Shown piece by piece: positions 1 to 64,000 of a stretch of 64,000 nt of DNA (position 1 is its first letter; each line of letters opens with the position of its first letter). This DNA comes from Sulfuriflexus mobilis (GTDB lineage: Bacteria; Pseudomonadota; Gammaproteobacteria; AKS1), in the NCBI RefSeq assembly GCF_003967195.1, contig NZ_AP018725.1:2972001-3036000 (forward strand). Reading direction: 5' to 3'. The notes under the pieces were generated by a model. The model ran no database searches. It was given only the letters and a program-made list of their open reading frames with translations, and was not told the origin of the DNA. The translations under genes and the position numbers were made by a program.

Positions 1-1
1 T

Positions 2-409
2 GTGATCCCGATACTGGTCGCGCGACTGGCCGGTGCCGATGCACTGGTACTGGCTGTCGTCGGCTTCGCCGCCTTTATCGGCCATCTGTATCCGGTATTT
101 TTCGGCTTTCGTGGCGGCAAGGGGGTGGCGACGGCCTTTGGCGTGTTTGCCACTTTAAACTGGCAGGTGGGCCTGGCCCTGATCGGTACCTGGTTGCTCA
201 TAGCCAAGGTCTTCAAGATCTCGTCCCTGGCGGCACTCACCGCCGCTGTGCTGACACCGCTTTACCTCTGGTGGCTAAGTGGTGAGCAATACTGGGTGAG
301 TATGAGCATCATCATGAGCGCGATCCTGATCTGGCGCCACCGCAGCAACATTCAGAAGTTGCTCAGCGGCAAGGAAGACAGCATCGGCACGGATGTCGAC
401 GAGAGTTAA
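2..409 (+). CDS. plsY: Glycerol-3-phosphate acyltransferase PlsY, 3' part
   Basis: PlsY is the inner-membrane enzyme that moves an acyl group from acyl phosphate to glycerol 3-phosphate, the first step of phospholipid synthesis. The 135 residues visible are the C-terminal two thirds of a protein normally near 200 residues; the 5' end lies outside the window, so the GTG at base 2 is only an in-frame codon. The family motif GHLYPVFFGFRGGKGVAT (residues 27-44) and the closing RHRSNIQKLLSGKE motif are both intact. Several hydrophobic segments lie between them. PlsY genes often lie close to tsaD in this class, and tsaD follows at 2.65 kb on the opposite strand. Confidence 0.93.
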   Translation: MIPILVARLAGADALVLAVVGFAAFIGHLYPVFFGFRGGKGVATAFGVFATLNWQVGLALIGTWLLIAKVFKISSLAALTAAVLTPLYLWWLSGEQYWVSMSIIMSAILIWRHRSNIQKLLSGKEDSIGTDVDES

Positions 410-418
410 GTCTCGCTT

Positions 419-1924
419 TTACAAATTGAAACGGTGCAACTGGTTATGCAGCCGGTCGGCATCCGCTTCAAGCTCATTACTGGATGCGGCTGAACGCGCG
501 ACATGCTCTGCAGCCTGTTGACTGAGGCTGCTGATGCTCACCACATTTTTGTTAATTTCTTCCGCGACATGTGACTGTTGTTCTGCGGCACTGGCAATCT
601 GGATGTTCATGTCATTGATCAGGGCAATGGCACTGGCAATTTCGTTAAGTGATTTACCGGCTTCACCGGCCTTGTTCACGCTTTCTTGAGCCTGTTCACG
701 CCCCTGCTCCATGACCTTCACCGCATCATGTGCGCCACTTTGTAACTGCTCGATGATTTGTTGAATTTCTTCGGTCGACTCCTGGGTGCGTCCGGCCAGG
801 GTACGCACCTCGTCGGCGACCACAGCAAAACCTCGTCCCTGTTCGCCTGCACGCGCAGCCTCGATCGCGGCATTCAGGGCCAACAGATTGGTTTGGTCGG
901 CGATACTCTTGATCACTTCCAGGACCACCCCGATCTTGTCACTTTGTTGTTCAAGGCGATCGATCACACTGGCCGCCTCTTCAACACGCGTCGCGAGGGT
1001 CTCAATGGTCTTAATGGTGCCGCCAACGACCTGCTTGGCCGATTCACCGGCTTCGTCGGCATCACGAGTACCTTGCGCCGCCTCGCTGGCATTACGCGCA
1101 ACTTCCTGCACCGTTGCCGTCATCTCATTAATAGCGGCTGCCAGCAGATCGGTTTGCTGGCTTTGTTCCTGCATGCTCTGGTTGGCCATGGAACTCAGGT
1201 TCTGCATTTCTGCCGTATTGGTGGCAAGGTGATCGGTTGCCGTCTTTGCATCCCGCATGGCATCGTGAATGGCCTGAATGAAGCTATTGAAGTCCACGGC
1301 AAAGCGGCTTTGCGGATCTTGCTTGCGGTAGGCGAGGTCGATACGGCCGTCGACAACCACAAGGTGCTTGCCGATCTCGAGCAACTCGACTGACTGCACC
1401 AGCTCGCTACGTAATTTAACCGCCAGATAAATCAACACGCCCGTCTCGAAGACAACATAGGCGGCGTGGATAATTACCATATTGAAACCGGCACCCGCCG
1501 TAAAAACAAAGACCGGGTAGCCGCCCTGCTGCATGAAGAAGAACGCAACATGATGGACGGCAATCACAGCGGCCGCCGTCAGTACCGGGACCCAGTCACG
1601 GTAATACAAGAGGAAGGCCAGCAGCACAAAAATGCCGAAGTGCATTTCGATCATGCCGTGTGCCTGGTGAATATGCAGTGCGCTGAACACCATGAATGCC
1701 GCGGCATGCGCGGCGCGTGACAGGCGCGTGCCACCATATAGGTAGGTCAGGATCGTCGGCACGGCTGCAGAGGACAGGCCGATGACAAGCGCCTCGGTCC
1801 ATGTGTCATACCAACCGGCAAGGCCCAGGCTGAAAACAAACAATAACCATTGCACAGCGCTCATTAACTTGTCGCCCTGCACACCATACTGTCTTAGCGC
1901 TTCATTCTGTGTATTCATCGTCAT
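419..1924 (-). CDS. Methyl-accepting chemotaxis protein with histidine-rich membrane domain
   Basis: This is a 501-residue chemoreceptor. Residues 20-175 form about six membrane segments rather than the usual two segments around a periplasmic domain. Residues 220-501 form the cytoplasmic signalling coiled coil, with the conserved hairpin tip at 346-384 ([15 protein letters not shown] followed by the [24 protein letters not shown] block), where CheA and CheW bind. The membrane part is rich in histidine: H73, H84, H86, H89, H95, H124, H125 and H153. This could indicate haem or metal binding, which is inference only. No clear HAMP domain is visible, although residues 180-220 may be a degenerate one. 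It follows the thioredoxin-like gene by 19 bases, so the two are probably co-transcribed. Confidence 0.93.
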
Positions 1925-1943
1925 TCTCTTTATCTAAAAGCCA

Positions 1944-2591
1944 TTACACATTGCCGCTTCGCTGCCAGGGGCAAAAACAACCCGTTGCAAGGGTGTTCAC
2001 CTGTTGCGGGTTATTACCCTGCAATAATTTATTCAACGTGCCTTCAACAAAATCACCATTCCCTACCGAGCAGACCGCACCAATACTGTAAGGCCCGAAA
2101 TAGGCCAGTTTTCCCCTGGCGTCTGTCACTGCCACCGCCGGGCTGGATGGCGGCATGCCCTGTTGCGGCCATGCCGTGCGCACCTCGACCACGGCCGCGT
2201 GCGGAAAGGCCTTATGCGCCTCAGCTTGCAGGCGTTGCGGGTCATGTCCCGGACGAGCCCGTACCACGACCAGAAACTCAACCAGCCGGTTGCCGTACTC
2301 TTCCATGAGGTTATTGACGTGTACCTGATTAAAGCGGTTGCAGGCACACGCCGGGTCCCAGAAATGCACCACCCTCGCCTTTGCATGGGTCTGCATCAGC
2401 GGCGGCAGGTGACGGGCAAGCTCGGTACCGGTAAAAAATTCGGTACGGGTTAATTCACTGGCATCAAAGGCGCGCAGACTGCGTAACTGGAACCACCAAA
2501 AGGCCGTGAGCATTGCCACAAACCAAAGGATCGCCAGGCCCCACGCCGGGTAACGCCGCCACGCCCGCTTGCCAGTATTCATCTCGGACAC
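1944..2591 (-). CDS. Membrane-anchored thioredoxin-like protein, DUF6436 type
   Basis: This 215-residue protein has one N-terminal membrane segment (about 17-34) and then a soluble domain likely to face the periplasm. A WDPACACNRFNQ motif (C82 and C84) sits where thioredoxins carry CxxC, and the following strand-helix pattern is thioredoxin-like. Cysteines recur near the C terminus (GAVCSVGNG and TGCFCPWQ). I place it in the DUF6436 family, whose function is unknown. CxC instead of CxxC makes an ordinary disulfide reductase role uncertain. It lies directly upstream of the chemoreceptor gene. Confidence 0.7.
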   Translation of the reverse strand: MSEMNTGKRAWRRYPAWGLAILWFVAMLTAFWWFQLRSLRAFDASELTRTEFFTGTELARHLPPLMQTHAKARVVHFWDPACACNRFNQVHVNNLMEEYGNRLVEFLVVVRARPGHDPQRLQAEAHKAFPHAAVVEVRTAWPQQGMPPSSPAVAVTDARGKLAYFGPYSIGAVCSVGNGDFVEGTLNKLLQGNNPQQVNTLATGCFCPWQRSGNV

Positions 2592-2651
2592 CGCTAATCC
2601 CGCTGCAAACCGTATAAGCGTTATCGGCAGTCCAGGGAAAAGATTTAATTT

Positions 2652-3674
2652 CTATAGTGGGGTTGGCTGTTGCAGGGTTTCCAGTGACCAGCGCGGCTGG
2701 GCACCGAAGCCCTCGCCACCTCGCTCACCCGCCTGCAGGCGCAGGTAGCCGGCATAGGCGATCATCGCGCCGTTATCGGTGCAGAACTCCAGGCGCGGGT
2801 AAAACACCTCGGCCTGTTCCGCCTTCACCAGGGCCTGCATGCGTGCACGCAAGGCGGTGTTGGCACTGACGCCACCGGCCAGTACCAGCCGTTTCACACC
2901 GTTCTCGCGCAGGGCACGGCGGCACTTGATGGCCAGGGTATCGACCACAGCATCCTGGAAGGCGCGGGCAATATCGGCCTTGGCCTGTTGGTCCTGTGCG
3001 CTGGTTTGCCAGGTATTGAGGGCGAAGGTCTTCAGGCCACTGAAACTGAAGTCCAGGCCGGGGCGATCGGTCATCGGCCGCGGAAATTTGTACTTGTCGG
3101 GGTTGCCCTCGGCGGCGAGTGTTTGCACTGCCGGGCCGCCCGGGTAGCCGAGGTCCAGCAGTTTGGCGGTCTTGTCGAAGGCCTCACCAACGGCATCATC
3201 AAGGGTATCGCCAAGGATCTGGTACTGGCCGACACCCTCAACCTGCACCAGCATGCTGTGGCCACCGGAGACCAGCAGGGCGATAAACGGGAAGGCGGGC
3301 GGGTTGTCCTCGAGCATGGGGGCCAGCAGGTGGCCCTCCATGTGGTGCACGCCGACATGCGGCACCCCCCAGCTCCAGGCCAGCGTGCGGCCAACCGCCG
3401 CCCCGACCAGCAAGGCCCCGACCAGCCCCGGGCCCTCGGTATAGGCCACGGCGTCAATCTCGGCGCGTCTTAGCCCGGCCCTGGCCATGACCTCGTCGAG
3501 CAGGGGCACGATCTTGCGGACATGGTCGCGCGAGGCCAGTTCCGGCACGACCCCGCCGTAATCGGCATGCAGTTCGACCTGACTATATAAGGTGTGCGCG
3601 AGCAGGCCCCGGTCGCTGTCGTAAACAGCCACGCCGGTCTCATCACAGGAGGTTTCGATGCCTAAAACACGCAT
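2652..3674 (-). CDS. tsaD: tRNA N6-adenosine threonylcarbamoyltransferase TsaD
   Basis: TsaD transfers threonylcarbamoyl from TsaC-made threonylcarbamoyl-AMP to A37 of tRNAs that read ANN codons (t6A), working with TsaB and TsaE. The start was placed at the ATG at 3674, giving 340 residues that open with [19 protein letters not shown] as in the family; a longer reading to 3764 adds 30 unrelated residues. The metal-binding HHMEGH motif, the GYPGGP segment and the late [14 protein letters not shown] nucleotide-binding motif are present. It is divergent from rpsU, as in many gammaproteobacteria. The partner gene tsaC is also in this window, at 59.9 kb. Confidence 0.96.
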
Positions 3675-3741
3675 AATGGGCCGCATTCTAACAGACAGCC
3701 GCTGACCCGCACGGCCTGAGAACAAAAAGTGCCGGATAATT

Positions 3742-3770
3742 TTGCATTTTGGGGCAGAAATCATTAAGAT
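3742..3770 (+). promoter_or_regulatory. Candidate sigma-70 promoter of rpsU
   Basis: TTGCAT at 3742-3747 and TAAGAT at 3765-3770 are separated by 17 bases, in the divergent region between tsaD and rpsU. Both hexamers match consensus only partly (4 of 6 for each), so this is a plausible assignment, not a firm one. Confidence 0.4.
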
Positions 3771-3848
3771 CTCGCACCCTCGGCAGTCGGTTTCGCACCG
3801 GTTGCAGGGATACCCGGGTATAAGGACTTAATTTTTAAGGTTTAATCA

Positions 3849-4064
3849 ATGCCATCAGTTAAAGTTAGAGAGAACGAACCCTTCGACGTAGCACTGCGTC
3901 GCTTCAAGCGCTCCTGCGAAAAGGCCGGCACCCTTGCCGAAGTCCGTCGCCGTGAAGCCTATGAGAAGCCAACAAGCGTGCGTAAGCGTAAGGCTGCTGC
4001 GGCAGTAAAGCGCAACCAGAAGAAGGTTTCGCGCCAGATCCAGCACCGCGTTCGCCTGTACTAA
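3849..4064 (+). CDS. rpsU: 30S ribosomal protein S21
   Basis: S21 is a small basic protein of the 30S subunit that helps initiation on mRNA. The 71-residue sequence has the family start ([21 protein letters not shown]) in recognisable form, a conserved [14 protein letters not shown] segment and an Arg/Lys-rich tail, and has the full family length. AAGG about 8 bases upstream of the ATG can serve as ribosome binding site. It is the first gene of the rpsU-yqeY-dnaG-rpoD group. Confidence 0.98.
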
Positions 4065-4118
4065 TACAGGATTTGGCTGCGGGCCTGAGCGTGTGTCAGT
4101 CCTGTCAAACCAATACGA

Positions 4119-4565
4119 ATGAGCGACCTCAAAGAGCAGATCACGTCGGCCATGAAGACCGCGATGCGCGAGAAAGACAAGCCGCGTCTCGGTACTATTC
4201 GCCTCATGCAAGCGGCTATCCAGCAGATCGAAGTCGATGAGCGCAAACAGCTCAACGATGCCGAGACCCTGGCCGTGCTCGACAAGATGCTCAAGCAACG
4301 CCGTGAGAGCATCAAGCAGTATGCGGCCGCCAATCGCCAGGACCTGCTTGAGCAAGAGCAGTATGAAGTCGGTGTGATCCAGACCTTCATGCCCGCCCAG
4401 CTCGAAGAGGCCGAGATCGACAGCATTATCGCCGCGGCGATCACCGAGACCGGTGCGACCTCCATGAAAGATATGGGCAAGGTCATGGGCATTATTCGCC
4501 CCAAGCTGCAGGGTCGTGCCGATATGGGTGCGGTCAGCGGCAAACTCAAAGCCCGGCTCGGCTAA
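4119..4565 (+). CDS. GatB/YqeY domain protein
   Basis: This 148-residue protein belongs to the YqeY family, which resembles the C-terminal tRNA-binding tail of the amidotransferase subunit GatB. Its role is not established; binding tRNA or an aminoacyl-tRNA enzyme is inferred from the fold. The sequence begins MSDLKEQITSAMKTAMREKD and continues with the family's RLMQAAIQQIEVDERK and MGIIRPKLQGRADMGAVSG segments. It sits between rpsU and dnaG, a placement seen in many proteobacteria. Downstream lies a twin-hairpin repeat, not a clear terminator. Confidence 0.92.
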   Translation: MSDLKEQITSAMKTAMREKDKPRLGTIRLMQAAIQQIEVDERKQLNDAETLAVLDKMLKQRRESIKQYAAANRQDLLEQEQYEVGVIQTFMPAQLEEAEIDSIIAAAITETGATSMKDMGKVMGIIRPKLQGRADMGAVSGKLKARLG

Positions 4566-4580
4566 CTACTGCTCCAAGCT

Positions 4581-4656
4581 GCCTCGAACCATCGGAGATG
4601 GTTGAGGTACTCACAATGAACCCGTAGGGTTCTGTGAGCATCAACTTTCAACCTAG
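4581..4656 (+). repeat. Twin-hairpin element, copy A (forward)
   Basis: Hairpin 1 (4582-4607) has outer arms CCTC/GAGG, inner arms AACCATC/GATGGTT, loop GGA, and a single unpaired G between arms on the 5' side. After TA, hairpin 2 (4610-4638) has outer arms CTCACA/TGTGAG, inner arms GAACCC/GGGTTC, loop GTA and an unpaired AT on the 5' side. The stretch AACTT..AACCTAG at 4643-4656 recurs downstream of copy B. Bases 4581-4617 are identical to 25241-25277. The copy lies between yqeY and dnaG, inside an operon, with no T-tract after it. Confidence 0.85.
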
Positions 4657-4769
4657 CCAGTAATATTTTCTTTGCTTGGCATACAAATAATCACTTTTCT
4701 TTACAATCTGTGTCCAATTGCACACAAGTTATACTGACTGACATGGCAACTCGGCTTACACTCTAGGTT

Positions 4770-6545
4770 ATGGGCGGGAAGATTCCACAGGGTTTTATCG
4801 ATGACTTACTCGGTCGCATCGACATCGTCGATGTCATCGACACACGCGTGCCATTGAAAAAGAAGGGCAAGGACTTCATGGCCTGTTGCCCCTTTCACAC
4901 TGAAAAGAGCCCGTCTTTCAGCGTCAGCCAGGACAAACAGTTTTATTATTGCTTCGGTTGCGGTGCCTCCGGCAGCGCGCTCGGCTTTCTCATGGACTAT
5001 GAGCATATGGGCTTTGTCGAGGCCATCGAGTCCCTCGCGGCCACGGCCGGCATCGACGTACCACGTGAAGAAGGCGACAACGACACGCCACGACAAAACT
5101 ACCAGCCACTCTACGATGTGCTAGATGCCTCCTCCAAATTTTACCGTGACCAGTTGCGCAGCCACCCGCAGGCGCAGCGCGCCATTGACTACCTGAAGAA
5201 TCGTGGCCTGAGCGGCGACATCGTCACCGCCTTCGGCATTGGCCTTGCCCCACCCGGCTGGGACAACCTGATCAAGCACATCGGCGATGATGCCGCGAAA
5301 CAGGACAGCCTGACGGCCTCGGGCATGGTCATCGACAAGGGCGACAAGCGCTATGACCGCTTTAGGGATCGCATCATGATCCCCATACTCGATCGTCGTG
5401 GCCGTTGCATCGCCTTTGGCGGCCGCGTGCTCGAGCCGGACGAAAAAGGCGCCAAGTACCTGAACTCACCCGAGACGCCCATCTTCCACAAGGGCCGCGA
5501 ACTCTATGGCCTCTATCAGGCCCGCAAGGCCCTGCGTGATATCCCGCGCCTGCTCGTCGTTGAAGGCTATATGGATGTGATCGCCCTGGCGCAATACGGC
5601 ATCCGCTACGCCGTGGCCACACTCGGCACCGCGACTACCGCCGAACACCTCGAACAGGTGTTCCGCACCGCGCCCGAGGTGGTGTTCTGCTTTGATGGCG
5701 ACCGCGCCGGCCGGGCCGCTGCCTGGCGGGCCCTGGAAAATGCCCTGCCGGTGATCCGTGAGGGCCGTGAGGCCAAGTTCCTGTTCCTGCCCGAGGGCGA
5801 AGACCCGGATACCTATGTGCGCCAGCATGGCCGCGAGGGGCTGGAGAAAAAGATCGCTGAGGCCAAACCTTTTTCCCGTTTTCTGCTTGAAAATCTCTCT
5901 GCACAGGCCGATATACACAGCATTGATGGTCGCGCCAAGCTGGTCGAACTGGCGCGGCCCCTGTTTGCCAAGCTCAGCGCCGGTGTCTACCGTGACATGC
6001 TCGTGACAGAACTGGCGCGCATTGCCGATATGGATGCCGACCGCCTGACCTCACACCTGTTCAACCAGCGTACCGGGGTGGTCGAACCACCCACCCGGCG
6101 TCCGCAACGCCAGGCTGCCGTGGCACGGCCGGGCAATAGCCTGGTCACCCGTGCTATCCGTTGCCTGTTGCAGCAACCCGCACTGGGCAGTGTGGGCGGG
6201 GATGCCAAACGCCTGCTCGCCGCCGGGGAACCGGGCGTGGCCTTTTTGGTCGAATTGCTTGAATTATTGCAGGCCAAGCCGCATTTAAATACCGCAGCGG
6301 TTATTGAACACTGGCGCGACCAGCCGATTGCGCAACGCCTGCAGGCCCTGGCCGCCCCCGATATCGCACTGGCCGACGCAGGGGCGCTGGAAACGGAATT
6401 TCTACACACCCTGGCCCGTCTGGATGAACAGGCCGCGCGGCGGCAGAAAATGGCACATATTGAGAACGTGAAATCAAAACGATTTGACGAGCTCACCGAG
6501 GATGAGAAAAAAGCATTCAGAAATCAGATAGTTAATGATTCCTGA
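4770..6545 (+). CDS. dnaG: DNA primase DnaG
   Basis: DnaG makes the RNA primers for chromosome replication and is recruited by the DnaB helicase. In the 591-residue protein the N-terminal zinc site is C40, H43, C61, C64. The TOPRIM catalytic part carries VVEGYMDV and FCFDGDRAGRAA near the middle, giving the acidic metal-binding residues. A C-terminal helicase-binding region follows from about residue 440. Length is normal. The ATG at 4770 has only a weak ribosome binding site. It is separated from yqeY by 204 bases that hold twin-hairpin copy A. Confidence 0.98.
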   Translation: MGGKIPQGFIDDLLGRIDIVDVIDTRVPLKKKGKDFMACCPFHTEKSPSFSVSQDKQFYYCFGCGASGSALGFLMDYEHMGFVEAIESLAATAGIDVPREEGDNDTPRQNYQPLYDVLDASSKFYRDQLRSHPQAQRAIDYLKNRGLSGDIVTAFGIGLAPPGWDNLIKHIGDDAAKQDSLTASGMVIDKGDKRYDRFRDRIMIPILDRRGRCIAFGGRVLEPDEKGAKYLNSPETPIFHKGRELYGLYQARKALRDIPRLLVVEGYMDVIALAQYGIRYAVATLGTATTAEHLEQVFRTAPEVVFCFDGDRAGRAAAWRALENALPVIREGREAKFLFLPEGEDPDTYVRQHGREGLEKKIAEAKPFSRFLLENLSAQADIHSIDGRAKLVELARPLFAKLSAGVYRDMLVTELARIADMDADRLTSHLFNQRTGVVEPPTRRPQRQAAVARPGNSLVTRAIRCLLQQPALGSVGGDAKRLLAAGEPGVAFLVELLELLQAKPHLNTAAVIEHWRDQPIAQRLQALAAPDIALADAGALETEFLHTLARLDEQAARRQKMAHIENVKSKRFDELTEDEKKAFRNQIVNDS

Positions 6546-6570
6546 AAGATGGACGATCACAGACTACACT

Positions 6571-6599
6571 GTGTAAAACGTCCGTATTTGGACTATAAT
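6571..6599 (+). promoter_or_regulatory. Candidate promoter of rpoD
   Basis: A perfect TATAAT lies at 6594-6599, between dnaG and rpoD. No good -35 hexamer is seen at the expected distance (about 6571-6576). A small hairpin CCCGG/CCGGG with loop TTTA follows at 6615-6628 in the presumed leader. The main sigma factor may thus have its own promoter besides read-through from dnaG. Confidence 0.5.
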
Positions 6600-6668
6600 A
6601 GTTCGTTTAATATCGCCCGGTTTACCGGGTAGTGGTAAGACACACGTACTTTTACAAGGCATATCGAC

Positions 6669-8504
6669 ATGGCAATGGATAAGGAAACACAACAATCTCA
6701 GCTTAAAGCACTGATTGCGAAGGGAAAGGAACAGAGTTACCTGACCTACGCTGAGGTTAATGATCACCTGCCAAACGAGATCGTCGATCCGGATCAGATC
6801 GAGGGTATCATCAGCATGATCACCGACATGGGTATCACCGTACAGGAGTTTGCCCCGGATGCGGACAGCCTTGTCATGTCAGATCAGGCCGTCAGCGCCG
6901 ATGACGATGCCAGTGAAGAGGCCGCTGCCACGCTCGCCACCGTCGATGCCGAATTTGGTCGCACCACCGACCCGGTACGTATGTACATGCGCGAAATGGG
7001 CGCCGTTGAGCTGCTGACCCGTGAGGGTGAAATCCGCATCGCCAAGCGTATTGAAGAAGGCATGAACCAGATGCTCTCTGCGCTGGCCACCTACAGTGAC
7101 ACCATTGCCACCCTGCTCACAGAGGCCGACCGCTTCGAACGTGAAGAGACCCGCTTAACCGATATCCTCACCACCTTTATCGACCCGAACGCCCCGGACG
7201 TGATTGCCAAACCCGGCAATGCGCAGAGCAGCGCCGACGACAAAAAAGACGATGATGAGGAAGAAGAGGAAGTCGATACCGGTCCGGATCCGGAAGAGGC
7301 CAAGCAGCGTTTCGAGAGTATTCGCAAGCTCTACAAGCGTTACCTGAATGCCGTCAACAAACACGGCAACAAGGACGAAAAATGCCTGAAGATGCGCGAA
7401 CAGCTTTCTGCGCAGTTCATGGAAATCAAACTGGCACAGCGCCTGATCGATCGTCTGGTCAATGACCTGCGCGGCATGGTCGACCGCATACGCGCTCAGG
7501 AAAAGGTCATTATGAATATCTGCGTGGAAAAGGCTCGTATGCCACGCAAGGACTTCATTGTTTCCTTCCCGGAAAATGAAACCAATCCTGAGTGGCTGGA
7601 AAAATTGCTGAAGTCCAGCAAGCCGTTTGCCAAGGTCCTGAAGGAACATGAGGACGAGATCCTGCGTGCGCAGAAGAAACTGATTGGACTGCAGGAAGAA
7701 TCCAACATGACCATTGGCCAGATCAAGGACATCAATCGCAAGATGTCTATCGGTGAGGCCAAGGCACGTCGTGCGAAGAAGGAAATGGTTGAGGCCAACC
7801 TGCGTCTGGTGATCTCGATTGCGAAGAAATACACCAACCGCGGCCTGCAGTTCCTCGACCTGATTCAGGAAGGCAACATCGGCCTGATGAAGGCTGTCGA
7901 CAAGTTTGAATACCGCCGTGGTTACAAGTTCTCGACCTATGCCACCTGGTGGATTCGCCAGGCCATTACGCGTTCGATTGCCGACCAGGCCCGTACCATC
8001 CGTATCCCGGTACACATGATTGAAACCATCAACAAACTGTCGCGTATCTCGCGGCAGATGGTGCAGGAAATGGGCCGTGAGCCGACACCGGAAGAACTGG
8101 CTGAACGCATGGAAATGCCGGAAGACAAGGTTCGCAAGGTCATGAAGATCGCCAAGGAACCGATCTCCATGGAAACCCCGATCGGTGATGACGAAGACTC
8201 ACACCTCGGTGACTTCATTGAAGACGGTAATGCCCTGCTGCCACTGGATTCAGCGACTATCGAAGGCCTGCGTGAAGCCACCCAGGATATTCTCGACGGC
8301 CTAACCGCACGTGAAGCCAAGGTCTTGCGTATGCGTTTCGGTATCGACATGAATACCGACCATACACTGGAAGAAGTCGGCAAACAGTTTGACGTTACCC
8401 GTGAGCGTATCCGTCAGATCGAGGCCAAGGCCCTGCGTAAGCTGCGTCACCCGAGCCGCTCGGAACAGTTGCGCAGCTTCCTTGACCAGCAGACCGGTTC
8501 GTAA
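6669..8504 (+). CDS. rpoD: RNA polymerase primary sigma factor RpoD (sigma-70)
   Basis: RpoD directs RNA polymerase to housekeeping promoters. The 611 residues include region 1.1 at the N terminus, region 1.2 ([10 protein letters not shown]), a non-conserved acidic insert around 185-205 ([14 protein letters not shown]), region 2 with the core-binding and -10-recognition segment ([20 protein letters not shown]), region 3, and region 4 with the -35 helix-turn-helix ([20 protein letters not shown]). Length is typical. A strong terminator follows at 8532. Confidence 0.98.
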
Positions 8505-8531
8505 GCGTACCCAGCAGAAGCCGAAGAAAAT

Positions 8532-8562
8532 AAAGGCCTGTCCGCAAAGACAGGCCTTTTTT
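8532..8562 (+). terminator. Rho-independent terminator after rpoD
   Basis: An 11-bp stem AAAGGCCTGTC/GACAGGCCTTT with a six-base loop is followed by a T-tract, 28 bases after the rpoD stop codon. Confidence 0.9.
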
Positions 8563-8607
8563 CATACACAAGCTTTTAAAAATATTGCTACAATAACGCC
8601 TGTTCAG

Positions 8608-8684
<77 letters not shown>

Positions 8685-8687
8685 AAT

Positions 8688-8719
8688 AAAAGGCACAGCT
8701 TGTTTGCTGTGCCTTTTTT
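8688..8719 (+). terminator. Terminator after the tRNA
   Basis: A 12-bp stem AAAAGGCACAGC/GCTGTGCCTTTT with loop TTGTTT continues into a T-tract, starting four bases after the CCA end of the tRNA. Confidence 0.9.
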
Positions 8720-8904
8720 GTTTTCATTTACTCGCAGGACGCTCTATTAAGTCCGCAAGAATGCACAATTCGTAGTGTATTTATGCCCCCGCATACGACT
8801 ACATATTTTTAACGGTCATTATTGATCCCATGTGACACATACCATCCATGTAGGCTATAGTCTATAAATACGTATAGCGTTATTCTGATAAATGTCTATT
8901 ATTA

Positions 8905-11004
8905 ATGCCTACTAAATTACAACGATGGCTTTATTGGCTGACGGGTGTTCTTGCCGGCATTGTGATTTTGTTTGTTACCTCGATTGCCCTCATACCTGCT
9001 ACAACCATCTGGTTGGCCACTGGATGGCTCGAAGATCGGGGTGTACACAGCTCGATCGAGGATGTCAGCATTAACCTGTTTAATGGCCAGGTAAGAGTCT
9101 CCGGTTTTCAGGCAATTGGCCCGAACAAGAAGAAAATCAATCTCAGTGAATTATTTGTCTTTTTAAATATAAAAGATCTGTTCGACCATAAAATCACCAT
9201 TGAAAAAGTCGAGTTTTCAGATTTCTATATTGATGTTCATCAGGAAACAGGAAAAACGTTAAGGTTCGGTGATATTGATTTTTCGCAAATCACGGACAAA
9301 CAATCAACAACAGATCAAGACTCTACGCCATGGCCCGTTATTATAAAAGATATCGGATTCAGGAATTTCAAAACCTGTTACCAGCTATATAGCCACGAGG
9401 GTAAATCGCTCTATAACAATTGCCTTGCACTGGGTAGTTTTTCCGTGGATGGACAATCAAGTTACATTATAGATAAAAAAGCCGGTCAAAAAGACCTTGG
9501 TCTGTTGGCAAACTTATCCTTTGTTTTAAAGAATATTACATTACATGACAATCCTGATGATGCCGACGTGGTTACTATCGGCACCATGAAGGTCAATGGC
9601 TTGACGCTCAATGGATTAAATAACATTGATGTAGAATCCATTAATATCAACGACCTTGCTGTTTTGGAACTTAAAAGTTCTGATTCAGCAACCTTGAATA
9701 ATAAACACGTCGCCTCAGTTAATAGTATTGCTGTCACTGATTTAAGTATTTTGCATACCAACAACTACCTGATTTCTGATATTGCTATTGATGGCCTGAA
9801 TACTTACCTGTTTCGTAAAAAAGATGGAGAGCTTGGATTTTCTGAAAGGATAAAAAAACTTTTCCATCCCGAGACAGTACATCAATCGAAGATTGATACA
9901 ACAGAACCTGACCCGGCGATTTTCAAAATCAATAATTTGTCTATTCAAGGTGATTCTAAGATTGCCATTAAAGATGATCGAGTCACACCATCCTATGTTG
10001 GGGTAGCCCGCGATATTAGTTTACAGTTAAGCCAGATAGATTCCTCTGACATCAACAACAAAAGTCCGATCTTACTATCAGCTATTGCAGGGGAGCATGG
10101 AAAAATTAATTTCAATGGTGAAATAGTTCTGTTCGCAAAACGCCCTACCGGTAATTTAAAAGGGTCTATTCAAGGAGTGAATGCTGCAGACTTTTCAGCT
10201 TATTTGAGTGATGCTCTTCATCACAATATTAAGAGTGGTTACATGGATGCGGATATCGCACTTGCTGTGGATCAGGGAAAACTTGATTCCACATTTAATT
10301 TTATCTTCCACAAATTTTATCTGGAGGAATCAGATCAAGGCACCTCAAAAGAATATACGGAAAAATTAGGTATCCCTCTTACACAGGCATTAAAACTACT
10401 CCGGAATAAAGATGGTAGTATCTATCTTAAATTACCCGTAACGGGTGATATTGAAAGTCCGGAATTTTCATTTAAAAATACGATAAACAAGGTCATTCTG
10501 GATTCAATCAAATATGCCGTTATTAACTATTACACACCTTTTGGCATTGTTACTCTGGGAACAAAAGTCTTTAATCTCGCTACAGCACTTCGCTTTGAAC
10601 CCATCAAGTTTGAGGCCGCTGATACCGAACTGGACAGTAGTGACACAGGACAACTTGATAAACTTGCCATACTCCTTAATGAGCGGCCAGGTGTACATCT
10701 AATTTTATGTGGCCAGTCAACAATCGCTGATCGTATAACGATCTTTTCTATAGATAGCGCGTTAATGGATAAAGCTCGAAAGTCTGCAGCTGATGAGAAA
10801 ACGGCGATCACGGCTATCGCTAACTTGTTACCTGCCGCCAGTCAATCTGAAATCACGCAATTGGTGAACCTGGCCATTCAACGGGGTAAAAATGTCCGCG
10901 ACTACCTGTCGAAAAATAATGGCATTGACCCTTCCCGGTTGATTATGTGTAATCCAACATATACCAATGATACACAGGCACCCAGGGTAGAGATTTCAAT
11001 TTAG
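8905..11004 (+). CDS. DUF748 (AsmA-like) membrane-anchored protein
   Basis: The 699-residue protein starts with one membrane segment (about 11-33) and continues as a long beta-rich domain with the DUF748 pattern (VSINLFNGQVRVSGFQ, then VEFSDFYIDVHQ). The C-terminal part (FEAADTELDSSDTGQLDKLAILLNERPGVHL in shorter recognisable blocks) fits the end of this family. Such proteins belong to the AsmA-like group, linked to the envelope and possibly lipid movement; the role here is unknown. The gene is visibly richer in A and T than its neighbours and starts 220 bases after a tRNA, so it may have been acquired. The start lacks a clear ribosome binding site. Confidence 0.75.
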   Translation: MPTKLQRWLYWLTGVLAGIVILFVTSIALIPATTIWLATGWLEDRGVHSSIEDVSINLFNGQVRVSGFQAIGPNKKKINLSELFVFLNIKDLFDHKITIEKVEFSDFYIDVHQETGKTLRFGDIDFSQITDKQSTTDQDSTPWPVIIKDIGFRNFKTCYQLYSHEGKSLYNNCLALGSFSVDGQSSYIIDKKAGQKDLGLLANLSFVLKNITLHDNPDDADVVTIGTMKVNGLTLNGLNNIDVESININDLAVLELKSSDSATLNNKHVASVNSIAVTDLSILHTNNYLISDIAIDGLNTYLFRKKDGELGFSERIKKLFHPETVHQSKIDTTEPDPAIFKINNLSIQGDSKIAIKDDRVTPSYVGVARDISLQLSQIDSSDINNKSPILLSAIAGEHGKINFNGEIVLFAKRPTGNLKGSIQGVNAADFSAYLSDALHHNIKSGYMDADIALAVDQGKLDSTFNFIFHKFYLEESDQGTSKEYTEKLGIPLTQALKLLRNKDGSIYLKLPVTGDIESPEFSFKNTINKVILDSIKYAVINYYTPFGIVTLGTKVFNLATALRFEPIKFEAADTELDSSDTGQLDKLAILLNERPGVHLILCGQSTIADRITIFSIDSALMDKARKSAADEKTAITAIANLLPAASQSEITQLVNLAIQRGKNVRDYLSKNNGIDPSRLIMCNPTYTNDTQAPRVEISI

Positions 11005-11093
11005 TCGTAATATATCAGGCCGGTAGTCTTTATTTAGCTGGATGGTTTGCAGTTTCACCTTCCTGCCAGATTCTGCTCCGCCTCACAGCTCGA

Positions 11094-11948
11094 TTATTCG
11101 TGAAAACCCCATACGGACAAAAGCAGGCGCGTCAGGTCGGTGTATTCGCTTTCCTTTACTGCAACGAAATTCTTGCTACGGAAGCGATTCAAAACCGGCT
11201 GTGGTCCCGGCTTACCCTCGCTGTCTAATAAGGCAAGGCGAATCTTTTCACGCGTAGCGGCATCGACACGCTTTGATATGGAAAATGTACGCGGTGGCAG
11301 GGGTTGCTTGTTTGTTGAATAGAGCAGTCTAAGGCCCTTGGTCTTGCCTGCCTTTTCAAACTTCTTCCAGAATGCGACTGGCAGGATCGCTGCATCCGCC
11401 TTGCCATCTTTCAGGCACTGCATGGAATCCTTGAAACTACGCTGTGCGACGATCACCGGCTGGCGAACCGGATTCGGAAAGGCGTCCAGCACCATGAGGG
11501 TGGCGAGGTTGGGCGAGTTTACCGCGCAGACCTTCTTTCCAACCAGTTCCTTGATATCTTTGATCGTGCCGCCATCCTTCACCGCTGCCATAAACACCAG
11601 CTCACCGGGGATACGCGCCAGGGGTATATGCCCGGTGTGTTGCATACGCCAGCTGACAAAATGTGGCCCATCAAAGATGATATCGAACTCATCCTTGCGC
11701 ATCTTGCTCGTGTATTCGAGGAAGTTGCGCACCGGTACCAGCTTTACCTGTTTGCCACTGGCCTGTGACAGGTACTCGGCTAATGGCCCATAGAGTTTGT
11801 GTGTATCAGCCACCGACTGGGTGGGGGCCGTGGTCATGGTGATGACACCTGGTTCGGCCGCCGCTGCCCATGCCGGTAACAAGGACGTGCATAGCAACAG
11901 GGCCATGCGGAAAATCTTCAGCTTTAAGCAGCAAATTGCCTTCGACAC
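11094..11948 (-). CDS. PhnD-like periplasmic substrate-binding protein
   Basis: This 284-residue protein resembles PhnD/SsuA-type binding proteins of phosphonate, phosphite or phosphate ABC transporters. A signal peptide ends near residue 30 (LLLCTSLLPAWAAAAEPG). The family pattern is seen in YGPLAEYLSQASGKQVKLVP, DIIFDGPHFVSWR and GKKVCAVNSPNLAT. The GTG at 11948 is favoured because AGGAG lies 8 bases upstream; an internal ATG at 11906 is possible. No permease or ATPase gene is nearby, so it may be a sensor or orphan receptor. It is divergent from an RND efflux operon, with 212 bases between starts. Confidence 0.85.
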   Translation of the reverse strand: MSKAICCLKLKIFRMALLLCTSLLPAWAAAAEPGVITMTTAPTQSVADTHKLYGPLAEYLSQASGKQVKLVPVRNFLEYTSKMRKDEFDIIFDGPHFVSWRMQHTGHIPLARIPGELVFMAAVKDGGTIKDIKELVGKKVCAVNSPNLATLMVLDAFPNPVRQPVIVAQRSFKDSMQCLKDGKADAAILPVAFWKKFEKAGKTKGLRLLYSTNKQPLPPRTFSISKRVDAATREKIRLALLDSEGKPGPQPVLNRFRSKNFVAVKESEYTDLTRLLLSVWGFHE

Positions 11949-12160
11949 TGGTCATACTCCTGGAATATGGCGGTTATTATTGTTTATTCTGGGCAACCGC
12001 CTCGTCCCCGATTATGGCAAAAAGCCACTAACAGTGAAACCATCCTCACACAAATCAGTCATATCAGGCATGGCCTGTATCCGTTGGGTGGACTTACCCC
12101 CCTGCCTGAAAGATCATACAATTAGTCCCTAATTTACCAGGATTTCCTGCCTGGCACAGG

Positions 12161-13249
12161 ATGACAACAATAATGACAGCGCGTAGTCTTTCGTTTAGCG
12201 GTTTTCTCCTTCTCATCGCCGGCCTTATCCTGCAGTCCGGATGCTCTGATAAGCCTGCTGTGAATAAAAAGTCCCCCTCACGACCCGCCCAGCTGGTTGA
12301 ACTCACCACGGCCAGCAAGCAGCTTGTCCGTCACAGCACGCAACGGACCGGCACCCTGCGTGCACGTAGCGAAATCAAGCTTTTCAACCAGGAAGAGGGC
12401 ACACTTACCGAGATACCCTTTCACGAAGGCACCCATGTGAAAAAGGGCGATGTCCTGCTGCGCATCGATGACAAACTGCTGCGCGCGGAACTCGACAAGG
12501 CCGGGGCGACGCGTCGCCAGGCCGAACAGGACGTGGCGCGCCTGAAAAAACTGCGTGGTAAACGCCTGGTCGCCGAGGAAGAACTGGCACGCGCCATCAC
12601 GGCCATGGATGTGGCCGAGGCCGAAGAGCGTCTGTTGCAGACCCGGCTGGGATATACCATCATACATGCCCCGATCGATGGCGTGATCAGTCAACGTCTT
12701 GCCGAACCCGGGCTGGTGGTCTCCCGGCATACGCACCTGCTGACGCTAATCGATACCGCAACCCTGATCACCGAAGTGGCCGTCTCCGAATTATTACTCC
12801 CCGACCTGCACAAGGGTGACAAGGTCGAAGTGCGTATCGATGCCCTGCTCGCACGGCGTTTTCATGGTGAAATCCTGCGTATTCATCCGAGCCTGAATGT
12901 TGCCACGCGCAGTGGCCTCGTAGAGATCATCCTTGACCCGGCACCGGACGGCGCACGCCCCGGGCAACTCTGCCGCGTTAACCTGCAAGGCCCGGCACAG
13001 GAACGTTTATTGATCCCGTTCTCTGCCCTGCGCCGTGATCACGAAGGCGAATTCGTCTTTGTCGTTGACGACCAGGACAAGGCTATTCGTACGACGGTGC
13101 ACAGCGGTCTGCGTATTAATCAGGACATTGAGATCCTAGATGGGCTTGAAGAAGGGCAGCGTATAGTCGTCAAGGGTTTTCTTGGCCTCAAACATGACAA
13201 GCCGGTGCGCACGGCACCAGACAAGGCCGTCGATAACAATGTCCATTAG
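12161..13249 (+). CDS. RND efflux periplasmic adaptor (membrane fusion protein)
   Basis: The 362-residue protein bridges an RND pump to an outer-membrane channel. An N-terminal hydrophobic segment ends in LQSGC (C28), a possible lipoprotein site with an unusual Gln at -3. Then come a barrel-sandwich half (EGTHVKKGDVLLRIDD), a coiled-coil hairpin (about 100-155) and the second half (LGYTIIHAPIDGVISQRLAEPG), the standard adaptor order. An ATG at 12173 is an alternative start. The pump gene follows after 11 bases. No outer-membrane partner gene is in the window. Confidence 0.92.
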   Translation: MTTIMTARSLSFSGFLLLIAGLILQSGCSDKPAVNKKSPSRPAQLVELTTASKQLVRHSTQRTGTLRARSEIKLFNQEEGTLTEIPFHEGTHVKKGDVLLRIDDKLLRAELDKAGATRRQAEQDVARLKKLRGKRLVAEEELARAITAMDVAEAEERLLQTRLGYTIIHAPIDGVISQRLAEPGLVVSRHTHLLTLIDTATLITEVAVSELLLPDLHKGDKVEVRIDALLARRFHGEILRIHPSLNVATRSGLVEIILDPAPDGARPGQLCRVNLQGPAQERLLIPFSALRRDHEGEFVFVVDDQDKAIRTTVHSGLRINQDIEILDGLEEGQRIVVKGFLGLKHDKPVRTAPDKAVDNNVH

Positions 13250-13260
13250 AGGAAACACGC

Positions 13261-16200
13261 TTGTCAGCCTATACCCATAACATGCGTTTCCGCAGTGGCG
13301 GCCTGGCCAGTTGGTCGATCCGCCATCCTGTCGGCATTATTATGATCACACTTGCCGTGCTTGTCCTTGGTGCGTTTGTACTTGAGCGTCTCTCCATCAA
13401 CCTGCTGCCACATATTATCTATCCCGAGGTACGGGTACGCATCATCGACCCGGGGGTGCCGGCAACGGTGATGGAAGACCGTATTACCCGCCAGCTCGAG
13501 GAACAACTCGCCATTACCGAGGATGCCATCAGTGTGCAGTCACGCACTTCTGAAGGTGCCAGCTCGGTAGACCTGTCTTTTGAATATGGCAAGGACATCG
13601 ACATTGCCCTGCGCGATGCCAGTACCCGTCTTGACCGGGCAAAACGTTTTCTCCCTACCTCGATCGACCCACCAGTCATTTATAAACGCGACCCTTCACA
13701 GATCCCGGTGATGGAATATGTGGTCAGTTCCTCGCAGATGGACGAGGTTAAGCTGCGTGACTGGGTGGATAGCACCTACTCCAAGTGGTTTCTGAACCTG
13801 CCAGGGGTCGCCTCGGTAGAAGTGGGCGGCGGGCTGGTCAGGGAGATCCTGGTTCTGCCCGATCAGGAACGCCTCAGCGGTCTGGGTCTGTCCATTGAGG
13901 ATGTCGTCCGGGCTTTGCAACGCGGCAACGTCGAAGCCCCCGGCGGTCGTTTGATCATGCGCGAACAGGAAATTATCAGCCGCACCTCGGGGCGCTTTAC
14001 CCGCGTCAGCGACATTGCCGAATTGCCCATTGCCTTGCCAGGTGGCGGCATGATCCGGCTGAGTAATGTTGCCGAGGTGATCGACGGTCACGAAGAGCAA
14101 CGCCTGCAGGTTCGTTATAACGATATCCCCGGGGTCAAGGTCTCTATTCAGAAACAGCCCGATGCCAACACCGTCAATGTCGCCGAACGCGTACAACAGC
14201 AAGTGGCCTGGCTACAGACGCAGTCACTGCTACCGGAAGGCACGCGGGTGCAGATCGTCGACGACCAGTCGGTCTACGTTCGCAATGCCCTGAATAACGC
14301 CATTATGGCCGCCATCAGTGGTGCCATACTGGCGATGATCGTGGTCTACCTGTTCCTCGGTAACCTGCGCCACACCCTGATTATCGGTAGCGCCATCCCC
14401 ATAGCGATCATGGTCACCTTTATCCTCATGGGCCTGGCCGACCTGAGCCTGAATATCATGACCCTGGGTGGGTTGGCCCTCGGCATCGGCATGCTGGTCG
14501 ACAACACCATCGTCATGCTCGAGAACATCTCGCGTCACCAGCAGGAACATGACTTTGTACAATCCGATACCACGGCTGGGATGGATGAGGAATCTGCCGC
14601 GGCCGTCACCGCAGCGGGTGAGGTCAACAGCGCCATTGTGGCCTCTACCGCCACCAACCTGGCTGCGGTGCTGCCCTTCCTCTTCATCGGTGGATTGATT
14701 GGCCTGCTATTCCGTGAACTGATCTTTACGATCTCCGCCGCTATCGTCGCCTCACTGGTTGTTGCCCTTACCCTGGTACCGGCCCTGGCTGCCTCTGCCG
14801 CCGACAACAATAAAGTCTCTGTCATGCGTGTACGCATCGACGATTTCATGACATTGCTACGTAATGCCTATAGCAACTTGCTCGAGAAAATCCTGAACCA
14901 CCGGAGTTTGCGCCTTACGGCCATGCTGACACTCCTTGTCGCCCTGCTTATTAGTATTTTTACCGTCTTTGCGACCAACAAGAATATTTTTCTGCCCACA
15001 TTCGATGATGGCAAGTTACGCGTCAGCATCAGCGCCGATCCAGGTATTGCCTTGACAGAAATGGACCTTGCCGTACATAAGCTTGAAAAACTCCTGCGTG
15101 CCCAACCAGAGGTGACAGGCGTATTTTCAATTGTCGGTGGCCGCATCTTCGGCCGCTCCGAGTACGAGGCAAGCAATCAGAGCACCCTGACTGTACAACT
15201 CGTACCAGCATCGCGGCGCGACCTTTCCAGTGAGGCCTGGAAAGATAAAATACAGGCACTGATCCGCAAGCAAAATCTTGCCGGTATTCGTGTACGTATG
15301 CGTACCTATGGTATTCGTGGTTTCCGCACCAGCCGTGGTGATGATGACCTGAGTCTGCGTATCCAGGGCCCCGAACTGCAGACACTCGATGAGATTGGTG
15401 AAGCCATTATGCTGCGTCTGCGTGGCACCAAAGGCCTGCGCAACCTCAAACACTCCTCGGAAGAGGTTCGCCAGGAACTGGCCATCACCGTTGACCGTGA
15501 GCGCGCCACCAGCCTTGGCCTTGACGTGCAGGATGTCACGGATGCCTTGCACTATGCCCTGGATGGCGAGGTGGTTACTGACTTTATCGAGGGTGATCGC
15601 AGTTACGATGTCCGTGTCCGCCTGCCACGCAGCCGTATTGAAACCCCGCAGGATATCGAATCAATACTTCTGTTCGGCTCACGTAAAGATGCCGCTATCT
15701 ACCTTGCCGATATCGCCAGTGTCACGGTCATTGCCAGCCCGGCGCAAATACTGCGTGACCGACAACAGCGTTATGTTGAGGTCAGCGCCTCATTGACCAC
15801 AGAAAAACGTACGTCCGGTGAGATCCATGCCGATATTGAAACAAGGCTGGCCGGTCTGGAGTTGCCCGATGGTTATACGCTTTATGATGGTGGTTCCAAG
15901 CAGGCGTTGCAGGAAGGTAAACAACTCTCAGGGGTATTACTGGCGTTGGCCCTGTTTCTGGTGTTCGTGGTCATGGCCATACAATATGAGTCACTGCAAA
16001 ACCCGCTGATCATCCTCTTGAGCGTGCCCTTCGCTGCCATTGGTGTTGCCATCGGTTTGTTTGTCACTGACCTGCCGGTATCCATGCCGGTGGCACTGGG
16101 TCTGATTATGCTTGCCGGTATTGTTGTGAATAATGCCATCATCATGGTCGAATACATTGAACTGCAGCGTGTCAACGGTCAAGACTTGCATAATGCCGTG

Positions 16201-16425
16201 CTCACTGCCGCACGCCTGCGCCTGCGCCCTATACTGATGGCGACGCTCACGACCGTGGTCGGTATGTTGCCGCTGGCCCTGAAGCTCGGCGAGGGTGCTG
16301 AAATGCTGCAACCCCTGGCGGTGACTATCGTCTCTGGCCTGAGTTTCTCGCTACTCGTCAGCCTGTTTCTGATCCCGATTATCTATACGGAATCGCACCG
16401 CTTGCTGCTTGCGCGGGAATCCTGA
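13261..16425 (+). CDS. RND family efflux transporter, inner-membrane pump
   Basis: This 1054-residue protein has the RND layout: a first membrane helix (about 22-42), a large periplasmic loop, six helices, a repeat of the loop, and five further helices. Helix 4 carries GMLVDNTIVMLENISRH near residue 415, the proton-relay position; it has Asp-Asn where AcrB has Asp-Asp, as in many other RND branches. The second half has the matching LAGIVVNNAIIMVEYIE segment. The TTG at 13261 follows GAGG at good spacing; an in-frame ATG at 13282 is an alternative. Substrate cannot be told from sequence. Confidence 0.93.
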   Translation: MSAYTHNMRFRSGGLASWSIRHPVGIIMITLAVLVLGAFVLERLSINLLPHIIYPEVRVRIIDPGVPATVMEDRITRQLEEQLAITEDAISVQSRTSEGASSVDLSFEYGKDIDIALRDASTRLDRAKRFLPTSIDPPVIYKRDPSQIPVMEYVVSSSQMDEVKLRDWVDSTYSKWFLNLPGVASVEVGGGLVREILVLPDQERLSGLGLSIEDVVRALQRGNVEAPGGRLIMREQEIISRTSGRFTRVSDIAELPIALPGGGMIRLSNVAEVIDGHEEQRLQVRYNDIPGVKVSIQKQPDANTVNVAERVQQQVAWLQTQSLLPEGTRVQIVDDQSVYVRNALNNAIMAAISGAILAMIVVYLFLGNLRHTLIIGSAIPIAIMVTFILMGLADLSLNIMTLGGLALGIGMLVDNTIVMLENISRHQQEHDFVQSDTTAGMDEESAAAVTAAGEVNSAIVASTATNLAAVLPFLFIGGLIGLLFRELIFTISAAIVASLVVALTLVPALAASAADNNKVSVMRVRIDDFMTLLRNAYSNLLEKILNHRSLRLTAMLTLLVALLISIFTVFATNKNIFLPTFDDGKLRVSISADPGIALTEMDLAVHKLEKLLRAQPEVTGVFSIVGGRIFGRSEYEASNQSTLTVQLVPASRRDLSSEAWKDKIQALIRKQNLAGIRVRMRTYGIRGFRTSRGDDDLSLRIQGPELQTLDEIGEAIMLRLRGTKGLRNLKHSSEEVRQELAITVDRERATSLGLDVQDVTDALHYALDGEVVTDFIEGDRSYDVRVRLPRSRIETPQDIESILLFGSRKDAAIYLADIASVTVIASPAQILRDRQQRYVEVSASLTTEKRTSGEIHADIETRLAGLELPDGYTLYDGGSKQALQEGKQLSGVLLALALFLVFVVMAIQYESLQNPLIILLSVPFAAIGVAIGLFVTDLPVSMPVALGLIMLAGIVVNNAIIMVEYIELQRVNGQDLHNAVLTAARLRLRPILMATLTTVVGMLPLALKLGEGAEMLQPLAVTIVSGLSFSLLVSLFLIPIIYTESHRLLLARES

Positions 16426-16499
16426 AGACGCTCTCTTGCCATGTACTGGTAAAGCGCCTACTGTATATTAATAGCTGACAATAAACTTTGGAGTGCATC

Positions 16500-16841
16500 A
16501 TGGCCACACCTGAAATAAAGGATGACCACCTCTACCGCTTGTTACGCGAAGGCAAGATCGGAGACTTTAACCATGCCTGTGCCAGTGGAGAACAGCCTGA
16601 CCTGAGTAATTGTGATATGCGTGGTCTTAGCCTGAAGGGGCTGAATGCCGATGGCCTCGACCTGCGTGGCTGTTATTTTCGCCAGGCCGACTTGCGTGGT
16701 ATTGACTTTAGCAAGGCCAATCTTGAGGGTGCCAGTATTCATGCGGCAAAGATTTCCGGCTGCCTGTTCCCGACTACTCTCAGTGCCGATGAGATCAACC
16801 TGTCACTCACACATGGCACCCGCATGCGTTATCAGCGCTAG
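16500..16841 (+). CDS. Small pentapeptide-repeat protein
   Basis: The 113-residue product has a short pentapeptide-repeat region (about 40-90) with the A(D/N)LXX rhythm: LSNCDMRGLSLKGLNADGLD, then FRQADLRGIDFSKANLEGAS. Such repeats fold into a right-handed beta helix; the function of this small form is unknown. The ATG at 16500 was chosen because GGAG lies 6 bases upstream. It overlaps the convergent gene by 4 bases. Confidence 0.8.
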   Translation: MATPEIKDDHLYRLLREGKIGDFNHACASGEQPDLSNCDMRGLSLKGLNADGLDLRGCYFRQADLRGIDFSKANLEGASIHAAKISGCLFPTTLSADEINLSLTHGTRMRYQR

Positions 16842-18676
16842 AATCTGAACGCCTCGCGAGCATGACTTGCAAACCAGTAAGGCTCGGCGAGTAGCATTTC
16901 CTGACCGGCTGCTACGGCCAGCATCACCCTCTTGCGCAGGTCTGCATTGTCGGTGTGCTGCAAAACATCCAGGCTTGCCTGCACAAGTACCGCCGAGGCA
17001 GAGGGAATAGGCCCGTCAGCCAGCATCACTTCCGTACTGGTCATCGCCAACAGACTGCTTTCCGTCAGTCGCCAGCCCTGGCGAGTATAGAAACGTGACC
17101 AGGCCTGTTCGATCACCTGCATGGCCAGCGAAAAATCTCCTGCCTTGTCTGTATATCTGGCCCAATCCACCAGGCCCTGCGCGACATAGGCATAATCTTC
17201 GAGGGTCGCCTGACCAATCGGCTGGCCGCGGCCGTCACGTGCGCGTATGACCTGCTCATGCTCCCACAGTGTGTTAACAATATAATCACGTATCTCGCGG
17301 GCCGCTGACTGGTAGGTCTTATCACCGGTCTGTTGCGCCGCCTGCGCAAAGGCCGACAGGGCCATGCCGTTCCAGCCGGCCAGTCGCTTGTTATCTACGG
17401 GCAGGTTACGCTGGCTACGCTGTTGAAACATTTTTTTCCGTGCAGACTGCAGACTTTTTTCAAGCCCAGCCTCGCTGATGCCCAGCTCGGCGGCTACCTC
17501 GGCGGGCTCACGCAGGGCGATGGGCAGGTAACCGTCTTCTGTTGTCGGCCCGCCACTTATCTGCCAGGCCTTTTCCACCGCCAGCCATTCCTTGGCTGTA
17601 AGGAGTTGTTGCAGTGTCTCTACCTGCCACAGGTAAAAACCGCCTTCGACCTGCTTATCGTCTATCGCCGACAAACTTGCATACATACCGCCCTGCGGGC
17701 TGCGCAGGCTGGTCAGCATAAAATCGAGTGTTTCACGTGCGGTTTTTAAGTAACGTGTTTCATTCAAGACCTTACTGGCGCGCAGGTATAGCCGGGCCAA
17801 CAAGGCATTGTCGTAAAGCATTTTCTCAAAGTGGGGGACTCGCCATTGCGGGTCCACCGTGTAACGGAAGAAACCACCGCCGATCAAATCATTCAGGCCC
17901 AGTCGTGACATGTTGTCCAGGGTCAGACGCAGAAAATCCCCCACCTGGCTGTCCTGCTCGTCTGCATAGACATCCAGCATGGCCTCCAACTGTGGCACGG
18001 ATGGAAATTTACTCTGGTTACCAAAGCCACCGGCAAAGCTATCGGCACGGGAGAGTGTTTCATTTCTCAGGGCTTTGCGCGCCTTCTCAGCGAGACCTTT
18101 TTGAAGCGTAGTCTCCTGTCGCCCCCGTGGGACCTGTAACTCCTCATTGGCGAGACGTGCATCGTCTGCCAGTTGCTGTGGGTTTTGTTGCCAGAGTGTG
18201 TTCAGTTCAGTCAACAGGGCATCAAAGTCTTTTGCCGGTAAATAGACAATGCCGAGCAGGGGATGGCCCTGTGGGGTAATAAAGACATTCAGCGGCCAAC
18301 CGGAATAGCCGCGCGTGCGTTCCACAAACTCGATGAGGCGGCTATCCAAGGCCGGGTTTAATTCACGGTCAACCTTGATCGGAATAAAATCCCGGTTAAG
18401 CTTTGTCGCGATCGCCGCGTCCTGGTAACTCTCGCGCTGCATGACATGGCACCAGTGGCAGGCAAAATAACCGATCGAGACAAACAGCAGTTTGTTTTCC
18501 TTGCGTGCGGCGGCCACGGCCTGCTCATTCCACTCCTGCCAATGCACCGGGTCGCCGCCATGCATGGCAAGGTAGGGCGAGGCATTGTTGGCGAGGGTAT
18601 TCTTCAGGTCGGCATGGGCGATACTGACCATTAACAACAGGCTAATGCCCAGCATCAGACGTCGGTACATACGCAA
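16838..18676 (-). CDS. Exported DUF255 thioredoxin-domain protein
   Basis: The 612-residue protein begins with a signal peptide (LMLGISLLLMVSIAHA) followed by a DUF255 thioredoxin-like domain. The motif YFACHWCHVMQRESYQD (near 75) holds the CxxC site. The remaining 400 residues resemble the six-hairpin glycosidase-like part of the YyaL/SPATA20 family, including FPSVPQLEAML and GGFFRYTVDPQWRVPHFEKM. Family members are usually cytosolic and longer; this one appears to be a periplasmic variant. Its substrate is unknown. Confidence 0.85.
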   Translation of the reverse strand: MRMYRRLMLGISLLLMVSIAHADLKNTLANNASPYLAMHGGDPVHWQEWNEQAVAAARKENKLLFVSIGYFACHWCHVMQRESYQDAAIATKLNRDFIPIKVDRELNPALDSRLIEFVERTRGYSGWPLNVFITPQGHPLLGIVYLPAKDFDALLTELNTLWQQNPQQLADDARLANEELQVPRGRQETTLQKGLAEKARKALRNETLSRADSFAGGFGNQSKFPSVPQLEAMLDVYADEQDSQVGDFLRLTLDNMSRLGLNDLIGGGFFRYTVDPQWRVPHFEKMLYDNALLARLYLRASKVLNETRYLKTARETLDFMLTSLRSPQGGMYASLSAIDDKQVEGGFYLWQVETLQQLLTAKEWLAVEKAWQISGGPTTEDGYLPIALREPAEVAAELGISEAGLEKSLQSARKKMFQQRSQRNLPVDNKRLAGWNGMALSAFAQAAQQTGDKTYQSAAREIRDYIVNTLWEHEQVIRARDGRGQPIGQATLEDYAYVAQGLVDWARYTDKAGDFSLAMQVIEQAWSRFYTRQGWRLTESSLLAMTSTEVMLADGPIPSASAVLVQASLDVLQHTDNADLRKRVMLAVAAGQEMLLAEPYWFASHAREAFRF

Positions 18677-18743
18677 CTCCAGAAGTAATTATTTATTATA
18701 TGACAACAGGGAGGCGGGGTTTATTCCCGGTTGATGCCGGAAA

Positions 18744-26952: not shown

Positions 26953-27510
26953 TCAGGCCACCTTGCCCTTCCAGCCTATCGCCGCGGCAATACCCGCAAG
27001 TAGCAGACCGAGCAGGATCAACACCGGGCCAACCCCCGTGCCGAGCAAGGTACCGGCCCAGGCCAGGTTAAACACCACCACGAGGTACAGGAGCCCGGAA
27101 TGCAGCAGGGTGCCAAGGATAAATACCGCCGAGATTAGCTGCTTGAAGCGCAGCCCCACACTCAGGAACACGAGTACGACACCGACGACGATATTCAGCA
27201 GGGCCTCAAGGTTGCCGTGTGCATGCGGGCCACCCTTGATTGCCGTATTCGGCAACTCGGCATTGAACTGCTTGTTCAGGGCCAGCAATGCTGCGGCATT
27301 GGCACGCGCGATCTCGGCTGCCGTCATCGGCTCGAGGGTCTCGGCATTCTCAAAACCACTATCGGCAGCAAGCTGCAGGGCACCCATGTGTTGCTGCTTT
27401 CCAGCCTGTGCCTCGCCGATCGCCGGCAGGTTGTTGACCATGACCGGGCCGAGAGCGGCGGTCAGTACCAGATACAGAAAACCAAAAACAATATTGTATT
27501 TTCCCGTCAT
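26953..27510 (-). CDS. Membrane protein of unknown function
   Basis: I do not recognise this 185-residue protein. It has one N-terminal hydrophobic segment (about 6-25), a soluble stretch with Ala/Glu-rich helices (26-100, including an HAHGN motif) and three membrane segments (about 102-120, 125-147, 152-178). The N-terminal segment plus loop suggests the soluble part faces the periplasm. It ends 4 bases before the aminopeptidase gene, so it probably heads the operon with pip and dtd. Confidence 0.75.
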   Translation of the reverse strand: MTGKYNIVFGFLYLVLTAALGPVMVNNLPAIGEAQAGKQQHMGALQLAADSGFENAETLEPMTAAEIARANAAALLALNKQFNAELPNTAIKGGPHAHGNLEALLNIVVGVVLVFLSVGLRFKQLISAVFILGTLLHSGLLYLVVVFNLAWAGTLLGTGVGPVLILLGLLLAGIAAAIGWKGKVA

Positions 27511-27838
27511 GTCCGTTCTCCTGATTATCCTTGTTTCGTCTCAATGTCTCGAATGACGAAGACCTTTATGGGTAAATATCCTACAGGTATCACCTGTAGT
27601 CTCCGACAGCCAACAGCGACCGTCACGTGCATACTACACCTCGTCAATCTCCTTCCAAAAGAGCGACGTTACCGAACCCGGCCCTCCTTGGCCGGGTTTT
27701 TTTCTAGTGTCAGTTGTTCTGTATTACTGACACTTATGAGTACTTTATTATGCCCGTGTTATACCATGGCAGAGGGTGGCTGCATGCACTGCGATAAGGG
27801 GACAATAATATAAAGCGGATCCAGGCAGGGCGAATGGC
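27511..27838. other. Intergenic region with three hairpins and no gene
   Basis: This 328-base gap lies between two minus-strand genes. It holds a hairpin CTACAGGT/ACCTGTAG with loop ATC (27581-27599), a terminator facing the plus strand (27675-27703), and an inverted repeat AGTGTCAGT/ACTGACACT with an 11-base loop (27706-27734). No convincing small protein gene was found. Confidence 0.7.
27675..27703 (+). terminator. Plus-strand terminator without an upstream plus-strand gene
   Basis: Nine-bp stem AACCCGGCC/GGCCGGGTT, loop CTCCTT, then seven T. On the minus strand the hairpin is not followed by T, so it should act on plus-strand transcripts. No plus-strand gene is annotated upstream. Confidence 0.8.
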
Positions 27839-29224
27839 TCAGGCGGCCAGATGGTGGACCATGGTATCCAGCGAGGTACTGCAATCCATGATGTTCTGAC
27901 ACAGGCGCTGTACGCCCTCCCGCTCCAGGCCTAGTGTCCTGAGCAAAGCCTCTGGGATCTCATCACTCGCCTCATCACCGATATCATGCTGTTTTAATAG
28001 CCGGTTGGCCAAAAAGATAAGCAACACCTCGCTGCGGTGCTGGCCGGTATAGGAGACATCATGGTGGTGCCGGATACTGCGGACAACGACCGGGGGCAGG
28101 TCCCAGCGGCGCATCAGGTCGGCACCCAGCTCAGCATGGGTCATGCCGTACAGCTTGCATTCGAGTTGCCAGACAGGCTTCCCGGCTTGCTGCTGCGCCA
28201 GCATTTCAAGCTCGGCGTGTTCCTCTCGGAAACAATGATTCAGGATCAGCATACCCACATTGTGCAGTAGCCCGGACAGGTATACGCCACCCGGTTTCAA
28301 CTTCATATGGGCGGGCACTTCGCGGGCCAGGCCCTCTGCCAGCGTCGCGCAATAGACGGCATGACGCCAGACACGATCCGTACCAAACCGCCCCTGTTGT
28401 TTGCCGGTAAACACCTTGCCGGCGGCCATGCCAAGGGCAATATTGTTCGCCATATCGACGCCCAGGACACTGTAAATAGCCTCGTCCAGGCTCTCGATCT
28501 GCCCCGAGTAGGCAAACCAGGGTGACTGCGCATAACGCATGATCTGTGCGCTGATTGCCGGGTCGCTCGCCACGACGCGTGCCACATCGGCAGGCATGGT
28601 CTCGGGGTCACTGCTAAGGCGCAGCAACTGTGCGACCACATCCGGCATGGGTGGTAAATCCTGCAGGTTCCCCACCTTTTCTCGCATCATGCGTGCGCGG
28701 GATTGCACTTTCTGCACCTCGACACTGGCCGTACCCGTATTCATTGCGGCCCTTGGCGCATTCTCGAGGGTAAAAGACAGTTGGGTCGCAGAGGCCTGCA
28801 AGCGCATAAAGTCCTGCCTGCATACCTGCAGCAGGCCCTGGCCACTGCCATCTGGCAGGAAAATCCTCTCGCTGTCGGCAAAACTTGTATCCAGTAGCGT
28901 GGCGACCCCGTATAAGGGCGCCAGCGGCGGGATCGCGCCGATATGCATAGCGCCAAAGACCTCGGCTGACTCCTCCGGCCAGGCCAGCTCAAAATCCCTC
29001 GACAAGGCCTGTTTCAGAGCCACGAAATCAATGCTCTTCCCCACTGGCAGCACGGCCATAAGGTAACCTTTTGCATCGCGCAGTAAAGTGGCTCGGGCAA
29101 ACTGATATAGCGGGATAAACAGCTGCCGGGCAACCTGTTCAAGGGACAGCGCAGGCGGGTGGGGGATATGCTCACAGTGAATGCCGCACTTTTGCAAGAA
29201 TACCCTGACTATTTGAGTGCTCAT
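27839..29224 (-). CDS. HDOD-domain protein with YbaK-like N-terminal domain
   Basis: The 461-residue protein has two parts. Residues 1-150 resemble the YbaK/ProX aminoacyl-tRNA deacylase fold (HIPHPPALSLEQVARQLF, then LLRDAKGYLMAVLP). Residues 190-400 form an HDOD domain (VGNLQDLPPMPDVVAQLLRL, then LLHNVGMLILNHC and HAELGADLMRRWDLP). HDOD domains occur in signalling proteins and usually lack the full HD phosphodiesterase residues. The combination is found in gammaproteobacteria; the role is unknown, probably regulatory. Confidence 0.8.
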   Translation of the reverse strand: MSTQIVRVFLQKCGIHCEHIPHPPALSLEQVARQLFIPLYQFARATLLRDAKGYLMAVLPVGKSIDFVALKQALSRDFELAWPEESAEVFGAMHIGAIPPLAPLYGVATLLDTSFADSERIFLPDGSGQGLLQVCRQDFMRLQASATQLSFTLENAPRAAMNTGTASVEVQKVQSRARMMREKVGNLQDLPPMPDVVAQLLRLSSDPETMPADVARVVASDPAISAQIMRYAQSPWFAYSGQIESLDEAIYSVLGVDMANNIALGMAAGKVFTGKQQGRFGTDRVWRHAVYCATLAEGLAREVPAHMKLKPGGVYLSGLLHNVGMLILNHCFREEHAELEMLAQQQAGKPVWQLECKLYGMTHAELGADLMRRWDLPPVVVRSIRHHHDVSYTGQHRSEVLLIFLANRLLKQHDIGDEASDEIPEALLRTLGLEREGVQRLCQNIMDCSTSLDTMVHHLAA

Positions 29225-29369
29225 TCAGATCCTACAAATTACTTAATACAATCATTCTAATTGATTATTATTACAGGGGTTATTGATTTTCACAAGGCCT
29301 TACATACATTATTAAAGGGGGCATTTCTGGGGTGAGTCTGGCCCGAGTACTATCCGGGTCATCGCGGTA

Positions 29370-30521
29370 TTAACGCCAGCGGTGGCGATCCAGCCAGTTG
29401 GCGACCTTCGACCAGAAATATTGCTGTAGACGGGTCAAGGTATTGCGTTGTTGCCAGGCCGACAGCGCCAGGGCCCGGCTCTGCTCAAAATCGGTGATAA
29501 ACTGTCGACAGACCTGTTCGGCAAACCCCGCCGAGTGTATGGCCAGATTCGCCTCAAGGTTCCAACGCAGGGTCCAGCGGTCAAAATTGCTCGAGCCCAT
29601 GGTCACCCAGTCATCACAGAGCAGAATCTTGCTATGCAAGACCTGCGGCTGGTACACATAGATCTTCACACCCTTACGCAGCAGACCGGCGTAGTGGCGC
29701 TGTCCCGCCAGGTTCACCGCCGGGTGATCCGACTTCCCCGGCACCAGCAGACGCACATCGACACCACGTCTTGCCGCCAGCAACAGGGCACGTCGCAGGC
29801 GGCGTACCGGGATAAAATACGGTGTCGACAGCCATACCTGTCGCCTGGCCTGGCCGATCGCCCGCATCACACTACTGCGAATCGCCTGGCCACCAAAACC
29901 ATAACCCACCAGCAACTGTGCAGGCACATCGCCCCTGGCCAAATCCGCATCCCGGAATTGCTCCGCGGGACCAACCCCGGTCAGTTGCTGCCAAAGACGA
30001 TCAAACACCTGCTGACAATCGAGCAGTACCGGTCCCTGGATCGCCAGCATGGTTTCACGCCAGGCCGGGGCCTGCCCACGTTCGATAAAGGCATCGGTGA
30101 TCCCGGTCCCACCAGTAAAACCGTAGTGGGCATCAATAAGCAGGAATTTACGGTGATCCCGGGCGATATTTTTTTTCCAATGAGACAGGGGGTACCAGCG
30201 CAAGGGGTTATAAAAGACCAGTTCAATCCCGGCGTGACGAATTTGTTCGCGGTCACGTAGCGCCAGGCCACGCGCGCCAAAATCATCCAGCAATAAACGT
30301 ACGTGGACATCCCGCTCGACCGCGGCACTCAGCGCCTGGATAAAATCCGTGGCCACCTGTCCGGATTCAAACAGGTACATCTCCAGACAAATCGACTCTT
30401 GTGCGGCCTTGATCGCCGCCAGCATGCGTGGCAAGAACACCTTGCCATTAATCAGCAACTCAAACTGGTTGCCCTCGCGAAGGGGAAAATGGCTCGCCAT
30501 CGATTTCTTTTTGCCCGTCAT
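29370..30521 (-). CDS. Cardiolipin synthase-like phospholipase D protein (ClsB type)
   Basis: The protein, about 383 residues, has two HKD motifs of the phospholipase D superfamily: HRKFLLIDAHYGFTGG (near 134) and HSKILLCDDWVTMGSSNFD (near 310). The N-terminal membrane helices of ClsA are absent, as in ClsB. It probably joins phosphatidyl groups to form cardiolipin at the inner membrane. The ATG at 30521 was chosen over a TTG two codons upstream because AGG lies 7 bases before it. A small membrane-protein gene ends 8 bases upstream. Confidence 0.88.
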   Translation of the reverse strand: MTGKKKSMASHFPLREGNQFELLINGKVFLPRMLAAIKAAQESICLEMYLFESGQVATDFIQALSAAVERDVHVRLLLDDFGARGLALRDREQIRHAGIELVFYNPLRWYPLSHWKKNIARDHRKFLLIDAHYGFTGGTGITDAFIERGQAPAWRETMLAIQGPVLLDCQQVFDRLWQQLTGVGPAEQFRDADLARGDVPAQLLVGYGFGGQAIRSSVMRAIGQARRQVWLSTPYFIPVRRLRRALLLAARRGVDVRLLVPGKSDHPAVNLAGQRHYAGLLRKGVKIYVYQPQVLHSKILLCDDWVTMGSSNFDRWTLRWNLEANLAIHSAGFAEQVCRQFITDFEQSRALALSAWQQRNTLTRLQQYFWSKVANWLDRHRWR

Positions 30522-30529
30522 GGACAAGC

Positions 30530-30727
30530 CTAGCCATTACGCGCCATGTAGATCAGCAGAATAATAAACAACACCATCCCGCCGATCGGCAGCAGGAAAC
30601 CCGCCCAGTCTTTTTTCGCCTGTTGGCTGCGCTCCCAGGTGGCCTTAATACCGGGACGGAACAGAAAGATCAGGCCCACGACCAAAACGCCGATTAAGAG
30701 TTTTTCCCAGAGCTCCAGTGCCTGCAT
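30530..30727 (-). CDS. Small two-helix membrane protein
   Basis: The 65-residue protein has two hydrophobic helices (about 9-25 and 43-61) joined by a basic loop with the segment RPGIKATWERSQQAKKDW. I do not recognise a named family. It is directly upstream of the cardiolipin synthase homologue and probably shares its transcript, which suggests a membrane-related role. Confidence 0.7.
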   Translation of the reverse strand: MQALELWEKLLIGVLVVGLIFLFRPGIKATWERSQQAKKDWAGFLLPIGGMVLFIILLIYMARNG

Positions 30728-30752
30728 GTATAATCTCCTGTCTATCTAGCGA

Positions 30753-30783
30753 GTTAACACAGACTCACAACGAGTCCGTTAAC
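30753..30783 (+). promoter_or_regulatory. Nested inverted repeat before the DUF2797 gene
   Basis: GTTAAC at 30753-30758 and 30778-30783 flank a second inverted repeat, GACTC/GAGTC (30762-30766 and 30772-30776). It stands in the divergent region 26 bases before the DUF2797 start and may be an operator or leader hairpin. Confidence 0.4.
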
Positions 30784-30808
30784 CATCATAACGAGGTCGG
30801 AGTAAACA

Positions 30809-31633
30809 ATGAAGCTTGCCGGTCACTTGCGCAAGATGCGCGTTAGCCTGGAGTCACCCGTTACCTACACCCTACTGGTCGATAATGAGGCCGAGACTCT
30901 TAATCCGCATGTCGGCAAACGCCTGCGCATGGCATATAGCGGCGATATTCACTGCCTCGCCTGTGGTCGCAAAACCAGCAAGAGTTATAGCCAGGGACAT
31001 TGCTACCCCTGTTCACAAAGCCTGGCCTCCTGTGACCTGTGCATCATGAAGCCGGAGACCTGCCACTACGCGGCCGGCACCTGTCGTGAACCGCAATGGG
31101 GTGAACAAAACTGCATGCAGGCCCACTACGTCTACCTGGCCAATTCCTCTGGTATCAAGGTCGGCATTACCCGCGCGCCGCAAATTCCCACGCGCTGGAT
31201 TGACCAGGGTGCCAGCCAGGCCCTGCCGATCTTTCGCGTCTCACACCGCTACCTCTCAGGCCTGGTCGAGGTCGCCATGAAAGACCATGTCTCGGACCGC
31301 ACAGACTGGCGTCGTATGCTCAAGGGTGCACCGGAGGCCGTGGACCTGGCGGCACAGCGTGATGCCCTGTTTACGCAGACCCGTGATGCCGTGCAGGCAC
31401 TGGCAAGTCGCTTTGATGACAATGCCATCGAATGGCTTGATAACGCGCCGATCGTCGAAATCGACTATCCGGTGCATGCCTACCCCGACAAGGTCCGCTC
31501 ACTGAACTTTGACAAGACGCCGCTCATCGAAGGCACCCTGCAGGGCATCAAGGGACAATACCTGCTCCTTGATACCGGTGTATTGAATATCCGTAAGTTT
31601 GCCGGTTATTATGTCGAGGTAGAACTCGATTAA
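30809..31633 (+). CDS. DUF2797 cysteine-rich protein
   Basis: This 274-residue protein matches the DUF2797 family, of unknown function. The N-terminal third is rich in Cys in zinc-site spacing: CLACGRKT, then GHCYPCSQ, CDLCIMKPETC, and single Cys in AGTCREP and QNCMQAH. A segment YVYLANSSGIKVGITR (near 110-125) looks like the start of a GIY-YIG-type fold; this is my reading. The ribosome binding site GGTCGGAG precedes the ATG. Confidence 0.85.
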   Translation: MKLAGHLRKMRVSLESPVTYTLLVDNEAETLNPHVGKRLRMAYSGDIHCLACGRKTSKSYSQGHCYPCSQSLASCDLCIMKPETCHYAAGTCREPQWGEQNCMQAHYVYLANSSGIKVGITRAPQIPTRWIDQGASQALPIFRVSHRYLSGLVEVAMKDHVSDRTDWRRMLKGAPEAVDLAAQRDALFTQTRDAVQALASRFDDNAIEWLDNAPIVEIDYPVHAYPDKVRSLNFDKTPLIEGTLQGIKGQYLLLDTGVLNIRKFAGYYVEVELD

Positions 31634-31705
31634 AAACGCCGGGATGACCTAAGCGATTAGGGGCAGGGACGCCCGGGCAGAGGGCTATCACTAATGGAGG
31701 AGAGT

Positions 31706-32038
31706 ATGTCTGAAGGTCATCCTGAACCGGCACACAACAAACGTGTATTTCCGCGCATGGTGGCGACATGCCCGGTGCTCTACCGTACCCATGAAGAAGA
31801 ACGCTGGTGCGTGGGCATGTTACTCGACTTTTCAGCCACGGGTGTGCTCATGACCTGCAACCGAGACCTCCCGATCGGCACCTTGATCAGCCTGCGCCTG
31901 GAGCGCGGCCGTCATCGCGACCTGCCGGCCCTGAGCGGCTCGGGCAACATCGTTCGTTGTGACAAGCTCTCGATAGTAAAATATGAAGTGGCCTGCAAAC
32001 TGACTCACATCGACCCACCTGACAAGGCCGGCAGCTAG
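31706..32038 (+). CDS. PilZ-domain protein
   Basis: The 110-residue product is a single PilZ domain. It carries RVFPRMVATC in place of the usual RxxxR start and DFSATGVLM for the (D/N)xSxxG motif, which together suggest c-di-GMP binding, although the first motif is not canonical. The ATG at 31706 has GGAGG five bases upstream; an ATG at 31694 overlaps that site. A diguanylate cyclase that could supply the ligand lies at 40.5 kb. Confidence 0.85.
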   Translation: MSEGHPEPAHNKRVFPRMVATCPVLYRTHEEERWCVGMLLDFSATGVLMTCNRDLPIGTLISLRLERGRHRDLPALSGSGNIVRCDKLSIVKYEVACKLTHIDPPDKAGS

Positions 32039-32077
32039 CCTGATACCGGCCCTTTATAGCAGCCATTGGCGAAGACC

Positions 32078-32794
32078 CTAGTTAACCGATAAGTGGCTGG
32101 TGTCGATTTGGGCCGGCGGGACCTCTTCGCCCTCCACCAGTCGTACCCCCGGGGCATCCATAGACATGCTGTTAGTATCAATGTTGGCCGGCGGGGTCTG
32201 ACTCGGCTCGACCAGGGTAATACCCACCTCGGCCATGTCTATGCCGTTAGTATCAATGTCGGCCTCGATCACGTCCTCGTGCTCGGCCAGTTGTACACCG
32301 GGCTCGGCCATATCCATACTGCCGATATCAATGTTCGCCTCCGGCACAATCTGTTGCTCGACCAGTTGCACACCAGGCGCGGCCATATCCATACTGCCGG
32401 TATCAATGTTCGCCTCCGGCACAACCTGCTGCTCGACCAGTTGCACACCGGGCGCGGCGATACTAATGGCTGATGATGGGGCTTCTGACGGCGCGGTTTG
32501 TGGGGTGACAGGGCCAGTCGCGGGAATGACGGTCTCTGCCTTGGCGGGTGCCTGGCCCGACGACATGTCCTGCACTTCGCAGATCGCACCGGCGCGCAGC
32601 ATGGTGGACTGGTATTTTTCGGCCATCGCCTGGTCGACCTGTTTTTTCAGGATCAGGCGTCTGCCACAAAAGAGTTTATCAACCTGCTCGGGTGCCAGCT
32701 TAAACAGGCGCGCCACATTGCCCTTGACCATATCAAGCTCGGCACCATCGATAATGCGCCCACTGAAGATCACCTGATATTGCCCTTCTGCCAT
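32078..32794 (-). CDS. Protein with five 25-residue tandem repeats
   Basis: Residues 1-85 of this 238-residue protein form a compact domain (YQVIFSGRIIDGAELDMVKG, then FCGRRLILKKQVDQAMAEKY) seen at the start of various gammaproteobacterial membrane or signalling proteins. After a linker, residues 112-238 hold five repeats of about 25 residues with the pattern APGVQLVE..(V/T)PPANIDT.SMDM; the last ends IDTSHLSVN. No membrane segment or catalytic motif is seen. Function unknown. It follows the Hpt gene on the same strand. Confidence 0.75.
   Translation of the reverse strand: MAEGQYQVIFSGRIIDGAELDMVKGNVARLFKLAPEQVDKLFCGRRLILKKQVDQAMAEKYQSTMLRAGAICEVQDMSSGQAPAKAETVIPATGPVTPQTAPSEAPSSAISIAAPGVQLVEQQVVPEANIDTGSMDMAAPGVQLVEQQIVPEANIDIGSMDMAEPGVQLAEHEDVIEADIDTNGIDMAEVGITLVEPSQTPPANIDTNSMSMDAPGVRLVEGEEVPPAQIDTSHLSVN
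32306..32455 (-). repeat. 75-bp tandem duplication in the repeat-protein gene
   Basis: Bases 32306-32380 and 32381-32455 are nearly identical at the DNA level, differing at only a few positions, and each encodes one 25-residue repeat. The near-identity points to a recent duplication; the outer repeats are more diverged. Confidence 0.85.
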
Positions 32795-32891
32795 TTTCGC
32801 TCCAGTTTAAGTTTTCTTGAGGTTTATTCGTCTCTGAGGAAAATAGTAGTCACTGGCTGGGCATTTATCAATCTGTAATGCGATAGGTCGC

Positions 32892-33686
32892 TTACTGGCT
32901 ATGTTGGGTCTTGATGATTTTCTCAACCGTCTGTGAAATCGCTGTCGACATATTGGCATCTTTTTTAATGACATAATCAGGGTCACTATCACGCCCGCAA
33001 GACTCAAGGTCTTTCGAGGTTAATAACACGCTGGGGATATTATGATTACGCCGCTTTGACAAGCGTAATGCGGTGATCATGGCAAAACCATTGAGATCGG
33101 GCAGCTCCATATTAGAAATAATAAAGTCGAAGTTTTCATGCAACAACCTGCCCAATGCATGATAACCACTTTCGGCAAATGATAAGGTCACCGTGTCATT
33201 ATCCAGGGCGGATATACACATCTGCTGGTGCAGGCCCGGGGCCATTACCAGCAGCCCACTAAACTGGTAGTCACAGCCCTTGCCGCGTAGCTTATCCAGC
33301 TCGTCTTCAATAACGGTAAAGTCTTCACCGCCGGTATTGATCAAGTCGAGTGTTTGTCGCAAGACATCGATAAAACGCAGCCACACCACCACCTTGTCAT
33401 GATTGAGCAAAGACTGTTTGTCCTCGACCTTGACGATCTCGTCTTCAAGGGCATGACAAACTGTTGAGATGATCGGCAACCCATGGGTACCGGCACTGCC
33501 TTTGATACTGTGCACATGGCGATAGAGTGACTCGTACTGCTCGGTGAATGCCGCACTCTTCTCCAGTTCGAGGATTATCCCCTCCACCTCCCCAAGCCGC
33601 GAGGGTAACTCGGTGACAAAGTCAGCACGCAACAATGCCAACATCTTGCTGACATCCGGGGAGGGAGTTTTGCTTTTATCAACCAT
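32892..33686 (-). CDS. Hpt phosphotransfer protein with a degenerate receiver domain
   Basis: The 264-residue protein begins with an Hpt domain whose phospho-acceptor is in HVHSIKGSAGTHGL (near residue 57). The second half (about 140-260) has a receiver-like fold, LLVMAPGLHQQ to VIKKDANMS, but where the acceptor Asp is expected it reads IISNMELPDLNGF, with Asn. The receiver should thus not be phosphorylated in the normal way. It may relay phosphate from a kinase outside this window; the partner is unknown. Confidence 0.85.
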   Translation of the reverse strand: MVDKSKTPSPDVSKMLALLRADFVTELPSRLGEVEGIILELEKSAAFTEQYESLYRHVHSIKGSAGTHGLPIISTVCHALEDEIVKVEDKQSLLNHDKVVVWLRFIDVLRQTLDLINTGGEDFTVIEDELDKLRGKGCDYQFSGLLVMAPGLHQQMCISALDNDTVTLSFAESGYHALGRLLHENFDFIISNMELPDLNGFAMITALRLSKRRNHNIPSVLLTSKDLESCGRDSDPDYVIKKDANMSTAISQTVEKIIKTQHSQ

Positions 33687-33834
33687 TAACTGACTCTAGT
33701 ACAAGGTTATAAGACCGACAACGAGGCCGCCCCCTATATTATCGACGGACAGGCGAGAGACTTTAAATAACTCTATTATTTTTTTTATGGCTTTTAGCCT
33801 GCCGGACATTTTTTTTCGATAAACTATACAGACG

Positions 33835-35037
33835 ATGCGCGACTACAAACACTTTCACTACGGCCTTATCACACTATTGTACTGGTTGTTCACCCTCAGC
33901 GATGGCGCGTTGCGCATGCTGGTATTGTTGTACTTTCACCAGCTGGGTTTCGATGCCTTGCAGATTGCCTCACTGTTTCTCTTCTACGAAGTCTTTGGCA
34001 TCGTCACCAACCTGGCCGGGGGCTGGATTGCCGCGCACACGGGGCTGCGCCTGACCCTGTATGCCGGGCTTGGTCTGCAGGTGATCGCACTGGGTATGCT
34101 CGGCCTGATGGATCAGGCCTGGTCGCAGGGGCTACTCATAGTCTATGTCATGGTTGCCCAGGCCCTGTCCGGGATCGCCAAAGACCTGACCAAGATGAGT
34201 GCCAAGAGCGGTGTCAAGCTGGTGGTGGAGAGTGATCGGCCCGGTCACCTCTATCACTGGGTGGCCCTGCTTACCGGCTCAAAAAATGCCCTGAAGGGCC
34301 TCGGTTTCTTCCTCGGCGGCCTGCTGCTTTCGACGATCGGCTTCCAGGCCAGCCTCTTCAGCATGGCCGCGGTCCTGCTCGCCGGCCTGCTCATTCTTGC
34401 CCCGGCGCTGCCAGGTGAATGGGGACAGGCCAGTCGCAAACCGAAATTCAAACAACTTTTCTCAAAGAGCCATGAGATTAACCAGCTGTCTGTGGCCAGA
34501 TTCTTTCTGTTTGCGGCACGGGATGTCTGGTTTGTCGTTGGCCTGCCGCTTTATCTGGCACAACAGCTGAACTGGTCACCACCCCAGGTCAGTGGCTGGC
34601 TGGCGACCTGGGTGATCGGCTATGGCGTCGTCCAGGCCATGGTGCCGCGCTTTATCCGGCGCGGCCAGCACCCGCATGGCGGCACGGCCTTGAAGGTGCT
34701 CGGCTGGTTGATCCTGAGTCTCGGCCTGTTGCTGGCCTTGCTGCAGTCCGGTCTCTCCCCGGCACTGGCCATTTTTGTCGGTCTGGCCTTGTTCGGCATT
34801 GTCTTTGCCATCAACTCCGCCATCCACTCTTACCTGATACTGGCCTATGCCGAACATGACGGGGTTACACTGGATGTGGGTTTTTACTATATGGCCAATG
34901 CCGCCGGCCGTCTGCTCGGTACGATCCTGTCGGGGCTATTGTTTACACAGTTTGGGCTGACCGGCTGTCTGCTCGGCGCTGTGGGCCTGCTGCTCGGTGC
35001 GCTGGCCTTTAGCCTGCGCCTGCCGCGCGCCCCTTAA
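33835..35037 (+). CDS. arsJ: ArsJ-type MFS efflux transporter
   Basis: The 400-residue, twelve-helix protein matches the ArsJ family, which exports 1-arseno-3-phosphoglycerate. Recognisable segments are TLSDGALRMLVLLYFHQLGF, FLFYEVFGIVTNLAGGW, ALSGIAKDLTKMSAKSGVKL, LTGSKNALKGLGFFLGG and ARFFLFAARDVWFVVGLPL. ArsJ normally works with a GAPDH-like enzyme encoded beside it, and no such gene or arsR is near. Its function may thus have changed, or the partner may be encoded elsewhere. Confidence 0.85.
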   Translation: MRDYKHFHYGLITLLYWLFTLSDGALRMLVLLYFHQLGFDALQIASLFLFYEVFGIVTNLAGGWIAAHTGLRLTLYAGLGLQVIALGMLGLMDQAWSQGLLIVYVMVAQALSGIAKDLTKMSAKSGVKLVVESDRPGHLYHWVALLTGSKNALKGLGFFLGGLLLSTIGFQASLFSMAAVLLAGLLILAPALPGEWGQASRKPKFKQLFSKSHEINQLSVARFFLFAARDVWFVVGLPLYLAQQLNWSPPQVSGWLATWVIGYGVVQAMVPRFIRRGQHPHGGTALKVLGWLILSLGLLLALLQSGLSPALAIFVGLALFGIVFAINSAIHSYLILAYAEHDGVTLDVGFYYMANAAGRLLGTILSGLLFTQFGLTGCLLGAVGLLLGALAFSLRLPRAP

Positions 35038-35552
35038 CTCTGGCGGGCCGGACCAAAATTAAAGCCCACTGACAGGCGCATCTGCTGGCTCAGATTTTTG
35101 CTCACGGCGTGAGGCATGTCGGGGGGGAAACATACCAGTCGGCCGGCATGCGGACTCAGTGTATAAGGCCCCGTCTGCGATTCCAGGATCAGGTCACCGG
35201 AGCCCTGCGGGGCGGTCACGTAATAGACAGCAGAGAGACGCTCATCGTCATCATCGTGGGTATGTATCTGGGTGCTCTGTCCGGGTGACATGGCGTTAAA
35301 CCAGAATCCCGCCTGCAAGGCTTGTGGGTCGCCGAGAAATACCTGCGCGGCAGCAATCGCCTGCTCGATGACGTTTGCCATCGCCGGCACCTGCTCGGTG
35401 CCCAGATAGATATTCTCAAACCGACCATCAATAAAGTGACTGCGCTGGACGTCGGCATCACCCTGGTGAAGCATGAAATCACGCAGGATGTCACGATTCA
35501 GCATCTCGGTCCCGACCAGTTCCTGAATAAAGACACCCTTGGGCAGTGGCAT
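35034..35552 (-). CDS. Putative 2OG-Fe(II) oxygenase
   Basis: The 172-residue protein has the iron- and 2-oxoglutarate-binding pattern of small 2OG oxygenases: HxD in QIHTHDDDDERLSAVYYV, the distal His in FPPDMPHAVSKN, and an Arg in QQMRLSVGFNF for the co-substrate. The substrate is unknown. The 3' end overlaps the convergent arsJ gene by 4 bases. Confidence 0.82.
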   Translation of the reverse strand: MPLPKGVFIQELVGTEMLNRDILRDFMLHQGDADVQRSHFIDGRFENIYLGTEQVPAMANVIEQAIAAAQVFLGDPQALQAGFWFNAMSPGQSTQIHTHDDDDERLSAVYYVTAPQGSGDLILESQTGPYTLSPHAGRLVCFPPDMPHAVSKNLSQQMRLSVGFNFGPARQS

Positions 35553-35554
35553 GT

Positions 35555-35755
35555 TTACAGTCCCAGTAACTCGACGAGTATGGATTTGGCGATTACGCCA
35601 ACAAAGCCCAGTCCCAGGCCAATAAACAGGATGATAAATCCATAGCGACCCGCCTTGGACGCCTCACCCAGTTTATAAATAATATATAGCATATAGAGGA
35701 TCAGCCCACCGACGCAGATGATCAGGGCATACTCTTCGAATACTTCAATACTCAT
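35555..35755 (-). CDS. DUF2788 small membrane protein
   Basis: The start was placed at the ATG at 35755, giving 66 residues with two membrane helices (about 9-26 and 38-62), as in the DUF2788 family. The longer frame to 35956 adds 67 residues unlike any membrane protein and was rejected. The gene ends 2 bases before the start of the oxygenase gene, so the two are probably co-transcribed. Function unknown. Confidence 0.82.
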   Translation of the reverse strand: MSIEVFEEYALIICVGGLILYMLYIIYKLGEASKAGRYGFIILFIGLGLGFVGVIAKSILVELLGL

Positions 35756-35972
35756 AGTTGCTATCCCACCGGGATGTTTGCCTCGACTGGACGGGCGGCC
35801 AGTATAGCATATTAGTAAACCCTTATATTCTCCTGAGGCCCTGACCTGTAACCACCCTGCCCCTGCTGCTATTCTGGGCACGAACCCCAGAGGACAGTAA
35901 CAGTCCCGGAACCAACAACCCGCAGACCTGTCAAAGCTTTTAGTTTTGCTACCCACACAGAGAAACTCCGAT

Positions 35973-36470
35973 ATGCCAAAAATAACCCTTGCAGCGATCT
36001 ACACGCTCCTCCTCGCCAGCCTGCTCGTGTTCGCCGCCAGCAGCCAGGCCGCCGGCCTGACGGATTTTACCGGGACACCGCGCAGCATTGAGGACTATAG
36101 CGGCAAGGGAAAATGGTTGGTGGTCATGTTCTGGGCCTCCGACTGCCATATCTGCGCCAGAGAGGCCCACGAATACGTGGCACTTCATGACAGGAACAAG
36201 GATGGTAATGCCCGCGTACTCGGCATCACCATCGATGGCCTTGCCAATAAAGAGGCGGCGCAGGGCTTTGTCGATGAGCACAAACTCAACTTCCCAAACC
36301 TTATCGGTAACGCCGAGGATATTGGCGCCATGTATTACGATATGACCGGCGAGTTCTGGGTCGGCACGCCCACCTTCTTCGTCTTTGACCCGACAGGCAA
36401 ACTGCGCGCGGCACAGGCCGGAGCGGTACCTGCCGAGGTCCTGGAAAGTTTTATTGCCGAGAACAGTTAA
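35973..36470 (+). CDS. Exported thioredoxin-like (TlpA/redoxin) protein
   Basis: The 165-residue product has a signal peptide (LLLASLLVFAASSQAAG) and a thioredoxin fold with WASDCHICAREAHEYV, a CxxC site (Cys-His-Ile-Cys). GTPTFFVFDPTGKLRAAQAG gives the cis-Pro region. It probably acts in periplasmic disulfide reduction. A TTG at 35946 is an alternative start. A 16-bp inverted repeat follows the gene. Confidence 0.88.
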   Translation: MPKITLAAIYTLLLASLLVFAASSQAAGLTDFTGTPRSIEDYSGKGKWLVVMFWASDCHICAREAHEYVALHDRNKDGNARVLGITIDGLANKEAAQGFVDEHKLNFPNLIGNAEDIGAMYYDMTGEFWVGTPTFFVFDPTGKLRAAQAGAVPAEVLESFIAENS

Positions 36471-36485
36471 AGAACAGTTAATATG

Positions 36486-36523
36486 GATTGATGCTTGATG
36501 ATCACCTTCATCAAGCATCAATC
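36486..36523. repeat. Perfect 16-bp inverted repeat between convergent genes
   Basis: GATTGATGCTTGATGA and TCATCAAGCATCAATC flank the six-base loop TCACCT. It is 15 bases after the thioredoxin-like gene and before the end of metH. No T-tract follows, so it is not a standard terminator, but it could block or stabilise transcripts from both sides. Confidence 0.85.
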
Positions 36524-36546
36524 TACGTCGGTCCCTCTCGCACTGT

Positions 36547-36605
36547 CTCATAGAACCCCTTTGGGTTTCATTATGAGTACCCTACCTATCTTCGATAGGT
36601 CAAGG
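36547..36605 (-). repeat. Twin-hairpin element, copy D (reverse)
   Basis: Reversed hairpin 2 at 36547-36577 has outer arms CTCATA/TATGAG, inner arms GAACCC/GGGTTTC (one extra T), loop CTTT and the AT bulge on the 3' side. After TA, reversed hairpin 1 at 36580-36605 has inner arms ACCTATC/GATAGGT, loop TTC, a bulged C and outer CCCT/AAGG with one mismatch. It stands between convergent genes. The flanks GTCCC/GGGAC and GCAC/GTGC could form an outer stem around it. Confidence 0.82.
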
Positions 36606-36686
36606 CACCGTGTGCTTCGGGACATTCGTATATCCTATACATCGGCCCTTCCCGCGCGTCCATGCGCTTCAGGGCACTAGCATGTC

Positions 36687-39600
36687 CTATACGTCGTATC
36701 CGAGGTTTGGGGATAACCAGCGTTCGGCCTCGGCCAGGGACATACCCTTGCGCTTGGCATAATCTTCAACCTGATCACGGTTGAGCTTGCTGACGGCAAA
36801 GTAACTGGAATCAGGGTGTGCATAATAGATACCACTCACCGCCGCTGTCGGCAGCATGGCCATCGACTCGGTCAGGGTGATACCGGCGTTATTATCCACA
36901 TCGAGCAAATCCCACAGTAACAGCTTTTCAGTGTGATCCGGCGAGGCCGGGTAACCTGAGGCGGGGCGAATGCCCTTGTATTGCTCCTTCACCAGTTCTT
37001 CATTTGTTAAAGCCTCATCACTCGCATAGCCCCAGAACTCCTTACGCACGCGCTCGTGTATGCGTTCGGCAAAGGCCTCGGCGAGGCGGTCGGCCAGCGC
37101 CTTGAGCATAATAGAATGATAGTCATCGTGATCCGCTTCAAACTCGGCGACCTTTTCATCGATACCGATACCCGTGGTCACCGCAAAACCACCGATGTAG
37201 TCGGCCTTGCCACTATCTTTCGGTGCCACAAAATCAGACAGACACAGATTCGGTTTGCCCGGTGGTTTTTCCTGTTGCTGGCGCAGGTTGTGCAGCGTCA
37301 TGCGTACTTCGCTGCGCGATTCATCCGTATAGACCTCGATATCATCATCGTTAACACTATTCGCCGGGAACAGACCGATCACGGCACGGGCCTTGAGCCA
37401 GCCTTCGTTGATGATCTGGTCGAGCATGGTCTCAGCATCGGCAAACAACTTGCGTGCCTCTTCGCCCTTCTCCGCATCGTCGAGGATCTTCGGATAACGG
37501 CCCTTCATTTCCCAGGCATGGAAGAACGGTGTCCAGTCGATATAATCACGCAACTCCTGCAAGGGGTAGTCATCAAAGACCTGCACGCCCATTGTTGCCG
37601 GTACCGGAGGTATATAGGAACCCCAGTCTATGGCCTGCTTTTTCGCGCGCGCTTCATCCAGCCTCAGCCACTTGGTCTGCGCGCGGCGACCGGCATGATT
37701 GATGCGCACAGTGTCATATTCTTCACGTAAGGCACTGGTAAAGTTTTCACGCAGGTCTTCGCTGATCAGGTTCTGCGCCACCCCCACGGCACGCGAGGCA
37801 TCCTTCACCCACACGGTGGTGCCATGATAGTTTTGTTCGATCTTCACCGCGGTATGCGCCTTCGAGGTGGTTGCGCCACCGATCATGATCGGGATATCAA
37901 AACCAAGACGTTCCATCTCCTTGGCCATGTGTACCATCTCATCCAGTGAAGGTGTGATCAGACCACTCAGGCCAACGATATCGACATCATGTTCCCTGGC
38001 GGCCTCAAGGATCTTGTTGGCCGGGACCATCACACCCAGGTCAATAACTTCGAAGTTATTACACTGCAGGACCACGCCAACGATGTTCTTGCCGATGTCA
38101 TGCACATCGCCCTTCACCGTGGCCATGAGGATCTTGCCATTAGTCTGCACGGCCCCTGACTTCTCCGCTTCAATATAAGGTATCAGGTGGGCGACGGCCT
38201 TTTTCATCACGCGTGCCGACTTTACGACCTGCGGCAGAAACATCTTGCCATCACCGAACAGGTCACCGACCACGTTCATACCATCCATGAGCGGACCTTC
38301 GATTACCTGGATGGGACGATCAAACTGCTGACGCGCCTCTTCGGTGTCTTCAATAACATACGTGTCCATACCCTTAACCAGGGCATGCGCGATACGCTTG
38401 GCCACCGGCCAGCTGCGCCATTCAAGGTCTTCTTCTTTTTTGGCAGTCGTGCCATCGCCACGGTATTTGTCGGCAATCTCGAGCAGGCGTTCCGTGCCAT
38501 CCTCACGGCGATTCAGCACCACATCTTCGACACGCTCGCGTAATTCCTCCGGCAGGTCATCATAGACCGCCAGTTGTCCGGCATTGACAATGCCCATATC
38601 CATACCGGCCTTGATGGCGTGATACAGGAACACCGCATGGATTGCCTCGCGCACCGGGTTGTTACCGCGGAAAGAAAACGATACGTTCGACACGCCGCCA
38701 CTAACCATCGCGTGCGGCAGCGTGTTCTTGATCTCGCGGGTCGCCTCGATAAAATCGATGCCGTAGTTATTGTGCTCTTCGATACCGGTGGCGACGGCAA
38801 AGATATTCGGGTCAAAGATGATGTCTTCTGCTGGGAAGCCAACCTGCTCAGTCAGAATCTTGTAGGCACGTGTACAAATCTCCACCTTGCGTGTCTGTGT
38901 GTCGGCCTGGCCCTCCTCGTCAAAGGCCATGACGATGATCGCCGCGCCGTAACGGCGACATAATTTCGCCTGGCGGATGAAGTTTTCCTCGCCCTCTTTC
39001 ATCGAGATCGAGTTCACTACACCCTTACCCTGGATACACTTCAGACCGGCCTCGATAATCGGCCACTTCGAGGAGTCGATCATGACAGGCACACGCGAGA
39101 TATCCGGTTCACTGGCAATCATATTCAGAAAAGTGACCATGGCCTGTTCACCATCAAGCATACCCTCATCCATGTTTACATCGATGATCTGCGCGCCGTT
39201 CTCTACCTGTTCGCGCGCGACAGTAAGGGCCTCGTCATATTGCTCGTCGAGGATCAAACGTTTGAATTTCGCCGAACCGGTAACGTTGGTGCGTTCACCC
39301 ACGTTCACAAACAGAGAATCTTTTGTAATATTACATGGCTCAAGGCCGCTCAGGCGCGTGGTAAAATCTTTCTGCCTTGGCTGGCGTGGCGGGTACTTGC
39401 TAACCGCAGCCGCGATGGCCTTAATGTGCGCCGGTGTCGTGCCACAACAACCACCGATAATATTCAGGAAACCGTTTTGCGCCCACTCCTCGATCTCGGC
39501 GGCCATCTGCTCGGGTGTCTCGTCGTATTCACCAAACTCGTTTGGCAGGCCGGCATTCGGGTGCGTGTTGATATGACAGTTGGCTATGCCTGCGATCTCT

Positions 39601-40379
39601 TCGACGTACTGGCGCAGTTCCTTGGCACCCAGTGCGCAGTTAAAACCAAAACTGACCGGTTGGATGTGGTTCAGCGAGTTCCAGAAGGCCTCTGCAGTTT
39701 GCCCGGATAGCGTGCGGCCAGAGGCATCGGTAATCGTCCCCGAGATCATGACCGGCAACTTGGTGTTGTGCGCCTCGAAATATTCCTCGATGGCAAATAG
39801 CGCTGCCTTGGCATTCAAGGTATCGAAGATGGTCTCGACCAGCAGGATGTCGGCGCCACCATCGACCAGGCCTCGAATGGATTCGCCATAGGCCTCCCTG
39901 AGCTGATCAAACGTGATGTTACGAAATCCAGGGTTATTCACATCCGGCGAGAGACTACAGGTGCGATTGGTCGGGCCGAGTACGCCGGCGACAAAGCGCG
40001 GCTTGTCGGCCTTTTCAAATTCATCACAGGCGGCCCGGGCAATCGCCGCGGCCTCGCGGTTGATCTCATAGACCAGTTCCTCCATCTCATAGTCGGCCAT
40101 CGAGATCGAGGTCGCGTTGAAGGTGTTGGTCTCGAGGATATCGGCGCCGGCCTCGAGATAGGCCTTGTGAATATCACTGATAATCTGCGGCTGGGTCAGT
40201 ACCAACAGGTCGTTATTGCCTTTGACATCACAGCCCCAGTCAGCAAAACGTTCGCCGCGATAATCGGCCTCTTCCAGCTTGTAGGTCTGGATAAGACTAC
40301 CCATAGCGCCGTCGAGGATAAGGATGCGCTCGGCCAATACCTGGTGAAATAACTGTGTGCGACTATTTTGTTCTGACAT
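36687..40379 (-). CDS. metH: Cobalamin-dependent methionine synthase MetH
   Basis: MetH moves a methyl group from methyltetrahydrofolate to homocysteine through cobalamin. All four modules are present: the homocysteine domain with zinc cysteines ([15 protein letters not shown], near 310), the pterin domain, the B12 domain with [19 protein letters not shown] (axial His near 759), and the AdoMet activation domain ([17 protein letters not shown], near 1138). The ATG at 40379 gives 1230 residues, normal length. No cobalamin or SAH riboswitch was found upstream. Confidence 0.97.
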
Positions 40380-40430
40380 GAATTCCAAACCCGTTCTTGT
40401 GCCGTGCGCAGCTCAGGCTGCACCGCACTA

Positions 40431-40453
40431 CCTTAAATTAAGGCGGTATTGTA
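40431..40453 (-). promoter_or_regulatory. Candidate -10 element and palindrome upstream of metH
   Basis: On the minus strand TACAAT (40453-40448) lies about 70 bases upstream of metH, with no clear -35. Next to it, near the expected transcript start, is the perfect palindrome CCTTAAATTAAGG (40431-40443), a possible operator. Confidence 0.35.
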
Positions 40454-40512
40454 GCACAGGTCCTTGTTAAATAAGGGAGATGGCGCTATATGTCGACACC
40501 GGGTGGCTAGCC

Positions 40513-41613
40513 TTAGGTGCCCAGGGTGGTATAGAAACCCGGTTTTTTCCTGCTCTTCGCCTTGGACTTGTACATCAAGGCATCGGCATGTTTAACAAAG
40601 CTGTCTATATCCATAAACTCATCCGGGCCCATACTGGTAATGCCCAGGCTGAATGAGATGCCCTTATTTTCGCTGGCCTCGAAGGTTTTTATAATGCGAT
40701 CGGTCAGCACCCGGGCCTCGTCGGGGTTTGTCTTCGGCAGGATCAGGCAAAACTCGTCTCCCCCATATCGACAGCCAATATCGGTATCACGCAGCTCGGC
40801 CATGGTGACCTTGCCGACGAGTTCCAGCACGGCATCACCCTCTACGTGCCCTTCCGTGTCATTGAGGTTTTTGAAGCCATTCAAATCGAAATAACACAGG
40901 CTCAAAACTTCCTGGTAGCGTTCGCTATTTGCGACTTCACGCCGCAGGTGATCATAAAATGCACGTTGGTTATACAAACCTGTTAAGGCATCTTTTAGCG
41001 ATAACTCCTCAAGTTGTCGGGTTCGCGTGGCCACTTCGTCTTCCAGGTTTCTCGCATAATCAGCCACCTCTTCTTTTGCCATATTGACTTCGGAGATCAG
41101 GCTGGCGATATAAGTATCGAAGACTAACTGGATATCGAACATCAGTAATTTGTTAATGGCCTGCTCGAGGGACTTGACCTCCTGACTCTCTTCTTTACCG
41201 AAAAACTGCATAGTAATGGTTTTCAGCAGGACCTTGCGCAACAAATGTACGGCGGCGATATACAGCTTCGGCGAAACCCCGATACGCTGATGAACCTTAC
41301 CGATACGCAGGCGACGGTTGACGTATTCCTCATCATAGTGACCATCAAACAGTTCAAGGATATAACGGCGCATGGCGCTTTGCAGGCGGCGCAGGGTCTC
41401 GGCATCACCAATCAGCAGGGAAATTTCCGTTACCTGAATCTGCCGCTCGTAAAACTGTGCAACGATACCATCAATATATTTATTGAATAAGGGTTTATGG
41501 TACAGCAAGATGGCCTCATCATCTGCGGTGAAGTCGAGTAATTCCTTACGCTTTTCGATCTCTCGCTTGGTGATCTGTAGTTGCTCGGCCAATGTTTGTT
41601 CGAGTTGTTCCAT
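40513..41613 (-). CDS. Globin-coupled diguanylate cyclase
   Basis: Residues 20-170 of this 366-residue protein form a globin-coupled sensor domain with the probable haem-binding His in RIGKVHQRIGVSPKLY (H108). A short linker (175-205) leads to a GGDEF domain with the active-site YGGDEFCLILP (284-288) and an RxxD inhibitory site (R275 to D278) five residues before it. It should make c-di-GMP in response to oxygen, as in DosC-type enzymes. It is a single gene downstream of the NfeD/SPFH pair on the same strand. Confidence 0.92.
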   Translation of the reverse strand: MEQLEQTLAEQLQITKREIEKRKELLDFTADDEAILLYHKPLFNKYIDGIVAQFYERQIQVTEISLLIGDAETLRRLQSAMRRYILELFDGHYDEEYVNRRLRIGKVHQRIGVSPKLYIAAVHLLRKVLLKTITMQFFGKEESQEVKSLEQAINKLLMFDIQLVFDTYIASLISEVNMAKEEVADYARNLEDEVATRTRQLEELSLKDALTGLYNQRAFYDHLRREVANSERYQEVLSLCYFDLNGFKNLNDTEGHVEGDAVLELVGKVTMAELRDTDIGCRYGGDEFCLILPKTNPDEARVLTDRIIKTFEASENKGISFSLGITSMGPDEFMDIDSFVKHADALMYKSKAKSRKKPGFYTTLGT

Positions 41614-41740
41614 AGGCTACCTGCCCGTTATTTATACTTGAATTATCCTCGTAAGATTATCGGCAGACATAACAAGAACTCAAGATCTCCGCGGATATCT
41701 CGCGTATTACCACTGAAACCTTATTGAAATCAGCACAGGC

Positions 41741-42187
41741 CTAAGTCTGCTTTTCGACACGAAGTACGACACCGTCCACCCCGGTCACGCGTACTTGCAC
41801 ACCACTTGCACAATCCAAACCCTCTATCTTCCAGGTACTGTCATCTACCTGCAGTTTTCCCTGGCCGTTCACAATCGGCTCGTCGAGTGTAAAGGTGCGT
41901 CCCACGTATTGCTCGCCACGACGGTTCAGTGAGGGTTGATCGGTGGCTTCGGGATTTTTATTACGCCACTGACGAAACATGACAATACTGACCACCGAGA
42001 CAATGGCAAAGGTTATAAACTGCATCTGCCAGTCCAGGGTCGGTATAAATACCAACAGGATACTGTTAACGGCTGCGGCTATACCCAGCCAAAGCAGAAA
42101 GGCGCCAGGGGCAAACATCTCAAGAATAATCAACACGGCAGCAATAATGCCCCAGTGCCAGGCATTCAATTGTGTAAACAATTCCAT
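41741..42187 (-). CDS. NfeD-like membrane protein
   Basis: The 148-residue short NfeD form has three membrane segments (about 12-30, 32-52, 55-70) and a C-terminal OB-fold domain (GRTFTLDEPIVNGQGKLQVD). NfeD proteins work with SPFH partners in membrane organisation. Its gene overlaps the SPFH gene by one base. Confidence 0.92.
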   Translation of the reverse strand: MELFTQLNAWHWGIIAAVLIILEMFAPGAFLLWLGIAAAVNSILLVFIPTLDWQMQFITFAIVSVVSIVMFRQWRNKNPEATDQPSLNRRGEQYVGRTFTLDEPIVNGQGKLQVDDSTWKIEGLDCASGVQVRVTGVDGVVLRVEKQT

Positions 42188-43125
42188 TACTGCACATCCT
42201 TGTTAAAGGCCTGCTTGGCGATCTCGCCAATACCCCCGATGGCACCGATCACACTCGAGGCCTCAAGTGGCAGGAACAGGACTTTCTGGTTATCGGCGGC
42301 ACCAATTGTCGTCAGGGCCTCAATATACTTATTCGCCACAAAGTAGTTAATCGCCTGTATATCGCCTTTGCCAATGGCCTGCGAGACCATCATGGTCGCC
42401 TTGGCCTCGGCCTCGGCCAGACGTTCACGGGCCTCGGCCTCACGGAAGGACGCCTCCCTGTCACCCTCGGCCTTGAGGATCGCGGCCTGTTTTTCACCCT
42501 CAGCCTTGAGGATCTCGGCCTGACGAAAACCTTCTGCATCGAGAATATTGGCGCGCTTGTCACGCTCGGCCTTCATCTGTCGGCCCATCGCCTCAACCAG
42601 GTCTCGCGGCGGTGAAATATCCTTGATCTCGATTCGCGTCACCTTCACACCCCAGGGCGTGGTCGCATCATCAACCACTGACAGCAACTCCGCGTTGATC
42701 TTGTCACGCTGTGAGAGCAGCTCGTCGAGGTCCATCGAGCCCATGACGGTACGGATGTTGGTCATGGTCAGGTTGAGGATCGCATTATCGAGGTAGCTCA
42801 CCTCGTAGGCGGCCTTGGCGGCATCCAGTACCTGCGAAAACACCACGCCATCGACCGTGACCATGGCATTGTCCTTGGTGATGATCTCCTGCGAAGGCAC
42901 ATCAAAGACCTGCTCCATCATGTTTATCTTGCGGCCAATCGAATCGATGACCGGCACAATGATATGCAGGCCCGGGCGCAGGGTCTTGGTGTAACGACCA
43001 AAGCGTTCCACCGTATATTCCATCCCCTGCGGCACGACCTTGGCCCCCATGAAAACGAGGCTGATGCCGACCACGAGGAAGGCGATAATGAATAAATCCG
43101 CTGAGGCAATATCTAAAAAAGGCAT
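42187..43125 (-). CDS. SPFH/paraslipin membrane protein (QmcA type)
   Basis: This 312-residue protein has an N-terminal membrane anchor (about 9-28), an SPFH domain ([19 protein letters not shown], then [12 protein letters not shown]) and a coiled coil rich in Ala-Glu (about 200-260). It resembles QmcA and paraslipins, which form large ring assemblies in the inner membrane. It is co-transcribed with the NfeD gene. Confidence 0.93.
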
Positions 43126-43404
43126 GTTGTGTCTCCTTGTGTCATTATTATTCTGCTAGCGCCAGTATAGTGTGAGTCGGGCAAGGCTTACATCCAGACT
43201 GACAACTATTGATATGGGGTCTATGCAGCGCATATATGGCATTAAAATCCCATATAAAGGAACTTTACCCTTAAATGGATTATATATTTACCACTATTAA
43301 TAAGATTTAACATAATTTCAGTACAATTTGATATGTTGTCACTACTTTAGAGATTTATAGCATTTAATTTACAATTTTTTTATATAAGTGGGAAAAAATC
43401 CATA
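43126..43404. other. AT-rich intergenic region without a gene
   Basis: This 279-base divergent gap is much richer in A and T than its flanks, especially 43230-43390. An inverted repeat ATATGG/CCCATAT with a short A/T spacer lies near 43233-43257. No gene or clear promoter was identified. Confidence 0.6.
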
Positions 43405-43647
43405 ATGAGTAGTGAAAGCGTGATTGTCGCCCGTTTTGATAGTATGCCCGAGGCCCATATTGCTATGGGGCGGCTACAGGCCGAAGGGATCGAGGCCTGG
43501 CTAGCCGATGAGCACCTGGTACAGACCGACTGGTTGTACAGTATTGCCGTCGGCGGCATCAAACTACAGGTCCGGCCGGAACAGACACAACGCGCACTGG
43601 AGATCCTGAATACCGACTATTCCAGCGAGCTCGAGGCCGAAGACTAG
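43405..43647 (+). CDS. DUF2007 family protein
   Basis: The 80-residue product matches DUF2007, a putative signal-transducing family with an ACT-like fold: VARFDSMPEAHIAMGRLQAE, then EGIEAWLADEHLV and GGIKLQVRPEQTQRALEIL. Function is unknown. It stands alone on the plus strand between two minus-strand groups. Confidence 0.85.
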   Translation: MSSESVIVARFDSMPEAHIAMGRLQAEGIEAWLADEHLVQTDWLYSIAVGGIKLQVRPEQTQRALEILNTDYSSELEAED

Positions 43648-43650
43648 GCC

Positions 43651-43968
43651 TCAGACCGGTTTCTGCAAACGCCGCAAAAATACGCCCATCTCCTTGGCGG
43701 CCTGTTTGTCGCCCTGCTCCTCGGCCACCTTGATGCCCTGCCCATAGGCCTGCATCGCCGCCGTTGTCTCGCCGGCGGCCGCCAGTGCCTTGCCATAGAC
43801 CTTCCAGGCTGCCGAATAATCCGGCTTTTGCCGCACCGCCTCAGCCAGGTGTTCACAGGCTTTCGCATGGGCCTCTGCCTTCAGGTATTCATTGCCGAGG
43901 CTAAAACGCAGTAAAGCATTATCCTGTCCGCTGGCCAGTAGCTTTTCAAAGTTTTCCACGCTGCTCAT
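43651..43968 (-). CDS. Small TPR-repeat protein
   Basis: The 105 residues form about three tetratricopeptide repeats (for example ALLRFSLGNEYLKAEAHAKA, then AWKVYGKALAAAGETTAAMQ), which bind other proteins. It overlaps the methyltransferase gene by 4 bases, so the two are probably translated together. Confidence 0.82.
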   Translation of the reverse strand: MSSVENFEKLLASGQDNALLRFSLGNEYLKAEAHAKACEHLAEAVRQKPDYSAAWKVYGKALAAAGETTAAMQAYGQGIKVAEEQGDKQAAKEMGVFLRRLQKPV

Positions 43969-44543
43969 ATTCGCCTCTGCGCCACCAGCATGGCCACACT
44001 ACGCTGGCCTTTCCCCATCGTGCCGACCAGACCCTCTTCACGGTAGGCCAGCAGGTGCAATCTATTAAACAACCTCAGTAGTTCATTTTCACGCAATAAA
44101 TAATCCGGATTCGACGGCCCGAGTCCCGGTGGCTTTTCCCGTATAAAGGTTTCGTAAAACAATAGACCATTCGGTTTTAGTGCATTCATTAAAGCAGGTG
44201 CGAGGCCTCGATCGAGATAATAACTCACCACAATGACATCAAAACTGTTTGCCGGCGGTGGTGCCTGCTCCACATCACGCACACTGGCCCGAATCGCCAG
44301 ACCACGTGCATCGGCAAGACTTTGCAGATGCTCTACTGCCACCGAAGACAAATCCCAGGCCTGGGTTTGTAAACCCTGCTCTGCTAATAACAGGGCGTTG
44401 CCGCCACGGCCACAGGCCAGGTCCAGTGCCTCACCTTCATTCGGTAACAAATGCGCAAACTCGCGTAGGGCATAACAAGCGGTGACCTCACCTTCTGCGG
44501 CGCGGTAGCGGGCATCCCACTTGGTGGTTAATTCTTCACTCAT
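43965..44543 (-). CDS. SAM-dependent methyltransferase, TehB-like
   Basis: The 192-residue product has class I methyltransferase motifs: ALDLACGRGGNALLLAEQG (SAM loop), FDVIVVSYYLDRGL and NALKPNGLLFYETFI. It resembles the TehB group, but the substrate is not known. The ATG at 44543 was favoured over a TTG at 44573 because GAGAAGG is upstream. Confidence 0.85.
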   Translation of the reverse strand: MSEELTTKWDARYRAAEGEVTACYALREFAHLLPNEGEALDLACGRGGNALLLAEQGLQTQAWDLSSVAVEHLQSLADARGLAIRASVRDVEQAPPPANSFDVIVVSYYLDRGLAPALMNALKPNGLLFYETFIREKPPGLGPSNPDYLLRENELLRLFNRLHLLAYREEGLVGTMGKGQRSVAMLVAQRRI

Positions 44544-44591
44544 CCTAACCTTCTCACTGAGGGAGAGGGACAAAAGAATATGAAAACACCT

Positions 44592-46040
44592 TTAACGTCG
44601 CCAGAATGCAGGCGTCAGCAAAACCAAAAGTGTAAAAATCTCCAAACGCCCGAGTAACATCGCAAAACACAACACCCATTTAGCGGTGTCGTTAATATCA
44701 CCATAGTGCAGGGCAACCTTGCCCAGGCCCGGGCCAAGGTTATTCATGCAGGCCGCCACTGCCGAGAAGGCCGTTACCTGATCAAGACCTGTGCCCATGA
44801 GGATTAACAGCATAATGCTGAAGGTCGCCACATAGGCAGAGAAAAAACTCCATACCGAATTTATGACTCGATCAGACACGGCCTTCTTGCCAATCTTGAC
44901 CGGGATCTGCGCATTCGGATGGACCAGCCTGCGAACTTCACGCACCCCTTGTTTCAATAACAAAAGGAACCGGATCACCTTCATGCCACCACCGGTGGAA
45001 CCGGCACAACCCCCAACAAAACTCGCAAACAGTAATAACACCGGTAACATCCCCGGCCAATTGGCATAACCGGTGGTGGTGAAACCTGTAGTTGTACCAA
45101 TCGAGACCGTTTGAAAAAGCCCGTGACGAATCGATTCGCCGAAGGAGAAACTTTGGCTAATAAACAAATACGCCGCAGTGATCACAGCAACAATAAACAG
45201 GACGCTGACATACATACGTACCTCGGGATCATGCAGGTAGGGACGAATGCTCAGTGAACGCCAGGCCATAAAATGCATGGCAAAGTTCATGCCGGCCAGT
45301 AACATGAAGATGATCGCGACACTCTCGATAAGCGGGTTTTCAAAATAGCCCATGCTCAGGTCATGTGTCGAAAAACCACCAATCGCCACCGTGGAAAAGG
45401 CGTGGGCGATCGCATCAAAGGTGTTCATGCCACCAAAACGGTAGGCGAGGGCGCAGACTACCGTCAAGCCGAGGTAGATATACCAGAGTGCCTTGGCCGT
45501 TTCGGTAATACGCGGCGTCAGCTTGGAATCTTTCATCGGTCCCGGCGTCTCGGCGCGGAACAACTGCATGCCACCAATACCGAGCATCGGCAGGATTGCC
45601 ACGGCCAGTACGATAATCCCCATGCCACCCAGCCACTGCAGTTGCTGGCGATAATAGAGGATGGCATGCGGCAGGGTATCCAGGCCGGTGATCACGGTGG
45701 CACCCGTGGTGGTCAGGCCGGAGAGGGATTCAAACGCCGCATCGGTATAAGAGAGACCAAGGTCTTTATAAAGCACGAAGGGCAGGGCGCCGAACAGACC
45801 CAGCACCGTCCAGAACAACACGACAACCAGGAAACCGTCGCGCAGGCGCAGCTCACGGCGTGAACGGTGTACGGGTAACCAGGCGGCAAGGCCGGTTACC
45901 AGGGTCAGGATAAAGGCCAGGATGAAGGGTCCCATGGCACCGTCGCCATAAAGCCAGGCCACTGCGGCCGGCGGCAACATGGTTATGCTGAACAGCATGA
46001 GCAGGATGCCAAGGATGCGTTGTATGGCAATCGGTTGCAT
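44592..46040 (-). CDS. trkH: Potassium uptake protein TrkH
   Basis: TrkH is the ion-conducting subunit of the Trk potassium system. The 482-residue protein shows about ten helices with four pore loops, including LSGLTTTGATVITGLD, STVAIGGFSTHD and SFVGGCAGSTGGGMKVIR. It follows trkA by 4 bases, so the gate and channel are made together. Confidence 0.95.
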   Translation of the reverse strand: MQPIAIQRILGILLMLFSITMLPPAAVAWLYGDGAMGPFILAFILTLVTGLAAWLPVHRSRRELRLRDGFLVVVLFWTVLGLFGALPFVLYKDLGLSYTDAAFESLSGLTTTGATVITGLDTLPHAILYYRQQLQWLGGMGIIVLAVAILPMLGIGGMQLFRAETPGPMKDSKLTPRITETAKALWYIYLGLTVVCALAYRFGGMNTFDAIAHAFSTVAIGGFSTHDLSMGYFENPLIESVAIIFMLLAGMNFAMHFMAWRSLSIRPYLHDPEVRMYVSVLFIVAVITAAYLFISQSFSFGESIRHGLFQTVSIGTTTGFTTTGYANWPGMLPVLLLFASFVGGCAGSTGGGMKVIRFLLLLKQGVREVRRLVHPNAQIPVKIGKKAVSDRVINSVWSFFSAYVATFSIMLLILMGTGLDQVTAFSAVAACMNNLGPGLGKVALHYGDINDTAKWVLCFAMLLGRLEIFTLLVLLTPAFWRR

Positions 46041-46044
46041 GAGT

Positions 46045-47418
46045 TTAGATAAAGGTAATACCGACCTGGAAGAGTTTTTCCACCTCGGCGATACGGCTCT
46101 TGTCTACGAGGAACAGGATCACGTGGTCATCTTCCTCAATCACGGTATCGTGGTGGACGATGATCACCTCTTCACCGCGAACGATGGCACCGATAGTGGT
46201 GCCCTTCGGCAATTTGATCTGCCCAACGGCTCGGCCGACCACCTTCGAGGTATGACTGTCACCGTGGGCAATTGCCTCAATGGCCTCGGCGGCACCACGA
46301 CGCAGAGAGTGCACGACCACCACGTCACCGCGGCGCACGTGTGCCAACAAGCTACCAATGGTGGCCTGTTGGGGTGAAATGGCGATATCAATGATACCGC
46401 TTTGTACCAGGTCGACATAGGCGGCACGGTTGATAAGGGCCATAACCTTGCGTGCGCCCATACGTTTGGCCAGCATGGCGGAGAGGATATTTGCCTCATC
46501 GTCATTGGTCAGGGCACAAAACACATCGGTGTTCTCGATGTTTTCTTCCAACAACAACTCCTCGTCGGCCGCATCGCCGTAGAGGACGATAGTACTCTCC
46601 AGTTCCTCGGACAGTCTTTTGGTTGCATCATAGTTATGGTCGATCAGTTTGACCTGATATTTTGACTCCAGCGACTTGGCCAGACGACGGCCGATATTGC
46701 CGCCACCGGCCAGCATTACCCGCTTGCAGGGTTTATCCAGCTTGCGCAACTCACCCATCACGGCACGAATGTCTTTATTCGCCGCGATAAAAAACACCTC
46801 ATCATCGGCCTCGATCACGGTCGTTCCTTCGGGAATGATCGCACGACCACGGCGGAAGATGGCGGCCACCCGCGTAGCCACCTTGGGCATGTGCTCGCGC
46901 AGGGCACGTAGTTCGTGACCCACCAATGGCCCGCCGTAGTAGGCCTTAACTGCCACCAGTGACACCCGGCCATCAGCAAAGTCGAGAACCTGCAGGGCGC
47001 CAGGATACTCAATCAGGCGTTCCACATAATCCTTGACCAGCTGCTCGGGGCTGATGAGTACATCGATAGGCAGGGCCTCCTGGGTAAACAGCTGTGGTCG
47101 CGAGAGGTATTCGACTTCACGTACACGGGCGATCTTGGTGGGGGTGTGAAACAGTGTATAAGCCACCTGGCAGGCGATCATGTTGGTCTCATCGCTGTTG
47201 GTTACAGCAAGAATCATATCGGCATCTTCGGCGCCGGCACGTGTCAGTACCCCGGGGTGCGAGGCATGGCCGACCACCGTGCCAAGATCAAAACGGTCCT
47301 GTAATTCCTGCAGACGCTGGATGTCGGTATCGACCACCGTAATGTCATTCGCCTCACTGACGAGATTCTCTGCCACTGAGCTACCGACTTGCCCGGCACC
47401 AAGGATGATGATTTTCAT
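46045..47418 (-). CDS. trkA: Potassium uptake regulator TrkA
   Basis: TrkA is the cytoplasmic gating subunit. The 457 residues hold two tandem RCK modules: first Rossmann ([20 protein letters not shown]), second Rossmann ([18 protein letters not shown]), each followed by a C-terminal ligand domain. It lies between ntrX and trkH. Confidence 0.96.
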
Positions 47419-47424
47419 ACCCGC

Positions 47425-48807
47425 TTACCCATCTGTACTACCTATCTTTTTTGTATCAATGCCCAGGGCACGCAGTTTGCGATACAAGTGGGTGCGTTCG
47501 ATCCCGGCTAGTTTCGCCACCTTGCCAACGCTGCCGCCGGCCTCCTGCAGGCGATGTTCCAGGTAGGCCTTCTCGAACTGCTCACGCGCCTCACGCAGGG
47601 GCAGATCAAAAACCTGTGGCACACCCTGCATGCTTGACTGCGAGCGCAGACGATCTTCGTTCAGCATCGGTTCAATCTCATCCAGCTCCACCGAACTGCT
47701 GCCACCATTTATCAAGACCCGCTGAACCATATTCTGCAATTCACGGATATTTCCCGGCCAACCGTAATTACGCAGGCGGTTTTGCGCGGCAACACTGAAG
47801 CTGCGGTAAGGCAGGTGATCGTGGGTCACAAACAGGTCGACAAAATGATTGAGTAATTCAGGAATATCTTCGCTATGTTCGCGCAAGGCCGGGATCCGCA
47901 CTGGCACCACACTGAGTTGATAATACAGGTCATCGCGAAATTCACCGGCGGCAACCTTTTGCTGCAAGTCATGATGGCTGGCGGCAATCACGCGCACGTC
48001 GATCTTCACGGCCTCACTGCCGCCGACCCGGACAAAGGAACCCGTATCGAGGGCGCTGACCAGGCGTCCCTGCGTTGCCAGGTCCATGTCGGCAATGTCA
48101 TCAAAGAAGAGTGTGCCACCATTGGCCTGTTCAAGTCGACCATAACTGATCTTGCCGTTGCGCTCGCTACCGAACAGTTCCACTGCTGAATGTTCATCGG
48201 TTATCGAGGCGACCCCCACCTCGATAAAGGATCCTTTTCCGCGGTTACTCTTACTATGCAGGTAGAGGGCGGCCTGGTGTTTGCCGCTGCCCGGCTCACC
48301 GGTAATCAGCACACCCGCATCATGCTCGGCGACGCGCTCTATTTGTTCGCGTAACTGTTGCATACAGACACTCTTGCCCAACGGCTCGATCACGGGACGC
48401 AGGTGCTCGCGCATGTCGACGTTTTCGCGTTGCAGCTTGTCGGCCTCCAGGGCCCGTTCCGCCGTTAACAGCAACTTGGCGAGGGACAGCGGCTTCTCAA
48501 TAAAATCGTAAGCGCCGAGACGGGTCGCCTCCACGGCGGTTTCCACCGTGCCATGCCCGGACATCATGATCACTGGGGCATTGCCTGTGCCTTCAGCCTG
48601 CCATTCCTTGAGAAGGGTGATGCCATCGACATCCGGCATCCAGATGTCCAGCAGGATCAAGTCCGGGCGGCGGGCGCGACGCGCCGCCCGGGCGGCAGCG
48701 GCATTTTCGGCCACGGTAACATCATAGCCCTCGTCGATGAGGATCTCCTGGACGAGGTTTCTGATGTCTGGCTCGTCATCAACAACAAGTATGTGTGCCG
48801 TGCTCAT
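47425..48807 (-). CDS. ntrX: NtrX-like response regulator without GAFTGA loop
   Basis: The 460-residue protein has a receiver domain (D54 in LILLDIWMPDVDG), an AAA+ domain with Walker A GEPGSGK (170-176), and a Fis-type helix-turn-helix (VGKVAKLAGIERTHLYRKL). The stretch where sigma-54 activators have GAFTGA reads ELFGSERNGKISYGRLEQA (210-228), so the sigma-54 contact loop is missing. The Walker B core is FFDDI (234-238), with Asp in place of the usual Glu. It probably binds DNA as a regulator without classic sigma-54 activation. The cognate kinase is the next gene upstream. Confidence 0.92.
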   Translation of the reverse strand: MSTAHILVVDDEPDIRNLVQEILIDEGYDVTVAENAAAARAARRARRPDLILLDIWMPDVDGITLLKEWQAEGTGNAPVIMMSGHGTVETAVEATRLGAYDFIEKPLSLAKLLLTAERALEADKLQRENVDMREHLRPVIEPLGKSVCMQQLREQIERVAEHDAGVLITGEPGSGKHQAALYLHSKSNRGKGSFIEVGVASITDEHSAVELFGSERNGKISYGRLEQANGGTLFFDDIADMDLATQGRLVSALDTGSFVRVGGSEAVKIDVRVIAASHHDLQQKVAAGEFRDDLYYQLSVVPVRIPALREHSEDIPELLNHFVDLFVTHDHLPYRSFSVAAQNRLRNYGWPGNIRELQNMVQRVLINGGSSSVELDEIEPMLNEDRLRSQSSMQGVPQVFDLPLREAREQFEKAYLEHRLQEAGGSVGKVAKLAGIERTHLYRKLRALGIDTKKIGSTDG

Positions 48808-48897
48808 GAATGGATTCTTATATTGTGGGTTGTCTGCCCTTCAGGACATAGAGGTATTGTAGCGTGCTGTCGCCGTTTTACTACTGCGCTTGTGCCC

Positions 48898-51108
48898 TTA
48901 TTCAGCATTCGTTTCAACATGCACTTCTTTTACGACATCACTATGCAGTACTGGTAAACGGATGACAATGCAGGCACCGCCCTGTTCGCTGTTTTCTGCC
49001 CAGACCATGCCACCATGTTCTTCAACGATCTTTTTCACTATCGCCAGCCCCAGCCCGGTACCCTTGGCCTTGCTGGAAACATAGGGTTCAAACAGTTCAT
49101 TCTGCAAATCGGCGGGCAAACCCGGGCCCGTATCGCGTAGTCGCACTTCAACAAAGCGACAATTCGACTCCTCCATGCAGTGTGTCGTCACATACAGACT
49201 CGGTGCCGCTACCGCCTCCATGGCCTCGAGTGCATTCTTAATCAGGTTGTGCAATAACTGACGCAAACGCCCCTCGTCGGCCTCCACCTGCGGCATGGAG
49301 GCATCGAGTTCCAGTTCAATGTGCAGTGGCATTGCCTCGTTACGATACAGGTCAAGGACCTCATTGATCAGCGAATTCAGGTCCAGTGCTGCCAGTTTCA
49401 TCTGCGGGGCGCGGGCATATTCTGAGAAGGCATCAACCATCGCCTTCATGGCCTCGACCTGCTGGACGATGGTATGCGTGGAGCGGTCCAGCACCTCGGC
49501 AGACTCGGCATCCATCGTCTTCAGGTACTTATGGCGCAGGCGTTCGGCGGAAAGCTGGATAGGCGTCAGTGGATTTTTGATCTCGTGCGCCAGGCGTCGC
49601 GCCACTTCGCCCCAGGCCGCGTCTCTTTGAGCCTGCACCAGGGTGGTGACATCCTCGAAGACGATCAGGCTATCACCCTCATGCAATGCCGTGGCCGGCA
49701 GGCGCACACCACGACAAACCACTACCCGGCGCCCGCCCCGGCCAAACAGGATAATTTCCTCACGCCACTCCGTTTCATCATCAAGATGCGGGGTGATGGC
49801 CTCGACGAAATACCTGATCGTCGGCTGTCTCTCGGCAAGTTGCGCAAAGGGCTGACCCCGCTCCTGTTCAAGCTCAACACCTAAAATCTGGACGGCGGCC
49901 TGGTTGTTGCTTCGCAGGGTATGTTGCTGGTCCAGGGTCAGCACGCCGGAACTCAGGTGCGCAAGCACACCCTCCATATAGGCACGCTGTTCCTCTGCCT
50001 GTTGCCGGCTTTGCTGGGCGTCATTACGTGCCCGCTCAATCCGGCGCGTCATCTGGTTAAACGACTGCACCAGGAAACCCAATTCATCATTGCCCGGTAA
50101 TGGCAGGCGCTTGCTGTAATCTCCCGCAGCCACCGCGCGCGTCCCTTCAGCCAGGTCGGATATCGGTTCCACCATGCGCCGTGCCGAGAAAAACGCTGCC
50201 CACACCGCACTCAGGATACTCAGTAACAGCACCAGTGACAGGGTCAGGGTAAAAGAAAACTTCAGGGGCTGGCGCAGAAAGACCAGCTCTTTATATTTGG
50301 CAAAGGCCCCTTGCACACTGTCGGCGAGTTCACTTTGTCGTTCGGCAACCGGGAACAGGGCCTGTATCGCCCGCACCCCGAAACCCGGGCTCGCCACCGG
50401 CACACGTACCACCACACGGATGTGTAAACCCTTATCGCGAATCGGGTCCAGCCCGACATAGTGTTTGCCTTCCCGGATATAACCAAGGATGGACTCATCA
50501 GGACGATTCGGGTTTATCACCATAGAGTCACTGCCACTGCTCGATGCCACGATCCTGCTACCATCAAACAAGGTCATCTCGCGCGCACCGCTACGGCTGA
50601 TCATGTCATCCAGCGCCAGGGCCGCTGTATCATCAGAAACATTGGCCAGCTCCACGGCCAGACTATCCATCTGCCGCAGCAAATCACGCATACGGTTATC
50701 CAGTGAGGTGCGTGACAATTCCAGTGAGTCGTCAAGCGCCTGTTCAATACGCACATCAAACCAGGAATCGATACCGCGATGCAGGAACTCCAGCGAGAAG
50801 TAATACACAATGGATACCGGCACGACGGCAATAACGATGAACAGGGTCAACAGGCGCGTTGTCAGACGAGAGCCCGGAGCGCCGCGCTTGTAACGCAAAT
50901 ACAGGCGATAAGCATTGGCCCCGATCATGATCACCAGCAGGGTGAGACCGATAATATTGGTGATCAGCAGGATCTCGTACTGGCGATTAAAAGTGGCCGA
51001 GTCGTCCGTGGCACCACTCATCAGGTATAGTGACAGTAACAGCAGGGCCGAGAGCAGGGTGGCCGATAAAGGCCCCATACTTAGCCGTTTCAGGAGCGTA
51101 AGGGACAT
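48898..51108 (-). CDS. ntrY: NtrY-like membrane sensor histidine kinase
   Basis: The kinase, about 736 residues, has several N-terminal membrane helices, an extracytoplasmic part, HAMP (MVEPISDLAEGTRAVAAGDY), PAS, the dimerisation box LAHEIKNPLTPIQLSAERL with its phospho-His, and ATP-binding boxes ending DTGPGLP and GTGLGLAIVKKIVEEHGG. NtrYX systems sense nitrogen or redox state. The ATG at 51108 is preferred to a GTG at 51117. It overlaps the DUF4390 gene. Confidence 0.93.
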   Translation of the reverse strand: MSLTLLKRLSMGPLSATLLSALLLLSLYLMSGATDDSATFNRQYEILLITNIIGLTLLVIMIGANAYRLYLRYKRGAPGSRLTTRLLTLFIVIAVVPVSIVYYFSLEFLHRGIDSWFDVRIEQALDDSLELSRTSLDNRMRDLLRQMDSLAVELANVSDDTAALALDDMISRSGAREMTLFDGSRIVASSSGSDSMVINPNRPDESILGYIREGKHYVGLDPIRDKGLHIRVVVRVPVASPGFGVRAIQALFPVAERQSELADSVQGAFAKYKELVFLRQPLKFSFTLTLSLVLLLSILSAVWAAFFSARRMVEPISDLAEGTRAVAAGDYSKRLPLPGNDELGFLVQSFNQMTRRIERARNDAQQSRQQAEEQRAYMEGVLAHLSSGVLTLDQQHTLRSNNQAAVQILGVELEQERGQPFAQLAERQPTIRYFVEAITPHLDDETEWREEIILFGRGGRRVVVCRGVRLPATALHEGDSLIVFEDVTTLVQAQRDAAWGEVARRLAHEIKNPLTPIQLSAERLRHKYLKTMDAESAEVLDRSTHTIVQQVEAMKAMVDAFSEYARAPQMKLAALDLNSLINEVLDLYRNEAMPLHIELELDASMPQVEADEGRLRQLLHNLIKNALEAMEAVAAPSLYVTTHCMEESNCRFVEVRLRDTGPGLPADLQNELFEPYVSSKAKGTGLGLAIVKKIVEEHGGMVWAENSEQGGACIVIRLPVLHSDVVKEVHVETNAE

Positions 51109-51674
51109 ACAAACCACTCGCTACGAATTTTCCAGTCACTGCTCAACCAGGCCACCGGGCGCAATGGGGCTGGCAGGGCATTGAGGTCGATCTCGCTGCG
51201 CAGGCGCACCTGATAGGTGGACGGTTTTCCCGTCAGCAGACGCTCATCCAGAATCGGCAAGGCGCGGATCTCACCCATGGTCAGCAGCGCGGTATTCAGG
51301 GAACGAAAATTTTGTTGCTGGCCACGACTCACATTTCTGACCAGGTACTGCTCACTCAGTGCGTGATACTCCAGGGTATAGACCTGTTGCAGGCTTGTAA
51401 TCGATTTATTCCAGAGATAATTGCGTCGCTGTTCGATCTCGACCTGCAAACGGATCGTGATCGGCACGCCGTTTGCCAACGCCTCGTGTACCGGGTCACT
51501 GAACTGGTAACGGATATCGGCCTCCAGTTGATAAACCCCGTCCACCTGATGTGTCCGGGCATCCCGCACGGTAAATTCGGCCGCCTGCACGGCGACGGCA
51601 GATAACCCGAGTATGCCCAGGCACAGGGACACGAGTAACAAGGTCAAACCCGGCTGTTTTCTATCAATCGTCAT
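51090..51674 (-). CDS. DUF4390 exported protein
   Basis: The product, about 194 residues, begins with a signal peptide (LTLLLVSLCLGILGLSAVAV, then QAA) followed by a beta-rich domain of the DUF4390 family. It regularly stands between rsmB and ntrY in gammaproteobacteria, suggesting a role linked to the kinase, but no function is known. The ATG at 51674 is used; a TTG at 51695 is less likely. Confidence 0.85.
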   Translation of the reverse strand: MTIDRKQPGLTLLLVSLCLGILGLSAVAVQAAEFTVRDARTHQVDGVYQLEADIRYQFSDPVHEALANGVPITIRLQVEIEQRRNYLWNKSITSLQQVYTLEYHALSEQYLVRNVSRGQQQNFRSLNTALLTMGEIRALPILDERLLTGKPSTYQVRLRSEIDLNALPAPLRPVAWLSSDWKIRSEWFVCPLRS

Positions 51675-51774
51675 GAATCGTGGCAGGCATTGCAAGCGCG
51701 GCTATCCGCGATCACACCTTATATATTTAATTATGGCTGATGTTATACCGCGCGCACGGCATACAAACAAATCC

Positions 51775-53124
51775 TCAGGCCTGTTTTTCCAACACGGCAT
51801 AGTAAAACCCATCCCGGTCGGCCTCGCCCGGGAGTATCTGGCGACCGACCGTCTGCGCCTGTCCCCATTCGGCCTCGATGACCCTTTCCCGCGCCGCCGG
51901 CTGGCGAGACAGGAAGGCCAGCATTTGTCCGACGTTTTCGGCCTTGAGTACCGAGCAGGTCGCATAGACTAGGCGACCGCCCGGTCTGAGTAGCGGCCAG
52001 AGTGCGTCCAACAGGCCGGCCTGCGTGCGGACCAGGGCCTCGATATCCGTATCACGCCGCAGCCACTTTATGTCCGGGTGGCGGCGGATCACCCCCGTGG
52101 CACTGCAGGGCGCATCGAGCAGGATACGGTCAAACACCTCACCCTCACCCCAGGCCGCCACGTCTGCCGCATCGGCGACGCGCAGCTCAGCACTCAGCTC
52201 GAGACGATCGAGGGTCTCTGCCACCCTGCCCATACGGCGTTCATCATTGTCCAGCGCCACCAGCTCCGCCTCACCGCCCTGTGCGGCGACCCGCTCAAGG
52301 ATGTGTCCGGTCTTGCCACCCGGTGCGGCGCAGGCATCCAGTATGCGCTGTCCTGGTTGCGGCTCCAGCAGGGCCGCCGCCAGCTGCGCGGCACCATCCT
52401 GCACCGAGACACGGCCCTCGGCAAAGCCGGGCAGGGCCTCGACGGCCAGCGGTGCCAGCAATTGCAGGCCCTCGGCGCACGCCGGGATGGGGGCCGCCTC
52501 GATAGCGGCGGCCTTCAATTCATCCAGGTAGTCCTCACGCTGTCCGCGCGCCACATTCACACGCAGGCTCATCGGCGCGCGGGCATTATTCGCCGCGACG
52601 ATCGTCTGCCAGTCTTGTGGCCAGTCCGCCTGCAGGCGTTCGAGTAACCAGCCAGGGTGTTCATAACGGCTCTCCGGCGACGCGGAAACAGCCTGAAGTA
52701 AGTGTTTACTTTCTCTCTGATACCTTCTTAACAAGGCATTAACAAGGCCCCTGGCCCAGGGTTTTTGCAGGCCCTTGGTCGCGGCCACTGTCTCATTAAT
52801 GGCGGCATGATCGGGCACGCGCAGGTGAATCAGCTGGTAGAGGCCGACCATGATCAGGCAACGGACGTCGCTGTCTTTCGCCTTCAGCGATTTGCTAAGG
52901 AGACGTTCAGTCAGTGCCGAGAGGGAAAAGACATGGCGCATCACCCCGTAACAGAGCTCGCGCAACAAGGCGGTATCGCGGCCCTCATCGCCCCCCCTAT
53001 CCCCCTTATTATCTGGCTGTCGATCGAGGACGGCGGTCAGGGACTGGCCGTCACCGATCACCCTGGCCAGAATTCGCGCCGCCTCGGCGCGGGTATTTTC
53101 TGCAGCCGGCTTAGCCTTCGACAT
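51775..53124 (-). CDS. rsmB: 16S rRNA m5C967 methyltransferase RsmB
   Basis: RsmB methylates C967 of 16S rRNA. The 449-residue protein has an N-terminal NusB-like RNA-binding domain (1-150) and a C-terminal methyltransferase with ILDACAAPGGKTGHILER (SAM site), LLDAPCSATGVIRRHPD (catalytic Cys) and VYATCSVLKAENV (second Cys). The ATG at 53124 lies inside the end of fmt, overlapping by 14 bases. Confidence 0.95.
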   Translation of the reverse strand: MSKAKPAAENTRAEAARILARVIGDGQSLTAVLDRQPDNKGDRGGDEGRDTALLRELCYGVMRHVFSLSALTERLLSKSLKAKDSDVRCLIMVGLYQLIHLRVPDHAAINETVAATKGLQKPWARGLVNALLRRYQRESKHLLQAVSASPESRYEHPGWLLERLQADWPQDWQTIVAANNARAPMSLRVNVARGQREDYLDELKAAAIEAAPIPACAEGLQLLAPLAVEALPGFAEGRVSVQDGAAQLAAALLEPQPGQRILDACAAPGGKTGHILERVAAQGGEAELVALDNDERRMGRVAETLDRLELSAELRVADAADVAAWGEGEVFDRILLDAPCSATGVIRRHPDIKWLRRDTDIEALVRTQAGLLDALWPLLRPGGRLVYATCSVLKAENVGQMLAFLSRQPAARERVIEAEWGQAQTVGRQILPGEADRDGFYYAVLEKQA

Positions 53125-54073
53125 CGAAGCACACCCCACCGTCGGCATCGTTACGCAGCGTCGGTCGTGCATTGACAAAATCCGCTGCACTCATACGGCG
53201 CTTGCCGGCGGCCTGTACCTCCGTCAGGCGCAATACCCCATCGCCGGTCGCCACCTCGATGCCATCGCCACCGGCGGCTATCACCGTGCCCGGCTTGGCA
53301 TCGCTATGTGTCGCACTGATCTCACTGCGCCAGATTCGCAAGATGTCACCGTCCAGCGTGGCCTGTGCTACCGGGTAGGGATTAAAGGCGCAGACCTGCC
53401 GGTGTAGTTCGCCGGCCGGGCGTCGCCAGTCCAGCGGGGCCTCGGACTTGCTGAGCTTGACGGCATAATTGCTGAGTGCGTCATCCTGCACCTCGGGCTG
53501 TGCCGTGCTGGCGGCAAGGGCTCCGATGACCTCGAGCAGGGCCCGGTTGCCGAGTGGGGCGAGCCGATCGTGCAGCTCGGCAGCCGTCTCGTTAACACCG
53601 ATAGCAACGCTGACCCTGGCCAGCATATCGCCGGTATCCAGGCCCTCGGCCATCTGCATAATGGTCACGCCGGTCTGTGCGTCCCCGGCGAGAATGGCGC
53701 GCTGGATCGGTGCCGCCCCACGCCAGCGGGGTAATAACGAGGCGTGTACGTTGATACAACCCAGCCGGGGAATGGCCAATATCGCCGCTGGCAGGATCAT
53801 GCCGTAGGCAACCACGACCATAATATCCGGCTGGTAAGCAGCCAGCTTGGCCTGCTCCGTCGGGTCTTTCAGGCTCAGGGGCTGCTCGACCGGTAGCCCG
53901 TGATCAAGGGCGCACTGCTTGACCGGGCCAGGGCTCAACTTGCGACCCCGCCCGGCGGGACGGTCCGGTTGGGTATAAACGGCCTTTACATGGTGCGGGG
54001 AATCCAGCAGGGCCTGCAGGCTCGGCACGGCAAAATCCGGCGTGCCGGCAAAAACAATATTCAGTGCTTCCAT
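53111..54073 (-). CDS. fmt: Methionyl-tRNA formyltransferase Fmt
   Basis: Fmt formylates initiator methionyl-tRNA. The 320 residues include the hydrolase-like catalytic domain (INVHASLLPRWRGAAPIQRA, with the Asn and His, then GVTIMQMAEGLDTGDML with the Asp) and a C-terminal OB domain. It lies 12 bases after def, whose product later removes the formyl group. Confidence 0.97.
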   Translation of the reverse strand: MEALNIVFAGTPDFAVPSLQALLDSPHHVKAVYTQPDRPAGRGRKLSPGPVKQCALDHGLPVEQPLSLKDPTEQAKLAAYQPDIMVVVAYGMILPAAILAIPRLGCINVHASLLPRWRGAAPIQRAILAGDAQTGVTIMQMAEGLDTGDMLARVSVAIGVNETAAELHDRLAPLGNRALLEVIGALAASTAQPEVQDDALSNYAVKLSKSEAPLDWRRPAGELHRQVCAFNPYPVAQATLDGDILRIWRSEISATHSDAKPGTVIAAGGDGIEVATGDGVLRLTEVQAAGKRRMSAADFVNARPTLRNDADGGVCFDVEG

Positions 54074-54085
54074 GTTACGGGTGCC

Positions 54086-54604
54086 CTACAGGGAGACGTG
54101 GTCCGCGTCGTATTTATAGACCTTTTCGAGTTTTTTACCGATGCGCTGCTGTTTCAGGGGCGAGAGATAGTCGACAAAGACCTTGCCATCGAGGTGGTCG
54201 ATCTCATGCTGGATACACACGGCGAGCAGGCCATCGGCCTCAAGCTCAAAGGCCGCACCGTCCCTATCCAGGGCGTGCACCGTAATGCGCTCGGCGCGTT
54301 CGACCTTTTCGTAAATGCCCGGAACCGACAGGCAACCCTCTTCCATGACCTCGGCCCCGTCACGGGCGATGATCTCGGGGTTAATAAATACCTGGGGCTT
54401 ATTTTTTTCCTCAGAAATATCAATTACTAACATGCGCTCATGGATGTCAACCTGGGTCGCCGCCAGGCCGATCCCGGGTGCCCCATACATGGTCTCGAGC
54501 ATATCGTCGAGTTGCTGGCGATGCTGATCGGTAACGGCGGCGATGGGCTTCGCCACCGTGCGCAGACGTGGATCCGGGTATTTGAGTATGTTTAGTTTGG
54601 CCAT
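54086..54604 (-). CDS. def: Peptide deformylase Def
   Basis: Def removes the formyl group from new proteins, using iron. The 172-residue enzyme has motif 1 [10 protein letters not shown], motif 2 EEGCLSVPG and motif 3 [12 protein letters not shown], which give the Cys and two His ligands and the catalytic Glu. It heads the def-fmt-rsmB operon and is divergent from the LysM gene. Confidence 0.98.
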
Positions 54605-54781
54605 GTGAATTGCGTCAACAAATTCTAGTCTTTACACAGGTTAAGCTGCTAAGATAATGATCATAATGGATTCCGGCCCCGATTGCGCGGTCCGAAAATG
54701 CGCAAAGCGGCACAGGAAACCCTAATGATTGAGTAAACTCCGGATTATCGCTAAAAGTCCGGTATAACAAAAGGTATGCTC

Positions 54782-55837
54782 ATGTTAGCCAGAAAATTTT
54801 TCGCATTCGTCTTCGTCTGCCTGGTGAGTGCCACGCTGCTTGCCGCGCCGCCGGTACTAAACACCTCACACCCGGACAAGTACGTTGTCGTCAAGGGCGA
54901 TACCCTCTGGGACATCTCGGCGCGCTTCCTGCGCGACCCCTGGCGCTGGCCGGATGTCTGGCAGGCCAACCCGCAGGTTAAGAACCCGCACCTGATCTAT
55001 CCTGGTGATGTCATCAGTCTCAGCTACGACGCCAACGGCAAACCGGTGCTGCGTATCCAGCGGGGACGTCAGACCGTAAAACTCTCACCCGGCATACGTG
55101 CCACCAAGCTGGACCGGGCCATCCCAACCATCCCGCTCGATGCGATCCGCCAGTTCCTGTCGCGACCCCTGGTGCTTACACAGAAAGAGATCGATGCAGC
55201 CGCCTACGTAGTGGCAAGTGCCGGTGAACATGTCGTTGCCGGTGCCGGCGACCGCGTTTATGTCCGTGGCATCAAGGGTGATACACAAAGCAAGTTCAGC
55301 CTCTTCCAGCCAGGCAAACCTTACCGCAATCCGGGTGCCGACAAGGATGATATCCTCGGTATCGAGGCGATTTATGTTGGCGAGGGTACCGCGCAGGCCT
55401 TTGGTGACCCGACCACCCTGTTGCTGACCAGCACCGAGCGTGAAGCGCGCAGTGGCGACCGTGTCATGCCCTTCGATGAAAATGAAATTAGTGAACACTT
55501 CATGCCACATGCCCCGCGGACGAAGGTTGAAGGCGGCGCCATTATCGGTGTCGTCGATGGCGTCAGCCAGATCGGCCAGCACCAGATCGTCGTACTGAAC
55601 AAGGGCACACAGGACAAAATGGACATCGGTACGGTACTGGCCGTGTATCGCAGCGGTGAAACCATTCATGACCTGGTTACTACCGAGAATCGTGACGATA
55701 CCGTCACCTTGCCGGACGAAAGGGCCGGTACCCTGATGGTATTCCGCAGCTTTGACCGCGTCAGCTATGCCCTGGTCATGGAGGCGACACGCGCCATGCA
55801 CATTTATGACGCCGTCCGCAATCCGCCTGAATTATAA
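54782..55837 (+). CDS. LysM-domain exported protein
   Basis: The product, about 351 residues, has a signal peptide (FFAFVFVCLVSATLLAA) and one LysM domain (about 34-83; YVVVKGDTLWDISARFLRDP, then WRWPDVWQANPQ). The rest is a beta-rich region of unknown role. LysM binds peptidoglycan, and this gene often precedes dprA in this class. The ATG at 54782 has AAGG seven bases upstream; an ATG at 54776 is too close to it. Confidence 0.92.
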   Translation: MLARKFFAFVFVCLVSATLLAAPPVLNTSHPDKYVVVKGDTLWDISARFLRDPWRWPDVWQANPQVKNPHLIYPGDVISLSYDANGKPVLRIQRGRQTVKLSPGIRATKLDRAIPTIPLDAIRQFLSRPLVLTQKEIDAAAYVVASAGEHVVAGAGDRVYVRGIKGDTQSKFSLFQPGKPYRNPGADKDDILGIEAIYVGEGTAQAFGDPTTLLLTSTEREARSGDRVMPFDENEISEHFMPHAPRTKVEGGAIIGVVDGVSQIGQHQIVVLNKGTQDKMDIGTVLAVYRSGETIHDLVTTENRDDTVTLPDERAGTLMVFRSFDRVSYALVMEATRAMHIYDAVRNPPEL

Positions 55838-55887
55838 CGGTGGCAAAGCGATAATCAAAAACGTCGACAGGGCAGGGAGGCCTTGTC

Positions 55888-57006
55888 ATGGATACAATCA
55901 CCGACAACGCCTACTCGCCCCCCGGCCGGCCCCGCCATGAAGGCCTGCACGACTGGCTGGTCTTGTTGCATGCCCCCCGCCTGGGTCCACGTGGCCTGTT
56001 AAAACTGCTCGAACACTACGGCAGCCCGCAGGCCATCTGCGAGGCTCACCTTGAACTCGCCCCCTCTCTACGTGATTACCTGCAGGCCCCCGACATGGCC
56101 GCCGTGGAGGCCGACCTGGCCTGGCTGGAGGCGCGTGAGGGCAGGCATATCCTTTGTATCGACTCGCCGCTGTACCCGCCACTCTTACGTACCCTCAGCG
56201 ACCCGCCAACCCTGTTATTCGTGGCGGGTGACCCGGCCTGCCTGAGCCAACCACAGCTGGCCATTGTCGGCAGCCGCAACCCGACCGCAGGTGGCACGGA
56301 TCACGCCCGGGCCTTTGCCGCAGACCTGGCCCAGGCCGGGCTGGTGATCACCAGCGGTCTGGCACTCGGTATTGATGCCGCCGCCCACCAGGGGGCACTG
56401 GCCGCAGGCGGGCAGACCGTGGCCGTCACCGGCAACGGCCTGGATAGCATTTACCCGGCTCGCAACAAGGCTTTGGCCGGTGAGATCGCCCAACATGGCG
56501 CCATTGTCTCCGAGTTCCCGCCCGGCACCCCGCCACTGGCCGCCAACTTCCCGCGCCGTAACCGTATTATTAGTGGCCTGAGTGTCGGCACACTGGTCAT
56601 CGAGGCCGCCCTGCGCAGTGGCTCACTGATCACCGCGCGTCTGGCTACCGAGCAGGGGCGAGAGGTCTTTGCCCTGCCTGGTTCCGTGCATAACCCAATG
56701 GCCAAGGGCTGTCACCGCCTGATCCGCGATGGCGCGACCCTGGTCGAGACCTCGGCCGATATCATGGCTGAGCTCGGCAGCCTGCTCGGCGCCCTTGGCG
56801 AGGGTGGCAATGAGCAGGGCACCGAGGACGCCGGGGGGGCACAAAACCACCCCTTATTCCCGCATTTGGGTCACGATCCGGTCGATATTGACACCCTGGT
56901 TGAGCGGAGTGGATTGACGGCGGAGCAAGTTTCAGCGATGCTGTTGGCACTGGAATTACATGGCAGTATAGAGGCGCTACCGGGAGGCCGGTATTGCCGC
57001 AGCTGA
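55888..57006 (+). CDS. dprA: DNA-processing protein DprA
   Basis: DprA protects incoming single-stranded DNA and loads RecA during natural transformation. The 372-residue protein has an N-terminal SAM-like part, a Rossmann core (AIVGSRNPTAGGTDHARAF, then ITSGLALGIDAAAHQGAL and PRRNRIISGLS) and a C-terminal winged helix (DIDTLVERSGLTAEQVSAM). Good ribosome binding site GGGAGG. Followed by smg. Confidence 0.95.
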   Translation: MDTITDNAYSPPGRPRHEGLHDWLVLLHAPRLGPRGLLKLLEHYGSPQAICEAHLELAPSLRDYLQAPDMAAVEADLAWLEAREGRHILCIDSPLYPPLLRTLSDPPTLLFVAGDPACLSQPQLAIVGSRNPTAGGTDHARAFAADLAQAGLVITSGLALGIDAAAHQGALAAGGQTVAVTGNGLDSIYPARNKALAGEIAQHGAIVSEFPPGTPPLAANFPRRNRIISGLSVGTLVIEAALRSGSLITARLATEQGREVFALPGSVHNPMAKGCHRLIRDGATLVETSADIMAELGSLLGALGEGGNEQGTEDAGGAQNHPLFPHLGHDPVDIDTLVERSGLTAEQVSAMLLALELHGSIEALPGGRYCRS

Positions 57007-57015
57007 AAAGGCTCA

Positions 57016-57495
57016 ATGAAAGAAAACGTACTCGACGTCCTCGTCTACCTGTTTGAGAACTACATGGCAGACGATATCGACCCTCCTGAGGATCATGAAT
57101 CCCTGCAGACTGAATTACGCCAGGCCGGTTTTGGCCAGGGCGAGATCAGTAAGGCCTTCGACTGGCTGGAGGGTCTGACCGCCCTGCAGGGCAGTGACAA
57201 GCTGCAGAAACTGAAACACCCGACAGCCCTGCGCATCTACACCGATGAGGAGATGGATCGCATCGATGTCGAGTGCCGCGGCCTGCTCATGTATCTGGAA
57301 GAGGCCGGCGTACTCGATCAACACAGTCGTGAACTGGTCATTGACCGCATCATGGCGCTCGACGCCGAGGAGGTCGACAGCGACGTCGTCAAGTGGGTGG
57401 TGCTCATGGTGCTATTCAACCAGCCCGGACAAGAGGCCGCCTACGCCTGGATGGAAGACTTCGTTTTTGAGGAAAACTTCGGCCAACTGCACTAA
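57016..57495 (+). CDS. smg: Smg (DUF494) protein
   Basis: The 159-residue product matches Smg/DUF494: MKENVLDVLVYLFENYM at the N terminus and LRIYTDEEMDRIDVECRGLL in the middle. The function is unknown; it is conserved between dprA and topA in gammaproteobacteria, as here. It starts 9 bases after dprA. Confidence 0.93.
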   Translation: MKENVLDVLVYLFENYMADDIDPPEDHESLQTELRQAGFGQGEISKAFDWLEGLTALQGSDKLQKLKHPTALRIYTDEEMDRIDVECRGLLMYLEEAGVLDQHSRELVIDRIMALDAEEVDSDVVKWVVLMVLFNQPGQEAAYAWMEDFVFEENFGQLH

Positions 57496-57615
57496 GCCTG
57501 ATAGATCATCCTGACCTGCCGGCAGACAAGGTTTGTGTCAAAAATACTTCGCGGGCTTCTCTTTTGCAAAAAATTGGCTTACCGTGAATAAGCAAGTAAC
57601 CAACGAAAGGAATAA

Positions 57616-57633
57616 CGGGCTAAGTAAAGCCCG
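57616..57633 (+). promoter_or_regulatory. Hairpin between ribosome binding site and start of topA
   Basis: CGGGCT/AGCCCG with loop AAGTAA stands between AAAGGA (57606-57611) and the topA ATG at 57643. The bases next to the ATG have no ribosome binding site; folding of the hairpin would bring AAAGGA to about 13 bases from it. Confidence 0.5.
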
Positions 57634-57642
57634 GCCGTAACA

Positions 57643-59955
57643 ATGGGCAAAAATCTCGTTATCGTCGAATCACCGGCGAAGGCAAAGACCATCAAGAAGT
57701 ACCTCGGCAAGGACTACGAAGTCCTCGCCTCCTATGGCCATGTCCGCGACCTGCTGCCAAAAGAAGGCGCCGTCGATACCGAGCACAATTTCGAGATGAA
57801 GTACCAGTCCATTGAGAAAAATCAGAAGCACATCGATGCCATCTCCAAGGCGCTGAAGAAATGCGACGCCCTGTACCTCGCGACGGACCCGGATCGCGAA
57901 GGTGAAGCCATCTCCTGGCACCTGCTTGAATTACTCAAGCAAAAGAAATTAATCAAAGATAAGCCTGTCGGCCGCGTCGTCTTCCACGAAATTACCAAAC
58001 GCGCGGTTCAGGAGGCCATAGAGAACTCACGCGATCTCTCGTATGACCTGATCAATGCCCAGCAGGCGCGCCGTGCACTCGACTACCTTGTCGGCTTTAA
58101 CCTCTCGCCATTGTTATGGAAGAAAATCCGTCGCGGTCTTTCCGCCGGTCGTGTACAAAGCCCCGCCTTGCGCATGATCGTCGAACGTGAGCTCGAAATC
58201 GAAAAGTTCGTAGCGAAAGAATACTGGACCATCGAGGCCGACCTCTCGGCGGCGAAGAAGTCCTTTGCCGCCAAGCTGCAGCAATACCATGGTGATAAAC
58301 TCAGCCAGTTCACTATCACCAACACTGAGCAGGCACATGGCATTGAGAAAGAACTCAATGATGCCGCGCAGGGTACGTTGATCGTTGCCAAGATCAGCAA
58401 AAAACAGCGCAAACGTAACCCGGCCGCTCCGTTTACCACCTCGACCCTGCAACAGGAGGCCTCGCGCAAGCTGGGCTTCACCGCGCAACGCACCATGCGT
58501 ACCGCACAGCAGTTATATGAAGGTATTGATACCGGCGAAGGCGCCGTCGGCCTTATCACCTACATGCGTACCGACTCGGTGACACTGGCCAACGAGGCGC
58601 TTGATGAGATTCGCGAGGTGATCGGCGAGCGTTATGGCAAGGACAAGCTCCCCGCCGAGCCGCGTACCTTCAAGACCAAGGCCAAGAATGCGCAAGAGGC
58701 CCATGAGGCGATCCGCCCTACCTCGGCCGCGCGCGACCCGGATTCGATCAAAAAATCCTTATCAGCAGAACAGTTCAAACTTTACTCGCTGATCTGGAAA
58801 CGTACGATCTCCTGCCAGATGATCAATGCGACCATCGATACCGTCTCTGCCGATCTGCAGGCCGGTGAAGGCAACCTGTTTCGCGCCAACGGCTCGACCA
58901 TTGTTGACCCTGGTTTCATGGCCGTGTATATGGAAGGTGTCGATGACCAGGCGGAAGAAGATGACGAAAAAATACTGCCACCCTTAAAAGAAGGTGACAG
59001 CATAAAGCTGAAAAAGATCCGCCCGGAACAGCACTTCACGGAACCACCGCCACGCTTTAATGAAGCAACACTGGTGAAAACATTGGAAGAGCATGGCATT
59101 GGTCGTCCATCGACCTATGCCTCGATCATCTCCACCCTGCAAAACCGTGAATATGTGGAAATGGACAAACGCCGCTTCATCCCTACCGATGTCGGCCGCG
59201 TCGTCAACAACTTCCTCACCAAATACTTTACCCAGTATGTCGATTACGACTTCACCGCCAACCTCGAAGATGAACTCGATGCCGTGGCCCGTGGTGAAAA
59301 AGACTGGGTGCCGCTGATGCGTGACTTCTGGCAACCCTTCAAGGATCGTGTCGACGATACCGAGAAGAATGTTGACCGCCGCGATGTCACACACGAGAAG
59401 ATCGAAGAGAAGTGTCCGAAGTGCGGCGGCGAGTTATCCATTCGCCTCGGTCGTCGTGGCCGCTTCATCGGTTGCATGGGTTACCCGGAATGTGACTATG
59501 CGCGTAACCTGAATGGTGATGATGACAGTAAAGATGCCGAGATGCTGCAAGGTCGCAAGTGCCCCGAATGTGATAGCGACCTCGTCATCAAACATGGTCG
59601 CTATGGCAAGTTTATCGGTTGCAGCGGTTACCCGAACTGCAAACACATCGAGCCGATTGAAAAACCGGCCGATACCGGCGTCGAGTGTCCCGAGTGCCAC
59701 AAGGGCAATATCCTCAAGCGCAAGTCACGTTACGGCAAGATCTTCTATTCCTGCGCACGCTACCCGGACTGCAGCTACGCGATCTGGAACGAGCCACTCG
59801 CCGAGCCGTGTCCGAAGTGTAACTGGCCTATCCTGTCGGTGAAGACCACCAAGAAACGTGGCACCGAAAAGGTCTGCCCGCAAAAGGACTGCCGTTTCTC
59901 TGAACCCTATGACCCACCGGAGAAACCCGCTGACGAGGATGACGAAGCCTCTTAA
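57643..59955 (+). CDS. topA: DNA topoisomerase I TopA
   Basis: TopA relaxes negative supercoils. The 770-residue enzyme has a TOPRIM domain (VIVESPAKAKTIKKYLGKDY, then TDPDREGEAISWH), the active-site Tyr307 in LITYMRTDSVTL, and a C-terminal tail of four zinc-ribbon Cys groups starting near 590, 640, 682 and 723 (for example CPKCGGELSIRLGRRG). An in-frame TAA at 57625 rules out any start further upstream. Confidence 0.97.
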   Translation: MGKNLVIVESPAKAKTIKKYLGKDYEVLASYGHVRDLLPKEGAVDTEHNFEMKYQSIEKNQKHIDAISKALKKCDALYLATDPDREGEAISWHLLELLKQKKLIKDKPVGRVVFHEITKRAVQEAIENSRDLSYDLINAQQARRALDYLVGFNLSPLLWKKIRRGLSAGRVQSPALRMIVERELEIEKFVAKEYWTIEADLSAAKKSFAAKLQQYHGDKLSQFTITNTEQAHGIEKELNDAAQGTLIVAKISKKQRKRNPAAPFTTSTLQQEASRKLGFTAQRTMRTAQQLYEGIDTGEGAVGLITYMRTDSVTLANEALDEIREVIGERYGKDKLPAEPRTFKTKAKNAQEAHEAIRPTSAARDPDSIKKSLSAEQFKLYSLIWKRTISCQMINATIDTVSADLQAGEGNLFRANGSTIVDPGFMAVYMEGVDDQAEEDDEKILPPLKEGDSIKLKKIRPEQHFTEPPPRFNEATLVKTLEEHGIGRPSTYASIISTLQNREYVEMDKRRFIPTDVGRVVNNFLTKYFTQYVDYDFTANLEDELDAVARGEKDWVPLMRDFWQPFKDRVDDTEKNVDRRDVTHEKIEEKCPKCGGELSIRLGRRGRFIGCMGYPECDYARNLNGDDDSKDAEMLQGRKCPECDSDLVIKHGRYGKFIGCSGYPNCKHIEPIEKPADTGVECPECHKGNILKRKSRYGKIFYSCARYPDCSYAIWNEPLAEPCPKCNWPILSVKTTKKRGTEKVCPQKDCRFSEPYDPPEKPADEDDEAS

Positions 59956-60517
59956 GACCCGTTCCGGCCGTTGGCCGCTACGCCAGGCCGCCGCCACACT
60001 GCATGCCGGGGGGGTGATCGCCTATCCGACCGAGGCCGTCTATGGGCTTGGCTGTGACCCGCTCAATCTCGACGCCGTGCTGCGCCTGCTCAGCATCAAA
60101 CGCCGCGACCCAGCCAAGGGCCTGATCCTGGTCGCCGATAACATCCAGCGCCTGCTACCCTTTATCTCGATCAGCGCCGCACAGCGCAAGACCCTCATGC
60201 AAGGCTGGCCGGGCCCGAACACCTGGCTGGTACCGGTGCAGGACTGGGTGCCGAAATGGCTGACCGGCCAGCACGACACACTGGCCGTGCGTGTCAGCGC
60301 CCACCCGCTGGTCGCCGCCCTCTGCTGCGAGGCGGGCATGCCGATCGTCTCCACCAGCGCCAACCTCACCGGGCATCCGCCGGCACGCAATGCGCTGCAG
60401 GTACGCAAGGGACTGGGTGAACAGATCGACTACCTCCTCAGCGGTCCGACCGGCGGCCAACGCCGGCCCACCCCGATCCGCGACCTGAAGAGCGGCCGCC
60501 TGATCCGTGCCGACTAG
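59939..60517 (+). CDS. tsaC: Threonylcarbamoyl-AMP synthase TsaC
   Basis: TsaC makes threonylcarbamoyl-AMP from threonine, bicarbonate and ATP, the substrate of TsaD. The 192-residue YrdC-domain protein has AATLHAGGVIAYPTEAVYGL and RDPAKGLILVADN, then VSTSANLTGHPPA. The ATG at 59939 lies inside topA, overlapping its last 17 bases; a longer frame to 59858 has no family similarity. Confidence 0.95.
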   Translation: MTKPLKTRSGRWPLRQAAATLHAGGVIAYPTEAVYGLGCDPLNLDAVLRLLSIKRRDPAKGLILVADNIQRLLPFISISAAQRKTLMQGWPGPNTWLVPVQDWVPKWLTGQHDTLAVRVSAHPLVAALCCEAGMPIVSTSANLTGHPPARNALQVRKGLGEQIDYLLSGPTGGQRRPTPIRDLKSGRLIRAD

Positions 60518-60566
60518 GCAGCCCATCCACCACCCATTCGTCATGGACCCGCTCATTGTGGTTTAA

Positions 60567-61490
<924 letters not shown>

Positions 61491-61623
61491 ATCAGCGCCA
61501 AAGATCATTACTGGTTCATCAATTTCATCGTTGCTAGCCCAGAGACGCAAGTTCGATCGCAAAACAATAATAATTTAAATGGTTTCGGCATATCACTTGT
61601 CTGGCAGCTAATCGTCGACAAAT

Positions 61624-62613
61624 TTATATCGTTATAACAATCTTGCCTCGTTGTATTCCTGACTCCATGTATTTATGCGCTTCAACAATATTATCCAGCG
61701 AAAAACTGCGGTCGATCACCGGTTTTAGTACGCCGGACTTAAGCCTCTCATAAATATACTCCTTGGCACGCGCCAGTCTGTCGGGGTTTTTAGTAATTTC
61801 AAATACTGTATATCCACGTAGTGTTAAGCCCTTACCCAATGCCGTAAACAGCGGGAAGGGTGTGGCTTCTGGAGACAACGCCCCGTATTCGAAAATAAGT
61901 CCACCTTGCGCGGCTGCATCTGCAAGTGTTTGTAATATAGGACCACCGATCGGGTCGAAAATGATATTAGCACCCTCTTTGGCAGTGATGGCCATGACCC
62001 GATCCACTAAATTTTCTTCATCGGTAATAATGACATGGTCTGCCCCGGCATCAATCAAAAAAGCCTTTTTATCGGCTCCGCGTGTAGCCGCAATCACTGT
62101 CGCCGATGAGGCTTTAGCAATCTGAATCGCAGCAAGGCCGACACTGCTACTAGCTGCTGTAATGAGTAAGGTGTCGCCTTGCTTTAGTTTTCCAAATTCA
62201 ATCAACGCGCCAAAAACGGTTATATACTGCATCCAAATCGCCGTTCCTTCTGCAGCAGTTAAATTATCAGGATAGGGTGCAACCGCATACCCGGGTACAA
62301 CGGGATTTTCACCGTAAACGCCATATTGTCCCATTGAAAATGCCGGCACAGTGCTAACCCTGTCGCCGACCTGAAGACCATTATTATCAGGGCCGACTTC
62401 TTCGATAATTCCGCTCGCCTCATAACCAAGTCGACAGGGTGGTTCGGGGACCTCAAGATACTGTCCCTCGCGGAACATTACCTCCGCCCGGTTGAGGCCA
62501 ATTGCCTCCACTTTAAGTCGCACTTCACCTTTGCCAGGCTTGGCCTTTGCTACCTCTTCCACCTTAAGCACATCAGCATTTCCTGTTTCATAAAAACGAA
62601 TAATTTTTGGCAT
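61624..62613 (-). CDS. Zinc-independent alcohol dehydrogenase / quinone oxidoreductase
   Basis: The 329-residue MDR-family enzyme has a GroES-like half (EVMFREGQYLEVPEPPCRLG) and a Rossmann half (LLITAASSSVGLAAIQIAKA). The catalytic zinc Cys-His-Cys set is missing, so it probably reduces quinones or enones with NADPH. The start is the ATG at 62613 with GAGG upstream. It is divergent from a LysR gene that probably controls it. Confidence 0.88.
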   Translation of the reverse strand: MPKIIRFYETGNADVLKVEEVAKAKPGKGEVRLKVEAIGLNRAEVMFREGQYLEVPEPPCRLGYEASGIIEEVGPDNNGLQVGDRVSTVPAFSMGQYGVYGENPVVPGYAVAPYPDNLTAAEGTAIWMQYITVFGALIEFGKLKQGDTLLITAASSSVGLAAIQIAKASSATVIAATRGADKKAFLIDAGADHVIITDEENLVDRVMAITAKEGANIIFDPIGGPILQTLADAAAQGGLIFEYGALSPEATPFPLFTALGKGLTLRGYTVFEITKNPDRLARAKEYIYERLKSGVLKPVIDRSFSLDNIVEAHKYMESGIQRGKIVITI

Positions 62614-62685
62614 TATGGACCTCACTTTTTTCATGGTCTGCGGCAAAAACTGGCGAATTTGTAGTAACTGTCTCCGGTTACGCTG

Positions 62686-62702
62686 TTATAAACTGTATAT
62701 AA
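62686..62702. promoter_or_regulatory. Inverted repeat between the oxidoreductase and LysR genes
   Basis: TTATA and TATAA separated by seven bases fit the T-N11-A type of LysR binding site, inside the divergent gap of 118-133 bases. A TATAAT (62706-62711) just beyond it can serve as -10 for the regulator gene. Confidence 0.5.
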
Positions 62703-62731
62703 GTCTATAATACTTAACAATTCATATATTA

Positions 62732-63649
62732 TTGACTTACTGTTTAGTGAAAATTAACAAACTTCGACAACTTCCCAGGCTTTTGGCTTTCGCGGCTGTA
62801 GCGGAAAAGGGCTCCTTTACACGGGCTGCCGAGGTACTCGGCGTCACCAAATCGGCTGTCAGTCAGCAAATTAGCTTGCTTGAGGAGGAGTTAGGTATAC
62901 GAGTGTTAAATAGGACCACTCGAGGTGTATCTTTGACCGCCCTCGGTGAAAGCCTGCTGTCACAGTGCCAATTGCTTCAGGATCAGACTAACCGAATATT
63001 CACGGATGTTGTGAATGCAGGAGCCAATCCCCAGGGGCGTTTTGCAGTAACTTTCCCTCATGCATTTGAATCAAATATTGTAATTCCGGCTATAGAACAA
63101 CTATGCCTCGAGTTTCCAGGACTTGAGCCTGAGCTCATTGTTAGTGATAAGGCTCTGGATATTGTTTCAAACAACCTCGACGTTGCCATCTATTCAGGTG
63201 AGCTTCCTGATAGCAGCTACCGTGCATTACCCATTGGCGCCATGACAGAAATATTCTGCGCAACACCGCTCTATTTACATCGCGCTGCCAGCCCGGTAAC
63301 ACCAGAAAGCCTTGGTGAGCATCGATGGCTGGCAACAAGCTGGCAACAGCAAAAAATGCCTATATGGCATGTAGACTGTAACAAAAGCGATGTTATCCAA
63401 CTAAACCCGTTCGCCCGTGCTAATACCTTGGCCTGCGCATTAAAGATGGCCCTACGACACATGGGAGTAGTATTGTTAGCAGATGTGGTCGCCAAACCTT
63501 ATTTAAAGACGGGAGAACTGGTACATATCGCCCATCGTATTAGCGGGCCTCACTGGCCCGTTTATACCCTGCACGCCTATCATGGAGAAAAACCTGTCCA
63601 TCTGACGCGCTTTCACCAGTTAGTGAGCCGGTTCTTTATGGCATTATAG
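62732..63649 (+). CDS. LysR-family transcriptional regulator
   Basis: The protein, about 305 residues, has an N-terminal winged helix (LLAFAAVAEKGSFTRAAEVL, then GVTKSAVSQQISLLEEELG) and a C-terminal effector-binding domain (FAVTFPHAFESNIVIPAIEQL). The TTG at 62732 and a GTG at 62747 are both possible starts; neither has a clear ribosome binding site. It probably controls the divergent oxidoreductase and itself. Confidence 0.9.
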   Translation: MTYCLVKINKLRQLPRLLAFAAVAEKGSFTRAAEVLGVTKSAVSQQISLLEEELGIRVLNRTTRGVSLTALGESLLSQCQLLQDQTNRIFTDVVNAGANPQGRFAVTFPHAFESNIVIPAIEQLCLEFPGLEPELIVSDKALDIVSNNLDVAIYSGELPDSSYRALPIGAMTEIFCATPLYLHRAASPVTPESLGEHRWLATSWQQQKMPIWHVDCNKSDVIQLNPFARANTLACALKMALRHMGVVLLADVVAKPYLKTGELVHIAHRISGPHWPVYTLHAYHGEKPVHLTRFHQLVSRFFMAL

Positions 63650-63726
63650 AAATATATATTCTGAATCAAGTGTTCTGCCCCCTTGATGACCTTGATTAAT
63701 GATTAATATAGCCGCATTTTACGACT

Positions 63727-64000
63727 CTAAAGCCGAGCCCGTTTCGATTTTGATGAAAGAATCGAAATGATAATTCCGAGTATCAGCCCAAACAAAGCAT
63801 CACCGATATATACCATTAGGGGAAGCCCACTTGTGAACCCCAGCATCAACGCCAATAGGCCAAACAGTATTAGTCCATACGCGCCCAGATCCAACATGGG
63901 TCCATAACCTAGAGGATTCCGTGCAAGAATAATAAAAAAAATGCCTATCAATCCAAAGACACCACAGACCACTCTAACAAAATAGACTACAACCGGTACA
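63727..64000 (-). CDS. Small membrane protein, 5' end outside the window
   Basis: The frame is open to the right edge, so the start may lie beyond it; a GTG at 63972 is the last in-window candidate. The visible product of about 90 residues has three membrane helices (VFGLIGIFFIILA, LGAYGLILFGLLALMLGF and IGDALFGLILGIIISILSS) and a short basic tail. I do not recognise the family. Confidence 0.6.
   Translation of the reverse strand, partial: VPVVVYFVRVVCGVFGLIGIFFIILARNPLGYGPMLDLGAYGLILFGLLALMLGFTSGLPLMVYIGDALFGLILGIIISILSSKSKRARL

What the first reader, a model, noticed from the sequence alone, without database searches (positions are those of the whole stretch)
4581..36605. A family of twin-hairpin repeats with conserved bulges and covarying stems
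Copies lie at 4581-4656, 21270-21432, 25241-25551 and 36547-36605, in both orientations. The unit is hairpin 1, TA or a similar short link, then hairpin 2. Hairpin 1 has a one-base bulge and a GGA/GAA-type loop. Hairpin 2 has a two-base AT bulge, and its inner arms begin GA and end TC. Stems change between copies but pairing is kept: hairpin 1 inner arms AACCATC/GATGGTT, ACCCACT/AGTGGGT, ACCTATC/GATAGGT, ACTCC/GGAGT; hairpin 2 inner arms GAACCC/GGGTTC, GAACCT/AGGTTC, GAAGCC/GGCTTC, GATGCCT/AGGCATC. The outer arms of hairpin 2 covary too. REP elements usually keep sequence; here structure is kept while sequence drifts. Two sites lie within operons and two between convergent genes.
Basis: seen in the sequence. 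Interest (0 to 1): 0.88.

Follow-up and report, generated by a model that had tools for sequence, protein, structure and literature searches.

The report
Twin-hairpin mobile DNA repeat family
A sulfur-oxidising bacterium and some of its relatives carry dozens of small two-hairpin DNA repeats whose shape is kept while their letters drift; they look like mobile hairpins that settle beside other hairpins, a new branch of a known kind of bacterial repeat.

Summary
All four sites hold a two-hairpin unit: H1 with a bulged G, link TA, H2 with a bulged AT. A covariance model finds 9 copies in the window, at least 87 in the genome (Sulfuriflexus by inference), and matches in 15 of 274 class genomes. 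Covariation survives a tree-based null: of 14 column pairs with E<0.5, 13 are pairs of the proposed structure and the 14th is the next pair inward of H2. Bulges and the bases beside them are kept while upper stems drift. GNA loops and the excess of G.T over A.C mismatches point to one folded strand.

Best reading: a REP/BIME-like family of non-autonomous single-strand DNA hairpins that often settle beside other hairpins: after terminator T-runs, in the AT bulge of another copy, in CGTC-type palindromes. It is neither GTAG- nor CGTC-tagged, and no Y1/RAYT partner was found linked: RAYT presence is not enriched in carriers, and complete carrier genome G096 has no Y1 match. The enzyme is unknown. 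New variant of a known kind.

The parts
4579..4640 (+). H1-H2 unit between yqeY and dnaG
   Evidence: 82.1 bits; fold
21266..21324 (+). H1-H2 unit between hisF and hisI, H1 shortened
   Evidence: 52.8 bits
21337..21401 (-). degenerate inverted unit, H2 recognisable
   Evidence: 21 bits, E=0.0018
21369..21434 (+). H1-H2 unit, divergent
   Evidence: 44.9 bits
25213..25240 (+). intrinsic terminator after ompW whose T-run abuts the outer unit
   Evidence: read; ompW by Pfam
25239..25276 (+). outer unit: H1 and 5' arm of H2, cut at the AT bulge by the nested unit
25277..25337 (+). nested H1-H2 unit
   Evidence: 77 bits
25338..25359 (+). rest of the outer H2 (AACCC..GGGTTC and degenerate 3' arm)
   Evidence: read
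25360..25430 (+). tail module GTGGTGAA..CATCGGAGATGG, also in other copies and congeners
25434..25494 (-). H1-H2 unit, divergent
   Evidence: 31.7 bits
25496..25555 (-). H1-H2 unit
   Evidence: 65 bits
36545..36608 (-). H1-H2 unit between an AhpC/TSA-family gene and metH
   Evidence: 73.3 bits

Best explanation
The units are copies of one non-autonomous, REP/BIME-like mobile DNA family. The working form is a folded single strand of DNA, the strand read H1 then H2. The bulged G of H1 and the AT bulge of H2, with the bases beside them, are the signal for a protein; the upper stems need only pair, so they drift with compensation. Copies were spread in trans and often placed beside other hairpins: right after the T-run of intrinsic terminators, into the AT bulge of an older copy, into CGTC-type palindromes. 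Nested and tandem insertion builds mosaics. Shown: the family, its structure, covariation, strand asymmetry, these contexts, presence/absence at two sites, and sharing of other sites between species. Inferred: movement as single-stranded DNA, recognition through the bulges, and a single kind of enzyme. The enzyme is not identified.
For: 87 used copies at 48 sites of the own genome; 15 of 274 class genomes. Covariation against a tree-based null. Among the best kept columns are the bulges and their neighbours: A9 2.0 bits, A38 1.85, T25 1.83, G8 1.78 (T39, the second bulged base, 1.40). Parsed triloops are GNA in 100 of 113 (H1) and 52 of 65 (H2), the complement TNC in 2 and 0; GNA and GNNA loops make very stable DNA mini-hairpins (PMC4686876 passages). 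G.T 104 against A.C 34 cells. T-run of 5 or more directly before the element in 37 of 186 copies, against 3.0% of 3033 TTGCC controls and 0.35% of 3997 random positions. 14 of 186 copies nested at the AT bulge. hisF-hisI spacer 27 bp in G001, 303 bp with three matches in the window; porin terminator empty in G001 and G002, filled in G003 and G000. Ten of ten fetched G096 copies lie in a CGTC-type palindrome. E. coli REP needs its bulge and is bound on one strand only, upper half non-specific (PMC8266576 passages).
Against: No transposase is linked; three of ten carriers searched (G096, G106, G110) have no Y1_Tnp match, nor has G067. No target duplication or exact junction was resolved. T-run preference is uneven: 23 of 56 copies in three congeners, 8 of 83 in the own genome, 1 of 21 in G048, 5 of 26 elsewhere. 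Of the 135 copies that are neither after a T-run nor nested, 28 (21%) have a strong hairpin just upstream, against 11% in both controls, so the hairpin rule holds for part of the copies only. No orientation bias between the two halves of the chromosome (13+/22- against 23+/23-, p=0.27, origin position assumed), which lagging-strand insertion would have predicted. Sharing of sites between species (17 of 40 flagged by script, 11 convincing by eye) can also mean retention for a function.
Confidence: 0.6

Rival explanations
1. The units work as RNA: structured 3' ends or intercistronic hairpins that protect, process or terminate transcripts, kept by selection on RNA structure and copied as useful cassettes.
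For: Sites lie mostly behind genes: 18 convergent, 23 co-oriented, 4 divergent, 1 unclear of 46 sites by mechanical ORFs, one of them (hisF-hisI) set wrongly as convergent. One-strand asymmetry fits RNA as well. 11 of 40 congener sites convincingly shared.
Against: 37 of 186 copies begin just after a terminator T-run, beyond the expected RNA end. Copies occur in both orientations. G.T is 3.5% of 2948 cells. GNA triloops favour DNA (inference; the weaker RNA form is recalled). No Rfam family matches.
Confidence: 0.2
2. The pairing is kept by mutation, not selection: template switching at hairpins rewrites one arm from the other, so covariation needs no function.
For: Template switching can create and mend hairpins with multi-base compensatory changes (PMC8794818 abstract). 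Inner stems of different copies often differ in several pairs at once.
Against: Bulges, which perfecting would tend to remove, are kept; loops stay GNA and almost never turn to the complement TNC, which inversion of the loop would give (2 of 113 and 0 of 65). Does not explain spread and insertion contexts.
Confidence: 0.12
3. A standard REP/RAYT system whose RAYT was lost from the own genome: the congener RAYT between rpiA and the porin is the partner.
For: All three congeners have the RAYT and the own genome has element copies in that slot. G003 has copies just upstream of it.
Against: G001 and G002 have no copy beside the RAYT; no enrichment in carriers; related RAYT of Thiohalophilus has its own GTAG repeats; G096 has copies and no Y1 match.
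Confidence: 0.08

Closest known systems
GTAG-tagged REPs with RAYT (REPtrons), e.g. E. coli REP, SMAG
   Same: Short imperfect extragenic palindromes in many copies, dimers and tandem clusters with flanking DNA, bulges, subfamilies with alternative complementary stems (PMC3733652 section 5; PMC8266576 passages).
   Different: No GTAG tag, no linked RAYT found, two unlike hairpins as a fixed unit, GNA loops, terminator T-run as a common neighbour.
CGTC-tagged REPs
   Same: Palindromic families that apparently lack a dedicated transposase; REP dimers inside target palindromes are reported (PMC3733652 passages).
   Different: The unit has no CGTC tag; the CGTC-type word is absent from the own-genome loci; in G096 the unit sits inside such a palindrome.
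BIMEs (bacterial interspersed mosaic elements)
   Same: Mosaics of several hairpin motifs in both orientations, with tandem amplification.
   Different: Nesting at the AT bulge, conserved tail module.
Double-hairpin and repetitive hairpin-forming elements of mitochondrial DNA
   Same: Two-hairpin repeats thought to be mobile (PMC2800124 passages).
   Different: In the sponge elements stems are said to be conserved and changes to lie in loops, the reverse of here; no link by descent shown.

Membership tests
REP/RAYT (GTAG type) | short palindrome in many copies, outside genes | tested here: met
   8 of 46 sites overlap a mechanical ORF, genes not curated
REP/RAYT (GTAG type) | terminal GTAG tetranucleotide | tested here: not met
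   conserved ends are TTGCC and GGTA; no GTAG column in the alignments
REP/RAYT (GTAG type) | RAYT gene flanked by the repeat | tested here: not met
   27 of 31 Y1 loci and 11 RAYT loci scanned; one RAYT locus has copies nearby, right after the porin terminator
CGTC-tagged REP | terminal CGTC | tested here: not met
   0 GTCATTGCGA in 233,540 bp of own-genome loci; G096 copies are inside such a palindrome
BIME | mosaic of several hairpin motifs in alternate orientations | tested here: met
Intrinsic terminator | hairpin directly followed by a T-run | tested here: not met
   T-run of 5 or more within 12 nt after H2 in 1 of 186 copies
Mitochondrial double-hairpin element | two adjacent hairpins in a mobile repeat of common descent | tested here: inconclusive
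   two hairpins met; descent not testable with these tools
Integron attC | core sites, integrase, cassette array | not tested
   considered only because of the extrahelical bases

The most novel reading that the evidence does not exclude
A hairpin-seeking DNA element whose insertion target is itself a folded hairpin (terminator, another palindrome, its own bulge, perhaps tRNA ends), moved by a single-strand DNA enzyme that is not a Y1/RAYT transposase.
Probability: 0.22. Interest if true: 0.75.

Novelty: new variant of a known kind. Interest (0 to 1): 0.5.

Why it matters
It adds a repeat family outside the GTAG and CGTC superfamilies, with a clear candidate recognition signature (bulges and GNA loops on one strand) and a target rule that can be tested. 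How REPs without a dedicated transposase spread is an open question (CGTC REPs, PMC3733652 abstract passage); complete genome G096, with copies and no Y1 match, is a place to ask it.

Tried and rejected
Linked gene by recurrence: ORFs of 90 aa or more in the element loci were clustered; the 25 largest clusters that I printed showed ordinary neighbours and orthologous neighbourhoods, no shared mobile gene (smaller clusters not looked at). Y1 genes: 27 of 31 held loci scanned, best E 0.067; one search lists more Y1 matches than it gave loci for. Phages and plasmids: no match with one 141-base query. Strict pattern in viral contigs: 0. Rfam: one tRNA over cut-off; at a lax E-value on 401 bases only matches below cut-off. 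DNA-uptake words were considered and dropped without a test, because the stems are not a fixed word. Lagging-strand bias: none seen.

Rows dropped. One search used 20 of the 22 units. One search used 138 after removing near duplicates from 178 of a set length, out of 186. One search printed only part of its matches, so the 63 sites come from those listed; one had no locus. One search had no locus for 2 of 48 sites and set hisF-hisI as convergent, corrected by Pfam. Copy number in the own genome is a lower bound: 150 of 1108 first-look candidates scored. One search scored 19 candidates a genome.

Checked late: the tRNA context holds for tRNA-Cys in L245 and tRNA-Pro in L050; in L299 and L300 (271 bases each) no tRNA was found, so that likeness is unverified.

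Papers: PMC3733652 sections 5 and 6 and passages; PMC8266576, PMC12306157, PMC2800124, PMC4686876 passages; PMC8794818 abstract and outline; all others search listings only. Recalled, from no call: the motifs by which I name the RAYT, that GNA loops are weaker in RNA, and the double-hairpin elements of Allomyces. That this family is not in print rests on searches and passages 71, 79; most subscription papers are not held.

Full report
WHAT IS THERE. The unit is two hairpins joined by TA. H1 has outer arms CC-YY/RR-GG, a bulged G, an A-T pair, a variable inner stem and a short loop. H2 has outer arms typically CTCAYR/YRTGAG, a bulged AT, a GAA/TTC collar, a short inner stem and a short loop. 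The window has nine model matches at E<=0.0018 at the four sites.

GENOME. The window is 2,972,001-3,036,000 of a 3,111,340-bp single-contig genome. The own genome has 97 matches at E<=0.1; I used 87, at 48 sites. Of 56 relatives 6 have matches at E<=0.001: G000 84, G001 20, G002 22, G003 14, G046 3, G048 26. Of 274 class genomes 15 have matches at E<=1e-6. A strict pattern in the collection of 84,980 species genomes gave 32 stretches, with titles Gammaproteobacteria, Sulfuriflexus, Thiohalophilus, Acidiferrobacteraceae or Chromatiales; records near the window's genome may be left out there.

COVARIATION. In 20 copies found with a pairing descriptor, 14 of 23 pairs changed on both sides, 0 of 500 shuffles as high; the descriptor inflates the paired fraction. 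The fairer test aligned 138 non-redundant copies by sequence alone, built a tree and reshuffled substitutions along it, 60 times. Of 1830 column pairs 14 reach E<0.5: 13 are pairs of the proposed structure, and the 14th (46-50) is the next pair inward of H2, canonical in 72%. Seven are at the floor of the null, E<=0.017. One of the 13 (43-53) is canonical in 61% only, the rest mostly G.A. In that alignment 2612 of 2948 cells are Watson-Crick. Template switching could add to this (PMC8794818).

WHICH STRAND. G.T mismatches outnumber A.C 104 to 34, and 78 to 29 without one pair that is often G.T; the model-fitted alignments gave 78 to 20. Copies are related, so the p-values are too small. Parsed triloops are GNA in 100 of 113 for H1 and 52 of 65 for H2, TNC in 2 and 0; 53 of 177 H1 and 71 of 177 H2 could not be parsed. 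Both point to the H1-to-H2 strand as the folded one. GNA and GNNA loops give very stable DNA mini-hairpins (PMC4686876), which I take as favouring DNA over RNA (inference). Predicted DNA folding energies of the two strands do not differ much, so the asymmetry is in the sequence record, not in those energies.

WHERE IT SITS. A T-run of five or more stands directly before the element in 37 of 186 copies, against 3.0% of 3033 TTGCC controls and 0.35% of 3997 random positions; in 32 of the 37 a strong hairpin lies just upstream. By genome: G000 8 of 83, G001 7 of 19, G002 8 of 22, G003 8 of 15, G048 1 of 21, others 5 of 26. 14 of 186 begin inside the AT bulge of another copy, as at 25277 in the window. 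In G096 ten of ten fetched copies lie within CGTCATTGCGA...GCAATCT palindromes, two of them with a changed base. In G046 a copy starts 2 bases after a tRNA-Cys gene, and the own genome has a seven-copy, 112-bp tandem array beside a tRNA-Pro gene that repeats its 3' end. Against a general rule: among the 135 copies of neither kind, 28 have a strong hairpin upstream, 21% against 11% in controls.

MOBILE OR KEPT. hisF-hisI has 27 bp in G001 and 303 bp with three matches in the window (hisI start set by eye). The porin terminator near rpiA is empty in G001 and G002 and filled in G003 and G000. On the other hand a script flagged 17 of 40 congener sites and 2 of 20 G048 sites as shared with the own genome, 0 of 2 in G046; I printed 14 of the 17, and 11 convince me. 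At several of them the terminators match while the elements differ at paired positions. That may be compensation in place, replacement by other copies, or repeated insertion at one terminator; I cannot separate these.

PARTNER. The three congeners share a 170-aa protein that resembles TnpA-REP between rpiA and a porin; the own genome lacks it at E<=1e-5. Across 274 class genomes it is found at E<=1e-20 in 81: 6 of 15 carriers and 75 of 259 others. G096 (complete), G110 and G106 have no Y1_Tnp match; the other seven of ten carriers have, as do 18 of 19. So it is not filed as a REP/RAYT system, although bulge, one-strand recognition and a non-specific upper stem in E. coli REP (PMC8266576) are what it works like.

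VERDICT. A new family, neither GTAG- nor CGTC-tagged, of REP/BIME-like hairpins with an unknown mobilising enzyme. Structure and covariation are firm; mobility is supported by presence/absence and nesting; the single-strand mechanism is inferred.

Noticed in passing
L050 1990-2724 (G000:C1:2378489-2379223): Seven tandem 112-bp repeats beside a tRNA-Pro gene, six with identical units, each repeating the last bases of the tRNA gene.
   Followed up: partly
L155, L156, L157; L056 1965-2440: A RAYT-like gene between rpiA and a porin in three Sulfuriflexus genomes is absent from the own genome, where twin-hairpin copies lie in that slot.
   Followed up: partly
L158 1200-2290: The Thiohalophilus RAYT is flanked by many GTAG-type repeats (TAGGCCCGATA...), a separate REP system.
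   Followed up: no
L018 1000-1930; L055 2090-4230: Another dispersed motif, CTGACCCC/GGGGTCAG, borders a Y1 gene and some twin-hairpin composites.
   Followed up: no
H2 pair, alignment columns 43-53: One H2 pair is G.A in 25 and A.G in 18 copies, a recurrent non-canonical pair.
   Followed up: no
L006, L052, L082; G000 1175224, 2038121: A further hairpin module (CCAGAACCTGCGGAGCAGGT) lies inside H2 of some copies, and a related one stands just before H1 of others.
   Followed up: partly
L299, L300 (G110): Left flanks resemble a tRNA 3' end, but no tRNA was found in the 271 bases held.
   Followed up: partly
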